Of a DNA stretch of 64,000 bases, positions 1 through 64,000 are shown in pieces (position 1 is the first letter of the stretch; each line of letters starts with the position of its first letter). Origin of the DNA: Marvania coccoides (Eukaryota; Chlorophyta; Trebouxiophyceae; Chlorellales; Chlorellaceae). Both the position numbers and the translations under genes were made by a program. The notes under the pieces were generated by a model. It did not search any database. It was not told the DNA's origin and saw nothing but the letters and a program-made list of their open reading frames with translations. Location: positions 2,108,001-2,172,000 of the forward strand of contig OY978099.1 of NCBI GenBank assembly GCA_963854735.1. The letters are read 5' to 3'.

Positions 1-227
1 GAATGCAATTTAACGCAATGCGAAACTATATAACTATATAACGAAACTATGTATACTATAATGTTTGAAGAGGGAAAAGATTACGGACATCCTGAAAAAA
101 AAAATTAAAGATAAAGCCCTACGACAAAATTCGAAAATGTATATCTAGGCAAATGAGGTAAATGGTTGCCAGTTATCAAGCGAGATTTACAATGGTTCTG
201 GGGTGCACATTTCCTGCCATGCTACTG

Positions 228-297
228 GCTGCACCCCCCCACCCCCCCACTCCCTTCGCCTCCCCCCCACACCCCCACTCCCACCCCACCCTCCGGC
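228..297. repeat. C-rich low-complexity tract
   Basis: Runs of C broken by single A or T. The first ~390 bases around it show no convincing gene. Confidence 0.8.
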
Positions 298-394
298 TAG
301 AAACTCTTGTATTCGATCTGCCTTAGGGGGAGTGCCCTAAGGAGACCATGCATAGGCGGCTGGGAGGTCCTGGAAATTTACAAACTTACATTGC

Positions 395-480
395 TCCTTG
401 GCTTAAGTCAGGCTTAAGTCTGGCTTACGGTCCTAAGCCTAGCTTTAAGTTTGGATTACCCATGGATTACAATATTGCGA
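395..480 (+). repeat. Dispersed repeat R1, copy 1
   Basis: It carries the diagnostic alternation of GGCTTAAGTC, GGCTTA and CCTAAGCC words. It aligns with 24801-24912 over most of its length. Other members lie at 32899-33085, 41641-41852, 43990-44165 and about 46990-47060. No coding potential is seen. A small non-autonomous element is possible, but no terminal repeats were identified. Confidence 0.6.
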
Positions 481-489
481 CACTTATAT

Positions 490-1045
490 ACATTGCTTGC
501 ACTCACCTCCTCCTGTTATGCTTGCTTTTAATTTTGGCGCAATGTTTTCTGCGCTTGCATTTTCGCAAATATAGATGAAAGGCGGCGAGAAATTGTTGTC
601 AGGAAACCCCCGTTTCTTGGGCGCTTTTCTCACCCTTCTTTCCCTACAACTTTGCAGGTGAGATCCTTTCACTTATTACCTTTAAACACTCGGGGGTGTG
701 AAATTTCTGGACCATTTTATTATTTTATTTTTACACAAATTGCGAAGGAAACACCACATCTATAGAAGATTAGGAAGGTCTTTGATGTGGTCAAGTATTT
801 GGACGAGGGAAACCTTTGAGTAGGAACAGTGCACCTACTATAGGCGTCTTTATACATTTAGCCACAATCTACAGAAGAATTGGAATCGGTCTTTGATTGT
901 GGTACACTCGATAAGTGACTGGACGAGAGAAACCTTTCAGTAGGAACTGTTCACCTTCCATAGGGTGTCTCTTTAAATCTTTATTTTTGGTTGAGAAATA
1001 AAGCTGACCTTAATCATCCTCAGGTGCTTATTGGGCATATGATGA
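490..1045 (+). repeat. Dispersed repeat R2, longest copy
   Basis: This roughly 555 bp non-coding repeat matches 54550-54965 on the opposite strand nearly end to end. Parts recur at 1561-1625, 12400-12615, 14396-14492 and 34845-34995. Its right half holds two similar ~115 bp units (about 745-850 and 858-980). Each has a hairpin whose arms differ between the units in a compensating way (CCACATC/GATGTGG against CCACAATC/GATTGTGG). The first bases of R2 recur just downstream, near 1057-1090. Confidence 0.65.
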
Positions 1046-1110
1046 AGAAAGTGTTATATTGCTTGCACTCACCTCCTCCTGATATGCATGCCAGCTTTCT
1101 TCGCGGCTTG

Positions 1111-1129
1111 TAAACCCTAAACCCTAAAG
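1111..1129. repeat. Telomere-like CCCTAAA units
   Basis: About two and a half tandem CCCTAAA units, the plant and green-algal telomere motif, lie between an R2 fragment and two hairpins. Confidence 0.6.
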
Positions 1130-1130
1130 C

Positions 1131-1205
1131 CATGCTTTCACTGCAAGCAACTGCAATGAAAGCATGCTTTCTTCTATCAATCTATCGAAGCAGGACTGCT
1201 TCGAT
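1131..1205. repeat. Two adjacent short hairpins
   Basis: Arms CATGCTTTCA (1131-1140) and TGAAAGCATG (1157-1166) pair perfectly. So do ATCGAAGCAG (1184-1193) and CTGCTTCGAT (1196-1205), with a 2-base loop. They lie next to the telomere-like units. From 1206 to 1725 I see no gene, only an R2 scrap at 1561-1625. Confidence 0.6.
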
Positions 1206-1724
1206 GTTACCGCTCGACAGTGTGATACAAGCTGCTGCTGGGCTGGCGGCAGTCTCAGCAGGCACCTGGGCGACACGAATCGCCCACCCCGCCACCGTTC
1301 ATTGGCAGGTAGTTCCTCACCGCCTTCCTCACCATGCATTCTTTAGACGATTGGGGCATAGATGCACCTGGGGGAGCACCTGATCCGCAGGGAAGCAGCA
1401 GGGAGGAGTGCGGCGGAGGCGACGCAGAGCGGCGATGACGGGAAAATGAATTGCATGATGACTATGAGAAGAAGAAAATCACATGACTGAATGAATGAAC
1501 TGCGTGTGGAGACATTGGATTACCAATAGTCCGAAAATGCATCCCTGTCTAACAACGGAATTAGAAGAAAGCGTTTAATGTTGGCGCAATGTTTTTTTTA
1601 GCCCGGATTTTTGCAAATATAAAAAAATGGATGTAGGATCTAAGCCGCAAATAGGTTAGCCACGGTCTGTGTCTATTGCTCTGAGTGCATGCCCCGAGTT
1701 GCTCGCATGACCGTAAACCAGAGC

Positions 1725-1890
1725 GAACACTTTCCCACGCCCAACCTGAAAGATCTAAATCAACTAACCATAACATAAAGTCCCCAAAACGCGTCTCTCG
1801 CACAGTAACAGTTACATTCCTACTCACAATATCATATCTGCTCCTCCGCGCTCCACAACAATCCTCGGCCCTCCCAAAATTATACGATCA
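1725..1890 (+). repeat. Diverged repeat paired with 9410-9585
   Basis: The block aligns, with many differences, to the reverse complement of 9410-9585. Shared words include GATCTAAA, CCCCAAAACGCG and ATACGATCAT. Function is unknown; it probably belongs to an old element into or next to which element C inserted. Confidence 0.4.
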
Positions 1891-1903
1891 TTTTTTCCAA
1901 CCA

Positions 1904-2027
1904 TGTTACAGTGTGGACAGCATGCGCAGCATGTACGAGGATCTTACTTAGAAAGGCCTCATCACCCGCACCCGACTGATTCCTCCTTAGTTCTTAATAT
2001 ACAGAATATAGATAAGAGCCTGTAACA
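1904..2027 (+). mobile_element. Element C copy 1, 5' LTR
   Basis: This 124 bp LTR begins TGTTACAG and ends TGTAACA. Matching LTRs lie at 6578-6702 and 27393-27517, and partial ones at 6865-6954 and 28565-28579. The internal region continues at 2028-2259, is interrupted by a gag-only LTR element (2260-5574), and resumes at 5575. No target-site duplication survives around this copy (AACCA on the left). Confidence 0.8.
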
Positions 2028-2259
2028 GTATTTGATCGATTACTACTAAGGACCTACTTGAGTAAGTAGCCCTTGGTTTTTACGTCCATTTTTGTTTGAT
2101 CTTTCCCTGACCTCTGACACGGGGCGGTATGCGCGAAAGCGCGTCCGCCCCACCCCTTTTCCGTGCGAAATGGTGTGAAAGCCCATGAGCGCGAGTGGTG
2201 CGAAAGCCCAACAAAATCTGGTCTCACACTGGTTCCGAAAGGACCATGCTCTGCAAAGG

Positions 2260-2553
2260 TGTAGCAGCACAAGCTGCACTCCTTTGTTTCTCCTTACTTT
2301 AATCCCATCGAATAGCCATCTGACTTAGCATTCCAAATATGCCTCCACCTCTCTTTGATTCCTATTGCATGGCTATTTATGCCACTTCCCTTTCAGACAC
2401 AAGCCCACGTATGCATTCTCCCTTTCTTGGCACACGTCTCGCACGCGCCTCCCTTTTATAAGACTGCGCCTCCCCATTCTCGGGGCATTAGTTATTATTG
2501 CCATAATTAGTCCTGTAAATACTCATACTAATAGAACTAGTCCCTCTATTACA
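2260..2553 (+). repeat. 5' LTR of gag-only element
   Basis: 294 bp, TGTAGCAGCA...CTATTACA. By eye it equals 5281-5574 base for base. A TATA-like motif near 2454 could serve as promoter. Confidence 0.85.
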
Positions 2554-2879
2554 CTTGGTTTCGACTCATTTGCAAAAAAATCATATCAAGGTCCTTGAAC
2601 GAGCACGTATATCGGCGCTGTTCAAGTGCTCACCTCCCCATTCATATTTTCATACACTGGTAGAAGGTTTTGTGCCGTGCCAGAGACACACTTCAACCTC
2701 TAGACCACTATATCTAGAATATTCTAGAACACCCAATCGAAAAGAAAAAACGCGTATGCACAATTTCTATCAGTCCTAAACACACTAGGCTTAACTTCAA
2801 CACGAGGCTAAACTCAACTTCAAGCCCTACCCACAACACCCATCCACCCACCCACCTTTCATCAAGACCCCCCCCTGCA

Positions 2880-3878
2880 ATGGAGCCCCCTCAACCAGCG
2901 CCTGCATTGGAGCAGCCCAGCGTTGCAGAGGTATTGGCCCACTTACGCCAACTCACCATCCAACAGGAGGATTTGGCGAACCAACTACGCATCCTCCACG
3001 GCGAGAACGCCATTCTCCGTCAAACCGTCAGCGAGCGCCCACCCCCTTCCCAAGCCACTGCCTTCATCCAACAAGAAGCCAAGGTGTCCAAGTTCTCTGG
3101 AGAAGCCACCACTATCACGGCTGAGGACTTTCTCAAGGAGCTGCGCGCAGTTGCGTTCCACGCTCGCCAACTGGGTCCCCAGGAGAAGATCGCCTTTGCA
3201 GTGCGCAACACTGTCGGCCCTGCACGCGAGTGGGTCGTTAACGTGTCTAGTAAATCCTCCCCCAACGACCCCTTCCACACCTTTGAAGACTTTGCTGCCG
3301 CCCTCACCAAGCAATTTGCGAGCGTCAACTCCAAAGACATCGCCGCCAACGCCTTGCGCGCCATCAACCAAGACACCAAGGAGTCTACCACCGCCTTCTA
3401 CACAAGGTTCATCCACGGGGTGCAGCGCTACGAGACAGCTGGGGGACAGCTCTCCGACGACACCAAACTCGAGAAATTCAAGTTCCAGCTTTTGCGCCCC
3501 CACCACATGGCTTTAGACAACCACATCGCTGGCAAGCGCGCAGACGACCCTACGTACGACATCACGCTCGACGGCGCACTCCGCTTTCTCGCGCAGCTGG
3601 AGGGTAACCCCCTTCAGTTTGAAGAACACGGCGCCTCCTACACCCCCATGGAGATCAATGCTTTCCTTTCCAACCCCTACCTCAACAACAAGCGTGGCGA
3701 TAGGCGCCTGCCACAACATGCGCGCGTGTACCACTACAACGCGCAACAGCGGTCCTTCAACGAAGACCGCACCAATGACAACCATGACGACAAGCCCCCA
3801 ACCAAGACCACCAAGACTTGCTTCAAGTGCGGAGCCCCCAACTGGGCCGACGGCCACCAATGCGCAACCAAGTGGTGA
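2880..3878 (+). CDS. Gag protein of Ty3/gypsy-type LTR retrotransposon
   Basis: This 332-residue protein would form the retrotransposon particle and bind its RNA. Residues about 14-55 look like a coiled coil, about 85-225 match the retrotransposon gag (capsid) fold, and residues 314-328 form a C-X2-C-X8-H-X-C zinc knuckle (CFKCGAPNW...GHQC), a spacing common in gypsy gag. The ATG sits about 325 bases after the LTR, and the frame is open to a stop just past the knuckle. No pol follows. A related, frameshifted gag lies at 50655-51771 on the other strand. The reading frame looks intact, so this copy may still be expressed. Confidence 0.85.
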   Translation: MEPPQPAPALEQPSVAEVLAHLRQLTIQQEDLANQLRILHGENAILRQTVSERPPPSQATAFIQQEAKVSKFSGEATTITAEDFLKELRAVAFHARQLGPQEKIAFAVRNTVGPAREWVVNVSSKSSPNDPFHTFEDFAAALTKQFASVNSKDIAANALRAINQDTKESTTAFYTRFIHGVQRYETAGGQLSDDTKLEKFKFQLLRPHHMALDNHIAGKRADDPTYDITLDGALRFLAQLEGNPLQFEEHGASYTPMEINAFLSNPYLNNKRGDRRLPQHARVYHYNAQQRSFNEDRTNDNHDDKPPTKTTKTCFKCGAPNWADGHQCATKW

Positions 3879-5262
3879 ATTAGCAACTTGCGTCGCACGG
3901 CTTCTTGCAGCAACGACTTTGCTATCGTGTCTACCATTTCACTTTGCTTACTATCTAAGCAGCTGACCATATCTACCCTACTTGTTTAGACTTCTTCACT
4001 AGCGGCTCCACCACCCCGCCCCTCCAATGGCATCCATTCAAGTTCAAGTTTCAACTTAAAGTTCCAAGTTCCAAGTTTCATCTTCTTCAAGTTTCACGAC
4101 TTGTGCCCATGGAGTCACCACCAAGGGCACATGAAAGACCAACCTACAAACATCCTTGCGCATTTGCCACACATGGCCGCTCTTAGGGCCAAGTCGACGA
4201 GCGTATTTACCAGCAGACAAGCCCTGCATGGCATCCTCCATCAGCGAGACCATCTCTACCAACGAGAATGCGCAACAATCGCGCTAGTAGCCCGCGCCGC
4301 AGCTTGATCCCCTGCCGCCAAGGCCAAGAAAACCACACCTCTCCACATCCGCCCTACCTAGACTCCACCACCTTTATTACAGACCACCCTTCAGCATGCC
4401 CAGAAATCACGGAGCCATCGAAGACGCGAGCCTCACTCTTCAGCATGCCCATAGGTGGCCACTTAATGGAGCCATCGAAGCTTAACGCCGCCCTTCAGCA
4501 TGCCCGGATATCACGGTGCCATCGAAGCCGTCCATTAAGACCAAGCTCACGTTTATCTTCCTTCTCACCGCAATCAAATTTCATCGACATTTTTCTCTGA
4601 GACCAAACTCATGACCACACCGTTGCCAACATGGACCTTCCCTACCTACGTGTCACCCTTGGGCCCCAGTGATACCCACCTTGCATTCTCCTCCACCGCC
4701 TCCGATTCTAAAGGGAGAACGGGCATCGCCAAGACCAAGAACTGATTTGCACCATGCAAGCCCTGCTCCCAATTGACATCATCAAGATCTATAGCTTATT
4801 GTGCCTGCTTGAAAGAGTAAAAGGGCGTTGCCACGGCATTTTAGCCAGCTGACACCCCTTCACCTCTGTCGTAGCACCACGCCACTTGCCGCTACCATTC
4901 CACCTCCGCGCCTCCCAAGTTACAAGATTCATCAACGATTCCATCATGGGTCCTACCCAATGCCTTCAATGCTTACCACGCGAATTACTAGACCAAGACG
5001 TTCTAGGTCCTCCCTGTCGTCCTCTGCCAAGTCTACACAATAACATCTTAAGACCAAGACCAAAACACAATATCAAGACCCCGCCAAGCACTTCTATGTG
5101 ACATTAATATGTATCACATCACTCTAGGAAAATTCGCTTTGACTTTTGCATTATTCAACTTATTCCCATCCATCTACGCTCCCTAGCGAACAACCACTCG
5201 CATTTTCAATTGAAATGTTTCATTACGTTTCTATGCTCGTGCCTTCAAAGAGGACGTAGCTC
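3879..5262 (+). other. Non-coding interior of gag-only element
   Basis: About 1.4 kb without a credible ORF. At 4386-4530 three imperfect units of about 50 bases each start CTTCAGCATGCCC and end GCCATCGAAG. The rest shows no recognisable domain. Polypurine bases at 5262-5280 mark the end of the interior. Confidence 0.6.
4386..4530 (+). repeat. Three imperfect tandem units
   Basis: Units start near 4386, 4437 and 4491. Each opens with CTTCAGCATGCCC and closes with GCCATCGAAG. They lie in the untranslated interior of the gag-only element and could be a packaging or dimerisation signal, which is inference. Confidence 0.6.
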
Positions 5263-5280
5263 TTTAGGAGGGAGGAAAGT

Positions 5281-5574
5281 TGTAGCAGCACAAGCTGCAC
5301 TCCTTTGTTTCTCCTTACTTTAATCCCATCGAATAGCCATCTGACTTAGCATTCCAAATATGCCTCCACCTCTCTTTGATTCCTATTGCATGGCTATTTA
5401 TGCCACTTCCCTTTCAGACACAAGCCCACGTATGCATTCTCCCTTTCTTGGCACACGTCTCGCACGCGCCTCCCTTTTATAAGACTGCGCCTCCCCATTC
5501 TCGGGGCATTAGTTATTATTGCCATAATTAGTCCTGTAAATACTCATACTAATAGAACTAGTCCCTCTATTACA
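5281..5574 (+). repeat. 3' LTR of gag-only element
   Basis: 294 bp copy of 2260-2553, directly preceded by the polypurine sequence AGGAGGGAGGAAAG. The same polypurine sequence precedes the LTR fragment at 7271-7435 on the opposite strand, so the two elements are related. Confidence 0.85.
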
Positions 5575-5811
5575 GCAGGTGTGGGCGTAGCGGGTCTCCC
5601 GATACGTCCAGTGGCCTTAGTTCAGCTTGGAAACGCTGATTAAGAGCCGAAAGGACCAGAGGACTTAAACAAAAATCGCAATTTTTGGGATGTACAATCA
5701 CTCCTAAAAAAATTCGCTTCTCTTCTGCTTCTGCAGAAGTGTGGACTCCCCTCGATATACTGAGGCAGAGTAGAGAAGAAAAACGCGATTTGCTCTAAGA
5801 GCTGACTGTCA

Positions 5812-6530
5812 ATGCCCACTGGCTTGGAAGAAGTTATTCCAGCCGAAGTAGGAGGTCACGTCACGGGACAGGATCACGGAGCGCCTGGAGAAGATCAGGC
5901 AGCGCCATCAAAGTCAGCAGCAGCTCCTTCCAGCGGCAAATACGAAAGCCCGCACAAAAGGAGGCGTAGGAGTGACAGAGAAGCGGCAAGAGAAGCGGCG
6001 AGGACACCGGTACTTTACGTTCCAGAAGAGCGGAAGTTTATCGTTGCAGACGTCAGCGCCGCAGCCCGCCAGACAATCCGCGCTTGCGCAGCAGCCAGTG
6101 CAGAGGCATCCAGGCAAGCACACGGCACAGCTGCATCAGTCCACAAGACAGCGGATCTCTTGCGGAAGAATCAGCGTGATACCAAAGACATCGTTTGCGC
6201 CACCGACGTCGCCACGCGCCGCCTGGACCGCTTTCAGCAGAGCAACACTCTCACCTGCAAGCAGATCGCGACGCCCTCTTCAACAAGAACGTCGAGCTTG
6301 CGTCGCAAATCCAGCAGAGGGTAGCGGACGCAAGTGTTGATCTAGTCAGTGCTCACAGCAAACTTCAAGCGAGCTTGGTGAAACAGGTGGAGCAAGTAGC
6401 AGCTGAGCGGGACGACTTCCGAGACAAGTACTACCACTATCAAAGCAAGAGCAACCATTTGCTGAGGGCTGTTGCCCATGTTTTGGTTGATTTTGTGCTG
6501 CATGAACTTTCTCATGCATGCCTGTCCTGA
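5812..6530 (+). pseudogene. Element C coiled-coil protein, frameshifted copy
   Basis: The frame opens at an ATG (MPTGLEE...) just after a precise exon-exon style join at 5804/5805. It has a basic patch (KRRRRSDR, possible nuclear signal), an Ala-rich segment, then heptad-rich sequence predicted to coil. Compared with the copy at 47236-47748, one C is missing near 6253, so the second half is in another frame up to the stop at 6530. I do not recognise a family: it is not a usual gag, protease, RT or integrase. It is the only protein visible in element C, which is therefore probably non-autonomous. The C-terminal ~25 residues differ from copy 3. Confidence 0.6.
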
Positions 6531-6577
6531 ATAGTAAGTAAACGACGAGGACGTCTGTTTTTTAAAGGAGGGGATGA

Positions 6578-6702
6578 TGTTACAGTGTGGACAGCATGCG
6601 CAGCATGTACGAGGATCTTACTTAGAAAGGCCTCATCACCCGCACCCGACTGATTCCTCCTTAGTTCTTAATATACAGAAATATAGCGAAGAGCCTGTAA
6701 CA
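6578..6702 (+). mobile_element. Element C copy 1, 3' LTR
   Basis: 125 bp, TGTTACAG...TGTAACA, preceded by a purine-rich AAAGGAGGGGA tract. It is followed by internal sequence again (6703-6864) and a third, partial LTR ending at 6954, which suggests unequal recombination between copies. Confidence 0.8.
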
Positions 6703-6954
6703 GTATTTGATCGATTTCTACTAAGGACCTACTTGAGTAAGTAGCCCTTGGGTTTTACGTCCAGTTTTGTTTGATCTTTCCCTGACCTCTGGGGCGGTAT
6801 GCGCGAAAGCGCGTCCGCCCCACCCCTTTTCCTTGCGAAATGGTGCGAAAGCCCATGAGCGCGAGGATCTTATCTAGAAAGGCCTCATCACTCGCACCCG
6901 ACTGATTCCTCCTTAGTTCTTAATATACAGAAATGTAGAGAAGAGCCTGTAACA
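6703..6954 (+). mobile_element. Element C partial internal region and truncated LTR
   Basis: 6703-6864 repeats the start of the element C interior (compare 2028-2200). At about 6865 it jumps into the LTR sequence GAGGATCTTA and runs to TGTAACA at 6954. It is a rearranged tandem remnant. Confidence 0.65.
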
Positions 6955-7266
6955 GCGTCGACCTTTCGGGGGTCCGGCAGGATGCCGTCCTTCGTCACAA
7001 AATGCCCCAAGTATCGCAGCTCCGTCACTGCAAACGTGCACTTCTTTGCTGCTAGCAGCAGCCCCTGCTCCTTGATCTTCTCCAGCACTAACGCCAAGTG
7101 CACTGCGTGCTCTTCCACCGTCTTGCTGAACACCAGAATGTCATCCACGTACACCAGCGCAAACTTCCCCAAGTAGGGTCTCAGAATGTCGTTCATGAGC
7201 GCTTGAAATGTCGCAGGCGCGTTGGTCAACCCAAAAGGCATCACCAGCCACTCGTAATGCCAGTCG
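6955..7266 (-). pseudogene. Ty3/gypsy reverse transcriptase fragment
   Basis: Reading from 7266 downward gives a typical gypsy RT core: the segment MPFGLTNAPATFQ, then the catalytic YVDD box in LVYVDDILVFSKT, then RYLGHFVTKDGI. The fragment starts and ends inside the RT domain and joins element C LTR sequence at 6954/6955, so it is a dead piece. Integrase sequence of the same class lies nearby at 7457-8397. Confidence 0.85.
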
Positions 7267-7270
7267 GGGT

Positions 7271-7435
7271 CCTAAGCCCCCCTGTTAAGTTTTGGGGAGT
7301 GGTCTTGAATGCATGAAAATAGAAAGAGACAATAAGATGACAAGAGGAATGCAAAATACAGAATTAGAGCCATAGAAAGGTGTCATTACTCACTGTATTA
7401 TATATAAACAAAGAGGAGCAGCTGGTGCTGCTACA
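7271..7435 (-). mobile_element. Gypsy LTR fragment, minus strand
   Basis: Read on the minus strand it starts TGTAGCAGCACCAGC at 7435 and matches most of the 265 bp LTR at 51960-52224. It stops at about 7271, where RT sequence begins. A polypurine tract (about 7436-7455) precedes it, so this is the 3' LTR of the pol fragment above it. Confidence 0.75.
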
Positions 7436-7456
7436 ACTTTCCTCCCTCCTAAAATG

Positions 7457-8397
7457 TTACTTCTCGAAAAGATGCGTGGAGGGGAAATAGTAATAAACGA
7501 TGATGGTGTCGTGGCCGCGGGCTGTCTTGAGCAGGCCAGTGATGAAGTCTAGGGTAACTTGTTGCCAGCAGTAGTCAGGGATTGGCAGCGGGCGGAGGAG
7601 GCCGAGCGGAGATTTGTTGGAGTGCTTGACGAGTTGGCATTGAGGGCAAGTGCGCACGTAGTGCTCCACTTCCCCCCTCATTTTGGGCCAGAAGTAGGTG
7701 CGGCTGAGAGCGTCGTAGGTCTTGTCGCGGCCGAGGTGGCCGGCGTAAGCGGTGTCGTGATATTCGTTCAGCAAGGTGGCGCGGAGGGCCTGGTCATTGG
7801 GGACGTAGAGGGCTTCTTTCTTGGTGAGGTAGATGAGGCCATTGTGGATCTTGAAGTCGGTGGCGCGGAGGCGGCAGTTGTGCAGGCGGGGCGCAGCGGA
7901 GAAAATATCTTGGGCGAGCGTGTCGGTGGCGTAAGCTGTCTTCAGCTGGGCGGAGAAGCCAGGGTGAGGCGTGATGGAGCTGGACGTGGTGGCTGCATTA
8001 GTAGAAGGTGGGGCAGGGCAGTGGCCGGCATTGGCGGGGAGATGCGCAGTCGGTTGGCAGCGCGTGTGGCGATGCCATTGAGGTGCAGGTGGTCGAGTAT
8101 GAGAGAGAAGGGGTCATCGTGGTTAGATTGGTTGAACGCGGGGATGTCCTCGGGCAAGGGGAGGTCCAGGATGCGAACAGCGTTGGGTAGCGTGGCGGGG
8201 CGAGATTCGGGCGGCGGGTTAAGGCGGCTAAGGGCATCAACGGCGGCGTTGTCGGTACCCTTGATGTAATTGATAGCCAGGTCGTATTATTGGAGGAGCT
8301 CCATCCAGCGGGCTTGGCGTTGGTTGAGCTTGGGTTGCGTCTGTAGGTAAGTTAGCGAGCGGTGGTCTGTATTGACGGTAGTTGCATTGCCCAGCAG
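7457..8397 (-). pseudogene. Ty3/gypsy RNase H-integrase fragment
   Basis: From 8397 downward the translation shows RNase H sequence ([11 protein letters not shown]...QARWMELLQ, then an in-frame stop, then GTDNAAVDALSRL). A linker follows, then an integrase H2C2 zinc-binding domain with HLGRDKTYDALSRTYFWP and C-X2-C in RTCPQCQ. The catalytic core begins (LDFITGLL) but is cut off before most of its acidic residues, by a deletion running to the polypurine tract. The upstream end is joined to L1 sequence near 8400. It cannot make a working enzyme. Confidence 0.8.
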
Positions 8398-8404
8398 GTA
8401 GTGT

Positions 8405-8560
8405 CTCCAGGTGGAGAGGGCGCGCTACGTTGGGCGGCCGCATTCGCAGCGGACATGACGCTTGTGTGCTTCTGGTTCTTGCGAGGACGAAGAGCACATG
8501 GTTTTTCATTGCACATTCCCTTCTTTGGTAGCAATGCGTGCATCCTACCCATCCTACCCA
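8405..8560 (+). pseudogene. L1-like LINE 3' coding fragment (zinc-finger region)
   Basis: It translates to RLCASGSCEDEEHMVFHC, the zinc finger near the end of the L1-like ORF2 (compare about 20210-20270). It ends in a near-perfect palindrome (8561-8608) that joins it to an oppositely oriented RT piece. Confidence 0.75.
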
Positions 8561-8608
8561 CCTGGGGGCCAGCCCAGGTGGCAACCGCCACCTGCGCTGG
8601 CCCCCAGG
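8561..8608. repeat. Palindrome at an L1 foldback junction
   Basis: Arms of 22 bases (8561-8582 and 8587-8608) with a 4-base loop and one visible mismatch pair. The same junction, inverted and perfect, lies at 37720-37767. Confidence 0.85.
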
Positions 8609-9369
8609 TCTCTTCTCCGTATCCCAATGTTGGTATCACCTCTGCATTAAAGAATTCACCAAGAAGTCGTGCCGATGTATCCCCAGCTGTGCGCACCGCC
8701 GCCACATGACTGCCAGCGCCTCCCTCGCTGATTTCAGCCGTGCCCCCGCTGCCACCGCACGGAAATCCCTTCCAGCCGTGAATATCAGGCCTAAATATTT
8801 GAATTCTACCACCTCCAGCTGCACCCCCCTGTAGGTGACCCAAACGCTGCTGGGCCCGCTGCCCCCCCCCTTAGTCTTTGCCAGGCTCAGGGTGAGATCC
8901 CACTCCGCTGCGTATTCCGAAAGTGCCTCCAGCTGCACTTGGAGCCCCTCAATGCTCGTTGCCACCAGCGCCAGATCATCTGCATGGAGGAGAGGGGGGA
9001 CGGTGGTGTCTTGTAAATTTGGCAGATTTGCAGGGTCGCCCTGGCGTAAAATGCAGATCGTCAATGTAAAAACCAAACAGGTCACAGCTGGCAGGGTCGC
9101 CCTGCTTCAGCCCCATAGGGGAAAGGAATGGGGCTGAAAGACCCTCCAAAGTCTTAACCGAAATAGGGACGTTCGCGTATTGGGTTTTCATAGCATCAAG
9201 CATGAATCCAGCGATGCCCCTAGCCTGTAGCTTAGCCCAAAGTTTATCGCGCGGCACGGTATCATACGCCTTTTTGAAATCTACGAAAGCAACGTTAAGT
9301 GGATTATCATCAGCCTGGTGGCGTTCAACCAATGCACGTAGGGTAATAATGCTATCTTCAGTCATGTGA
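8609..9369 (-). pseudogene. L1-like reverse transcriptase fragment, minus strand
   Basis: From 9365 downward: FVDFKKAYDTVPRDKLW (RT motif A), GLKQGDPAS and FGFYIDDL (motif B), then after a frame change LLHADDLALVATS (catalytic ADD) and FKYLGLIFTAGRDF. It matches the middle of ORF2 in the copy at 15330-20653. Small duplications near 9050-9110 and frameshifts disable it. It starts partway into RT, so it is 5' truncated. Confidence 0.8.
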
Positions 9370-9409
9370 TGGGCGGAGGTTCTCGGTACTCGAAAATTTT
9401 CTCCGGCGG

Positions 9410-9585
9410 GGAAGGATGATCGTATGATTTTTCCAGTGTTGAGTAGCGCCGTGGAGAGTTGATGAGGAGCAGGGTGGAGAAGAGGAGTGTAATGATTATT
9501 GGGCGAGAAGCGCGTTTTGGGGGCTGGGCAATTGTGTTAGTTGGTTTAGATCTAAGTGCAAGTAGGTAGTGGGAAAGCTCCTGCC
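9410..9585 (-). repeat. Diverged repeat paired with 1725-1890
   Basis: The reverse complement aligns with 1725-1890. No coding content was recognised. Confidence 0.4.
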
Positions 9586-9691
9586 AGTGTGCCAATATCT
9601 GCTGCTCCCCCGAAGGGGGGTCCCCATTTGGGGAATGCAGGCATACGCTGGCGGAGATGCCAGTTAAAACATCTTTAGGCATGCTGAGCAA
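9585..9691 (-). pseudogene. LINE ORF2 linker fragment
   Basis: The minus-strand translation includes SGEQQILAHWQELSHYLL. It resembles the 'W..hf..Ll' linker between endonuclease and RT domains of LINE ORF2 proteins. It is a small orphan piece, possibly of the LINE-2 family below. Confidence 0.4.
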
Positions 9692-9825
9692 TCAAACCTG
9701 AACTCGGTTGGACTTAGTCTATCTTCTCCGCAGGTCTATCATTGGCCAAATTATATTGTAAAATTGAATATTTGCTCAACTATAAATAAATATTTAATTT
9801 GTATACCCGGAGCCTCCTGTTTCGG

Positions 9826-10025
9826 CTGCTCAACACGGAGCAGCGACAGCCATACAGGGGGGTGGGTCTTTGGCTGAGACCGATGGTGCACGCCGCCTAC
9901 GGCGCGGTGACCGAGGACGTGTCCCGCGACGAAGATTCGATTTGATCTAGTAGTTTGATTTATGCCTGTTATTATTTTTGATCTGGAAGTGAAGGCGGTT
10001 AAGTGACTTTTGAACGCTATAGGCT

Positions 10026-10078
<53 letters not shown>
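9826..10078 (+). mobile_element. LINE-2 5'-truncated insertion with (GA)n tail
   Basis: This is the 3' end of a LINE also present at 12822-13620 (opposite strand). It ends in about 50 bases of GA repeat (10026-10078). A 14 bp target-site duplication, GCCTCCTGTTTCGG, flanks it at 9812-9825 and 10079-10092, which fixes both ends. The insertion lies about 100 bases upstream of the start codon of the GT47-like gene. Confidence 0.85.
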
Positions 10079-10081
<3 letters not shown>

Positions 10082-10180
10082 TCCTGTTTCGGAGCCTCCC
10101 GGCAAATATTAGGCACCCTATCAGAGATTTTTTTTAATCGGCTGTTTATTTGTTTAAAATACTTACAAGTGTGTGATGCT

Positions 10181-11248
10181 ATGGAATTTCGCAAAACAAC
10201 CTTGGAATTTTCGAGTTTACCTCAAATGCCCTCCATCGGCTGTCGGATCTGGCAAATGTTTGCTATTGTATTTTTGATTGCTATTATTAATGCAACATTT
10301 TTTTTGTATGAACGTTATAGATCAGAACTATGGGATGAAGAACATTCCATGAAATGTTTTACTCTCGATTTTTCATTTACAATCCAGCAAAGAATATGGC
10401 AACAGACTTCACAATGGCGAGGATTCGACATTCTCGAGTATGCAGGATATAATGGGCCGTGGATTGAAGAATACTATATGGATTACTGGGTTGGGCATTA
10501 TTATCCTGTCCAGCGCATTTATCTGCCTATATCATGGACCAATTGTCACGTGTATTGCTCCGATGAGCTGAAGCTAAAATTGCGGAACTTTATTGCTGAT
10601 CTGTCTCCAAATTATACATATTATACTGTTCTTCAGATTGACAACGGTCTTCACCACCCAGCACTTAATATTATAGTCCCACCCCAGATTGATATTTTGA
10701 TATTTTGTGCCGGTGGATTCACTCGAGGTGAAAAAGTAAGAAATGTCCCGATCCCACTACTGAAAAAAATATTGTCGCCTCAAACTGTTCCAAAAACCAT
10801 GAACGTGACATTTATTGGTACCACTACACATCCATTGCGAAAGGAATTAGAACAATTATATTCTACTAACTTTACTTTTTACAAACCTACCACTAACTGG
10901 TTAGAAATTATGGAAAAAAGTATTCTGTCATTGACTCCAAGAGGCTATGGCAGCACATCTTTTCGTCTGTACGAAGCTATCCAACTTGGGAGTATTCCCA
11001 TATATGTTTGGGAAGACGAGCTTCTCCTTCCCTTTTCTGAATACCTTGATTGGAAATCATTTTCCATTATTATTAATAGAAAAGACATTCCAAAACTTCA
11101 GATAATTTTAACAACGGCGAATATAGAGGATCTTCACCGTAACCTTCTCTCTGTAGTAAAGTATTTTAATTATGATTATACATCAGAATACATTACAAAA
11201 TATATAATAACTTCGAGTGCTCAGAATCAAGTATCTATCCTCAAATAG
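10181..11248 (+). CDS. Exostosin-like glycosyltransferase (GT47 type), type II membrane protein
   Basis: The 355-residue product has a hydrophobic segment at about 21-40 (Golgi signal anchor) and several N-glycosylation sites, as in lumenal glycosyltransferases. The segment SLTPRGYGSTSFRLYEAI, followed by GSIPIYVWEDELLLPF and LDWKSFSIII, is the classic exostosin signature: nucleotide-sugar binding region with conserved Arg and Glu. Family members add sugars such as galactose, glucuronate or N-acetylglucosamine to cell-wall or proteoglycan chains; the sugar here is unknown. I chose ATG 10181 because an in-frame ATG at 10010 would put the LINE-2 GA tail into the protein. The frame is intact, intronless and AT-rich. 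Confidence 0.85.
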   Translation: MEFRKTTLEFSSLPQMPSIGCRIWQMFAIVFLIAIINATFFLYERYRSELWDEEHSMKCFTLDFSFTIQQRIWQQTSQWRGFDILEYAGYNGPWIEEYYMDYWVGHYYPVQRIYLPISWTNCHVYCSDELKLKLRNFIADLSPNYTYYTVLQIDNGLHHPALNIIVPPQIDILIFCAGGFTRGEKVRNVPIPLLKKILSPQTVPKTMNVTFIGTTTHPLRKELEQLYSTNFTFYKPTTNWLEIMEKSILSLTPRGYGSTSFRLYEAIQLGSIPIYVWEDELLLPFSEYLDWKSFSIIINRKDIPKLQIILTTANIEDLHRNLLSVVKYFNYDYTSEYITKYIITSSAQNQVSILK

Positions 11249-11436
11249 TCAGCTTAAACCATATTTACAGCATTATAACAATAAAGTGAACGAAACAAAT
11301 ACAAAACGAAGGCAGCGCAGCCAAGTGGTTCCACAAGACATTCGTTCATTCCGACGCTAAGGATTCAGGCCAACTCACCAGCAGGGCTGTAAGTAGGACT
11401 GGTGTGCACAACGGTATCTGATCCCTATCTCTCCAC

Positions 11437-11640
11437 ATACATACATTACAGGGTTTTAAGTCCGCACAACAGGGCAACGAAGGCCCCATAGCAAACTGGA
11501 TCAGTTGAATGGTAATATAATAATAAATAAAAGAAATCAAATCGCCGAAAGAAACAGCAAGTACAAACAATACTAAAACACGAAGGGAACAAAAGAAGTT
11601 CTGATGTCTATTTGAAAACAAAACGAAATATAATTTTGAA
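11437..11640 (-). mobile_element. L1-like 3' untranslated end, minus strand
   Basis: CATACATACATTACAGGG followed by TTTTAAGTCCGCACAA is the inverted L1 3' end with its (TGTA)n tail, as at 20600-20653. Homology fades over about 200 bases. The stretch 11249-11436 shows nothing recognisable. Confidence 0.65.
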
Positions 11641-12399
11641 ATAAAAAACAATGCTTGAGATCCTCGCCTAGAGCGAGAGGAAGAAAGCAAGGCAGCCAAC
11701 GTGCTTGCCATTTGCTACACGGCCGAGGACATTCAAACCTGTACAGCATAAACGTGAAAGAATTATTTAGTATAATTTCAATGCCCATATTTCTTTCTCA
11801 ACACGCTTCCAAAAATGCAGGCTTGCAAGCTCAGGCATCATTTGAGCGAGTTGATATAGCACCCACGTAATCCTGCACGGAATTTGACGCCTTGGGAAGA
11901 AGCTGTGTGCGGTGCGTTATGAAAGTATGTCCTTTTGGGCATTAACATTTTATTTGCTTTTATAAACCATTCACATGTTGATTGACGCTATTGCGCAGTG
12001 TTACAACTGCGAGAGGGGGCATACCTTTATTTTGCGCGAGTTCCCTGGCGACAGGGCCAAGTTCGAAGAGAACGCCGACTTGAATGTCAATCCGAAGTTT
12101 GCTTGCTGCCCCTAGGCTACATGATCTAAGATCCTGCCACGACAATTTGTTGAAAACGCCCGCAAACCGCTGGCGAAGCTGGCGGCGGTCTGAAAAATAG
12201 CTGTTTTGTTCATCGCCTTATTGTAGAATCTGCTATCCTTAAAATAGGCTCAAACATTTCCTATGAAAGCGTCATAAGGATTGCTGGTAATCAAACTTTG
12301 TAATGATTCCGTACGCTAATGTCATATTTTGTAAATATTAAATGTTTGAAAAATATTCTTGCCCATCGTGCTCAAATTATCGTTTTTTTTTTCGTTTTA
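11641..12399. other. No recognisable gene
   Basis: Only short ORFs without motifs and no match to the other repeats of the window. It may be old, decayed intergenic DNA. Confidence 0.5.
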
Positions 12400-12615
12400 C
12401 ACACATATTGCGACGGCAACGCCGCAATCTGCAGAAGAATTGGAATCGGTCTTTGATTATGGTACACTCGATAAGTGACTGGAGGAGGAAAAACTCCTGA
12501 GTAGGAACAGTGCACCTACAATAGGGCGTCCTCACCCTGGGGTCTCTTTAAATCTTATTTTTGCTGAGAAATAAGACTGAGATTAATTATCATTGGTGCC
12601 TATTGGGCATGTGAA
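12400..12615 (+). repeat. Dispersed repeat R2, 3' half
   Basis: It matches about 850-1045. It keeps the hairpin region (CCGCAATC...GATTATGG, arms partly eroded) and the GTAGGAACAGTGCACCTAC segment. Confidence 0.65.
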
Positions 12616-12821
12616 TCAAATCATCCCATACCCCCTACTGGGCGGGCGTCGTGACATAGTTGCCAGCAAAAAAACGCCGTTTGGAGTAAATTTGGATCAT
12701 AGCAGCCACCTGAATGAGGTGGTCCGGATGCTTGACAGGTGCCACTGGCTGCACAGGCCTTGGGCCCCCTGCCTGTACAATCGTTGTTGTTTTGAGCGGA
12801 TGAATTAATAAATGCCCATAT

Positions 12822-13620
12822 CTCTCTCTCTCCGTATTACAGCTTATAGCGTTCAAAGAACACCCTACCGCCTTCACTTCCAGATCAAAATAATAACTAA
12901 CAGGCATAAATCAAACTAAATGAAATCGAATCTTTGTCGCGGGACATGTCCTCGGTCACTACGCCGTAAGCGGCTTGTACCATTGGTCTTAGCCAAAGAC
13001 CCAGCCCCGTGTATGCATGTCGCTGCTCCGTGTTGAGCAGCTGTCTCAGATCCATTCGCAGCCGCAGCAGCAGGGGTGAGGTCAGGCGGTCCGGCACCAG
13101 TTGCCCACGCTCCATCCATGAACATGCGCCATTAAGCTCTGTCAGCTGCCAGTTCTTTCCAGGAGATCCCCGTCGGTGTGCCGCCCTGGATGAAAATGCT
13201 GGCCTTGAGGAAGAGGGCGCGCAGGGTGTGCGGCGATGGCCCGATGATGGGGCTTGTCAAACTGGCGGAAAAGGAGGCGGCGGATGAGGTGTCTAGAATC
13301 CATACGAAGCATGTGTTCCAGCCAAGACATGCGTTTGGCGCGCACCATGGTCACAATGGAAGGGATTCCAGCACGGTGGAGTACAACCTCCTCCGAAACC
13401 TGTTGCTGCCAACGTACAATGACGATGATGCGCAGGGATGTCTAGTGGAAGACCTCAAGGCGCTCTAGCTGTGCGTCCGCCAGGGGCCAGCACTCTGCGC
13501 CGTAGAGCAGCACGTTGACGACAGCACAGGGGTAAAAATGGACCTTGATGGAGAGTCATACAGCTGCTTTGGCGCCAAAAAACGCTCAGACGCTTTGCGG
13601 CCCCCCAAAACATATTTCAG
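12822..13620 (-). pseudogene. LINE-2 reverse transcriptase C-terminal fragment
   Basis: The minus-strand translation gives VVNVLLYGAECWPL, then KRMSWLEHMLRM, matching the 'LLYGaEtW' and 'R..WlgHvlRM' blocks that end many LINE RT proteins. Upstream, KASERF and IKVHFYP fit the preceding block but need a frame change. There is an in-frame stop after the LLYG block. The 3' untranslated part (12822-13050) matches 9826-10020 and ends in a short GA/CT tail. It is a different LINE family from the L1-like copies. Confidence 0.7.
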
Positions 13621-13734
13621 GCTTACAATTTGCAAGCCATGCCTACAATTTAATGCTCTAAATCAGCAAATACAGCCTTCCACAATGCATATTAGTATGC
13701 GTTTATTAAGTATATGTACACCCTTCATGCATGC

Positions 13735-14392
13735 AACCGTTCCACCAGATTTACTCATTTAGAAATCAGGGGTCCATACTCATTTCTATAGGAAATTCAA
13801 GATGGATAAGTTGTCGATTGTGTGCGCTGCTTCAGGGCCTTGCTGCAGCCGGGTACACAGAAAAAGCCTCAATTTAAATCCCTTGCAAACTCTGCTGAAA
13901 GCCAGAATTTGACTTTGTCGAAAAAAAGCTGATTTGCGGAAAAATGTGATTTTTGCCAAGCTCAGAGCCCGGTTTCCCAGCCTCTGCCGCTTCATATGAT
14001 GCACACCGGTCCCCTGGCCTGCGCGCCAAAACCAGCCATTGCCCAAAAGCGGCCCGGCAGGAGCTCTCAAGAGCCATCGCCGCCGAAAATGCAACCTTTT
14101 TTAAGGCCAATTTCAAAGAGCGCTGCGCCGATTCAGTTGAAGCCGCCCACACAGCTGCGGCCAAATCTTGACCATATTTCATCACACGAAAAGTGGGGCG
14201 AAAAGGCAGCCGGCACCACCCCCAAACACACCAATCAAATCTCACGCTCAAAACACAAAAGACCCAACCCCCAACAAAAGAAAAAAGGACGCGCTACAGA
14301 GGCGCAGGGGCGTCGGAAAACTCCAAGTACGGTATTAATTAATTAGTGATAGAAAGTAGGTTGAGGTAAATCAGCGGGCCCGGTAGCATGCA
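13735..14392 (+). repeat. Repeat E, copy 1
   Basis: About 660 bp, matching 55691-56370 in inverted orientation at high identity. The left edge contains AGAAATCAGGGGTCCATACTC, an imperfect palindrome also seen alone near 22940-22985. No intact protein was recognised. It may be a non-autonomous DNA element. Confidence 0.7.
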
Positions 14393-14395
14393 CCA

Positions 14396-14492
14396 TCATG
14401 AGTAGGAACAGTGCACCTACAATAGGCGTCTTTTTACATTTTAGCCACAATCTACAGAATAATTGGAATCGGTCTTTGATTGTGGTACTGTT
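14396..14492 (+). repeat. Dispersed repeat R2, middle fragment
   Basis: It contains GTAGGAACAGTGCACCTAC and an intact hairpin, CCACAATC/GATTGTGG. It abuts the end of repeat E. Confidence 0.6.
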
Positions 14493-14519
14493 ACAGGCTC
14501 TTATCTATGTTCTGTATTT

Positions 14520-14665
14520 CATATTCTGTATTTCAACTAATCAACCCGCACGAAACCAAATTTTTACGCACCCCAGGCATATATATCTAACCATAACCTT
14601 TCCCCCTTCATTTTCATCCCATAACCAACCTATTCGCCAACTTTTTTTCGCCAGTTTTACATAAT
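14520..14665 (+). mobile_element. L1-like 5' untranslated fragment
   Basis: It matches 58130-58270 and the inverse of 27130-27270 (AATCAACCCGCACGAAACC ... CGCCAGTTTTACAT). The L1 body does not follow. 14666-15135 holds nothing I can name. Confidence 0.65.
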
Positions 14666-15134
14666 TTGGCCTTGGTGGCTGGCCTTAAAAGCCCCTGGAT
14701 TCTTCACCGACCAGTGCAGGGTTCAAAACCCTGTTAAAATACTACAGTGGACCGATCCCTGCGGAAAATCCCTGCGCTTGGATTCCATATTACTTTACTT
14801 CGGTGGGGAATATACATGGGGCTTTGATAGATATAGGCTTGGGCCTGTATTAGGGTCGTTAGGCTCCGTCCAAGTGCATGTTGCCGAAAAATCTCTGTTC
14901 TTGGAAGTCGGGACATTGATCCTAGTAGTTTTTCTGCTCATGTATAGTGGGGGCTGCTATAATGAGGTGTTTTTATGCTAGGGGCCGGCAGGAAGCAGAT
15001 ATAATGCGAGGGTTTGGGGATCCAATTTGAGCCAAACCAGTGCGGCAGTAAGCTCCTGACTTAATCGTTAGGACCACGCTTACAACTCTGCTGTGTGGCC
15101 TTTGTTGCGTCTCTGTGCGGAGGATAAACCCTCA

Positions 15135-15325
<191 letters not shown>

Positions 15326-15468
15326 TACTGAGAAACTCCAACCGCTAATCTTCTTAAATCTCGTCCAATTTTATTTTATCTCCCATCAGTTATTCACCCT
15401 ACTTTGTGTTTTTCCTCCTTTCCTCCTACCTTTCGATTATTTTTGTTTGATTTCCGTCACCTAGAAGA

Positions 15469-16971
15469 ATGTTTTCGATTAGCAGTACTCTCATCTCATC
15501 TTCCCGTACCGTCATCAACACCTTGGGCAACAATAAGAAACATACTGATGCGCACAGCAAACTCCGTCGTGAGCACTCTCTTAGTATCCCCACTTTGCCC
15601 CAGCTTCCATTTGAGAAGCAGGAATGCATTTACAATCGCGCAAACCCTAAAGAAACTGGGCGTAGAATGTACGGTGGCCTCGACTGGGGCTATCAATACT
15701 GCTCATTCAAATGCTTATCTCTGGCTTATATTACATGAAAGATAAGCAAACCCCAAATCCCTACTTTGCCCCAGCTTCCATTTGGGAAGCAGAAATGCAT
15801 TTACAATCGCGCAACTTTTGATGCAGAAGCGCTCGTGGCTCATTACTACGAGTCTGGCTGTGAGGCAGCAGGTGTCCCCACCAAAATCACCGGCCGCATC
15901 CGAACCACGGCCTGCGGCAAGCATCTTCTTGGTGTTGCCTTCCCCATCCCACGCTCTGAGTGGGACGGGACGGCCAACGCGCTTCCCCCCGGACCGCCGG
16001 TGATTGGTGTAGCTGTCAAACAACGCATGTACAAGTCACAGCCCGCTCTGGATGTCCTAGTGCCCCGCGAATTCAATGATAGGACTGTTTTCAAGTGGAC
16101 AGTCTCTCGGATTGCGGAGTTCCGGGCGCAACCTTCCCCGACGCCGCTGCCGGCCACCCCAGCCGGCCCCACACCGGTCCCACAGCCTGATCAGCCGCGT
16201 CAACTCTCTCCCTCAGTCACTCTCTCCCTGGAGCTGCCCGCTCCCGCCGCCAACGCCACCAACGCTGCCGCGGCCTGGCCATCATTGCGGATGGAAAATA
16301 TTGTCGTATATGGGCTGGACCATAGAATCAACGACAGCCTCCACACCGCTTTGGGGAAGTTTAAGGAGTTCTCTCGCAACTGTTTGAATATAGAATCCCT
16401 TGATGGCGTGTGTGCTCTGGAAACCCTTGTCTCTCACGACTTTTTTGGCCGCCCCCGCTCAGTTATCGTCCTCGAAGTCCCCCACGCAACCCGAAAAGCA
16501 ATCTGGTGCGCGAAATCCCGGCTCTCAAGCTACGTCCAGGTGTCCATCGACTATCACGTCGACCACCTGGCCCACCGCGCCCGCATCGCTCAACGCAGAA
16601 GCCCCGCTGTGCCACACCGCTCAGACCGCGACTGCTGGAGGCGCCCTCACCCAGCACCCACCCCCAATTTTAACCCGCCGTGTATCATCATCCCTATGGC
16701 GTGCCCCACCCCCCAGCAGCTTGTCTGCTTTCCCCCGAGGGCACCCAGACGGCACGGTCAGCTTCCCCGCTCCCGCCCCCAATGCCGCCCCCACACGCGT
16801 CCTACTCGTGCTGGGCAAGAGGCTGTCCCACCACGCCAGCCTGTCCCCTCCACCGCGGTGCGCGCCGTCCCACAGCACCACCCGCGGCGGGGAAATGACA
16901 ACCAGGCCGGCCCAAATCGCGCGGCCCCAGACCGCACGCCGGGTGTCTCTACACCCGTAAACTCTCAATAG
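15469..16971 (+). pseudogene. L1-like ORF1 protein, interrupted
   Basis: ORF1 starts MFSISSTLISSSRTVIN at 15469. A 171-base insertion in frame (118 new bases plus a 53-base duplicate of 15592-15644 at 15763-15815) brings a stop at 15738. The frame then runs open from 15766 to 16971. The C-terminal half is rich in Pro, Ala and Arg. LINE ORF1 proteins usually bind the element RNA; I see no standard zinc knuckle here, so the role is inferred from position. The inverted copy at 25708-27124 has the same insertion. Confidence 0.65.
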
Positions 16972-17039
16972 GGGGGCGGGAGTCAAGGGGAAACGGCCAC
17001 CGTGGTCCGCCGCAGCCCCTGGATTCTCCTGCTCAATTA

Positions 17040-20000
17040 AAAGGCCTCCTCCAAAGCGAGCCGTCCGCTGTTTTCTCACTTTTTCGAGGGGAGCGCCTTG
17101 TCATCCTTACAGAAACATGGCTGAGCGACGAAGAAACTCCCCCAACGGTGCCAAACTACCGCGCCTCCAATTTCCCACGCCCAACCGCGTCAACAACGGC
17201 GGCGGGAGGCGCCCGCGGGGGAGTGGCGGTCTACGTTTCTCTGGACCTGGACTCATTTGCCACCCCTTGGACAGAGGAACACTACCACGGTGGCCAATTC
17301 TCTTGGCTCCGATTTGATAAAGAGGCCGGACTGCCCCAGGATTTGTTTATTGCCGCCTGCTATTTAAAACCAAATGACCCTGACATGACTGACGCATGCT
17401 TTTGCTTTGAACAACAGGTTGCCCAAGCGTGTGGAATGGGCAACGTAATCGTCGCTGGTGACTTTAACGCGCACACTGGAGCGTCGGCGCAGCGGCGAAA
17501 CGAAGATGTTGCGCGGCCGCTAAACGAGATGGGGAAATGGATTTTGGGCATGGAGGAGGCCATTGCCGAGATCTTCATCGCTAACGGTAGAGTCGCCGGC
17601 GAAACCTCTGGTAACTTTACTTTCTGGAATTCACGTAACCAAAAATCTACCACCGACTATATTTTACTCGACCAAGATGTTCTTTCCAAGGCTAGCCTTG
17701 AGATCGAGGGACCCCCACCGCACGAGAGGCTGGACCACTGCCCCCTCAGGCTCAGCCTCCATGTTTTCTATCAGGTACGACCTACTAACACAACCGCCGC
17801 TACTAACTCAATTCCCTTGCTCCCTCCAAGCAATACATTTTTGCTCACGAGTGGCCAAGTCAAAGACTACGTCACATTTTTTCAAGAACGTCCCCAGCTA
17901 CTTCTGGCCGCGGCGGCAGCGGCGACGGGCGGTAGAGGCGTGGAGGCAGCGCTGGCAGCGATAACAGGAGTCATCGAGGAGGGCCTTGCCGCAGCTGGGG
18001 CCACAAAAGTGGTCTTTGAGAGGCACCAGCGCATGGATACGCGCGAAGCAGCTCGGCGGCGTATTGGCAGGGACCCGCAGCTGAAAACTTTGGTACAGCG
18101 GCGGCGGCAAGCTAGGCGGCAGAACAACGGAGCCTTGGTGCGAGCTCTGGACCGCCAAATTACCAGCCTTAAACGCGCGCTGGAGAAAAAGGATAAAGCC
18201 ACGGCACAGCAAGAGGTGCTGGCGGACTGGCGCAGCAACCCCCGGGCCGTATGGAAGAAATACAAGAGCGGCGACGCGGCGCCAGCGAAACATTCGGCGG
18301 TGGAGCTAACCGAATACTGCGAGCAGCTGCACGTCGGAGACCACCACGTGGGCGATGGCGAGGGGGTGATCCCCATCCCCACGCTGCTGGCGGCATTGTG
18401 CGGCGACGGCGAAATCCAGGAATTCACGGAGGAAGAGGTCCATGCAGGCATCATGCGGCTGAAGAATAACACGGCGGTGGCGGGCAGGTTGGGCCTGCTG
18501 CATCTCAAAGTGGCCGCAGCAGAGCTGGCTCCCACGCTGGCTGCGCTGTTTAACGTGGTGGTGCGAACCAAGACCATGCCTTTTGACATATATATGGCGC
18601 TGGGTGTGATTACCATGGCTCCCAAGCCGCGGGCGGCCACCACTACGCTCAACGACCACCGTAGCATCACCGTTTGTAGCATCTTAGATAAACTTTACAT
18701 GACTTGTTTGACAAGGCGCCTCGGCGCTTGGGGAGAGGACAATAATTTGCGCACCGACACTCAAACTGGATTTCGGCGTGACCGCAGGACTAAGGATAGC
18801 ATTTTTACCCTGCGTGCATTGATTGAATGCCATCAGGCTGATGATACACCACTTTACGTTGCTTTCGTAGATTTCAAAAAGGCATATGATACTGTGCCGC
18901 GCGATAAACTCTGGGCTAAACTACAGGCTAGGGGCATCACTGGATTCATGCTTGATGCTCTAAAAACCCAATACGCTAACGTCCCTATTTCGGTTAAAAC
19001 TCTGGAGGGTCTTTCAGCCCCATTCCTGTCCACTTTGGGGCTGAAGCAGGGAGACCCTGCCAGCTGTGCCCTGTTTGGTTTCTACATTGATGATCTGCCC
19101 TATGCCATTTTACGCCAAGGCGACTCTGCAAATCTGCCAACTTTAAGCAACACCACCGTCCCCCCTCTCCTCCATGCAGATGATCTGGCGCTGGTGGCCA
19201 CGAGCATCGAGGGGCTACAAGTGCAGCTGGCGGCACATTCGGAATACGCAGCGGAGTGGGACCTCATCTGAGCCTGGCAAAGACAAAGGTGATGTCGCTG
19301 GGGGGGGGAGGCGGACCTATATTCGTTCGGGTCATCTACAGGGGGGTGCAGCTGGAGGAGGTGGCAGAGTTCAAATATTTAGGCGTGATATTTACGGCTG
19401 GAAGGGATTTTGGTGCTGTGGCAGCGGCGGCACGGCTGAAAACAGCGAGGGGGGCGCTGGCGGTGATGTGGCGGCGGTGCGCACAGCTGGGGATCACATC
19501 GGCACGACTTCTTGGCGAATTCATTAATGCGGTGGTAATCCCAACATTGGGATACGGAGTAGAGACCTGGGGGCCAGCCCAGGTGGCTGCTGCGGTGGCG
19601 GTGACCGCAACGACAAGTGCGAGATTTTCTACCGAGCCTTCTTGCGGCGCGTGATGGGAGTACGCAAAGGCACGGCCAACGTGGTCACACTGGGGGAATT
19701 TGGTCGCTTCCCATTGGCGTGCGCTTGGGCAAAACATATTTATGGGTACTGGGAGCGGCTGCAGACCTTGCCCGACACGAGGGTGACGCTCAAGGCAGCA
19801 TTTCGGGACAACCTTGCGCTGGCCCTGCAAAAATCATCTTCGCAGCGCTGTTGGGCGGCGCAAGTGATGTGCCTGATCGACGCTTTATGTCTGGAAAGCG
19901 GTGTGGCGGAAAGCGGCGTGGTGCCCGCAGGGAGCGACGACCTGGACGACCCCAGGCTGGCAGAGGCGGCCATGCGCCAACGCTACATGGATTTTTACCG

Positions 20001-20457
20001 TCAGCAATCGGGGACGAAAACTGACGTTTACAAGGCAACAATTCGAGGCGGTGATACCACAACGAGTTCTTATATTTTGCAGCCGTACCTTTCTTCTGTC
20101 CTTTCGGTTGCGCGGCGGGTCTCTTTGGCAAGATTCCGCTGCAGCTCGCATCATCTTGGGGTGGAGACGGGGCGCTACGTTGGGCTGCCGCATTCGCAGC
20201 GGACATGCCGCTTGTGTGCTTCTGGTTCTTGCGAGGACGAAGAGCACATGGTTTTTCATTGCACATGCCCTTCTTTGGTAGCAATGCGTGCATCCTACCC
20301 ATCTTTATTCCCTGACGCGCAATCTTCTTCTTCGTCTTCCCCTTATTCTCCTTTGAATCTTTTTCAGTTTCTGCAGCAAGCTCCGAAGCAGGTTGCTTCT
20401 TTCATTAAAGCCAGCTATGACGCTGGCGAGTATGAGAAGTTGCGTGGTTGGATATAA
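17040..20457 (+). pseudogene. L1-like ORF2: endonuclease-reverse transcriptase, frameshifted
   Basis: The main frame runs from about 17070 to 19271. The endonuclease part shows ILTETWLSDEE, GGVAVYVS, VAGDFNAH, STTDYILL and LDHCPLRLS. The RT part shows FVDFKKAYDTVPRD, GLKQGDPAS, FYIDDL and the catalytic LLHADDLAL. A one-base loss near 19265 shifts the frame (FKYLGVIFTAGRDF follows) and another near 19600 shifts it again. The last part ends with a zinc finger, CRLCASGSCEDEEHMVFHC. No clear ATG opens ORF2: other copies read on upstream without one, so translation may reinitiate or couple to ORF1. The protein nicks target DNA and copies the element RNA there. Confidence 0.85.
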
Positions 20458-20654
20458 GCTTTTCTTTTCTTTTCCTTTGTTATTCTTTTCTCTGTTTCTT
20501 TTAAGCGGTTGATTTTTCTTTGGTCTTTCTTTATTCTCATTTTCATTTATCAATTTATTATTATTATTTCTGCTTGCACTTCAGTGCCAGTCTGCTATGT
20601 TGCCTTCGTTGCTTCTTTGTGCGGACTTTAAACCTGTAATGTATGCATGTATAG

Positions 20655-21545
20655 AACTTTGAATATGCCGTGAAGTACGTATGTGCTTGATATGCGTGTC
20701 GTCAATTCAAATATGCAACGATAGAAAATATATATTGTATGCATATGAACCTTGTTTAATTAATATTTAATTGCACAATGTCCATTCACTCCATGCACTA
20801 ATTGCCATTTACCGCTCGCTGTCACAACGCTGCACAAAAGAATGCCAAATCATGCCACCACTGGCGCACCTCACCACATGTCCACCACATAACCTGTTGT
20901 TCTCAAGGAAAAAGCCGAATAAAATGGGACGCAGCAGGAGCCCCTAAGCCGAAAGCAAATATAAACGAGAAAACAGGATAGTAAGGATGTAAGATGTCAA
21001 ATCAACAGAGCACTGGCAGCTGATATCTCAACTTCAGGAACTTTGCATCAATCGCCGTCGGCCTCCAACCATTGCTCACTCAAGGAAAAAGCCGGAAAAA
21101 ATCTGGGGCGCGGGGCCACCCCTTAAGCCGAAAGCATGAAAGAAAACGAGTGGTAGCAAGGGAAGGCGAAGACGGTGAAGGCACAAGCGGCAATACAGTC
21201 GAACAAGTCCCCGCCCATCAGAGAAACAAAGAGCAGCAAAAAAGCGCTTATTATATTTTTCGAGGAACACGTGAGCACAGAACGCGGATGATATATCATA
21301 TTGTATGGGAGAATAATACGTTAGTTAGGTGAAGATCTATCTAAATGTAAAATCTGTGATATTTGCTGAAAGGAGTTCACCACGTTGAAAACATGCCAGA
21401 TATGGTGTGAAGTAGAAGAGAAAAGAACAAACCAAAATTATTCTGAAAGTCGATCTAAAGATGTTCGCATCTGCCAACTGTTCGACAAGACCCGAAGGTT
21501 CTGAAGAGTAGCTGGCAGATGCGATAGATGACTATGAATGAAAAT
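20655..21545 (+). repeat. Repeat F, copy 1
   Basis: About 890 bp, the inverse of 56866-57752 at high identity. It contains two related sub-blocks (about 20907-20970 and 21083-21150) sharing AAGGAAAAAGCCG and AGCCGAAAGCA. It starts exactly at the tail of L1 copy A. No protein family was recognised. Confidence 0.7.
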
Positions 21546-22490
21546 TATATTCACGACCCCCTCGTCGCCAAACGCGGCCGTGGTAGACCGCGCAGGAACC
21601 CCCGCAAAGCAGACGCCACCTCTACTGCGACGAAGCGGCAGACTGTCCTCGAAATGCTCCAGAAGAAACGCAAAAGGGACTCTGCACCGCCAGCAAACTC
21701 GGTTAGTAAAATTATTGTTATATTTGTTCGCCAATCGCCGTGTATCTTTTCCAGTATACAAAAAAAAACTTTAATACCTGCCTGCGTGGCAAGACACACC
21801 AGCCGCCACCCTGTCTTCTTCGCATGGCAACGGTTTGGCGGACAATGTGCACGAGCCGCCGCCAAAACGGCAGTCGGCCGGCCGCCTGCCTTGGGGAAGG
21901 GCCAAGGTCAAGAAGAACGACGGCGGCAAGGGGAATGGCAAGCGCACAGGCAAGACGCTGACCCTACGCACAGGCAAGACGTTGACCCTAAAAAGGCGTA
22001 CAACTACCTCCGGTGCAGAAGTGCAAGCCGTCGCCCCCGGTCCGATGCTGCCGCCGCGGCAGTGTGATCCCGCCGACATCTGGCCGACAGTTGACGACCT
22101 CCGCGCAGCTACCGGCACTGGGCCATCGGTTTCCTAAGCCAGCTAGCGATGATGCCGCCGCCAAACCGAGCATCGCACGCTCTGACCCCCGAGCTGTGCT
22201 CATCGATGACGTGGCTCGTGATAGAGCGAAGTTTGACGAAGAAGAACGGTTGGGGGCCTTGCGTTGGAAGACAAAGCTGCAGGGAAACGTGTCGCGCGCG
22301 CGCACAATCCGTCGCCGAAGGTTCTCGATGTCAAATCATCCACGACAGCGGCAAACTGGGGAAACAAGTGACTCTGCTGCGCCTCCATCTTAAGAAGTGG
22401 ACTTCATGCCGATGGATGGAAACTGGGTGCAGGGCGAAGAGGATGAAGCTGCTGAAGTGGATGCTGCGTCTATTCTTTTACATTTAAAGT
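21528..22490 (+). pseudogene. AT-hook protein gene, spliced or decayed
   Basis: The first open part starts at ATG 21528 and has the minor-groove binding AT-hook KRGRGRPRRNP, then a Lys/Arg-rich helix. At about 21702 a GTTAGT donor-like site leads into AT-rich sequence. Coding-like sequence resumes near 21795 (SSSHGNGLADNVHEPPPKRQ), with a repeated RTGKTLTL motif and basic stretches. Another frame change near 22130 leads to RAKFDEEERLGALRWKTKL and an acidic end (QGEEDEAAEVD). Either two introns or two frameshifts are needed. The start overlaps the edge of repeat F, so it may be transposon cargo. Function beyond DNA binding is unknown. Confidence 0.4.
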
Positions 22491-22559
22491 GCATTTCGTA
22501 TCATTGTTGTTTCGATCTGGCCCCCATCATCCATTCCATTTTGCAATCTTTTTATCCTT

Positions 22560-22690
22560 CTCGCAATTTTCTTATTTTCTCCGCAAATAGTACGTAATTA
22601 TAAGCTTGATTTCATTATTTTTGGATGCATATTCGATGCGTAGTGAAATTTTAAAGTTGTAACAGGAACCGCGATATAGTCAAGAAAAAA
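22560..22690 (+). promoter_or_regulatory. Block shared upstream of two glycan genes (copy 1)
   Basis: It aligns over about 110 bases with 29835-29945, including ATTTTTGGATGCAT, ATTCGATGCGT and AACCGCGA. It lies about 600 bases before the gene at 23268; its partner lies about 130-240 bases before the gene at 30074. A shared promoter part or an old duplication are both possible. Confidence 0.35.
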
Positions 22691-22904
22691 TATTCATCAA
22701 TGAATATCCTGGACCGTGTCAACCGGCACTGGTTGCGGCTGGCATCTAGATCAAGCAATTGCGCATTTCGCTAAATTACACTTTTAATCAATTGTTCATA
22801 AATATTGAACATGTTTCCAGCGATAAATTGCTTTAAAAAGGGGTAAGGCCGAACTCGTTCTCGTTCTAGATCTCACTGATTAGCATGGCCCTGAAGCTGC
22901 CCAA

Positions 22905-22985
22905 ACAAAGCTGCCCAAACAATCGACAATTTTAACATCTTAGGCAACTTGTAGAAATGAGTATGGACCCCTCATTTCAAAATGA
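22905..22985 (-). repeat. Repeat E edge fragment
   Basis: It carries the AGAAATGAGTATGGACCCCT edge word of repeat E, followed by ATTTCAAAATGAGCAAATC. The body of E is absent. Confidence 0.5.
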
Positions 22986-23267
22986 GCAAATCGGCTGTGG
23001 CCCTATTATAGAAGGGTGCCTGAGCACTTTTTGATTTTCTGTATCTGGTAAAAAAACTAGCAGCGAGACTCAGCGCTCATACATACTGTCTTTCTTTATC
23101 ACATTAGGGTTCACTACTAGTTGAAAAACTTTACTCGAGATGGTTTTGATCTTAATTATATATTTGAATGCAAGTTGACAGTTCCTATATTTTAGTATAC
23201 AAAAATCTTCTTTGTAACCAAGTGAGAGATATAATATATCACATTAATTGGGGAAAAAAACGCTACG

Positions 23268-24257
23268 ATGTTTTTGCGTAATTTTCGACCCTTCCGCGAG
23301 AGCTACATGCATGCATATCGAAATCGACGCATAATAGCTTTAACAGTCTCTGTGGTTTTCTTCTTTTCCGCCGCTGCATCGGCATTACAATTGATATTTC
23401 ATTTTAAAAGACAGGCAGGGCAGTTGGGCCATTCAGGCATTTCTGTGATTACAACTATAAAAACATTGGACGTTGATCTTCAACCATGTGCTGCTCGCTT
23501 GCAATTTCTTGCCATTAAAAGCTGGTTAGCATTTGCAAATGAAGTGATATTGCTGGTGGACAATTTTTCAGTTTGCCGGCATTTTAGTTCATTCTCAAAA
23601 CATGTAGTTTGCCAGCAGCATCCATGCATGCACTACATTTTCAAGATTCCAATTGTCTCTTGTCTTTTTTCAACAGGGGAGATTTTGGCTAAATACCCAC
23701 TTATAATGTTTACAAACCCAGACTTGATTTACAGTGATGTCCATCCAACAGTTGAAGCAGCAATGGCTCTCTCCCGTCCATTCCTTATAGTTGGAAAGAG
23801 AATAGATGTCAATGCTGAAATGTTGTGCAAAAACTCATCTGTATCAAGTGAACAAATCTTTTCTATTGCCAAAGAAATTGGCACACTCAGACCAGATGAT
23901 ACCATCGACTATTTCTTGTTCGTAAAAAAACAACTCCCTCTTTTTAGTATGCCGCCTTTCTTGGTGGGAGTTTGGAGATGGGACAACTGGCTGCTTGCAG
24001 CAACTATCCGCGAGAATAAAACTTGTACTATAGATGCATCTGATTCAATACGTGCTGCGCATATTGGGCCAGCAAGCTCTAATTATCAAGGAGCTAAAGG
24101 TGCATCGCACAGTGACGCTTTGTGGGTTGCTTCTCTGCCCTTACTTCAGCCTGATGTAGGGCCTGTCGGTTTAGGAGAAATGAAATATGCACCTTTTCAT
24201 ACAGTGGTTGATACTCAATCAAGCAAGGTGCAAATATTCCCTAAACAACGTCCTTGA
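23268..24257 (+). CDS. Nucleotide-sugar transferase-like type II membrane protein
   Basis: The 329-residue intronless frame has a basic tail and a hydrophobic segment at about 22-46. The lumenal part shows a GT-A-like layout: VITTIKTL near 60, MFTNPDLIYSDV near 147-158 (an acidic, metal-binding-like position) and MPPFLVGVWRWDNWLL at 228-243, then AAHIGPAS. The block 'DYF.f...lp..mP.f.vG...WDNWl' is typical of a glycosyltransferase-like family seen in plants and algae; donor and acceptor are unknown. The neighbouring DNA is AT-rich and unlike the flanking L1 copies. The segment CTTCTTTGTAACCAA, about 65 bases upstream, also occurs about 360 bases upstream of the gene at 45489. Confidence 0.75.
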   Translation: MFLRNFRPFRESYMHAYRNRRIIALTVSVVFFFSAAASALQLIFHFKRQAGQLGHSGISVITTIKTLDVDLQPCAARLQFLAIKSWLAFANEVILLVDNFSVCRHFSSFSKHVVCQQHPCMHYIFKIPIVSCLFSTGEILAKYPLIMFTNPDLIYSDVHPTVEAAMALSRPFLIVGKRIDVNAEMLCKNSSVSSEQIFSIAKEIGTLRPDDTIDYFLFVKKQLPLFSMPPFLVGVWRWDNWLLAATIRENKTCTIDASDSIRAAHIGPASSNYQGAKGASHSDALWVASLPLLQPDVGPVGLGEMKYAPFHTVVDTQSSKVQIFPKQRP

Positions 24258-24417
24258 AAAGCCGCAGTGCATTTACTCAGTTAAAATACCAAAGTGTTCG
24301 TTGTATATCGTCACTATGAAACCCCCCCACCTGTGGGTTTAAGAGCTTGAGGCACCCGCCGTATGTAAATCCTGCTTTAGGGTTTATGTATAAAAAACAA
24401 TGTTGAGCGTGACGGGG

Positions 24418-24640
24418 TATCAGGTCCAGCATATATGGTGCGCATATTATGATTCCTGAGGCCTTTGAGACCGGGTTTCCAGCCGCAGCAGGGCGAGAAG
24501 TCGCGCCTTTTAGCGACTTCAACATGTGATGTGAACACATCTCACCCTGCTTGCACGTTGCTTCCTTCCTGCGCGCGTGCCACTCTGTTTCTGTAGTTTT
24601 TTCTGAATTCGGCGTGCCTGTAAAGAGAAAAGGGAAGAGC
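24418..24640 (+). mobile_element. Putative Helitron 5' end, copy 1
   Basis: From TCAGGTCCAGCATATA the block matches the inverse of 53510-53691, which abuts a Helitron replicase fragment. A 5' TC preceded by A fits Helitron insertion rules. The 3' end was not found. Confidence 0.4.
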
Positions 24641-24800
24641 AGCCAGCTCGAAATTTTTGGCCAGCTTAAACACTAAACGCTGCTTTTCACCCTCGCCGCC
24701 GCCGGCAATTCCCCTCGATGCGTTGCTCCTTCACCATGATAACAGGCATTAACTCCGAGGGGCAGATAATTTAGCGAATTGGTCATCGTTTTCCACGGCC

Positions 24801-24912
24801 AGCCACTGTGGTTAAAGTCCCTAGCTTAGTCAGGCTCAAGTTTGGCTTATGGTCCTAAGCCTAGCTTAAGTCTGGCTTACCCATTGCTTACGATATTGCT
24901 GCGATACTTTGG
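24801..24912 (+). repeat. Dispersed repeat R1, copy 2
   Basis: It aligns with 395-480: CAGGCTCAAGTTTGGCTTA, then GGTCCTAAGCCTAGCTTAAG. Confidence 0.6.
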
Positions 24913-24955
24913 ATACCCATTGTGCAACCACATTTAAAACCCATTTCCATCCGCT

Positions 24956-25404
24956 GTGTATTATGTGCAGTCGGCCTACGCAAGGGACCTCGAGGCTGCT
25001 GCAGAACTAGTCAAAGCTATATTAGAAGAGCTCAATGTTACTGTAGAAGAGCATGGCGCTGCTGGTGGGCATGCCCCCGTTCTGGGCGCTGGGGGTGTTG
25101 CTACCGGTGCACCGACCGCTGCTGCTAGTGTAGGCGCTCAAGCTGGGGGACGCAGAATAAGTGAAGAGAGCCGGCTGCCGCCCATGAAAAGAATGCCACA
25201 ACTTTTCTTCCGCCCAGGCGAAGCAGATATGTTCTGGCGTCTTCTACTGTGTGCCGGCACCAACCAGCCAGCAGCGATCCGACAATTCGTGCCGTTAATT
25301 CATCATGCATATAAAAGAGGAGGAGAAGAGATGATTAAGCAGTTGTTCCGCGGTAGTTATAAGGAATGCGGCCCGTGGAAATCCCTAAATACACAAAAAG
25401 CGAC
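24956..25404 (+). pseudogene. Unknown open exon-like segment
   Basis: A TGTGCAG acceptor-like site at about 24962-24968 leads into an open frame of some 150 codons. It has a helical N-terminal part (RDLEAAAELVKAILEELNVT), an Ala/Gly linker and a segment FFRPGEADMFWRLLLCAGTNQ. The frame runs into an L1 fragment at about 25405. I do not recognise the family; truncation by the L1 is likely. Confidence 0.35.
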
Positions 25405-25707
25405 CATAAACTATCCCACACGAGGGTGATGCGAGTGATGCTCAAGGCAGCATTTCGGGACAACCTTGCGCTGGCGCAGCAGAATATATCTGCGCAGCGC
25501 TGCTGGGCAGCGCAGGTGCTGGGACTAATAAAAGTTAGGCCTGGAAAGCGGCGTGGTGCCCGCGGGGAGGCCCGACCTGGACGATCCCAGGCTGGCGGAG
25601 GCGACTATGCGCCGATGCCACATGGATTTTTGCCGTCAGCAATCGGGGCTAAAATTGATTTTTACAACACAACGAGGACCACATGGTCTTTCACGGACAT
25701 GCACATC
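25405..25707 (+). pseudogene. Diverged L1-like RT C-terminal fragment
   Basis: It matches L1 copy A around 19770-20260 with many differences and a deletion: LKAAFRDNLALAQQ, RGGEARPGRSQ, and a remnant of the zinc finger (CACATGGTCTTTCACGG). It joins head-on to an inverted L1 5' half at about 25708. Confidence 0.65.
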
Positions 25708-27124
25708 TGGGTGCGCTCGGGGGAAAGCAGACAAGCTGCTGGGGGGTGGGGCACGCCATAGGGATGATGATACACGGCGGGTTAAAATTGGGGGTGGGTG
25801 CTGGGTGAGGGCGCCTCCAGCAGTCGCGGTCTGAGCGGTGTGGCACAGCGGGGCTTCTGCGTTGAGCGATGCGGGCGCGGTGGGCCAGGTGGTCGACGTG
25901 ATAGTCGATGGACACCTGGACGTAGCTTGAGAGCCGGGATTTCGCGCACCAGATTGCTTTTCGGGTTGCGTGGGGGACTTCGAGGACGATAACTGAGCGG
26001 GGGCGGCCAAAAAAGTCGTGAGAGACAAGGGTTTCCAGAGCACACACGCCATCAAGGGATTCTATATTCAAACAGTTGCGAGAGAACTCCTTAAACTTCC
26101 CCAAAGCGGTGTGGAGGCTGTCGTTGATTCTATGGTCCAGCCCATATACGACAATATTTTCCATCCGCAATGATGGCCAGGCCGCGGCAGCGTTGGTGGC
26201 GTTGGCGGCGGGAGCGGGCAGCTCCAGGGAGAGAGTGACTGAGGGAGAGAGTTGACGCGGCTGATCAGGCTGTGGGACCGGTGTGGGGCCGGCTGGGGTG
26301 GCCGGCAGCGGCGTCGGGGAAGGTTGCGCCCGGAACTCCGCAATCCGAGAGACTGTCCACTTGAAAACAGTCCTATCATTGAATTCGCGGGGCACTAGGA
26401 CATCCAGAGCGGGCTGTGACTTGTACATGCGTTGTTTGACAGCTACACCAATCACCGGCGGTCCGGGGGGAAGCGCGTTGGCCGTCCCGTCCCACTCAGA
26501 GCGTGGGATGGGGAAGGCAACACCAAGAAGATGCTTGCCGCAGGCCGTGGTTCGGATGCGGCCGGTGATTTTGGTGGGGACACCTGCTGCCTCACAGCCA
26601 GACTCGTAGTAATGAGCCACGAGCGCTTCTGCATCAAAAGTTGCGCGATTGTAAATGCATTTCTGCTTCCCAAATGGAAGCTGGGGCAAAGTAGGGATTT
26701 GGGGTTTGCTTATCTTTCATGTAATATAAGCCAGAGATAAGCATTTGAATGAGCAGTATTGATAGCCCCAGTCGAGGCCACCGTATATTCTACGCCCAGT
26801 TTCTTTAGGGTTTGCGCGATTGTAAATGCATTCCTGCTTCTCAAATGGAAGCTGGGGCAAAGTGGGGATACTAAGAGAGTGCTCACGACGGAGTTTGCTG
26901 TGCGCATCAGTATGTTTCTTATTGTTGCCCAAGGTGTTGATGACGGTACGGGAAGATGAGATGAGAGTACTGCTAATCGAAAACATTCTTCTAGGTGACG
27001 GAAATCAAACAAAAATAATCGAAAGGTAGGAGGAAAGGAGGAAAAACACAAAGTAGGGTGAATAACTGATGGGAGATAAAATAAAATTGAGCGAGATTTA
27101 AGAAGATTAGCGGTTGGAGTTTCT
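25708..27124 (-). mobile_element. L1-like 5' half (ORF1), minus strand
   Basis: This is an almost identical inverse of 15330-16740. ORF1 is open from 26689 down to the junction, with the same upstream 118-base insertion and stop. Only one or two base differences are visible, for instance Cys to Tyr in GVECTV/GVEYTV. ORF1 loses its C-terminal part at the junction with the + strand fragment. Confidence 0.85.
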
Positions 27125-27392
27125 AAGATCTAATGTATAACTGGCGAAAAAAGTTGGGGAATAGGTTGGTTATGGGATGCAAATGAAGGGGGAAAGGTTA
27201 TGGTTAGATATATATGCTTGGGGTGCGTTAACATTTGGTTTCGTGCGGGTTGATTAGATGAAATATTTTTATAATTTTGTTTCTGCTTAAATGCTAGTTG
27301 TATCTGATCGTTTATATGCAAATATCCTTGTTGTAGGAGATGCTTAAAATTAACCGAAATTAATCGTAATTCTGCTTAAATGCTTTTGTATG
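27125..27392 (-). mobile_element. L1-like 5' UTR with repeated start monomers
   Basis: It matches 58080-58290 inverted. The promoter-end word CAAATATCCTTGTTGTAGGA recurs in 28590-28620, so two start monomers lie in tandem, split by element C copy 2. Confidence 0.7.
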
Positions 27393-27981
27393 TGTTACAG
27401 TGTGGACAGCATGCGCAGCATGTACGAGGATCTTACTTAGAAAGGCCTCATCACCCGCACCCGACTGATTCCTCCTTAGTTCTTAATATACAGAAATATA
27501 GAGAAGAGCCTGTAACAGTATTTGATCGATTACTACTAAGGACCTACTTGAGTAAGTAGCCCTTGGTTTTTACGTCCATTTTTGTTTGATCTTTCCCTGA
27601 CCTCTGACACGGGGCGGTATGCGCGAAAGCGCGTCCGCCCCACCCCTTTTCCGTGCGAAATGGTGCGAAAGCCCATGAGCGCGAGTGGTGCGAAAGCCCA
27701 ACAAAATCTGGTCTCACACTGGTTCCGAAAGGACCATGCTCTGCAAAGAGCAGGTGTGGGCGTAGCGGGTCTCCCGATACGTCCAGTGGCCTTAGTTCAG
27801 CTTGGAAACGCTGATTAAGAGCCGAAAGGACCAGAGGACTTAAACAAAAATCGCAATTTTTGGGATGTACAATCACTCCTAAAAATTTTCGCTTCTCTTC
27901 TGCTTCTGCAGAAGTGTGGACTCCCCTCGATATACTGAGGCAGAGTAGAGAAGAGAAAAACGCGATTTGCTCCAAGAGCTG

Positions 27982-28084
27982 GTGAGAATCAGCGGCCAAG
28001 CAATTTAATTGCCTGGCAGTGCACGTAGGCACCCAATGAGTTGTTTATTTCCAAGTTGATCATTGATTTGTCTGGATGGTGCAG
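27982..28084 (+). other. Spliceosomal-type intron in element C leader
   Basis: It starts GTGAGA and ends GGTGCAG, with a branch-like TTGATCATTGAT about 25 bases before the end. The corresponding site in copy 1 (5804/5805) joins AAGAGCTG directly to ACTGTCAATG, exactly as splicing would. It lies just before the coiled-coil ORF. Confidence 0.75.
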
Positions 28085-28091
28085 ACTGTCA

Positions 28092-28577
28092 ATGCCCACT
28101 GGCTTGGAAGAAGTTATTCCAGCCGAAGTAGGAGGTCACGTCACGGGACAGGATCACGGAGCGCCTGGAGAAGATCAGGCAGCGCCATCAAAGTCAGCAG
28201 CAGCTCCTTCCAGCGGCAAATACGAAAGCCCGCACAAAAGGAGGCGTAGGAGTGACAGAGAAGCGGCAAGAGAAGCGGCAAGGACACCGGTACTTTACGT
28301 TCCAGAAGAGCAGAAGTTTATCGTTGCAGACGTTAGCGCCGCAGCCCGCCAGACAACCCGCGCTTGCGCAGCAGCCAGTGCAGAGGCATCCAGGCAAGCA
28401 CACGGCGCAGCTGCATCAGTCCACAAGACAGCGGATCTCTTGCGGAAGAATCAGCGTGATACCAAAGACATCGTTTGCGCCACCGACGACGCCACGCGCC
28501 GCCTGGACCGCCCGAATCTTTTCCGGCCAAGTGGTACAAGAAACAGGCCTTCACGTGGGACGCCGAAGAGCCTGTAA
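28092..28577 (+). pseudogene. Element C coiled-coil protein, C-terminally deleted
   Basis: It has the same start as at 5812 (MPTGLEE), the basic KRRRRSDR patch and the Ala-rich helix. It matches copy 1 to about LDRP, where a deletion joins it to the sequence just before the right LTR. The ATG at 28041 lies in the intron, so 28092 is the better start. Confidence 0.6.
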
Positions 28578-28633
28578 CAGTATGAGATCGAGTATATGCA
28601 AATATCTTGTTGTAGGACAGCCTTAAAATTTAT

Positions 28634-28662
28634 GGTTTAGGGTTTAAGACCCTAAACCTATT
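28634..28662. repeat. Inverted telomere-like units
   Basis: GGTTTAGGGTTTAAGACCCTAAACC is shorter than one repeat each way and forms a small palindrome. It lies at the right edge of the L1 5' sequence that hosts element C copy 2. Confidence 0.5.
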
Positions 28663-30073
28663 GATATTCATGGAAATTATTTTGAGAAGAAAGACAGCAG
28701 CCCGGTGTCAGAGACTCGCTCTTCGGCTATCATTTTGCTGCTGCTTCTGAGCTCTCCTTTGCTCTCGGGGGAAGCCGCCTTGCAGCGGATCTTTGAACTT
28801 ACTAGATCTGGAAAGATCTGCACAGGGGAAAAGAAATGGGACGCAAAAAAGTAAGCGACAGAGAAAAAAACTAACAAAAGACACTTGGTTGGTAAAAAAA
28901 TGAGTACTTGTAGCGAAACGCCCCGAAGAAGAGATGGTATCCTTTTGCGGCCATCAGGATTGCCGGCTGTCCATTGATAAAAGGGGAGAGGAGTGTTCTC
29001 TGCGTTGTGAAGAGAGCGATGTGGCTGGATTTTTATTTTCCGTCTACATTTGTGAATTAAATGTGCAGAAATTCAATGATATAGCTTACCATCATGCTAC
29101 GGGGGGCTGGCCCTTGGCTTTAGACGCCACTCTGACATTCAGCGCCAATTTATCAACAGGTTGATTGGAGGTTTGAACAGTGGGGGCGAGCTCCGCTGCA
29201 GTGATCGCAGCATCGATTTTAGCCGGGTATGTTGGTGTGGTTGCTAGGGTGGGAGCAGCCAGAGGCTAAGCCGTTGGCTGCTTTTCCAAAACTTGATACT
29301 TCAGGAGTGGAGACAGTTGGTGCAGAAGCAGCCTCGACTCTTTGAGAAGAACTTGCCATCACATGCACGAAGTTAATAAATGCTGCAAAAGCCGCTGCTT
29401 TTAACTTCTTGTGTTTCTTAAGAAGTAGTGTCTTTACAACGGCTCCCAGCACTTACCAAAACAATGATCGAAAATTTTCTGGCAGAAAAACTCATCAAAG
29501 CCAGGCCGCAGCTCTTCCCTATGGTGTACATAACTAGTGCATTTGCAAGGGATCTTGGCCAGTGAAAGCCCCGCAAAACTCTCCTTACTACATCGAGTAC
29601 TCTCAGTTTGCACCATTTGTATCAAAAGTAGCCAAAAAAGAACCACCTCCTCCTCATATTGTGTATTTTGGGTTCCAAGCTTCTAAAATTGGGTATTTTT
29701 CGCTTTTCCAATTGGGTATTCTCGGCCTTTTCTTGCCAGTGCATTGCATGGCTAGTTAGCTCCCCACAAAAGTTCATTCGTTCTCGCGCCTTGCAACTCG
29801 TTCTAAATCCCAATCAATACTTTGTGTAGGCAATCTTACAATTTTATCTGCATACAGTACGGTATTTGAACTTGGTTTCATGATTTTTGGATGCATTCGA
29901 TGCGTGGTGATGTAACAGAAACCGCGAAATATACCAGATATACAATATAGTACAGGGAAAGACACAGAGATCAGTCACCTCAGAAATACTTGCATATGGA
30001 ATGCGCAGGATGTAGAAAATGTAATTGTTCTCCTCTTGTCGAAAATGATATCTAAACGACCTTTTTATGAAAA
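28663..30073. other. Mostly unassigned; possible exons on the minus strand
   Basis: 28934-29164 (+) holds a 76-codon ORF with no motif. On the minus strand 29646-29455 and 29420-29219 read like protein (ELRPGFDEFFCQKIFDHCFG, KHKKLKAAAFAAFINFVHV) around a GTAAGT donor, but the reading phases do not fit a simple intron. The promoter block shared with 22560-22690 lies at 29835-29945. Confidence 0.3.
29835..29945 (+). promoter_or_regulatory. Block shared upstream of two glycan genes (copy 2)
   Basis: Partner of 22560-22690. It contains TTTTTGGATGCATTCGATGCGT and GTAACAGAAACCGCGA. Confidence 0.35.
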
Positions 30074-31108
30074 ATGAGAGCGGCCGTGTTGTTTTGTCGT
30101 AGAAGTGGTAAGGTCGTCCTAAGAATTACAACCTGCATATTTTTACTATCATACGTTGCCCTTTTATATCAATCGATATGGAATCCACAGAGTTATTTTA
30201 TAATACCATTTCCTCCACAGCAAATTTCAACAAATTCGTCAAGGCCATATAAAATCATTCTTGCCAACCCTTTTTTCAATGAAGATGATTTGGCTTACAT
30301 TAAAATGTTAGAGCTTGGTGAAGTTGTGGATATAGCTCTGTTTGTACAAAATACACATTCTTTCACAGGAATTCCTTCCGAGAATCGATCTTTTCCTAAC
30401 AAGACTTTACTGCGACCTTGGAATTCTAAAATACATTTTTTCGAGTACTCTCAGCCAACTTCAAAAATTGATAAAACTAAAGCATGGTCAGTCGAGGATA
30501 ATACTCGGGAGTTCATTCGAAAAAATCTCCTAGCTATGAATTTGCAGCCTAATGATGTAGTTCTTATGGTAGACTTGGATGAAATACCTGCTGAATGGGC
30601 AGTCTTGCAAGTTGCATCTAGATTACAAGCTATGCATGAGCGAGGAGACTTCAGTTTAATTTGGTTTGACCTTTTGTACTTCAGATATAATGCGAAATTT
30701 GCTCCACCGTTTGGCACAATGTGGCCAATGGCTTTTGCAACAACAATCAAGGCTATGATGGACGAAAAGTGTCCAATGACTGAATGGCGTGCCCATATAT
30801 ATTGTGGAAAAGACCGAAAAAAGCTGCCATCAATTAAAGAGGCCGGCATCCACCCCAGCAGTTTCAATGATGCCAATGGAGTATTGGGCAAATTACGGTC
30901 ATATTCACATGCCCAGGATTATAAAGAAGAGTTCACAGCAGAAAAATTCAAATCTCTTTTGAGAGAAGGAAAAGACATGGAACAGGGTGGAAAAGATCTG
31001 ATACGCTTACATGTGACAGATATGGCTGCCTTTGATGGGTTGCGCCCAAGCACACGAAGTGCATTTTTGCAGTTTTCAACGAAGCTTGAAACGGCCCAAA
31101 TGGCATAA
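30074..31108 (+). CDS. GT17-like N-acetylglucosaminyltransferase-type protein
   Basis: 344 residues, intronless, with a basic tail and a hydrophobic segment at about 15-33. The hallmark of family GT17 is present: REFIRKNLLAMN, then DVVLMVDLDEIP at about 161-172, the acidic metal-binding motif. An upstream ETH-like region (FVQNTHSFTGIP) and a later WRAHIYCGK and GGIHPS-like block (KEAGIHPSSFND) also fit. GT17 enzymes of animals add the bisecting GlcNAc to N-glycans; in algae and plants the acceptor is less certain. It would act in the Golgi lumen. It is about as long as plain plant and algal GT17 proteins. Confidence 0.8.
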   Translation: MRAAVLFCRRSGKVVLRITTCIFLLSYVALLYQSIWNPQSYFIIPFPPQQISTNSSRPYKIILANPFFNEDDLAYIKMLELGEVVDIALFVQNTHSFTGIPSENRSFPNKTLLRPWNSKIHFFEYSQPTSKIDKTKAWSVEDNTREFIRKNLLAMNLQPNDVVLMVDLDEIPAEWAVLQVASRLQAMHERGDFSLIWFDLLYFRYNAKFAPPFGTMWPMAFATTIKAMMDEKCPMTEWRAHIYCGKDRKKLPSIKEAGIHPSSFNDANGVLGKLRSYSHAQDYKEEFTAEKFKSLLREGKDMEQGGKDLIRLHVTDMAAFDGLRPSTRSAFLQFSTKLETAQMA

Positions 31109-32898
31109 TTTAGTTTTTGCACTACCATTTTGCGCCCATTTTCCTGGTCTTAACTTTTTATATAAGGGTAACCCGACATAATTTTCTTCAATTCATTCCG
31201 GGTCGGCTTGATAAGGGCAGAAGTAAGAGAATAATTCTTTGTTGTTGTCTTGCTTGGGCAGCTGAGATCAATTAATTTAATACCATTGGTCCCAGCCATG
31301 TGTTAGGCTGCAGCTGCTGGGTGTCCAGCAGCAGCAGCAACGATGGTAGGTCATATGCCAGAGGGTTCGATCGACAGCCAACTCATCGATATTCCCAGTA
31401 TTCCTCGCTGCCACATAACTGCGCAAACACTACCGCTGTCGCACTTGATAAATCCCAGATCTCACCTGCTGCTGCTCGACCTCCCAGGGGCATTCGCACC
31501 TCCGATGGCACATTAGAAACCAGAGGTTCTGTTCTGGCGTTATAGTATATTATATATGTATAGTATATAAATATATATATATATATACCGTGTTTTAATA
31601 TCCGGGCAATGAGTAACAAACTATCCAAAACCCTGTAACCCACACATCATCTTGGAGACAACTAAAACCCTAAAGCTTTGGAGTCGAGGCGCTTCATTGG
31701 TCGGCTAATTAAGCTCGTCCTAATTCTATTAAGCTTGTCCTATTTCGAAATTGAATTCAGCATGCCACACACCACAAAGTTGCCAAAGGGCAACTGCATA
31801 TTGGTTTTTTACTTTCTTGTCCATTATTTGTCAACAAACTGACAAAAGAATGGTTGAAGGCGTGATAATATTTTCTGCCAAGGCATTTTCTACCCATCAA
31901 AAATGGATGAGTTCGCGATTTCACCTCAAATCTTCGCAATTTTAAAAGCAGTGATATATTGTATATTTTTGTATATACTCGCACCTTTTCAACACAGAAC
32001 ATATCGCAATCAAGCTTTTTATAGTAGTGATTCATTACTACGGCTTCTAAAAAAAAAATGAATTATAGCCAGCCACAATTCGACCAGTGCGCAGCATCGA
32101 CGTCATCACATTGGCACAATATATATAGCGGCCACGGCAGCGAGCTGGAACCTTGCGCATATTTTTTGTCTCACACATCCGGCGAAGATCACTAACACGT
32201 GCAGCATCTTGTGCATCCTGAAAGCCTTGGTGCGTCTTTTATCCAAAGTATGCAGTTTGAATGAGGATGGCGTCGATTTGCAGCGTTGTATAAAGCGTAT
32301 TTCCAAGGTAGGTGGATTTGCCTTTAAATAATTTCACGTCCTCAATTTTTGAGTTGAGCCATTATTTTTTCTTATCTGGCGTGTTGAATTGTCTTTATTG
32401 CGATTTTTAAATTGACAAACGTCTGCTTCTTTGCATTATAGGTGGTTCTTCTACAGCGAGTTCTGGTGAGCGTGTCGTTGCATTTTTGCCTAATAAAGTT
32501 TAAAAAGCACGCATCAATTCCGCTATAGGCATACATCATTCATTCAGGCGCACACAAGACAGTCAATCGTTAAAATCGTTTTTTTAAAAGTAAATGATTG
32601 ATAAAGTGCTAGCACAATGGGGTCACATGCCTTTGTGCCAAATACCATTAAATGCTATATATCTGGGGGCCCATTGTACTGATATTGTGTATATGATTTT
32701 ATGCAGATGGCTGTTTCTAGTCGGTGGGTAAAGTTTTTAGGGTTCAAGGCCTGGTTGGTGGCAGAGTAGTACCAAGTAACAGGGGCTGCTGCTGAGCAAG
32801 GAACGAGTGGTAGTACAAGGTCACAATGGTGTGGCGGTGAAGGTGAGGTTGTTAGTCTGCTTTGTTGGTGCTCATGTCTATGTTGCTTTTATTCATAC
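31109..32898. other. Unassigned AT-rich intergenic DNA
   Basis: No convincing gene. It contains a CAG-rich stretch near 31308-31340, (AT)n at about 31560-31588, isolated CCCTAAA-type units at 31665 and 32735, and short unrelated ORFs. Confidence 0.5.
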
Positions 32899-33085
32899 GC
32901 ATGCCTATTATGTCTTGCATGATTACATGAATAAAAGTAATAATAAGCAAAGGCTTATCTCTGCCTTACAAAAATGCTTATGGCAACTTAAGACAGATGT
33001 AAGCCATAGATAAGCCAAAAACGTGAGCCGGACTTAAGCCTGACTTAAGCCAGGGAGTTAAACCAGGTAGTTGAACCACAGCAAT
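32899..33085 (-). repeat. Dispersed repeat R1, copy 3
   Basis: The reverse complement aligns with 41641-41852 nearly end to end, including GGCTTATCTATGGC and GCAAGACATAATAGGCATGCG. Confidence 0.7.
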
Positions 33086-33089
33086 AAGG

Positions 33090-33372
33090 TATTTCGTTCG
33101 TTTAGGTAACACGATATGTTGCCAACACTCACATTTTTCATTCAACATAGCCATGCCACGTTCTTTTCACTACCCTCTTTAGTATTACAAAAAAATGAAA
33201 TGGTTGTTCAATGGGCACGTTTCCCCATGAAAACACTGGACATGTCAATATTAATGGTGCTGCACTTAATGATATCATAACAAGCCAGCCAAAGGTCAAA
33301 ATGCAATATAAATTCTGTTTCCAAAAATAAGAATATTATTTCCTAGCATGAACCCGGGCTTTCCACAACCCC
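33090..33372 (+). repeat. Repeat H, copy 1
   Basis: It matches the inverse of 62988-63268, with about 15-20% differences by eye. The edge word is CCCGGGCTTTCCACAACCC. It lies just upstream of the methyltransferase gene. Confidence 0.65.
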
Positions 33373-33581
33373 ATACTTGATTACGAACAGGGGCACCAGG
33401 GAAACTGAGATGTTTGGGTGACCGATGGTGGATGTGATTATTATATATTTCTTCAGTTGATTCGGTGTGCAGTGTCATAAGTGAAATCACTGTTTCTGTC
33501 GGATCCCACGTTGCGGCGTCCTCTTGCGAACGTTATCTCCACATCCCATTATTTTGAAACTTTTTGTTTTAATCTTTAAGC

Positions 33582-34424
33582 ATGACATATTTAACGAGCC
33601 GGCCACGATTTACCTACTGCCGTGAATACACAATTGTTGCCATACTATTTCTGTTTCTATACTATTTGGTTGTACATAAGGCTCCAAAAGGGGTCGCGTT
33701 CGATAATAATTTCCTCGAAGGATTTAAATGCTTGCAAAAATTAAGGGGATGGCCTGAGAAACCAAAATATTCTGAATTCAGCAAACCAATTACCATGGAC
33801 GGTGGAGGGAGGCACGTGCTTGATGAAATGCTGCGAAATTACTCATCGGACTTTCTTTTTGTCGAGATTGGTATATTTCTCGGTGGCTCAGCTGCTCGGT
33901 GGCTAAATACATCGAAATTTCTCCATTACTTTGGAATTGATTTATATCGCCCTAATGGAGATTGGATGGTCAAATTTATTGAGGAAAATCAACAATATTA
34001 CAGTTATTGGGAAAAGTATATCGCGCAATTAAAAGAAGACGATGGTCTTACTCAAACACTATACAGTAATTTATGGAAATACAGAGAGCGTGCTGCACTT
34101 AATTGGCATGGCTCACCAATTGGTCTTCTCGACTTAATCGGATGCGATTTAAAACCATCAATCATTTACGTTGATTCTGGAAAGGAGTATCTCGAGCTCC
34201 AAGCGCTATGGCTTCTCTGGCCCCAAGCTCTCATTTGCGGAGATGATTGGTCATGGGGAAACGGAACAGCTGCTGCTCGGCTTTGCCATATATCCACATT
34301 TATGAATGCAACTATTTATGCTCAGCAGGCAACGTGGTTTATGGTTCATCCTCAAATGGTTTTAGGCAAACAAGTTATTGAAGACTTGGTAGCTATCAGA
34401 GGTGCGCAACAACAATGTGTTTGA
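33582..34424 (+). CDS. Class I SAM methyltransferase-like type II membrane protein
   Basis: 280 residues with a hydrophobic anchor at about 16-31. The segment FLFVEIGIFLGGSAARWL (92-108) fits the glycine-rich SAM-binding loop, followed by GIDLY (118-122). Residues 194-223, SIIYVDSGKEYLELQALWLL...CGDDW, match the 'iyiDg.H.y..v..Dl..w...l..GDDy' block of the Methyltransf_24 and related families, with Ser-Gly-Lys in place of the usual Ala/Gly-x-His. With its membrane anchor and its neighbours, a role in methylating a glycan in the Golgi is likely, but this is inference. The frame is intact and intronless. Confidence 0.7.
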   Translation: MTYLTSRPRFTYCREYTIVAILFLFLYYLVVHKAPKGVAFDNNFLEGFKCLQKLRGWPEKPKYSEFSKPITMDGGGRHVLDEMLRNYSSDFLFVEIGIFLGGSAARWLNTSKFLHYFGIDLYRPNGDWMVKFIEENQQYYSYWEKYIAQLKEDDGLTQTLYSNLWKYRERAALNWHGSPIGLLDLIGCDLKPSIIYVDSGKEYLELQALWLLWPQALICGDDWSWGNGTAAARLCHISTFMNATIYAQQATWFMVHPQMVLGKQVIEDLVAIRGAQQQCV

Positions 34425-34844
34425 CAGCAGATAGCTGGAAATATAATACATTGCTTATATATTAGCTAAGCCTACCCAATTTCTAAACAATCCTCGGACT
34501 GTTTTTGATGGATGTTCTTACACTTCATGAATGGCTGAAATGTGGGGGGGTGAGGGTTCATTCTTACAAATATATCATTTCAGCTTCAATCAACTAACGA
34601 AATGGGTCAGCAGGGCTCAGCACACATATAGGGAATGCTTAGGAGGAGGGTACGCATGTTCACGTGACATTATTCCCATCGCCCTCGACGCCACAAGTAA
34701 AACCCACAGTGGAGAACAGTAATTGAATATCGACATTTTAAATAAATAACAATGGTTGGGAGCTCGAAACCAGCTAGCATAACCAGTAAGGCAAAGAGTG
34801 ACCAAACAATGCACCGTAAATACGAACAACGTTGCAGGGAAATA
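34425..34844. other. No recognisable gene
   Basis: Short ORFs only; no match to other repeats in the window. Confidence 0.5.
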
Positions 34845-34995
34845 AGGGTGAAAATGCGTCCAGGAAATGGGGATTTCCGGACAAAAATTTTTCTCGCCAC
34901 TTTTCATCTAAATTTGCGAAAAATCGGGGGCAGAAACATTGCGCAAAAATTAATAGCATGCGTATCAGGAGGTGAGTGCAAGCAAAGAAGAGTGC
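34845..34995 (-). repeat. Dispersed repeat R2, 5' part
   Basis: The inverse of 490-640, including the word for GCTTGCACTCACCTCC and the CGCAAATTTAGATGAAA-type stretch. Confidence 0.65.
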
Positions 34996-35319
34996 CGGGC
35001 TCCGAGGAGTTCTCCCACAGTGAAGGCATTTCAAAAATATATTACCACCCTATCGTCTTCTTCTGAAGACTACGCTGCCTTCCAGGTGGCCCGGGAAGCC
35101 CTGGTTTGGTTTTCTTAAGTAATAATACCTGTACCGGATCGAGCGCAGAGTGGGTCCGGACCGCTCCGGATTGGCGCCAAGACTGGCGAAATCCGGAAGC
35201 AAAAGAAGAAGTTCAAAGAAGAAGTACCCGAATTTGGCATTTCAATTTGCTGGTTTAATGTCATTATGCGCCTATAAAAACCATGTAATGTATGTATCTA
35301 GTTGTCTATACATAAAACT

Positions 35320-35370
35320 TTAGGGTTTAGGGTTTTTAGGGTTTAGGGAGGCCGCCGGGTTTAGGGAGGC
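35320..35370 (+). repeat. Telomere-like TTTAGGG array at L1 breakpoint
   Basis: It contains five TTTAGGG-type units, some with inserts (GGTTTTTAGGG, GGGAGGCCGCCGGGTTTAGGG). L1 copy B begins directly after it, truncated inside the endonuclease domain. Confidence 0.75.
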
Positions 35371-37719
35371 GCCTACGGGGGAGTGGCGGTCTTCGTTTCT
35401 CTGGACCTGGACTCATTTGCCACCCCTTGGCCAGAGGAACACTACCACGGTGGCCAATTCTCTTGGCTCCGATTTGATAAAGAGGCCGGACTGCCCCAGG
35501 ATTTGTTTATTGCCGCCTGCTATTTAAAACCAAATGACCCTGACATGACTGACGCATGCTTTTGCTTTGAACAACAGGTTGCCCAAGCGTGTGGAATGGG
35601 CAACGTAATCGTCGCTGGTGACTTTAACGCGCACACTGGAGCGTCGGCGCAGCGGCGAAACGAAGATGTTGCGCGGCCGCTAAACGAGATGGGGAAATGG
35701 ATTTTGGGCATGGAGGAGGCCATTGCCGAGATCTTCATCGCTAACGGTAGAGTCGCCGGCGACACCTCTGGTAACTTTACTTTCTGGAATTCACGTAACC
35801 AAAAATCTACCACCGACTATATTTTACTCGACCAAGATGTTCTTTCCAAGGCTAGCCTTGAGATCGAGGGACCCCCACCGCACGAGAGGCTGGACCACTG
35901 CCCCCTCAGGCTCAGCCTCCATGTTTTCTATCAGGTACGACCTACTAACACAACCGCCGCTACTAACTCAATTCCCTTGCTCCCTCCAAGCAATACATTT
36001 TTGCTCACGAGTGGCCAAGTCAAAGACTACGTCACATTTTTTCAAGAACGTCCCCAGCTACTTCTGGCCGCGGCGGCAGCGGCGACGGGCGGTAGAGGCG
36101 TGGAGGCAGCGCTGGCAGCGATAACAGGAGTCATCGAGGAGGGCCTTGCCGCAGCTGGGGCCACAAAAGTGGTCTTTGGGAGGCACCAGCGCATGGATAC
36201 GCGCGAAGCAGCTCGGCGGCGTATTGGCAGGGACCCGAAGCTGAAAACTTTGGTACAGCGGCGGCGGCAACCTAGGCGGCAGAACAACGGAGCCTTGGTG
36301 CGAGCTCTGGACCGCCAAATTACCAGCCTTAAACGCGCGCTGGAGAAAAAGGATAAAGCCACGGCACAGCAAGAGGTGCTGGCGGACTGGCGCAGCAACC
36401 CCCGGGCCGTATGGAAGAAATACAAGAGCGGCGACGCGGCGCCAGCGAAACATTCGGCGGTGGAGCTAACCGAATACTGCGAGCAGCTGCACGTCGGAGA
36501 CCACCACGTGGGCGATGGCGAGGGGGTGATCCCCATCCCCACGCTGCTAGCGGCATTGTGCGGCGACGGCGAAATCCAGGAATTCACGGAGGAAGAGGTC
36601 CATGCAGGCATCATGCGGCTGAAGAATAACAAGGCGGTGGCGGGCAGGTTGGGCCTGCTGCATCTCAAAGTGGCCGCAGCAGAGCTGGCTCCCACGCTGG
36701 CTGCGCTGTTTAACGTGGTGGTGCGAACCAAGACCATGCCTTTTGACATATATATGGCGCTGGGTGTGATTACCATGGTTCCCAAGCCGCGGGCGGCCAC
36801 CACTACGCTCAACGACCACCGTAGCATCACCGTTTGTAGCATCTTAGATAAACTTTACATGACTTGTTTGACAAGGCGCCTCGGCGCTTGGGGAGAGGAC
36901 AATAATTTGCGCACCGACACTCAAACTGGATTTCGGCGTGACCGCAGGACTAAGGATAGCATTTTTACCCTGCGTGCATTGATTGAACGCCATCAGGCTG
37001 ATGATACACCACTTTACGTTGCTTTCGTAGATTTCAAAAAGGCATATGATACTGTGCCGCGCGATAAACTACAGGCTAGGGGCATCACCGGATTCATGCT
37101 TGATGCTCTAAAAACCCAATACGCTAACTTCCCTATTTCGGTTAAAACTTTGGAGGGTCTTTCAGCCCCATTCCTGTCCACTTTGGGGCTGAAGCAGGGA
37201 GACCCTGCCAGCTGTGCCCTGTTTGGTTTCTACATTGATGATCTGCCCTATGCCATTTTACGCCAAGGCGACTCTGCAAATCTGCCAACTTTAAGCAACA
37301 CCACCCTCTCCTCCATGCAGATGATCTGGCGCTGGTGGCCACGAGCATCGAGGGGCTACAAGTGCAGCTGGCGGCACATTCGGAATACGCAGCGGAGTGG
37401 GACCTCACCCTGAGCCTGGCAAAGACAAAGGTGATGTCGCTGGGGGGTGGCAGCGGGCCCAGCAGCGGGCCCAGCAGCGTTCGGGTCACCTACAGGGGGG
37501 TGCAGCTGGAGGAGGTGGCAGAGTTCAAATATTTAGGCGTGATATTTACGGCTGGAAGGGATTTTGGTGCTGTGGCAGCGGCGGCACGGCTGAAAACAGC
37601 GAGGGGGGCGCTGGCGGTGATGTGGCGGCGGTGCGCACAGCTGGGGATCACATCGGCACGACTTCTTGGTGAATTCTTTAATGCGGTGGTGATCCCAACA
37701 TTGGGATCTGGAGTAGAGA
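35371..37719 (+). mobile_element. L1-like LINE, copy B, ORF2 part
   Basis: The frame is open from 35383 to 37413 (endonuclease from the GGVAV block onward, then RT). It differs from copy A by a 12-base deletion near 37070 and a 7-base deletion near 37305 that shifts the frame before the catalytic ADD box. It resumes in another frame from 37335 with an extra GGGCCCAGCAGC repeat. All three changes are shared with copy C, so B and C have a common source. The 3' part is replaced by an inverted L1 piece at the palindrome. Confidence 0.85.
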
Positions 37720-37767
37720 CCTGGGGGCCAGCCCAGGTGGCGGTTGCCACCTGGGCTGGCCCCCAGG
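37720..37767. repeat. Perfect palindrome at L1 foldback junction
   Basis: 22-base arms (37720-37741 and 37746-37767) with loop GGTT. It is the same junction as 8561-8608 in the opposite orientation. Confidence 0.9.
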
Positions 37768-38222
37768 TGGGTAGGATGGGTAGGATGCACGCATTGCTAC
37801 CAAAGAAGGGAATGTGCAATGAAAAACCATGTGCTCTTCGCGCTCGCAAGAACCAGAAGCACACAAGCGGCATGTCCGCTGCGAATGCGGCCGCCCAACG
37901 TAGCGCCCCGTCTCCACCCCAAGATGATGCGAGCTGCAGCGGAATCTTGCCAAAGAGACCCGCCGCGGAACCGAAAGGACAGAAGAAAGGTACGGCTGCA
38001 AAATATAAGAACTCGTTGTGGTATCACCGCCTCGAATTGTTGCCTTGTAAACGTCAGTTTTCGTCCCCGATTGCTGACGGTAAAAATCCATGTAGCGTTG
38101 GCGCATGGCCGCCTCTGCCAGCCTGGGGTCGTCCAGGTCGTCGCTCCCCGCGAGCACCACGCCGCTTTCCGCCACACCGCTTTCCAGACCTAAAGCGTCG
38201 ATCAGGCACAGCACTTGATGGA
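37768..38222 (-). pseudogene. L1-like ORF2 C-terminal piece, minus strand
   Basis: Read from 38222 downward it runs from QVLCLIDALGLESGV to the zinc finger CRLCASGSCEREEHMVFHC. It is inverted relative to L1 copy B and inserted in a transposase-like gene at about 38223. Confidence 0.8.
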
Positions 38223-38975
38223 GGATCTCAAAATGTAAAACCCCAACGCTGCGATGGACTGCCGCAAGGCAGAAGAAGGAGTAGTTGAGGCCCGCCTTAA
38301 TTTGCTTGCGAAAGTCCATGCAGAAGGGCAGGTCGTGGAGTTGCGCTAGGACTTTGCCCGCTTCGCTCCGACAATTCACCAACACCTCGTCCAAGCAGAT
38401 GGCGTTCTCAGAGAAGGCGCGGCCTTGGTTGATGGCCCAGGCAGCATATTCTACGCGGGATTGCTTTTGTGCGGCGGTGTACTCCATCTTCAAACGCTCA
38501 GCTCTCATCTTGAGCGACGGTTGCACTTGTCTTGCCCGCTTGTACAAATGCTTGGGGGTGACGCCGCATGTTTCGATGATGGCCTGCAATTCCGGCAAGC
38601 ACTGGACGGCCTACATGTACAAATAATCGTTAGAATAGAAATATAATAATAAAAGACGCCGGCGAGACTCACATCAGCAATATCACCAAAACGAATCCGC
38701 TGCCCACTTGAGTGGTAGCCAAGGTTGAAGAGCTCGGCCGCCCTTCTAGCGGTGGTGTCGTCCACCTTCTTCGCCCGCGTTGGGCGCTTGCGAGTTGATG
38801 TTGGGTACTCGCCGCTCGCCCACCTCTTGCGCAAGGTATCCATGAGCCGCTTGCTGTGGGCAACGGAGGCGGCCAGCCCCGCTGCTTTCAATGCATTCAC
38901 CACAGCTGGGTAATCCCACCCGTAGTATAAGAGAAGGCCGAGAACCAAAATTTGAGCTCCAGCTTTTGTGGCCGG
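38223..38975 (-). pseudogene. Tc1/mariner-like transposase remnant with a 62-base intron
   Basis: Exon 1 (about 38975-38673) encodes an N-terminal helical part (YYGWDYPAVVNALKAAGL, then a basic linker RKRPTRAKK). The intron at 38672-38611 starts GTGAGT and ends TGTAG, and it joins GDIAD to AVQCLPELQA in phase. Exon 2 has RVEYAAWAINQGRAFSE followed by NAICLDEVLVN. This resembles the R..fa...l.......DE...n block around the first catalytic Asp of IS630/Tc1/mariner transposases. The second and third acidic residues are missing because an L1 piece cuts the gene at 38222. No start codon is assured. Confidence 0.5.
38611..38672 (-). other. 62-base GT-AG intron
   Basis: On the minus strand GTGAGTCTCGCC opens and TACATGTAG closes it. 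Removal gives an uninterrupted phase-0 join. It is useful as an example of intron size in this genome. Confidence 0.65.
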
Positions 38976-39059
38976 GTGTTTCCATTAGACCACGAAGATG
39001 TATATTTTTTAAATCCGTGATCCCCGGGCATTGGCAGCTTCTTTATTTCAAGGTTTCCG

Positions 39060-39330
39060 AGCCTATCATATCTTTTCGAGTTTTTTCAGCAAGCCCCGAA
39101 GCAGGTTGCTTCTTTCATTAAGGCTAGCCGTGACGCTGGAGGTTACGAAACGCTTCGTGGCTGGACATAATAATACTTCGTTTTTTTCGTTTATTCCTTT
39201 GTTTTCTTTTCTTAATATCGTTGTTTCTTTTGGCGGTTGGTTTTTCTTTCTTTTATTATTTTTATTTTCTGCTTGCACTTCGGTGCCACATTATTGCCCA
39301 TTTGATTGCTTCTGCTTGCTTGTCCTTGTC
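39060..39330 (+). mobile_element. Diverged L1-like 3' end
   Basis: CAGCAAGCCCCGAAGCAGG through GCTGGACATAA (end of ORF2), then the T-rich 3' UTR with CTGCTTGCACTTCGGTGCC. It is more diverged than the other copies, thus older. Confidence 0.7.
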
Positions 39331-40380
39331 TTTTGTAAGGATGGTAAGGCCAAAGTCTTGCCAATGGCTGCTTAATGATTTTATTATCGAACCTAAATGT
39401 GTGTCAAATGATGTGTCGGAGTAGCTGTGGAGGTGTGGAAACGTGTTGAGAGCCATTCTATTGATGTAGCGCATGCGTCTATCAGGAGGTGTTTTAGGTG
39501 TAAGCGGAGGCTGAATGATGGGTGAGGTAATGTTGTAGGGTCTTCAAATCAGCCGCCATGTAATGCGATGGCTTCGCAAAGGTGCTTGATCGTAGTTGTG
39601 TTGTCAGATATGTCACCATTGTATGTGCGCAGGAGTTGTCGTAAGTGTGCTAATTTTTTTTGAGATAAATAAGCTGCCTATTTACTTTTTTTTATTTTTT
39701 CCACCTGTAAATGCGCAATGACCACTGAATCACTATTTCTTTTACACGATATATTCGTTTACTCGGTGATCCGTGCTTCTGCGCACTCAAACCCCAGCAG
39801 AGCGCGGGTTTACCTCCTAGTATTCATATCGCTGTACCAATTTCGTCCATGACCATTGAGTATGCCACAGAAAATGATTTACTTTTCTATTAATATAATA
39901 TAATAATAATACAAATGTGGTTTTGCCGTGGCAAACATGTGTTGAAATTTCAAAAAAAACACAGGCAGGCATAAAAAAAGCGTGTCGATCCAAACAGCGA
40001 GTAGGAATAGGCGCCGTATTAAAAAAATAGATGTCTGATCAATCCAGGTTCATCTCGTTTCACGTTGACATATTCCAGCTTTATTATTGACCTCGTTGCC
40101 GTGTCTTGGGTACCCTTGTCGGGTACCCCTGACGAGATTCGGTCTGGAGGGAAGGGAAACAAACGTAAACAAACCATTAGTAATGACATTACGGAGTGGC
40201 ATAAAACTTGCATACATTTTCTAACTTGGGCTTAACTTTTTTTTTGTTTACATGTATTTCTTGGAAATGCCCTGAGGGGAGTATTTGTTTATGTTTTTGT
40301 TTGCAAGTTTAATTTGTTTATAAGCCGCCCCCCCTCTCCAATAAATTTTATTTTTTAATGCATATTTTTTTCGCAGCATT
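39331..40380. other. Unassigned AT-rich DNA upstream of the FkbM gene
   Basis: No gene-like ORF. It contains a small inverted repeat around 40110-40130 (GGGTACCC...GGGTACCC) and a CT-rich stretch before the ATG at 40381. Confidence 0.5.
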
Positions 40381-41451
40381 ATGTCACGATTCCGGAAATG
40401 TAGATCGCCACGAATTTTAGGAATTTCAGTTTTTGTCCTTTTTCTGCCCTATTTTTTTTGGCCAGACCTCCCACCTTATTTCAAATGGCAAGCGGCATTT
40501 TCTTTTATTGGCAGACGAGACCCTCGACTCAATATAGACAAATCGTACATTTGGGAATTTGCCAATAGCCAGGCCTGTTATTCAGACATGTGGGATTATT
40601 TTCAAACGCATCGAGGCGAATTCCGTGGAGAGGGAGGAAGCGAGTCTCTCAAATTGAAATTGATATCCCTTGCTCCAAAACTAACTTTGTCTAAATCAAC
40701 GAAAAGTGTGACATATATTGATGTTGGCGCTAATACTGGACAGATTGTACCATTTTATCGTAAACTGACTAACCACTCTTCAGATCCTTCGAATTTACAT
40801 CTCTTTGAGCCCAACCCAATGAACTTTGAATTGATGAAAAAAGAGTTTAGTAACGATCCTAACATTTTTCTTTACAATATGGCTGTCTCAGATCAACCTG
40901 GGACAGCTTTTTTTGATTTTATGAAGAAAAAAAACTATGGTGGAAATCAGTTTGGAAGACTGGTTGCCAGATCTCCAGATAAAGCATCACTGTCGCAAAT
41001 AAATGTGACCACATTAGACCAAGTGTTCATAGATAATATGTCATCCACTGAGGTCGTTTTATTGAAAACAGATACTGAAGGTTATGATTATCTTGTTATG
41101 CATGGAGCAAGTCAATTGTTATTAAGCACACGATTGTATTTATTTGAATGCCATATCCTACAGCGTGCTGATCAGGGTGGTCCTGGAAGTAATCATTCCC
41201 AAATTTCTTCATTTCTTTCTGGCTTTGGTTTTGATGTTTTCAAAATTTCACCAAATCAATTTGTCCTTTTCAGTGGCAATTTTTACAACAAGGTTGTTGA
41301 TGAACCCAAGTACATGGGGTGGCAAAATTGCTTGGCAATTAGAAGGAATGATCCCTTGTGGGGTGAACTTTTCAAGGTAAACAATATATATAAATCTTGT
41401 GAAATAACTCCTGTCAGGAGTGTTGGATCTACGAGTGGACAATTCATATAA
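40381..41451 (+). CDS. FkbM-family methyltransferase, type II membrane protein
   Basis: 356 residues with a hydrophobic segment at about 13-28. The SAM-binding motif YIDVGANTGQ is at 112-121, LFEPNP at 141-146, and LLKTDTEGYDYLVMHGA at 227-243. All three are diagnostic of the FkbM family, which methylates hydroxyls on sugars and other small groups. The anchor suggests action on glycans in the Golgi. The frame is intact and intronless. Its AT-rich composition contrasts with L1 copy C, which starts about 400 bases downstream. Confidence 0.85.
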   Translation: MSRFRKCRSPRILGISVFVLFLPYFFWPDLPPYFKWQAAFSFIGRRDPRLNIDKSYIWEFANSQACYSDMWDYFQTHRGEFRGEGGSESLKLKLISLAPKLTLSKSTKSVTYIDVGANTGQIVPFYRKLTNHSSDPSNLHLFEPNPMNFELMKKEFSNDPNIFLYNMAVSDQPGTAFFDFMKKKNYGGNQFGRLVARSPDKASLSQINVTTLDQVFIDNMSSTEVVLLKTDTEGYDYLVMHGASQLLLSTRLYLFECHILQRADQGGPGSNHSQISSFLSGFGFDVFKISPNQFVLFSGNFYNKVVDEPKYMGWQNCLAIRRNDPLWGELFKVNNIYKSCEITPVRSVGSTSGQFI

Positions 41452-41640
41452 TAAGGATATATTTAGGAACTATGCTCAAGATTAAGATACATACATTCGT
41501 CAACGCAGCATATTTGCACAGTTGAACATATAAAGACAGTGATAAAAAGGGCAGAAATTGCAGTGTTCAAGAAAATAGTGATGTTCAAGAAAATTCTTCA
41601 CGTACTCAGCAATTTATTTAATTTTAGTTTATGTTTGAAG

Positions 41641-41852
41641 GTTGACCACTGAGGTTAACCACTGGGGTTAAGTCCCTATCTTAAGTCAGGCGTGAGTCTG
41701 GCTTCCGTTTTTTGCTTATCTATGGCATACGTCTGTCTTAAGTTGTACCATAAGCCTTTTTGTAAGCCAGAGATAAGCCTTTGCTTATTTTCATATTCCG
41801 TTGCGAGACATTACATGAATTCATGTAATCATGCAAGACATAATAGGCATGC
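41641..41852 (+). repeat. Dispersed repeat R1, copy 4
   Basis: GTTAAGTCCC, then TTAAGTCAGGCGTGAGTCTGG through CATAATAGGCATGCG. It is the inverse of 32899-33085. L1 copy C starts at its right edge. Confidence 0.7.
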
Positions 41853-43733
41853 GACCACAGGACTGAGGATAGCTTTTGTACCCTGAGTGCATTGATTGAA
41901 CGCCACCAGGCTGATGATTCACCACTTTACGTTGCTTTCGTAGATTTCAAAAAGGCATATGATACTGTGCCGCGCGATAAACTACAGGCTAGGGGCATCA
42001 CCGGATTCATGCTTGATGCTCTAAAAACCCAGTACGCTAACTTCCCTATTTCGGTTAAAACTTTGGAGGGTCTTTCAGCCCCATTCCTGTCCACTTTGGG
42101 GCTGAAGCAGGGAGACCCTGCCAGCTGTGCCCTGTTTGGTTTCTACATTGATGATCTGCCCTATGCCATTTTACGCCAAGGCGACTCTGCAAATCTGCCA
42201 ACTTTAAGCAACACCACCCTCTCCTCCATGCAGATGATCTGGCGCTGGTGGCCACGAGCATCGAGGGGCTACAAGTGCAGCTGGCGGCACATTCGGAATA
42301 CGCAGCGGAGTGGGACCTCACCCTGAGCCTGGCAAAGACAAAGGTGATGTCGCTGGGGGGTGGCAGCGGGCCCAGCAGCGGGCCCAGCAGCGTTCGGGTC
42401 ACCTACAGGGGGGTGCAGCTGGAGGAGGTGGCAGAGTTCAAATATTTAGGCGTGATATTTACGGCTGGAAGGGATTTTGGTGCTGTGGCAGCGGCGGCAC
42501 GGCTGAAAACAGCGAGGGGGGCGCTGGCGGTGATGTGGCGGCGGTGCGCACAGCTGGGGATCACATCGGCACGACTTCTTGGTGAATTCTTTAATGCGGT
42601 GGTGATCCCAACATTGGGATCTGGAGTAGAGACCTGGGGGCCAGCCCAGGTGGCTGCTGCGGTGGGCGGTGACGGCAACGACAAGTGCGAGATTTTCTAC
42701 CGAGCCTTCTTGCGGCGTGTGTTTGGAGTACGCAAAGGCACGGCCAACGTGGTCACACTGGGGGAATTTGGTCGCTTCCCATTGGCGTGCGCTTGGGCAA
42801 AACATATCTATGGGTACTGGGAGCGACTCCACACCTTGCGTGACACCAGGGTGACGCTCAAGGCAGCATTTCAGGACAACCTTGCGCTGGCGCTGCAAAA
42901 CTCATCTTCGCAGCGCTGTTGGGCGGCGCAAGTGCTTTGCCTGATCGACGCTTTAGGTCTGGGAAAGCGGTGGCGGAAAGCGGCGTGGTGCCCGCGGGGA
43001 GCGACGACCTGGACGACCCCAGGCTGGCAGAGGCGGCCATGCGCCAACGCTACATGGAATTTTACCGTCAGCAATCGGGGACGAAAACTGATTTTCACAA
43101 GGCAACAATTCGAGGCGGTGATACCACAACGAGTTCTTATATTTTGCAGCCGTACCTTTCTTCTGTCCTTTCGGTTCCGCGGCGGGTCTCTTTGGCAAGA
43201 TTCCGCTGCAGCTCGCATCATCTTGGGGTGGAGACGGGGCGCTACGTTGGGCGGCCGCATTCGCAGCGGACATGCCGCTTGTGTGCTTCTGGTTCTTGCG
43301 AGGACGAAGAGCACATGGTTTTTCATTGCACACGCCCTTCTTTGGTAGCAATGCGTGCATCCTACCCATCTTTATTCCCTGACGCGCCATCTTCTTCTTC
43401 GTCTTCCCCTTATTCTCCTTTGAATCTTTTTCAGTTTCTGCAGCAAGCTCCGAAGCAGGTTGCTTCTTTCATTAAAGCCAGCTATGACGCTGGCGAGTAT
43501 GAGAAGCTGCGTGGTTGGATATAAGCTTTTCTTTTCTTTTCCTTTGTTATTCTTTTCTCTGTTTCTTTTAAGCGGTTGATTTTTCTTTGGTCTTTCTTTA
43601 TTCTCATTTTCATTTATCAATTTATTATTATTATTTCTTCTTGCACTTCGGTGCCAGTCTGCTATGTTGCCTTAGCTGCTTCTTTGTGCGGACTTTAAAC
43701 CTGTAATGTATGTATGTATGTATGTATGTAACG
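41853..43733 (+). mobile_element. L1-like LINE, copy C, 5' truncated
   Basis: It starts inside RT (GACCACAGGACTGAGG) and runs to the 3' end with five TGTA units. RT motif A (FVDFKKAYDTVPRD) and GLKQGDPAS are present. It has the same 12-base and 7-base deletions as copy B, so the ADD box is in another frame. The frame from 42248 is open to 43348, with a further shift near 42965, and the last ORF2 part (42919-43524) ends with the zinc finger and ...LRGWI. Confidence 0.85.
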
Positions 43734-43983
43734 TAGCGCCCCGTCTCCACCCCAAGATGATGCGAGCTGCAGCGGAATCTTGCCAAAGAGACCCGCCGCG
43801 GAACCGAAAGGACAGAAGAAAGGTACGGCTGCAAAATATAAGAACTCGTTGTGGTATCACCGCCTCGAATTGTTGCCTTGTAAAAATCAGTTTTCGTCCC
43901 CGATTGCTGACGGTAAAATTCCATGTAGCGTTGGCGCGTGGCCGCCTCTGCCAGCCTGGGGTCGTCCAGGTCGTCGCTCCCCT
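43734..43983 (-). mobile_element. Inverted L1 fragment joined to a TGTA tail
   Basis: Directly after the tail of copy C, ACGTAGCGCCCCGTCTCC starts an inverted L1 segment equal to the inverse of 49660-49907. The same junction exists at 49907/49908. Confidence 0.8.
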
Positions 43984-43989
43984 TGTGAA

Positions 43990-44165
43990 TCTGTAAACCA
44001 GGCTTAAAGATTTGTAAGCCTGGTCAACAATTCGGCAATGTAAAGCCCAGCATAAGCCTGTTTTTTTTTAGCTGTAGGCTTACAACAGGCTTACCTATTT
44101 TTGGTAAGCCTACGGTAAGCCTATGCATAAGCCTACTGTAAGCAATTTCGTAAGCCCTGCATAAG
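43990..44165. repeat. R1-like array of TAAGCC words
   Basis: About a dozen TAAGCC or GGCTTA words in both orientations within 175 bases, giving many possible short hairpins. It probably derives from R1. Confidence 0.55.
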
Positions 44166-44169
44166 CACC

Positions 44170-44918
44170 CCCCCTTCGGCATATTGTACATGGCTCAGCT
44201 TGATCTCTACAACCCATTCTATGAGTGCGCATCCAGTGAAAACACTTTCTGCCGCATTTTTGCTGAGTCGGCATGCCTTGGCAGCGGATGCTAGTGCGTT
44301 GAGAATTGCTGGGGAGCCCAGTGGGTTCACTTTGCCAGAAGCATCGGCGGAAAGGCGAAAGTTGTCCTTGTCTAGAAGGAAATCTGCACTTTATATGTAT
44401 TTGAGTTAGATATTTCAGTGCTTTACCGATGCTGCTTGAAATAAAAGCAGTGAAAATGTCTTTCCCCGCATGGCGGACACCTTGGCACGACGCACAAGCA
44501 TGGCTTTATGCAGCAGGCATCCAAGGCACACTGTCTTGGCACCGCAACTGAAGCTCAGGTTCTGCCCCCACTGTCCCGCACCAGGGGACAGTGGGGGCAG
44601 AACTGCACTTTTGTTCCTGGAACAATACCATTTTTCAAATTCTATGGCACAACCGTTATATATATCTTTCCAATCTTCCCTTTTGGCAACCGTCTTCTTA
44701 GAGATTAAAGTTTTTTTACTTGTACTCAACCTCACTGCCAAACATCTTGCCTCCTCACACAAAATAGCCGACACTTCTACTCCTCTATTACACAATGAAG
44801 TCCATTCGTGAGATACTGGATATCGAATCAAACTGGCCGATTTATAGTTACGTATCTGCCCCCCACCTGCCAATCTTCCTCCCTCCATGGCTTGAGCCAT
44901 GTATTTCTTGTCACCCAC
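44170..44918 (-). CDS. Probable multi-exon gene of unknown function
   Basis: An open frame from 44918 downward reads like real protein: RYPVSHEWTSLCNRGVEVSA, ILCEEARCLAVRLS, KREDWKDIYNGCAIEFEKWY, then after a perfect hairpin CGAKTVCLGCLLHKAMLVRR. Past a GTAAAG donor-like site near 44411 a second segment continues: ADFLLDKDNFRLSADASGK, VNPLGSPAILNALASAAKAC, TGCALIEWVVEIKLSHVQYA. The second segment needs a phase change, so exon borders are unsure, and the hairpin may be an insertion or lie in an intron. No family was recognised. It is the only candidate cellular gene on the minus strand. Confidence 0.35.
44559..44603. repeat. Perfect 19 bp inverted repeat
   Basis: Arms 44559-44577 and 44585-44603 are perfect complements rich in C and G, with a 7-base loop. 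It lies inside the open frame of the minus-strand gene candidate and could act as a terminator-like hairpin or be a tiny insertion. Confidence 0.9.
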
Positions 44919-45488
44919 GATTATTTTAATAGTGTATTACTCTAAGCCTGCCATATCTATGGCCTGTTTTGAAACTCATTTATTACAACTTTCATGCACA
45001 TTAAAGGTGACTATATATATATATATATATATCTTGGCTCGAGCCATTTTTTTCTTGGTCTTCCAACATAAGCAAGCCACATCCAGTCCCTATCGCAATC
45101 ATCCATCATTTTTCACATATTTCCAGATTTCTTCTTTGTAACCAATTGAGAGAACCGCGTAACTTTTTTCTGACTAAAGTCTGAAATATCCTCTTCTGGT
45201 ATTTTTAGTATAAGTATAAATATCAGAAACTGTTGTCATAGTACTGCAGCAATGTGCATAGTAAATAAAACTGACTGAGGTGACTGAAATGTATTGCCCG
45301 GGCAACAATTTAGAAATCGCATTAAAATATTGTTATTTTGAAACTGTAAGAATATACGATTGCAATCTACGCTAGTGTGTTGGTCTTTCATATTCATTTT
45401 GACATATCGTCTGCTCTGTGGACGTTTTTTTCCGCGTAGTAACGAATGAAAGTCATTATCTATTATCGAATTGCTTTGAATCTGCACC

Positions 45489-46553
45489 ATGGCAGCACAA
45501 AGCAGGACACGCTCTGCAAATATTAAGGTTAAATTTGGATGCATGCCGTCAAAATTAAACAAAACGCTGTGTGCTGTTCTTTTAGGGATAGTTTTATTTG
45601 CTTCTTTCATCTTTTATCCGGTGTTGAGAACTTTGCTTGAATGCCCTGCAGTATCTTTAAATTCACATAAACAATATATCTTTACTCTACAATCACCGTT
45701 GTCATGTACAAAAAAGCAATTGAACACATTCCTAAAGAACATTTATGGCGCTCGAGAGGGACAACTTATCGTTATAGCCACAGCGAATTCCGGATTTTCT
45801 TTAATGTTGAGGAATTTCCTCTGTTATGCAACTTCTGCTGGTACCTCTGAAAAAATTTTGGTTTTCACCGAAGATTTTGATTTGGCTGGAATTGCTGTCG
45901 AGCAGGGACATGCAGCTGTGGTATCAAACGTGCGAGGCTCCTCGAATGAACCTCTTAATTATGGGACTGTTATCTACCAACAACTCATGCATGCAAGAGC
46001 ACGGCTGGTACTGGATATAATGAACCTTGGCTACAGTGTCCTTGTCGCTGATATTGATTCAGTTTGGTTAAAAAACCCCATTCCGCATCTCCAGATGTGC
46101 AATTATGACATTGCTGCCCAACAAGATTATGGTCACGATTCCACTGGTTGGGCTAATCTATGCTGCGGCTTCTTGTTTTTGAATGCCCGTTCACCTCTAG
46201 TGATTCAATTGTGGCAAGCTGTTGTAAATCGCCATGCTGCCCATCTTGAAGCGGCTAGACAGCATAAATTAAAAAAGAAACAGATAGAATTTGGAACTGA
46301 ACAGATAATGTTTAATGACCTCCTTAAAGAGTCCCAAAGCCAGTTTCGCATTCATAAACTTGATGAAGTTCTATTTCCAAATGGTCACATTTATTTTGCA
46401 GAGCAGAACACTAATGTCTCTAAAGCCCAGGCAGTCGTTGTCCACAATAATTATATTGTGGGGTTTAATAATAAAGTAACACGGTTTATGAAGTTCGATT
46501 TATGGAAGCTACAAAATGATAACAAGACTTGTGAAAACATAATTAGAGCGTAA
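45489..46553 (+). CDS. GT77-like nucleotide-sugar transferase, type II membrane protein
   Basis: 354 residues with a hydrophobic anchor at about 26-46. The catalytic region has LGYSVLVADIDSVWLKNP at about 180-197, with the D-x-D metal-binding pair at 188/190, and LCCGFLFLNARSP around 224-236. These are typical of the nucleotide-diphospho-sugar transferase domain of family GT77, which in plants and algae transfers arabinose, xylose or galactose onto cell-wall polymers or hydroxyproline-rich glycoproteins. A late VVVHNNYIVGFNNK fits the family's 'H.N...G...K' block. The frame is intact, intronless and AT-rich. Confidence 0.85.
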   Translation: MAAQSRTRSANIKVKFGCMPSKLNKTLCAVLLGIVLFASFIFYPVLRTLLECPAVSLNSHKQYIFTLQSPLSCTKKQLNTFLKNIYGAREGQLIVIATANSGFSLMLRNFLCYATSAGTSEKILVFTEDFDLAGIAVEQGHAAVVSNVRGSSNEPLNYGTVIYQQLMHARARLVLDIMNLGYSVLVADIDSVWLKNPIPHLQMCNYDIAAQQDYGHDSTGWANLCCGFLFLNARSPLVIQLWQAVVNRHAAHLEAARQHKLKKKQIEFGTEQIMFNDLLKESQSQFRIHKLDEVLFPNGHIYFAEQNTNVSKAQAVVVHNNYIVGFNNKVTRFMKFDLWKLQNDNKTCENIIRA

Positions 46554-47230
46554 TTCCTTCTTTTTTTCCTAGAACAGTATATTTTTGCGATTGCATGATG
46601 AAATATATTATTTTTGATCACAAACTCTGTACTACGGTTCATGCACGAGGTCATTAGGAAAAAAACCATGTTCTTAATTAAGATGCAATTAATAATACCC
46701 TGAACATTAAAACAAGGTTATTATGCCGCCATTCTAACATGATATTTGCCATGTATCTTGGCTGGAAGGACATTTGGAGGTCGCCACTATGTTGAATCTT
46801 CTAATTTTGCCATCTCAATGCATTTTTTACAACTTGTGTGTAAATATGCCATTCAATACCCAATGGCTAATTACCATAGCTATTCATGCTGGGACGTGGA
46901 GCAAATAAATATCAAGCCCACTAATAGCTACATTTTAAATATTATATAAGCATATTAAAATAGTACATTTATATACAATTTATCACCCAGACTCACTGTG
47001 GTAAAACTTATGCCGAAGTCTGTCTTATGTAAGCCAGAAATAAGCCGGTCACATTAGATCATGTGTCTTATCTGTTGGCTCAGCTTAATATGCCGGATTG
47101 CGCACCCCCTTTGCATAGGCTTCCACCCTCTTTTAATTTGTATTATTTCTACATGGCTTTTTCTAGCGTGCCAGTCTGCTGCAGGGCCTTAATTTACTTT
47201 TTGTGTAAAATTAGACCCTGTACCGTGTAT
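46554..47230. other. Unassigned, with R1 remnant and old L1 end
   Basis: 46990-47060 has R1 words (CACTGTGGT, GTAAGCCAG, ATAAGCC). 47160-47220 resembles the L1 3' end (GCGTGCCAGTCTGCTG). Otherwise no gene. Confidence 0.45.
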
Positions 47231-47830
47231 GGTATGTACTTTACGTTCCAGAAGAGCAGAAGTTTATCGTCGCAGACGTCAGCGCCGCAGCCCGCCAGAC
47301 AATCCGCGCGTGCGCAGCAGCCAGTGCAGAGGCATCCAGGCAAGCACACGGCGCAGCTGCATCAGTCCACAAGACAGCGGAGCTCTTGCGGAAGAATCAG
47401 CGCGATACCAAAGACATCGTTCGCGCCACCGACAACGCCACGCGCTGCCTGGACCACTTTCAGCAGAGCAACACTCTCACCCTGCAATCAGATCGTAAAG
47501 CCCTATTCAACAAGAACTTCGAGCTTGCGTCGCAGATCCAGGAGAGGGTAGCGGACGCAAGTGTTGATCTAGTCAGTGCTCACAGCAAACTTCAAGCGAG
47601 CTTGGTGAAACAGGTGGAGCAGGTAGCAGCTGAGCGGGACGACTTCCGAGACAAGTACTACCACTATCAAAGCAAGAGCAACCATTTGCAGCGGCTTGCA
47701 GAAGACGCGACGCTGTTCATCATCAAGAACAAACAAGCTCTATTGTGAAGAGGTGCTGGACGGCGTGCACGCCCGCCCCGAATCTTTTCCGGCCGAGTGC
47801 AAGCTTCTCCTGCTTTTAGTGTACCGCCTC
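47231..47830 (+). mobile_element. Element C copy 3, 5' truncated
   Basis: It starts within the coiled-coil ORF (GTACTTTACGTTCC) and runs past its stop to ATCTTTTCCGGCC, a segment also kept in copy 2. The N-terminal ~60 residues and the LTRs are absent. Confidence 0.7.
47236..47748 (+). pseudogene. Element C coiled-coil protein, uninterrupted C-terminal part
   Basis: An open frame of 170 codons with VLYVPEEQKFIVADVSAAAR, an Ala-rich helix, KNQRDTKDIVRATDNATR and ELASQIQERV, then KQVEQVAAERDDFRDKYYHY and a stop after KNKQALL. This copy has no frameshift, so it gives the best view of the protein: a mostly helical, coiled-coil product with alternating charges. No known family is evident. The start is missing. 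Confidence 0.6.
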
Positions 47831-47908
47831 CATATTTTTAAGCATATCATGATAAGACGCATCAAAAGACAACTCGCCAATACATTCTCGCAACTCTTCA
47901 ATGGGTCT

Positions 47909-48184
47909 TGTAACAGCACCAGCTCACCTCCCCGTTTTCCTTAATATTGATTGCACCAAATAGTTCTCTAAAAAATCCCAATATGTCCTTTGCCTCTCCT
48001 TGATTCCCATTGTTTGATTAGCCATGTATTTTCCCTCTTTGGTCAAAGTCAACTTTCCATAATACTAAGTGCCTTCCCCTTGCGTTCAAGACCTCGTCTC
48101 CTTCCCCCGGAGGACACCAATTAATTATTATTACTATGAATCCATCCTGTAAATATTAATACTAATAGACTTTGTCAACCTACA
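47909..48184 (+). mobile_element. Solo or partial LTR related to the gag-only element
   Basis: 276 bp, TGTAACAGCACCAGC ... CAACCTACA, followed after two bases by TGGTCTCGACTCATTTGC, the same primer-binding-type site as at 2556. Leader sequence similar to 2580-2660 follows to about 48320, then homology stops. Confidence 0.7.
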
Positions 48185-48320
48185 TCTGGTCTCGACTCAT
48201 TTGCAAAGAATCATTGTGGAGAGGTCCTTGAGTGAGCACGAATAATCTTCGCGCACCTCAAGTGATCACCTCGAATTATCTAGAATAATACGCGGTAGAA
48301 GGCACGGATAAAATCTGCGC

Positions 48321-49496
48321 CGCGCCAACCATTAGATCTTAGATTTAGAGGCATACCACAATTGATTCGAGGTAAATTTTGGCGCGCGGCTCTGAATTGC
48401 AATCGCTACCACAATTAAGCCCAGCAATGTAACATGCCTGTTTCTTTCCTTCAATACCAAGATTAAAATAAAAAACACCAAAATGGCCGGTGCGGGCAAG
48501 AAATGGCGCAGGGGGGATGAGGGGGCCTTAAGAACGATGACCGATGACTCGTGATGAACTCCTGAGAGTCTTATATCCCTACGCTGCTAGGCATTATCAA
48601 CATTTCAAATACCAGGGTTGTTTAAGACAACTCAGGACGCATTATGAAACGCATTCACATGTTGTATCAGAAGTAAAGATCTTCGGCGGGACATAAACAT
48701 TGTTTTGCCGCGCTTGCATTGCGTGCTGTGCCAGGAAAAGTATTCTGCATACCTTAAGATTGCGAAAGGCCGCTTTGGCCACCTATTTATTAATTTTGAA
48801 GGTGATTGATTACAAAAAATGGCTGCACGAAAAACGAGCACCTCGTGCGAAATCGCCCCTCTTCTCCCTCTGCTGGCGTCTCATATGTCGTGTTGGTCTC
48901 TGGAGAGCGGTGTATGGGCCTGAAACGCGTGGGCAGCGGCGGGAACAGGGTGTAAAGATGCAGAATTTCTCCACACCCTAAATTCGAAATTCGCTTGATG
49001 AGCGTGAGTTTGGAGACCCCTATATTAAAATCAGGGCCACAGATTTTAATACCATGCTAAAATCGGAGTGAAATAACGCGGATTTTAATTCGGCCGCGAA
49101 TTAAAATCACCTCCCGCGCCGATTTTATTTCGAAGAAAGCAGGTGTCCGGAAAACAAAAAATAGCGGGCCTCTTTTTCAATCAATATGTTCAATATGTTC
49201 CGCATAATTAAAAACGCCTAGTGGCACTTGAAGCTCAAAATAAAAAGCCTGTTTCAGAAAGGCTCCTCAACGGCCTGTTCGACCCCGAATCAATTGTGGT
49301 ATCCCTCTTACTAGATCCAAAAATATTAAACCCTCGATTTCAGACCCCTTCCCCCTTAATAAGTCCCCTTTCTCCATTTACACACTTGTTCCTCCATCCA
49401 TTTATCGGACAGTTCATTATTCATTATTTCTCTGTAAGAACAAGCCTCCGCTCAGACAGGGTCAGCTTTCCCTTATACATGCACAATTGATATCGG
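48321..49496. other. No recognisable gene
   Basis: Several short ORFs without motifs. Around 49010-49130 there is a palindromic run of ATTTTAAT words. 49330-49490 is CT-rich. Confidence 0.5.
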
Positions 49497-49636
49497 TTAA
49501 TTTTAAGCATCTCCTACAACAAGCATATTTGCATATAAACGATCAGATACAACACGCATTTAAGCAGAAACAAAATTATAAAAATACTTCATCTAATCAA
49601 CCCGCACGAAACCAATTTTTTACGCACCCCAGGCAT
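49497..49636 (+). mobile_element. L1-like 5' UTR piece
   Basis: TTTTAAGCATCTCCTACAAC through GCACCCCAGGCATA, matching 58060-58200. It is joined directly to ORF2 C-terminal sequence by an internal deletion. Confidence 0.75.
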
Positions 49637-49907
49637 AGAGCGGCGTGGTGCCCGCGGGGAGCGACGACCTGGACGACCCCAGGCTGGCAGAGGCGGCCAT
49701 GCGCCAACGCTACATGGAATTTTACCGTCAGCAATCGGGGACGAAAACTGATTTTTACAAGGCAACAATTCGAGGCGGTGATACCACAACGAGTTCTTAT
49801 ATTTTGCAGCCGTACCTTTCTTCTGTCCTTTCGGTTCCGCGGCGGGTCTCTTTGGCAAGATTCCGCTGCAGCTCGCATCATCTTGGGGTGGAGACGGGGC
49901 GCTACGT
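49637..49907 (+). pseudogene. L1-like ORF2 C-terminal fragment
   Basis: It matches 42985-43247 closely (DDLDDPRLAEAAMRQRYMEF ... RFRCSSHHLGVETGRYV). It ends at ...GCTACGTTA, where the inverted tail begins. Confidence 0.8.
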
Positions 49908-50147
49908 TACATACATACATACATACATTACAGGTTTAAAGTCCGCAAAAACAAGCAACTAAGGCAACATAGCAGACTGGCACCAAAGTGCAAGCAGAAA
50001 TAATAATAATAAATTGATGAATGAAAATGAGAATAAAGAAAAACCAAAGAAAAACCAACCGCTAAAAGAAACAGAGAAAAGAATAATAAAGGAAAAGTAA
50101 AGAGAAGCTTATATCCAACCACGCAGCTTCTCGTACTCGCCAGCGTT
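49908..50147 (-). mobile_element. L1-like 3' end with (TGTA)n tail, minus strand
   Basis: CATACATACATACATTACAG then the inverted 3' UTR and last ORF2 codons to about 50145. It is followed by CCCTAAA-type bases (50154-50165) and then gypsy gag sequence. Confidence 0.8.
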
Positions 50148-50165
50148 TAAGTTTAAACCCTAAAG

Positions 50166-51771
50166 CAGTGGTGCTGGCCTCGGGCGACAGGTGATCAGGC
50201 TGTGGCGCGGGCGGTTGGCGCGGCGGCGGCGCGGTCTGATCTACGGAGAAATCATCGCGGGCGGAGGCTACCGGGCAGGGCTTGTCTGCCGGCGAAATAC
50301 GCTCTTCGTCTTTGCCCTCAGAGCGGCCATGTGTGGCAATTGGCACGTAATAACTAGTTGTTGGGGTGCTGCTGGGAGCTGCGCGGGGCTCCGGCGTGCG
50401 GCGCAGAGGGGCACGGGGGTTCTTGAACTCGTCTTGAGAAATTTCTGGCGCTGGGCAGTGGTTGGGCGCGGCCGTTGGGCGCCAGTAGTGGTCAGGAATG
50501 GGTGCGGCAGGGGGTCTTGAGTAGGATGTGGACGCTTCGCAAGGGGCGGTCGGGGTAGTAGTAGTAGTCAGGGTAGGCTTGGTAGTAGTAGTCACGGCAG
50601 GCGTGGTAGTAATAGTCGGGGGCGGTGGTCTTGGGGAGGCGGACTCAGCGGGCACTACTGAGTCCGGTTGGCGTTTGGGACGCACTGGTGGCCTGGAGTC
50701 CAGTTGGGCGCGTTGCACCGGAAGCAGGGGTGGCCCACTCCGGCGGGGCGGTTGTTGCGCTGGTTGGCCGGCTGCTGGTTGTTGCCGCGCCAGTTGGAGT
50801 GGCCAGGGTTGTTGGAGCCGTTGATGCGGTGGGAGCTGTGGACGCCGTTGGAGCCCTTGAAGCTGCGGTAGCCGTTGGGGCTGCGGGGGGAGCGAGAATT
50901 GTCATTTCCGTGCTCGTTACCCGGCAGTAGCTCCTGTTGGTTGTGGCGGCGGCGCTGGCCGAGATGGGGGTTGTTACGGAACGCTTTGACTTCCATGGGG
51001 GTGTAGGAGTCGTGCTGCAGCGGGTAGGGGTTGCCCTCCAGCTGCGCGAGGTAACGGACGGCGCCGTCGAGCGGGATTTCGTAGGCGGGGTCTTCGGCGC
51101 GCTTTCCCGCGATGTGGTTGTCCAGGGCTAGGCGGTTGCTGTGAAGGATTGAAAACTTAAACTTCTCGAGCACGGTATCCTTGGTCATCTCGCCTCCAGC
51201 GGTTTCGAAGCGTTGCACGGCGCGGGCGAAGCGGGTTTGGTAGGCAGCGACGGACTCGTCGGACTTCTGCTTGATGGCGCGCAGGGCGTTGGCGGCGATG
51301 TCCTTGGAGTTCACGCTAGCAAACTGCCGCTTGAGGGCCGTGGCAAAATCTTCAAACGATGCGAAGGGGCCGGCGGGGTAAGCTTGGGTGGAAACGGTGA
51401 CCCACCATTCGCGCGCGGGGCCAGAGGTGCTGCGCACGGCGATGGAGATCTTCTCGTGGTGTGTGAACGTGCGTCCGAGGAAGGCGACAGCCTGGACTTC
51501 TTTGAGGAAGTCTTCTCCGGTGATGGTGTTAGCCTCGCCGAGAATTTGGACACCTTGGCCTCTTGTTGGATGGAGGCGGTGCTTGCTTGACGAGGGGCCG
51601 CGTTGGCGGAGGCAGCGGCTTGGCGGAGAGAGTCTCTTTCTTGGCTGAGGGTTTCCACGTGTGCCCGCAACCCTTCTTGTTGGTTGGTGAGGACATGGAC
51701 TTGGGAGAGTAGTTGATTGAAGGTCGCCTGGTCCACTTGGACGGAGCCGGAGGGGATGTTGGGGTCTGTCA
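50166..51771 (-). pseudogene. Ty3/gypsy gag, frameshifted, minus strand
   Basis: From ATG 51771: a coiled-coil N-terminus (QATFNQLLSQVHVLTNQQE), then IQQEAKVSKF, where a frameshift near 51500 breaks the frame. The second part (51437-50655) shows GPAREWWVTV, FEDFATALKRQFASVNSKD, LDNHIAGKRAEDP, YTPMEVKAF and the zinc knuckle CFRCNAPNWTPGHQC. After the knuckle another frame carries a long Pro/Thr-rich stretch to about 50170, which would lead to pol in a complete element. It is clearly related to the gag at 2880-3878 but diverged. An L1 tail truncates it. Confidence 0.8.
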
Positions 51772-51959
51772 TGGCCGGCAAATAAGTAGGTCGAGGGGGA
51801 AGTAGTCGGCGGGACCGGGGGAAGTAGTTGGCTAGAAGCGGAATCTTGTCTTCTACCGGGTTTTATATGTGTGCTTGGAGGGTTGTACTTGAGTTGCGCA
51901 AGTGCTGTTCTCGAGGTCTTTGAGTGTAATGGTTCTTTGCAAATGAGTCGAAACCAAGT

Positions 51960-52224
51960 TGTAATAGTTTGTGAAAAGGAGCCCAGCTCTACTTGAGTGC
52001 CCAGCTCTGCTTGCTAAAGCGATAGGATTGAAATCAAGACGTTATATTATATTTAATAAGCCCCCCTGTTATGTTTTGGGGAGTGGTCTTGAATGCATGA
52101 AAATAGAAAGAGAGAATAAGATGACAAGACAAAAGGAATGCAAAATACAGAATTAGAGCCATAGAAAGGTGTCATTATTCACGGTATTATATATAAACAA
52201 AGAGGAGCAGCTGGTGCTGCTACA
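51960..52224 (-). mobile_element. Gypsy 5' LTR, minus strand
   Basis: 265 bp reading TGTAGCAGCACCAGC ... ATTACA on the minus strand, followed after two bases by the TGGTTTCGACTC primer-binding-type site and then the gag above. The outer part matches 7271-7435. It has inserted in Helitron sequence at 52224/52225. Confidence 0.8.
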
Positions 52225-53243
52225 GACGAAGCCGTCGGTCCTAAACAGGCTGTAGTCCGCAATGCTTTGGGGGGAGTCCCTCGCTAGCTCGGCGGCAGTC
52301 TTGAACTGCTGCACCAAGGGGTTGGACCTGTGCATCATCTGCTGCAACGGAAGCATGACCTGCTGGGCGACAGCTCGCAGCGCAGGGTCCATTTGCATCA
52401 TGTCCAGCCTGCCGTTAAGCTGGCTCTCCGGGTCCAAGATGTAGAGCTGCACGAACTTGGGTTGCTGCCCTGCGGCGGGGAGCGCGGGGCCCACCCTGTG
52501 GAGCAGCTGGCCGTTCAGGCGGAGGAAGGAAATCGGGGCCTGGCGTAGCTGGAGGTAGACGCCATCGCGAATGAGTTGTTGACCGGCCGAATGTGACGAT
52601 GGAGGAACTTGGCGCCGGCGCTGCAGCCAGAGCCCCATTGCTCCCTCATCAACGATGCCAAAGGCTCTGGCGGCGGCCGGTAAAATACTTGCACCAGCGA
52701 GGAATTGTTCCCCTTCATGCAGCAGATCTTGGTGAAGGTGCGCTCGCTGGGCCACAATTTTGCCTGGCAATGCGGAAATATGTACGTGCGGTCGCCAAGG
52801 TTCTTGTAGGCCACTTCAGGAGTGCCGCCGCCGTCGTCAGAGTCGCTGGAGTCGAGTTGAAGGCGCCGGGCGCCACGGTGATCGGCACGACGTCGCCAGC
52901 GTTGACGGTCGACCCTGCGGGTGTGGCTCCCGGGAGCCTCGTGCGCGTTGGGGTCCACAAAGTCCTCATCAGATGAACCAAATTCTTCACCACCAGCCTC
53001 GATGTCATAGCGCCGCCTAACACGGCCCGCTTGCCGTCCCAAGCGCCGCAGCATCATCATTGAGGCGGAAGCAGCGAGGGCAGCCAGTAGGAGAAGCACA
53101 AACACCGCCGAAAACGCCCCCAAATTGCCATTGCTGCGATGTGACACAGCTCCGAGAGCCTTATGATGAGCGGTGACATGCTCAGTGTGTGTCACACTTG
53201 GCGCAGTCATCCCTGCAGCCGTTTTATGAGGAAGGTGAGGCAT
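52225..53243 (-). pseudogene. Helitron replicase N-terminal fragment
   Basis: The minus-strand frame from 53243 has a hydrophobic stretch, an Arg/Asp-rich linker, then IFPHCQAKLWPSERTFTKICC, matching the Cys-rich 'C..C.A..W..E......CC' start of Helitron proteins, followed by PPPEPLASLM. After a frameshift near 52750-52600 comes KFVQLYILDPESQLNGRL, then PALRAVAQQVMLPLQQMMHR and NPLVQQFKTA. This equals the '..lYi.Dpe.el..R......l......l......NP.vq.f' block before the Rep domain. The Rep and helicase parts are absent because an LTR element cuts in at 52224. It would have driven rolling-circle transposition. Confidence 0.7.
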
Positions 53244-53691
53244 AAAGCGTAAAACTTGAAAAGGTTAATTTAATTGCAAATTGAACTTACTGCCAGAAGG
53301 AGCGCGAGGGCCCGCAGGGCGGTGTTTTTGTATTACAGCTCAAACAGGTATGCCAGCAATAATAAGAGTGTGTGGTTGGGGGGACCTGGGGGCAAGAAGA
53401 GGCCGCAGGTGGCTGACGAATGGAAAGTCGGGCTAACAACTTGAAATTCGCGAGCTGGCTGCTTCCTTTTCCTCTTTGCAGGCTCACGCCAGATCCAACA
53501 AAATATATAGAAACATTGTGGCACGCGCGCAGAAGGAAGCAGGGTGCAAGCAGGGTGAGTTGTGTTCGCATCGTATGTTATAGTCGCAGAAAAGGAGGAC
53601 TTCTCGCCCTGCTGGGGGCGGAAATCCGGGTTTTAAGGCCTCAGGAATCATACTATGCACGCCTTATATGCTGGACCTGATACCTACTCCG
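53244..53691 (-). mobile_element. Putative Helitron 5' region
   Basis: Reading from 53691, TCAGGTCCAGCATATAAGG opens the block, which aligns with 24418-24640. It lies directly upstream of the Helitron ORF, so 53691 is a plausible 5' terminus (TC, preceded by A). Confidence 0.45.
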
Positions 53692-54549
53692 CTCCTATTT
53701 TGTTTTTTATTATATATAGGATTAATGAGATATTCATATTGGAATAGCATGTCTCCAAGTTCGCCGCCTCCCCTAGGGGATGTGGTTAAAGTTCTTTACC
53801 ATGCCTGGTACGAGTTGCGTGTTTGCGTTCGTTGTGCATGGCCCATTCCCCATGCCCTCCTAACCCGATCTGTGGAGCATTCAGTCGTTTCTTGGCTGTT
53901 AGCGCTCTTAATTGTTCCACGGAGAACCTCAAACACCAACTCAAACCAGCCCGATGTGGCAAGTAGATCTAACAAACCGTCAGGACGAAGCCGACCTATA
54001 CGGTCAGCTGGCGCTATGTCCATCATCTCTCTTGCAATGCTATATGCAATCTGGCTCCTGGTCCATTGTGAGCCTTGGTCTCCCTGTGTGCAACTGCCTG
54101 ACTTGATATTGGCAAAAAACGCACCCCCTTTTCCAAATTTCTCCAATCAGACAGTGCTCTTGCGCACCCTGATAGTACATGGTTTCATGGCCCCTACGCC
54201 CCGCCTCCCTTGCACCTTTCTCAGCCAGAAATTTTACTTGGCCCATGATCCTCGCAAAATTCAGCCTCCCACTCGTTTTGCTCCGTTGCTCATTGAGCCA
54301 CAATCTGGTTTAGGGCATATTCATGAATAGAGCCCTCTTCCTTGCCCTTAGACTTCTGTCTCTCTTAGCCGCTGCTGTCGTTCTTGGCAGAGCAGCCCGT
54401 GACTTTGCCTCTGCAGCTCTTCTCTTCAGAGCTGTACAAGACCATCCCCTTTCTCTCTAAACTAAATAAACTGCAATCGACCTCATGGCGACAGCGTCAA
54501 TTCTCTGTGCAGACAAAATCTTTCAAATAGCGGAGCATTTTTTCATATA
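53692..54549. other. Unassigned; ORFs on both strands
   Basis: A 220-codon + strand frame (53668-54330) overlaps minus-strand frames with protein-like pieces (RPDGLLDLLATSGWFELVFE near 53900-53990). No family was recognised on either strand, so no gene is called. Confidence 0.4.
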
Positions 54550-54965
54550 CCCAATAGGCACCGAGGATAATTAAGCTCAGTCATATTTCTCCACAAAAAT
54601 AAGATTTAAAGAGACCCCAGGGGGAGGACGCCTATAGGTGCACAGTTCCTACTCAAAAAGGTTTCCCTCGTCCAATGCATATGGGTCTGCCACAATCAAA
54701 GACCGATTCAAATTATTCTGTAGATTGTGGCTTTGCCGTCGCAATATGTGTAAAAAAATTTAAAATGGTCCAGAAATTTCACACCCCCGTGTGTTTAAAG
54801 AGAAAAGATAATAAGTGAATGGATCTCACCTGCAAAGATGTAGGGAAAGAAGGGTGAGAAAAGCGTCCGAGAAACGGGGTTTCCGGACAACGATTTCTCG
54901 CCGCCTTTCATCTATATTTGCGAAAATTCGGGCGCAAAAAACATTGCTCCGAAATTAAGAGCATT
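54550..54965 (-). repeat. Dispersed repeat R2, minus strand copy
   Basis: The inverse of most of 530-1045, with one of the two internal hairpin units lost. The remaining hairpin arms CCACAATC and GATTGTGG are intact. Confidence 0.7.
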
Positions 54966-55690
54966 TCAAAAACATAATGCAAATAGTTTACGTATTACAA
55001 TTCAGGAAAATTAATTTGAGAAGAAATATTAATTAAAAATAATAATACCATTCATGCAAAATGACAAAATTTCATGAACAGATAAATAGTCGTTCAAACA
55101 ACGTTTGCTACCCACAAAAATCCAGGAGACCCCTTCTCCATGGCAGGTTGAACCAACATCATCTCCTTGGGCACGCCCCCGAAAAGGTAGATTCTGAACT
55201 TTCTCCAAAAACAAATAGGGGTGGAGCAATACCGACGGTGGAGCCTGCATTTCATCTTCTAAAGCTCTCCTCTCAGCCCCACGGGCAGTATTTTTTACAA
55301 AACAATGCATACAGCCTACTTCATGGCCTTTGGCATTTACCTGTGCGCCCACTTGCGCCCCCTCCTCTGTGTGCTGCTCAGCATTGCCCGCTTCGAGTCT
55401 CGGTGACAAACAGCCGCAGAAAGCCCATCTCCACGCGCCAATGCTACCGCATCCGCAATGGGGGAAGGAATGTCCTCCACATCCCTCCACAACGCTCTCT
55501 CATCACAGCGATGACCCACATTCGCTTCTCGTGCACGACACGGCGAAAGTATCGCCAAGCATTCTACTGCTCATCCCTCATCCTTCACGACCGTCTCCAT
55601 ATGAGAACACCCACGCACTACCACTTCTCCACACAATATCACAGCAGCACCCTGCCTATTTTATCAAACATTGCGCAACATGCCATAATT
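54966..55690. other. Unassigned
   Basis: ORFs on both strands up to about 230 codons without motifs and with low-complexity His/Ser/Pro. Compositional ORFs are more likely than a gene. Confidence 0.4.
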
Positions 55691-56370
55691 AGCATGCTAC
55701 CAGGCCCGCTGATTTACCTCAATCTACTTTCTATCACTAATTACATGTAATTAATGAGAGAGAGGTGGTAAAAGAGGCGTATGGGTGGCAAGCTGATACC
55801 GTGCTTGGAGTTTTCCGACGCCCCTGCGCCTCTGTAGCGCGTCCTTTTTTTTGTTGGGGGTTGGGTTTTTTGTGTTTTGAGCGTGAGATTTGATTGGTGT
55901 GTTTGGGGGTGGTGCCGGCTGCCTTTTCGCCCCACTTTTCGTGTGATGAAATATGGTCAAGATTTGGCCGCAGCTGTGTGGGCGGCTCCAACTGAATCGG
56001 CGCAGCGCTCTTTGAAATTGGCCTTAAAAAATGTTGCATTTTCGGCGGCGATGGCTCTTGAGAGCTCCTGCCGGGCTGCTTTTGGGGCAATGGCTGGTTT
56101 TGGCGCGCAGGCCAGGGGGCCGGTGTGCATCATATGAAGCGGCAGAGGCTGGGAAAGCGGGCTCTGAGCTTGGCGAAAATCACCTTTTTCCGAAAATCAG
56201 CTTTTTTTCGACAAAGTCAAATTCTGGCGTTCAGCAGAGTTTGCAAGGGATTTAAATTGAGCAAGCAGCAAGGCCCTGAAGCAGCGCACACAATCGACAT
56301 CTTGAATTCCCTATAGAAATGAGTATGGACCCCTGATTTCTAAATGAGTAAATCTGGTGGAACGGTTGCA
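55691..56370 (-). repeat. Repeat E, copy 2
   Basis: The inverse of 13735-14392. It has about 50 additional bases near 55745-55795, bounded by TAATTA-type words. Confidence 0.7.
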
Positions 56371-56399
56371 TGCAAGAACTCCCCTCTAACCCCCGGCAA

Positions 56400-56575
56400 A
56401 CATACACATACATACATTACAGGTTTAAAGTCCTCACAAAGAAGCAACTAAGGCAACATAGCAGACTGGCACCGAAGTGCAAGCAGAAATAATAATAATA
56501 AATTGATGAATGAAAATGAGAATGGGAATATAGAAAGACCAAAGAAAAACCAACCGTTAAAAGACACTTTCTTCC
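56400..56575 (-). mobile_element. L1-like 3' UTR and tail, minus strand
   Basis: ACATACATACATTACAGG then TTTAAAGTCCTCACAAAG and AAGTGCAAGCAGAAATAATA, the inverted L1 3' end. No coding part remains. Confidence 0.75.
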
Positions 56576-56865
56576 TTAGATCATTTTAGATACGATCCTC
56601 TATCTTTGTTTCAACAGTTAATTATCAATATTTTCTCTGTAAGAGCAAGCCTCCAGACAAACAGGGTCAGTTCCTTTATAGACTAAGTCTTAGTGTGTAT
56701 TACTGGACTATACTGTAGGGATAATAACTAATCCCCGATACTGGGGAGGTGCAGCGTTATAAAAGGGAGGCGTGCGCAAGGCGTGCGCAAGGCGTGCGCA
56801 AATAAAGGGAGAATGCACACGTGGGCTTGTTTTTCATAAAAATATAATAATAATAATAATAATTA

Positions 56866-57752
56866 ATATAAATTTCATAGTCATCTATCGCATCTGCCAG
56901 CTACTCTTCAGAACCTTGGGTCTTGTCGAACAGTTGGCAGATGCGAACATCTTTAGATCGACTTTCAGAATAAATTTGTTTTGTTCTTTTCTCTTCTACC
57001 TCACAGCATATCTAGCATGTTTTCAACGTGGTGAACTTTTTTCAGCATATATCACAACTTTTACATTTAGATGTTAGATCTTCACCTAACTAACGTATTA
57101 TTCTCCCATACAATATGATATATCATCCGCGTTCTGTGCTCACGTGTTCCTCGAATCATATATAAGCGCTTTTTTGCTGCTCTTTGTTTCTCTGATGGGC
57201 GGGGACTTGTTCGACTGTATTGCCGCTTGTGCCTTCACCGTCTTCGCCTTCCCTTGCTACCACTCGTTTTCTTTCATGCTTTCGGCTTAAGGGGTGGCCC
57301 CGCGCCCCAGATTTTTTCCGGCTTTTTCCTTGAGTGAGCAATGGTTGGAGGCCGACGGCGATTGACGCAAAGGTCCTGGAGTTGAGATATCAGCTGCTAG
57401 TGCTCTGTTGATTTTGACATCTTACATCCTTACTATCATGTTTTCTCGTTTATATTTGCTTTCGGTATAGGGGCTCCTGCTGCGTCCCATTTTATTCGGC
57501 TTTTTCCTTGAGAACAACAAGTTATGTGGTGGACATGTGGTGAGGTGCGCCAGTGGTGGCATGATTTGGCATTCTTTTGTGCAGCGTTGTGACAGCGAGC
57601 GGTAAATGGCGATTAGTGCATGGAATGAATGGACATTGTGCAATTAAACAAGGATTATTTACATACAATATATATTTTCTATCGTTGCATATTTGAATTG
57701 ATGGCAAGCATTTCAAGCATATACGTACTTCACGGCATATTCAAGGGTTCTA
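56866..57752 (-). repeat. Repeat F, copy 2
   Basis: The inverse of 20655-21545. The flanking sequence differs (AAT repeats at 56842-56862), so the ends of F are near 56866 and 57752. Confidence 0.7.
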
Positions 57753-57829
57753 ATACTTTACCGCATATACCCTGATACTTTTCTTCCGTTCACGGAAGCG
57801 CATTTGCGTAGGCCTCTACACTTATTATC

Positions 57830-57945
57830 ATTAATTTTTTTATTTATTCCTACGCGCACGGCTTTCACTAGCGTGCCAGTCTGCTATGGGGTCTTAGTTG
57901 CCCTTTTGTGTGGACTTAAAACCATGTAATGTATGTGTATATTGC
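57830..57945 (+). mobile_element. Old L1-like 3' end
   Basis: GCGTGCCAGTCTGCTATGG ... GTGTGGACTTAAAACC and GTAATGTATGTG, a diverged L1 3' UTR with tail. Confidence 0.55.
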
Positions 57946-58059
57946 TTGTGTGTGAAATGAAAATGTCATAACTGGCCATGCAATAGGAATTAACGAGAGT
58001 TAGAGGTATATTTGGAATGCTTAGATTTACAAAAACAATTTTAAGGCTCTCCTACAACA

Positions 58060-59835
58060 TGTATGTATGTCTGTTACAAGCATATTTGCATATAAACGAT
58101 CAGATACAACAAGCATTTAAGCAGAAACAAAATTATACAAATATTTCATCTAATCAACCCGCACGAAACCAAATTTTTACGCACCCCAGGCATATATATC
58201 TAACCATAACCTTTCCCCCTTCATTTCATCCCATAACCAACCTATTCCCCAACTTTTTCGCCAGTTTTACATTCGATCTTAGAAACTCCAACCGCTAAAT
58301 CTCGTCCAATATTATTTTATCTCCCATCAGTTATCCACCCTAAATTGTGTTTGTCCTCCTTTCCTCCTAAATTTCGTTGTTTTTGTTTGATTTTCATCAT
58401 TTAGAAGAATGTTTTCGATTAGCAATACACTCATTTCATCTTCCCGTACCGTCATCAATACCATGGGCAACAATAAGAAACATACTGATGCGCTCCACAA
58501 ACTCCGTCGTGAACACTCTCTTAGTATCCCTACTTTGCCCCAGCTTCCATTTGGGAAGCAGAAATGCATTTACAATCGCCCCCACACGCGCCTTAATCGT
58601 GCTGGGCAAGCGGCTGTCTCCCCACTCCAGCCTGTCCCCTCCTCCACCGCGGTGCGCGCTGTCCCACAGCAGCACCCGCGCGGGGAAATGACAACCTGGC
58701 CGGCCCAAATCGCGCGGCCCCAGACCGCACGCCGGGTGTCTCCACACCCGTAAACTCTCAATAGGGGGGCGGGAGTCAAGGGGAAACGGCCACCGTGGTC
58801 CGCCGCAGCCCCTGGCTTCTCCTGCTCAACGTAAAAGGCCTCCTCCAAAGCGAGCCGTCCGCTGTTTTCTCACTTTTTCGAGGGGAGCGCCTTGTCATCC
58901 TTACAGAAACATGGCTGAGCGACGAAGAAACTCCCCCAACGGTGCCAAACTACCGCGCCTCCAATTTCCCACGCCCAACCGCGTCAACAACGGCGGCGGG
59001 AGGCGCCCGCGGGGGAGTGGCGGTCTACGTTTCTCTGGACCTGGAATCATTTGCCACCCCTTGCTCTGGCCACCCCTTGGCCAGAGCAACACTACCACGG
59101 TGGCCAATTTTATTGGCTCCGATTTGATGAAGACGCCGGACTGGCCCAGGATTTGCTTGTTGCCGCCTGCTATTTTAAACCCAATGACCCCGACACTGAC
59201 GCAAGCTTTTGCTTTGAACAACAGGTTGCCCAAGCGTGTGGAATGGGCAACGCGATCGTCGCTGGTGACCTAAACGCGCACACTAGAGCGCTCTAGTTAA
59301 GCCAGCTACATATAGCTTTGGCAAGATTCCGCTGCAGCTCGCATCATCTTGGTGTGGAGACGGGGCGCTACATTGGGCGGCCGCATTCGCAGCGGACATG
59401 CCACTTGTGTGCTTCTGGTTCTTGCGAGGAAGAAGAGCACATGGTTTTTCATTGCACATGCCCTTCTTTGGCAGCGATGCGTGAATCCTACCCATCTCTA
59501 TTCCCTGACGCGCCATCTTCTTCTTCCTCTTTCCCTTCTTCTCCTTCGATTCTTTTTCAGTTTTTGCAGCACGCTCCAAAGCAGGTTGCTACTTTCATTA
59601 AAGCCAGCCATGATGCTGGCGAGTACGAGAAACTGCGTGGTTGGACATAAGCTTTTCTTTTCTCTGTTTCTTTTAGTGGTTGTTTTTCTTTGGTCTTTCT
59701 ATATTTTCTTGTACCGTTTTCATTCATCAAATTATTATTTCTGCTTGCACTTCGGTGCAAGTCTGCTATTTTGCCTTAGTTTTTTCACATTGCCTTAGTT
59801 GCTTTTTTGTGCGGACTTTAATCCCTGTAATGTAT
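58060..59835 (+). mobile_element. L1-like LINE, copy D, with two internal deletions
   Basis: Order: 5' UTR (58060-58408); ORF1 start (58409, MFSISNTLISSSRTVIN), which lacks the 118-base insertion of copy A; a deletion at about 58580 skipping most of ORF1; ORF1 end at 58753; ORF2 endonuclease start (LNVKGLLQSEPSAVFSLFRG, ILTETWLSDEE, VAGDLNAHT) to 59290; a deletion to the ORF2 zinc-finger end (59313-59650, CHLCASGSCEEEEHMVFHC); then the 3' UTR to 59835. No RT remains, so it cannot move by itself. Confidence 0.85.
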
Positions 59836-61774
59836 GGCATGTGACTGGGACCCCATTGTGGAAGGGCTAAAATTGCTGAACTCGTTTTGCTGATGCTGCT
59901 CAGGAACCCGCGATTGAGGCCCCTCTGAGTCACCCAATCGCGGCTGCTTGGGTGATGGCTCGTCGCTGGTGAGGCGGGGAGACTCAGTGCGCTGTCGAGG
60001 AGGTGCCGTCGAAGAAGTGCCACATGTCCTCTTTATGTGCTCTGAACTGTAAAACCAAGAATGACTGCGATGGCTAATGGGGGCATTGCATCGGATGCAT
60101 CAATCAGAGAAGATAGGAAATGAAAGCTATTGAAAAAGTGAATAAATAGCATTATCAATACTTTCTCTACGCGCACACTATAAAACCCGCGAAATTTTAA
60201 GATGCAAAAAAACAATGTCATCAGATCATAACTGCGACTTAGGCAAACTTTGGGACTCAAGGGAGACTCTCAAGACTGTAAACATGAACTGTACATACGA
60301 AAATATTACAACAAGTCGGTACAAACTGAATTTAGAAAAAATCAGCCGAGGTCACGAGACTTTCGCCTGATTTTTCACCTAGGTCAGCCGGGTTTATACA
60401 TTCCGACGCAGACATCCAGGGAACTGTTAAAAAAGTCGCAACATGTGGCTGGATTTTTTCGTGAAAATTAGGACCACCCAGCTTGGCGGGCAACATGATG
60501 AGTTTCTCTGAGCTGCATAATTCAATGATATCGACGGTTGGCAACTCACAATTTTGTCGCTGGTAATCCTGCAGGCGCCCCATTCACTATGCCAACACGA
60601 TAGGTTCACTGCAGGTTCAATCGCAGGCGCAAAATCGTCGAACTTCATAAATCATCACCCCTGATTTTTCTGGCAAGGAAAAGGAAAGGGGTGGGACTCC
60701 CGCTAGGTCTGCCTCTTATTATGGCCAGGGTTTCAACGCTTCGCAATGCAACACATGTTAAAATGCACGCCCCTTATCATGTGCCTGTGCAGAGAAGCGG
60801 CCCTCCGTCATTCTGAGAGAGGGAGGGACAGCACCGTGTGTTCTCTGCCCAAGTTTTGCTCAAGTCGTGAATTTTATGCGAGGAACGCTGGCTGTCCATA
60901 GCCACTGTATATTTGTTTTAATATGAATGCACGATGGTGTGCCTTCGAGTTGATGCTTTTTAATTTTTGGTACATGTTGATTTTGTGCTCCTCAGAGGGG
61001 CAAATTTTTCTCTCCGACGTATGGAATTATATCTATCACTATTAATTGTTATAAAATAACGCGAAGATAGCATTATAACAGCCAGGAATGCGCATTGAAA
61101 GCAACCGCCTGACCAAAAGGCACGCCTCGCCTGACTCGCGCTTGACCTCAGGCCTAAATATATCAAGAGTCAGGCGAAAAGTCAGGCGGATTCAGGCGGG
61201 GACAAGGTTTCCGACGTCCAATCTAATTCATTATGTGTTTGTGAGTCGTGAAGCGATGGGGATTGTGAAACGTTGAAATAATGCTCTGGAGGACGCTTCA
61301 GCTAGTTGCCATGATAGTGAGGGTTGGTTTTGCCTGGAATTGAAGGGCAAGGAATAAAATATATGAATTAGAAAATTGGATTTCCTGCGGAAATGAGAGA
61401 ACCAGTTTTTTTTTTATTTATGATTATTTTTTTTTTGCTTTAGTTTCATCTCTGTTAATTTTGATTAGGTCCTTGTTCCAAATGTGCAAAATAGTCATGC
61501 AATGTTTTAAGCTGCTTGCGATGTTGTATATTTAACAAATGATATTCCAAGTGTGGAGTCACCAGCCGGTTTGTAATTGCTAAAAAAAAAACTGATAGTC
61601 ATCATCAAAATATACAAATTATAAAATTGCCATATCAACATTAAATCGTGTATGTGCTTTTTCGTATTGACATTCTCCTTTTATTTCTCTTCTATTAACT
61701 CTTCCCAGAAATAAATTAAAATATCTTCGCTACTAGATCTCCAGAACTGCAATGCCTATGGCAAACTATTCTCA
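59836..61774. other. No recognisable gene
   Basis: Only short ORFs. 59890-59950 contains an 8 bp inverted repeat (CGCGATTG/CAATCGCG). 61110-61195 has repeated GTCAGGCG-type words. The last ~400 bases before the gene at 61775 are AT-rich. Confidence 0.5.
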
Positions 61775-62647
61775 ATGAAAATTACGAATATAGCATCACG
61801 ATTTAAATGTAGTCATATTCGACTATTATGTGCCGTATGGATTGTTTGTATTTTAAGTGTTCGGAATTTTTATCCCAGCAATTCGTCAAGCAATAGTATC
61901 GCAGAGCATTCCCTGAATTGCCATCCGGCACTTAACAAAAGTTGCTGTGTTCAACTTAAAGTGGATACATTGCCATCTCACGCTGGATTATTTGCTGTTG
62001 TAGAGCTCAACATACCACCAAATAGTGCCAGAATGGAGGAGGTTCTCCGTGCACTGCATCTTTCTGTTAGAAGCAATCCTAATTTGCATTATGTCTTCAT
62101 TGCCAGTGACCCTAGCTTGGTTTCTTTAAAGTTTGACTTTCGTCATGATATTTGGCACTGCCCAGAAGTCCTATATGGAACTCTCCTTGACATTGGAAAT
62201 ACATATACTGGTGTTAAAATAGCCTCCAGTGCTGATAACTGGTTTCCTACTATTGATTTTAAGTGCTTATTCTCCTTTGAAAACAAACCAGTGGCTTATC
62301 TGTTATCCCGTCAAGAATCGGGTGAGTACTCAGAGAGGAATGCTTCATGTACACTTTACTTTAAAAAAGGGAGCTGGGATGGTATTATCTTCGAAACTGT
62401 TACCAAAGATGTCCTTGATGGAATGCGCTTTGCAAGGAATTATTGGGGTGCAGAAAATGTAGCTGCATGGGTTCTTCAAAATGCAGGATACATGCTGTAT
62501 AATTTATGTCCAAAATATTCACCTGTCCATGTGCATAAAACGAACAGAACCGATTTTCGTGTGAGAGTTAATTATCGCTCAAATTCTCTTGGTAGTGGCC
62601 AAGTGCGCTCCATTTTGGATCAACCCAAATTGTGTAATTTTTTGTAA
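61775..62647 (+). CDS. Algal-type glycosyltransferase-like type II membrane protein
   Basis: 290 residues with a hydrophobic anchor at about 15-30 and a Ser/Asn-rich stem. The segment IASSADNWFPT (149-159), then VAYLLSRQES (173-182) and SWDGIIFET (200-208) precede NYWGAENVAAWVLQNAGYML (222-241) and YSPVHVHKTNRTDFR (248-262). This order (a '.D..F' site, 'a.L.R.e', 'LG.en.la..l...Gy.v.np...i...H.H.s..R') is that of an uncharacterised glycosyltransferase-like family frequent in algae, partly resembling GT-A enzymes. Substrate is unknown. The frame is intact and intronless. Confidence 0.6.
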   Translation: MKITNIASRFKCSHIRLLCAVWIVCILSVRNFYPSNSSSNSIAEHSLNCHPALNKSCCVQLKVDTLPSHAGLFAVVELNIPPNSARMEEVLRALHLSVRSNPNLHYVFIASDPSLVSLKFDFRHDIWHCPEVLYGTLLDIGNTYTGVKIASSADNWFPTIDFKCLFSFENKPVAYLLSRQESGEYSERNASCTLYFKKGSWDGIIFETVTKDVLDGMRFARNYWGAENVAAWVLQNAGYMLYNLCPKYSPVHVHKTNRTDFRVRVNYRSNSLGSGQVRSILDQPKLCNFL

Positions 62648-62987
62648 TTCTTTGCAATTGCTGTTAGTATTGCGGTTACATCAAACATTTCACTCTCAAA
62701 ACTCTAAGCACCTTTGCCATCCTCATTCTGATAACCAGGAATTTATAATCGTCGTTGATTTTCGTAGAATATGCACCCATTAGAATAGTAAATAAGTAAT
62801 AAAAAATTGCATGTATATTGTAAGCTTTGACCTTCTGCCCATTCCCACACATAAATGAGACATCAAGTTGGTGTAATTCGAAATTACTTTTTCTGCCTGA
62901 GAAACTCAGTTGAGAACAAGAAAGAATTGTCATTTCTTAAGTATATGGCAGCCAATATTAGGATCACGAAACTGAATACATAATTAT
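62648..62987. other. No recognisable gene
   Basis: AT-rich 3' flank of the preceding gene with nothing identifiable. Confidence 0.5.
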
Positions 62988-63268
62988 TGGGTTGTGGAAA
63001 GCCCGGGTTCTTGTTAGGAAATAATATTCTTATGTGTGGAAGACAAATTTAAATATCATTTTTACCTTTGGGTGCCTTGTTATATCATTAAGTGCAGCAC
63101 CACTGAAATTGACATGTCCAGTGTATTCATGGGGGAACGTGCCCAATTAACACCCATTTTCTTTTTCTTTAATAGCAAAGAGGGTAGTGACAAGAACGTG
63201 GCATGGCTATGTTGGATGAAAAATGTGAGAGTTGTCAACATATCGTTACGATAATCGTAGCCTAAACG
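62988..63268 (-). repeat. Repeat H, copy 2
   Basis: The inverse of 33090-33372. Its edge GGGTTG-GGAAAGCCCGGGTT recurs at about 63878-63900, followed by similar ATATT and GTGGAAGA words. Confidence 0.65.
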
Positions 63269-64000
63269 AATGATGTACCTTGAGAAAGGAGTGGAGAAGA
63301 ATAGAGAAGTGATAATGCTGAAATAGAAGTGAAATGTGATGAAAATAAAACAGAAAAGAGCGATTGCACAATCTGGTTCAAGACAGCGGTTACGCAATGG
63401 TTGGCAATTAAATCATCATGTTGTCTGCTAAGGAAATTGAATATAAAAGAATCTCTTTTTGCCGCCTGTAGTCATTGAGTGACCGTATATGCTTGGACCC
63501 GCTTTATAACATAGGTTGCGCAGCGTTTGAGAAAAACATTTGCGAAGATAAGTGAGATTGGAGAGCTGCCATGGCGAAAGAGAAGGTAAATGGGCGAAGA
63601 GTATGACATGGGATAGAATTTGATAGCGCCATGTGGTGTTCATCCGGAAACATTAAGAAATCCGGTCCAAGTTGCGATGAACAAGTTGAATGAGACGAAA
63701 ATTGAAACAAAATTTTGAACACGGTGTTGGAGACATGAATGGTACATTAATGAACGGGTACCAAATAAAAAATCACGATGTTATGAAGAATTAAGAACAA
63801 ATTTTGATTCCCCCCCAAAGTAGTGGTTGAACCCTTTTTTTTATAGCGAGGCTTGTGTTTCTTCGGTCTTTAACTTATGGGTTGAAGAAAGCCCGGGTTT
63901 TCGCCAATAAAAAAAATATATTTGAGTGGAAGATTTAATCATCTCTGCGTGTGTGATTTATGTGATTGAGGGAATAAAATGTTACACTAGGGGGGGGGGG
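63269..64000. other. No recognisable gene; edge word of repeat H near 63878
   Basis: AT-rich with short ORFs only. 63878-63945 is a partial direct repeat of 62988-63050. The window ends in a G run. Confidence 0.5.

Follow-up and report, generated by a model that had tools for sequence, protein, structure and literature searches.

Single-anchor genes and retroelements in the window

The window, the whole 64,000-nucleotide stretch analyzed here, carries seven ATG-to-stop, single-exon frames of 280 to 356 aa, all on the plus strand, with a GC content of 0.36 to 0.41 and a GC3 of 0.32 to 0.36. Kyte-Doolittle profiles revealed exactly one hydrophobic segment in every protein (7/7), situated near the N-terminus. 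Because 60 simulated 64-kb low-GC sequences gave no frame of at least 280 aa (longest, 204 aa), the seven were regarded as real rather than chance frames. The initial annotation had described intact, AT-rich plus-strand frames with one N-terminal anchor each, and these results bear it out.

It had also given all seven a family label, and four of these labels were confirmed above Pfam cut-offs. The GT47 (exostosin-type) glycosyltransferase at 10181..11248 (+; 355 aa; anchor at about residue 23) matched PF03016 (E = 8.7e-16; 58.5 bits versus a cut-off of 33.4), although only over profile positions 178 to 291 of 293, and has relatives with stop codons at C3:2065860 and C3:2085212, C3 being the contig of the window. 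The match of the anchored GT17-type glycosyltransferase at 30074..31108 (+; 344 aa; PF04724, E = 1.3e-13; 51.2 versus 26 bits) was limited to positions 71 to 189 of 348, and this gene was the single match of the GT17 profile in the genome. The anchored FkbM methyltransferase at 40381..41451 (+; 356 aa) was recognized by PF05050 (E = 6e-11) and TIGR01444 (69 bits versus 37.7), with matches running across the domain, and has relatives at C3:2099391 and C9:847k. The fourth, an anchored Nucleotid_trans (GT77-like) glycosyltransferase at 45489..46553 (+; 354 aa) with a DxD motif found by eye, matched positions 4 to 208 of 208 in PF03407 (E = 6.1e-25; 88.9 versus 22 bits), a family that we take to include GT77.

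The labels of the other three, for which Pfam, searched to E = 1, and NCBIfam, searched to 0.1, gave no match, are putative. A GT-A-type glycosyltransferase is suggested for the anchored 329-aa protein at 23268..24257 (+) by an NPD motif seen by eye and a conserved relative in the same genome, a single frame at C6:1462706 with 47% identity, in which NPDLxYSDV and GVWRWDNWLLAATI are conserved; 0 of 5743 candidates scored in a large protein search. The anchored 290-aa protein at 61775..62647 (+) may be glycosyltransferase-like, judged from by-eye motifs and a relative at C8:1293284 (50% identity; 15 kb from the end of C8) that also begins with a hydrophobic segment. Predicted structures of these two proteins had mean pLDDT values of 35.8 and 32.6, unusable for a fold match. 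The third, at 33582..34424 (+; 280 aa; anchored), is a putative class I methyltransferase by virtue of the motif VEIGIFLGGSA, recognized by eye; 0 of 429 candidates scored in the large protein search, and the genome search matched the protein itself alone.

LINE and LTR material had been proposed between the genes, and both were found. A LINE ORF piece at 17385..19271 (+) contains a reverse transcriptase above the Pfam cut-off (PF00078, E = 1.7e-17) and a weak endonuclease match below it, and a second copy at 35545..37413 (+) is 98% identical over residues 1 to 593. A Ty3-type retrotransposon gag lies at 50658..52010 (−; PF03732, E = 1.5e-11). The ORF at 2880..3878 (+) resembles this gag by eye and lies within a repeat of 2.7 to 3.3 kb, of which self-comparison found four copies in the surrounding region, at least 99% identical.

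A low-GC arm ending in a telomere

C3 is 2,312,286 bp long, and the window sits in its low-GC terminal arm, which spans at least 244 kb and reaches the telomere, with TTTAGGG repeats terminating the contig on that side. The GC content was 0.476 in the window and averaged 0.486 in 10-kb stretches of the arm (n = 18; range, 0.434 to 0.562), versus 0.546 (range, 0.458 to 0.620) in 15 samples of 2 kb outside it, 10 from other contigs and 5 from C3 below 1.6 Mb (mean of these five, 0.545). Five samples from 1.70 to 1.95 Mb of C3 (GC, 0.42 to 0.54; mean, 0.475) were excluded from this comparison as possibly within the region; from ~1.4 to 2.07 Mb, C3 was covered by 2-kb samples and a few loci alone. 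Codon composition within the arm differed likewise, with GC3 at 0.30 to 0.42 in 30 low-GC frames versus 0.58 to 0.76 in 29 GC-rich frames of at least 300 aa. Given a correct assembly join in C3, the window belongs to a telomere-ended, low-GC stretch, densely packed with retroelements, on a large chromosome of an alga with chlorophylls a and b.

The number seven reflects the window edges, which cut a minor portion from a larger set: the 244 kb hold 30 low-GC frames (at least 150 aa; lengths, 151 to 518 aa) including these seven. Each is one uninterrupted frame, and the domain is nearly complete within a single frame for the FkbM and Nucleotid_trans members; the frame search is blind to intron-bearing genes, so the 30 frames do not give an arm-wide intron average. 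An N-terminal anchor was found in 27 of the 30, versus 4 of 106 GC-richer frames of the arm, a count that includes overlapping and antisense frames. N-glycosylation sequons occurred at 1.36 per 100 aa, versus 0.76 ± 0.08 in 500 shuffles (maximum, 0.98).

With one identical copy set aside, 29 distinct frames were scanned with Pfam: 9 belonged to glycosyltransferase or methyltransferase families above the cut-off, 8 matched more weakly, and 12 had no useful match (11 without a match at the E-value asked, 1 with a weak unrelated one). For these 12, "glycan enzyme" is a putative label drawn from topology, motifs seen by eye, or relatives. The classable frames were of sugar- or methyl-adding types or acyl-esterase-like, and no housekeeping family was recognized among the frames scanned except one PIF1-like helicase. 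Within the 244 kb lie three FkbM members above the cut-off and two of the Nucleotid_trans family, besides a weaker pair resembling FkbM and further paralogous pairs, at odds with the initial proposal of one gene per family.

The transposon load extends beyond the window. From 1.98 Mb on, C3 (there 1.5% of the genome) contained 45 of the 72 LINE matches in the genome and 21 of 42 LINE clusters, where 0.6 were expected, with 70 of 89 candidates scored. Repeats of at least 150 bp shared within the arm make up 43% of it. Two identical FkbM-like genes sit in an inverted duplication of 4.2 kb (99.8% identical), a GT47 pseudogene occurs in two copies (97.7% over 2.1 kb), and other arm genes also have partial copies; duplication and decay are therefore ongoing.

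Distribution across the genome and base composition

The arm is enriched for GT47 and FkbM, though not exclusively so. On C3 from 1.868 Mb on, we found 6 of 10 GT47 loci (expected, 0.2) and 10 of 29 FkbM matches (expected, 0.57), and 2 of the 12 Nucleotid_trans matches in the genome lay on the arm; all three families are also present on other chromosomes, some members close to other contig ends. The GT47, FkbM, and LINE counts used the last 0.33 to 0.44 Mb of C3 (~2% of the genome), with borders set after the hits were known, so binomial P values overstate the enrichment. Among the controls, 0 of 143 kinase matches lay on C3 beyond 1.42 Mb (2.8 expected in the region by length; 120 of 288 candidates scored), and 0 of 21 chlorophyll-binding proteins lay on C3. 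Set against an even spread of the families with neither strand nor composition bias, clustering stands for GT47 and FkbM, as does the composition bias, whereas the strand bias fails.

Low GC tracks location. The FkbM gene at 40381 and its C9 relative (46 to 47% identical) have GC3 values of 0.32 and 0.73; the corresponding values are 0.34 and 0.74 for the gene at 23268 and its C6 relative (46 to 47%) and 0.32 and 0.52 for that at 61775 and its C8 relative (46 to 47% in this comparison). In all three pairs, differences were most frequent at codon position 3 (pS, 0.81 to 0.89; pN, 0.35 to 0.39), and the frames are therefore under protein-level selection.

One pathway, a telomeric nursery, a mating-type region, or foreign genes

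The juxtaposition of differing enzyme types on one strand within the window had led to the proposal of a functional set in which the seven genes build and methylate one surface polymer. This proposal found no support and appears very improbable. The window edges are no natural borders, as 30 such frames occupy 244 kb on both strands (20 plus, 10 minus), and a same-strand run of seven arose in 41% of shuffles, which is within chance. The genes are spaced 2.5 to 15.2 kb apart with transposon pieces inside several gaps, and three of them have relatives on C9, C6, and C8. Some of these relatives lie near contig ends (C6:1462706 of 1491320; C8:1293284 of 1309372), as does C5:9131, a pattern expected of an ordinary telomere-proximal nursery, in which fast-duplicating, dispensable genes and transposons accumulate at ends with no special glycan role. 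Such a nursery is unlikely, however, as a single topology prevails across at least 244 kb, the classed frames are of one functional kind, and the two relatives read near other ends have higher GC3 (0.74 and 0.52).

A mating-type or sex-determining region could suppress recombination, with the glycan enzymes as passengers or gamete-recognition factors; this idea overlaps with the explanation we prefer below. Mating-type genes include RWP-RK factors, and an RWP-RK match above the cut-off lies at C3:1865237, near the proximal edge, with a partial one below the cut-off at C3:2202786; yet 16 matches are spread over 9 of 15 contigs, which makes one near the edge a weak indication. A low-GC sub-region of a large chromosome also recalls BOC1 of Mamiellales, but BOC1 is described as bearing expressed housekeeping genes with more introns (PMC3491373), whereas none of the 143 kinase matches lies in the arm, and its intact low-GC frames have single exons. 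We consider a mating-type region improbable as the main explanation, about as much so as the nursery.

Less probable still is the horizontal or viral acquisition of glycan genes rich in AT, for which the arm would have become a refuge. The base composition would agree with it, as would the lack of a homologue for the genes at 33582 and 23268 in the large protein search and a UDP-GlcNAc 2-epimerase at C3:1900001 that is bacterial-looking in our judgment. Three of the seven genes nevertheless have the higher-GC3 relatives within the same genome, and viral scans with single proteins, which reach close relatives only, were empty for three window genes. The FkbM profile reached 16 viral loci, with 22 to 30% identity over the core. 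The best FkbM relatives were two proteins from short contigs, one 35% identical, with an N-terminal hydrophobic segment, and one 43% identical, which has none at the same threshold. A foreign origin is most conceivable for the genes at 30074 and 33582, both without a genome relative.

A probable reservoir of glycan enzymes on a large chromosome

Our data fit better with a reservoir than with one pathway for one methylated polymer. The arm probably serves as a low-GC, transposon-rich store of single-anchor, Golgi-type enzymes for secreted or surface glycans, with a role like that of the small outlier chromosomes (SOCs) but on a large chromosome. What the sequence features suggest here agrees with the initial placing of Golgi-type enzymes in an outlier region. 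As retroelements rearrange the arm, glycan genes would persist in it, multiply, or disappear, and such turnover may allow the surface-glycan set to change fast. Low GC and transposon load would both follow from reduced recombination. Viruses, grazers, or partners binding to surface glycans could exert the selection that retains the genes in the arm, which might thereby contribute to surface change or virus resistance.

The precedent invoked at the outset, outlier chromosomes of small green algae, is sound, and the SOC of Mamiellales, for example chromosome 19 of Ostreococcus tauri (PMC5082852) and that of Bathycoccus prasinos (PMC3491373), is the closest known system in gene content, low GC, and transposons, although the geography differs. 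As described in these accounts, SOC and arm alike have GC below the genome level, transposon-related genes (in O. tauri), glycosyltransferases and methyltransferases, including an FkbM, as leading functions, many genes without a recognized function, and inverted duplications; SOCs have few introns, and the low-GC frames of the arm are single-exon, intron-bearing genes escaping our search. However, SOCs are whole small chromosomes of 102 to 290 kb (PMC5082852, Table 1) with low GC along their entire length, whereas here, barring an assembly mis-join, low GC marks the end of a 2.31-Mb contig. The inverted duplications of the arm are small (2 to 4 kb), its frames are almost all single-anchor proteins, and the epimerases and sugar transporters also listed for SOCs had no Pfam match among the 30 low-GC frames. 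Bathycoccus reportedly lacks transposons (PMC3491373), in which the arm is rich. In virus-resistant lines, SOC genes shift in expression and the SOC shifts in size.

Low GC restricted to part of a large chromosome is shared with BOC1 (PMC3491373). Scattered low-GC regions mentioned for Chlorella (PMC3491373) and short ones linked to polyketide synthases in Chloropicon primus (PMC6731263) likewise lie on ordinary chromosomes of green algae outside Mamiellales, but the descriptions cited here mention no concentration of glycan enzymes.

For the light-harvesting protein at C9:565231, the top-scoring chains were two multi-domain ones of LHCI, both from entry 9vfj, followed by chains of LHCII, and a search of the genome for a phycobilisome (PBS) linker found none. 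Mamiellales use Lhcp, and the antenna protein of the host hints that it stands outside that order. We tentatively consider, as a possibility well short of the reservoir itself in likelihood, a glycan-diversity compartment outside Mamiellales, either independently evolved or kept from a deeper ancestor, in which a non-recombining, AT- and transposon-rich telomeric arm of a large chromosome, given over almost entirely to single-anchor Golgi enzymes, would vary the sugar coat against viruses or other surface binders. If so, the SOC would exemplify a solution general to algae rather than a peculiarity of Mamiellales, and the "immunity chromosome" design would need no separate small chromosome and perhaps not one algal order. 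The same families, 43 to 50% identical, with a GC3 of ~0.33 in the arm versus 0.52 to 0.74 outside, constitute a natural experiment, and why outlier regions are AT-rich becomes directly testable through recombination maps and strain comparisons.

Low-GC frames in the window and beyond it

The gene cluster is real and extends beyond the seven genes first noted. The seven intact + strand frames with one N-terminal anchor each, as described in the initial annotation, were borne out by the frame search and by simple Kyte-Doolittle analysis (not a trained topology predictor), which gave exactly one hydrophobic segment, at the N-terminus, in 7/7 proteins; their GC3 is 0.32-0.36. In 60 simulated 64-kb sequences, drawn from a first-order chain fitted to the seven genes and their flanks, no frame of at least 280 aa arose by chance (longest, 204 aa). 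Four of the seven family labels stood, with matches over Pfam cut-offs to GT47 (10181, +) and GT17 (30074, +), each spanning part of the profile only, FkbM (40381, +), and Nucleotid_trans (45489, +). For the labels given to 23268, 33582, and 61775, neither Pfam (searched to E = 1) nor NCBIfam (to E = 0.1) supplied a match, and protein searches returned no homologue of 33582 among 429 candidates and none of 23268 among 5743. For 33582, we rely on a motif read by eye in calling it a putative methyltransferase. PDB sequence searches gave only weak kinase matches for 30074 (E 0.05-0.07, taken as chance) and no match for 45489.

Relatives within the same genome were found for two of these proteins. 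A protein 47% identical to 23268 is encoded at C6:1462706 (fetched stretch L074), with two weaker relatives of 23268 also present in the genome, and one 50% identical to 61775 at C8:1293284 (stretch L075); NPDLxYSDV and WRWDNWLLAATI are preserved in the former alignment and long blocks in the latter. Both the C6 and C8 relatives, the closest to these two genes, also possess the N-terminal hydrophobic segment and have GC3 above that of the arm genes; the former is 28 kb and the latter 15 kb from the end of its contig. Structure prediction without an alignment for 23268 and 61775 gave confidence too low for use.

The analysis was extended to 244 kb of the low-GC, transposon-rich end of C3 (the arm), comprising the window, which spans C3:2108001-2172000, with flanks of 140 kb on its distal and 40 kb on its proximal side. 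This stretch holds 30 ATG frames of at least 150 aa with GC below 0.46, so the seven genes were not borne out as a set, and the proposal that they serve one pathway was not supported. An N-terminal anchor was present in 27/30 of these low-GC frames vs 4/106 higher-GC frames, and N-glycosylation sequons occurred at 1.36 per 100 aa vs 0.76 +/- 0.08 in shuffled proteins, as expected of proteins facing the secretory lumen. The 30 frames divide into 20 + and 10 - (two-sided binomial 0.10), and 41% of shuffles that kept these numbers contained a same-strand run of at least seven; the same-strand arrangement that had been emphasized thus did not hold up as a feature and carries no information.

Because C3:2221271 and C3:2224113 are identical, 29 distinct frames were scanned, and nine exceeded Pfam cut-offs: the four of the window and five more, namely FkbM at C3:2099391 and C3:2177170, a second Nucleotid_trans at C3:2181279, Methyltransf_23/11 at C3:2239124, and GT61 at C3:2294421. 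Matches under the cut-offs were obtained for 8/29 (one GT8-like, one FkbM-like, one PC-esterase-like, two NXPE-like, one Methyltransf_22-like, a FUT8-like fragment, and an aminotransferase fragment). The aminotransferase fragment (L018:5033-5518, -, at C3:2247030) resembles the end of DegT/DnrJ, falls just below its cut-off, and is perhaps a decayed amino-sugar gene. Twelve of the 29 frames are unclassed, which slightly lowers confidence in reading the arm as a glycan-enzyme region; 11/29 have no Pfam match, including C3:2248477, which shares 44% identity with the FUT8-like fragment, and C3:2211989 has a weak metallopeptidase-family match alone (E 0.059), taken as chance.

Genome-wide distribution and composition

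Contig C3 ends in TTTAGGG repeats, and the region is therefore telomere-proximal. Across the genome (22.46 Mb in 15 contigs), 10 of the 16 GT47 matches lie on C3 from 1.868 Mb on, or 6/10 loci when matches are merged with a 3-kb gap (expected, 0.2), and FkbM shows 10/29 matches from the same point (expected, 0.57) and 11/29 from 1.69 Mb on (expected, 0.80), with region borders fixed after the hits were seen. The C3 end also holds 2/12 Nucleotid_trans matches, and the sole GT17 match of the genome (1/1) is inside the window. LINE matches are concentrated on C3 from 1.98 Mb on (at least 45 of at least 72; 21/42 clusters; expected, 0.6 clusters), these counts being lower bounds from 70/89 candidates scored. 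As a control, protein kinases gave at least 143 matches (a lower bound, 120/288 candidates scored), eight on C3 and none among these beyond 1.42 Mb; with 2.8 expected from 1.868 Mb on, they show no excess, the power of this control being modest. A second control, chlorophyll-binding proteins, placed 0/21 genome matches on C3. At C2:579558 and C2:581890, roughly 2 kb from each other, two of that family's matches score the same and lie on opposite strands; they are probably an inverted gene pair.

Within the arm, GC3 is 0.30-0.42 in the low-GC frames vs 0.58-0.76 in the interspersed GC-rich frames of at least 300 aa, a contrast that is partly circular, as the GC cut of 0.46 was used to choose the former. 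On inspection, and with scans of some of them, the GC-rich frames are mostly pieces of transposons. That circularity does not touch the difference in anchors or the comparison made with relatives outside the arm. Outside the arm, GC3 is 0.82 (C4) and 0.64 (C6) in GT47 frames and 0.72 (C9), 0.69 (C11), and 0.53 (C5) in FkbM frames, after wrong-strand frames from stretches L004, L050, and L054 had been set aside. Over aligned residues, it is 0.32 in the window FkbM gene vs 0.73 in its C9 relative, 0.34 in 23268 vs 0.74 in the C6 relative (190 residues, since the C6 frame was trimmed to its first ATG), and 0.32 in 61775 vs 0.52 in the C8 relative. Composition does not track descent, because the C9 gene is about as distant from two arm FkbM genes as those are from each other (43-47% over aligned codons). 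In five gene pairs, differences are most frequent at third positions (pS 0.80-0.93, pN 0.35-0.39), and the arm genes have therefore been selected as proteins. They have probably long resided in an AT-drifting environment, and the transposon pieces look younger.

Gene turnover and recent insertion in the arm

Repeats of at least 150 bp common within the arm cover 43% of its bases, and 26/30 low-GC frames lie outside them. A repeat of 2.7-3.3 kb, with a gag-like frame at window 2880-3878, is present in four arm copies of at least 99% identity, so some insertions are recent. A PIF1-like helicase frame in the arm (L013:7692-9035, +, at C3:2199692; PF05970, E 5.8e-40) is perhaps part of a Helitron-type element. 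The duplicated and partially copied frames that form the exceptions show gene turnover. An inverted duplication at C3:2218900-2227454 (stretches L015-L016), with 4.2-kb copies that are 99.8% identical and about 115 bp apart, carries LINE pieces and an FkbM-like gene in two identical copies; partial copies of C3:2177170 and C3:2183518 are present in the arm. The GT47 relatives at C3:2065860 (stretch L007) and C3:2085212 (L008) are pseudogenes with at least one in-frame stop each, and are inverted copies of each other, 97.7% identical over 2.1 kb.

Origin of the genes and comparison with outlier chromosomes

A viral or phage source of the glycan genes was considered. The window FkbM protein matched two phage families, one of methyltransferases (E 9.1e-14) and one unknown (4.3e-4). 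The phage-family scores of 23268 (E 0.26) and 33582 (E 0.61) were taken as chance, the other four window proteins had no match there, and 7/7 had none in the anti-phage library. Single-protein scans of viral contigs with three window proteins found no relative, and a scan with the FkbM alignment gave 16 viral loci at 22-30% identity, below the best two FkbM relatives (43% and 35%); for the proteins so scanned, a viral origin was judged unlikely. A red algal (Porphyridium-like) host was rejected on the absence of any phycobilisome linker match in the genome. For the C9 chlorophyll a/b-binding protein, the top-scoring structures were two multi-domain LHCI chains from entry 9vfj, with LHCII chains next. 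Mamiellales have Lhcp instead of LHCII. These antenna-protein matches hint at a host from a green class other than that of the Mamiellales.

In published descriptions, TTTAGGG is the telomere of Mamiellophyceae and plants (PMC11106453), and chromosome 19 of Ostreococcus tauri has low GC and transposon-related genes, is enriched in glycosyltransferases, with methyltransferases including FkbM, contains a large inverted duplicated region, and differs in expression in virus-resistant lines (PMC5082852). Small outlier chromosomes (SOCs) are given sizes of 102-290 kb (PMC5082852), and another paper describes the Bathycoccus SOC as low in GC and poor in introns, glycoconjugate enzymes and methyltransferases being its leading functions, and the low GC of the big outlier chromosome (BOC) as confined to a sub-region (PMC3491373). 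Similar outlier chromosomes are reported not to have been found in Chlamydomonas, Volvox, or Chlorella (PMC3491373), and one Mantoniella is described as being without outliers (PMC11106453). In a library of open-access papers, judged by titles and the starts of abstracts, no glycan-enzyme low-GC region was found outside Mamiellales. The arm is SOC-like in content and BOC-like in place; outlier chromosomes themselves are already known, and the new element is this SOC-like gene content at a BOC-like place. We infer that the arm may function in surface change.

Further loci were observed on the C3 end. GC-rich frames of 446 and 379 aa (GC3 0.70), neither with a Pfam match, lie beside the telomere at C3:2309179-2311934 (stretch L024). 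More proximally on this chromosome end, the sampled stretch L037 (C3:1900001-1902000) holds at 2-1138, +, an open frame for a non-hydrolysing-type UDP-GlcNAc 2-epimerase (PF02350, E 1.3e-115; GC3 0.47), which is truncated where the sample begins and looks bacterial by eye. RWP-RK matches, of interest for a possible mating-type reading, comprise one over the cut-off on the low-GC region's proximal edge (C3:1865237) and a partial one under it within the arm (C3:2202786).
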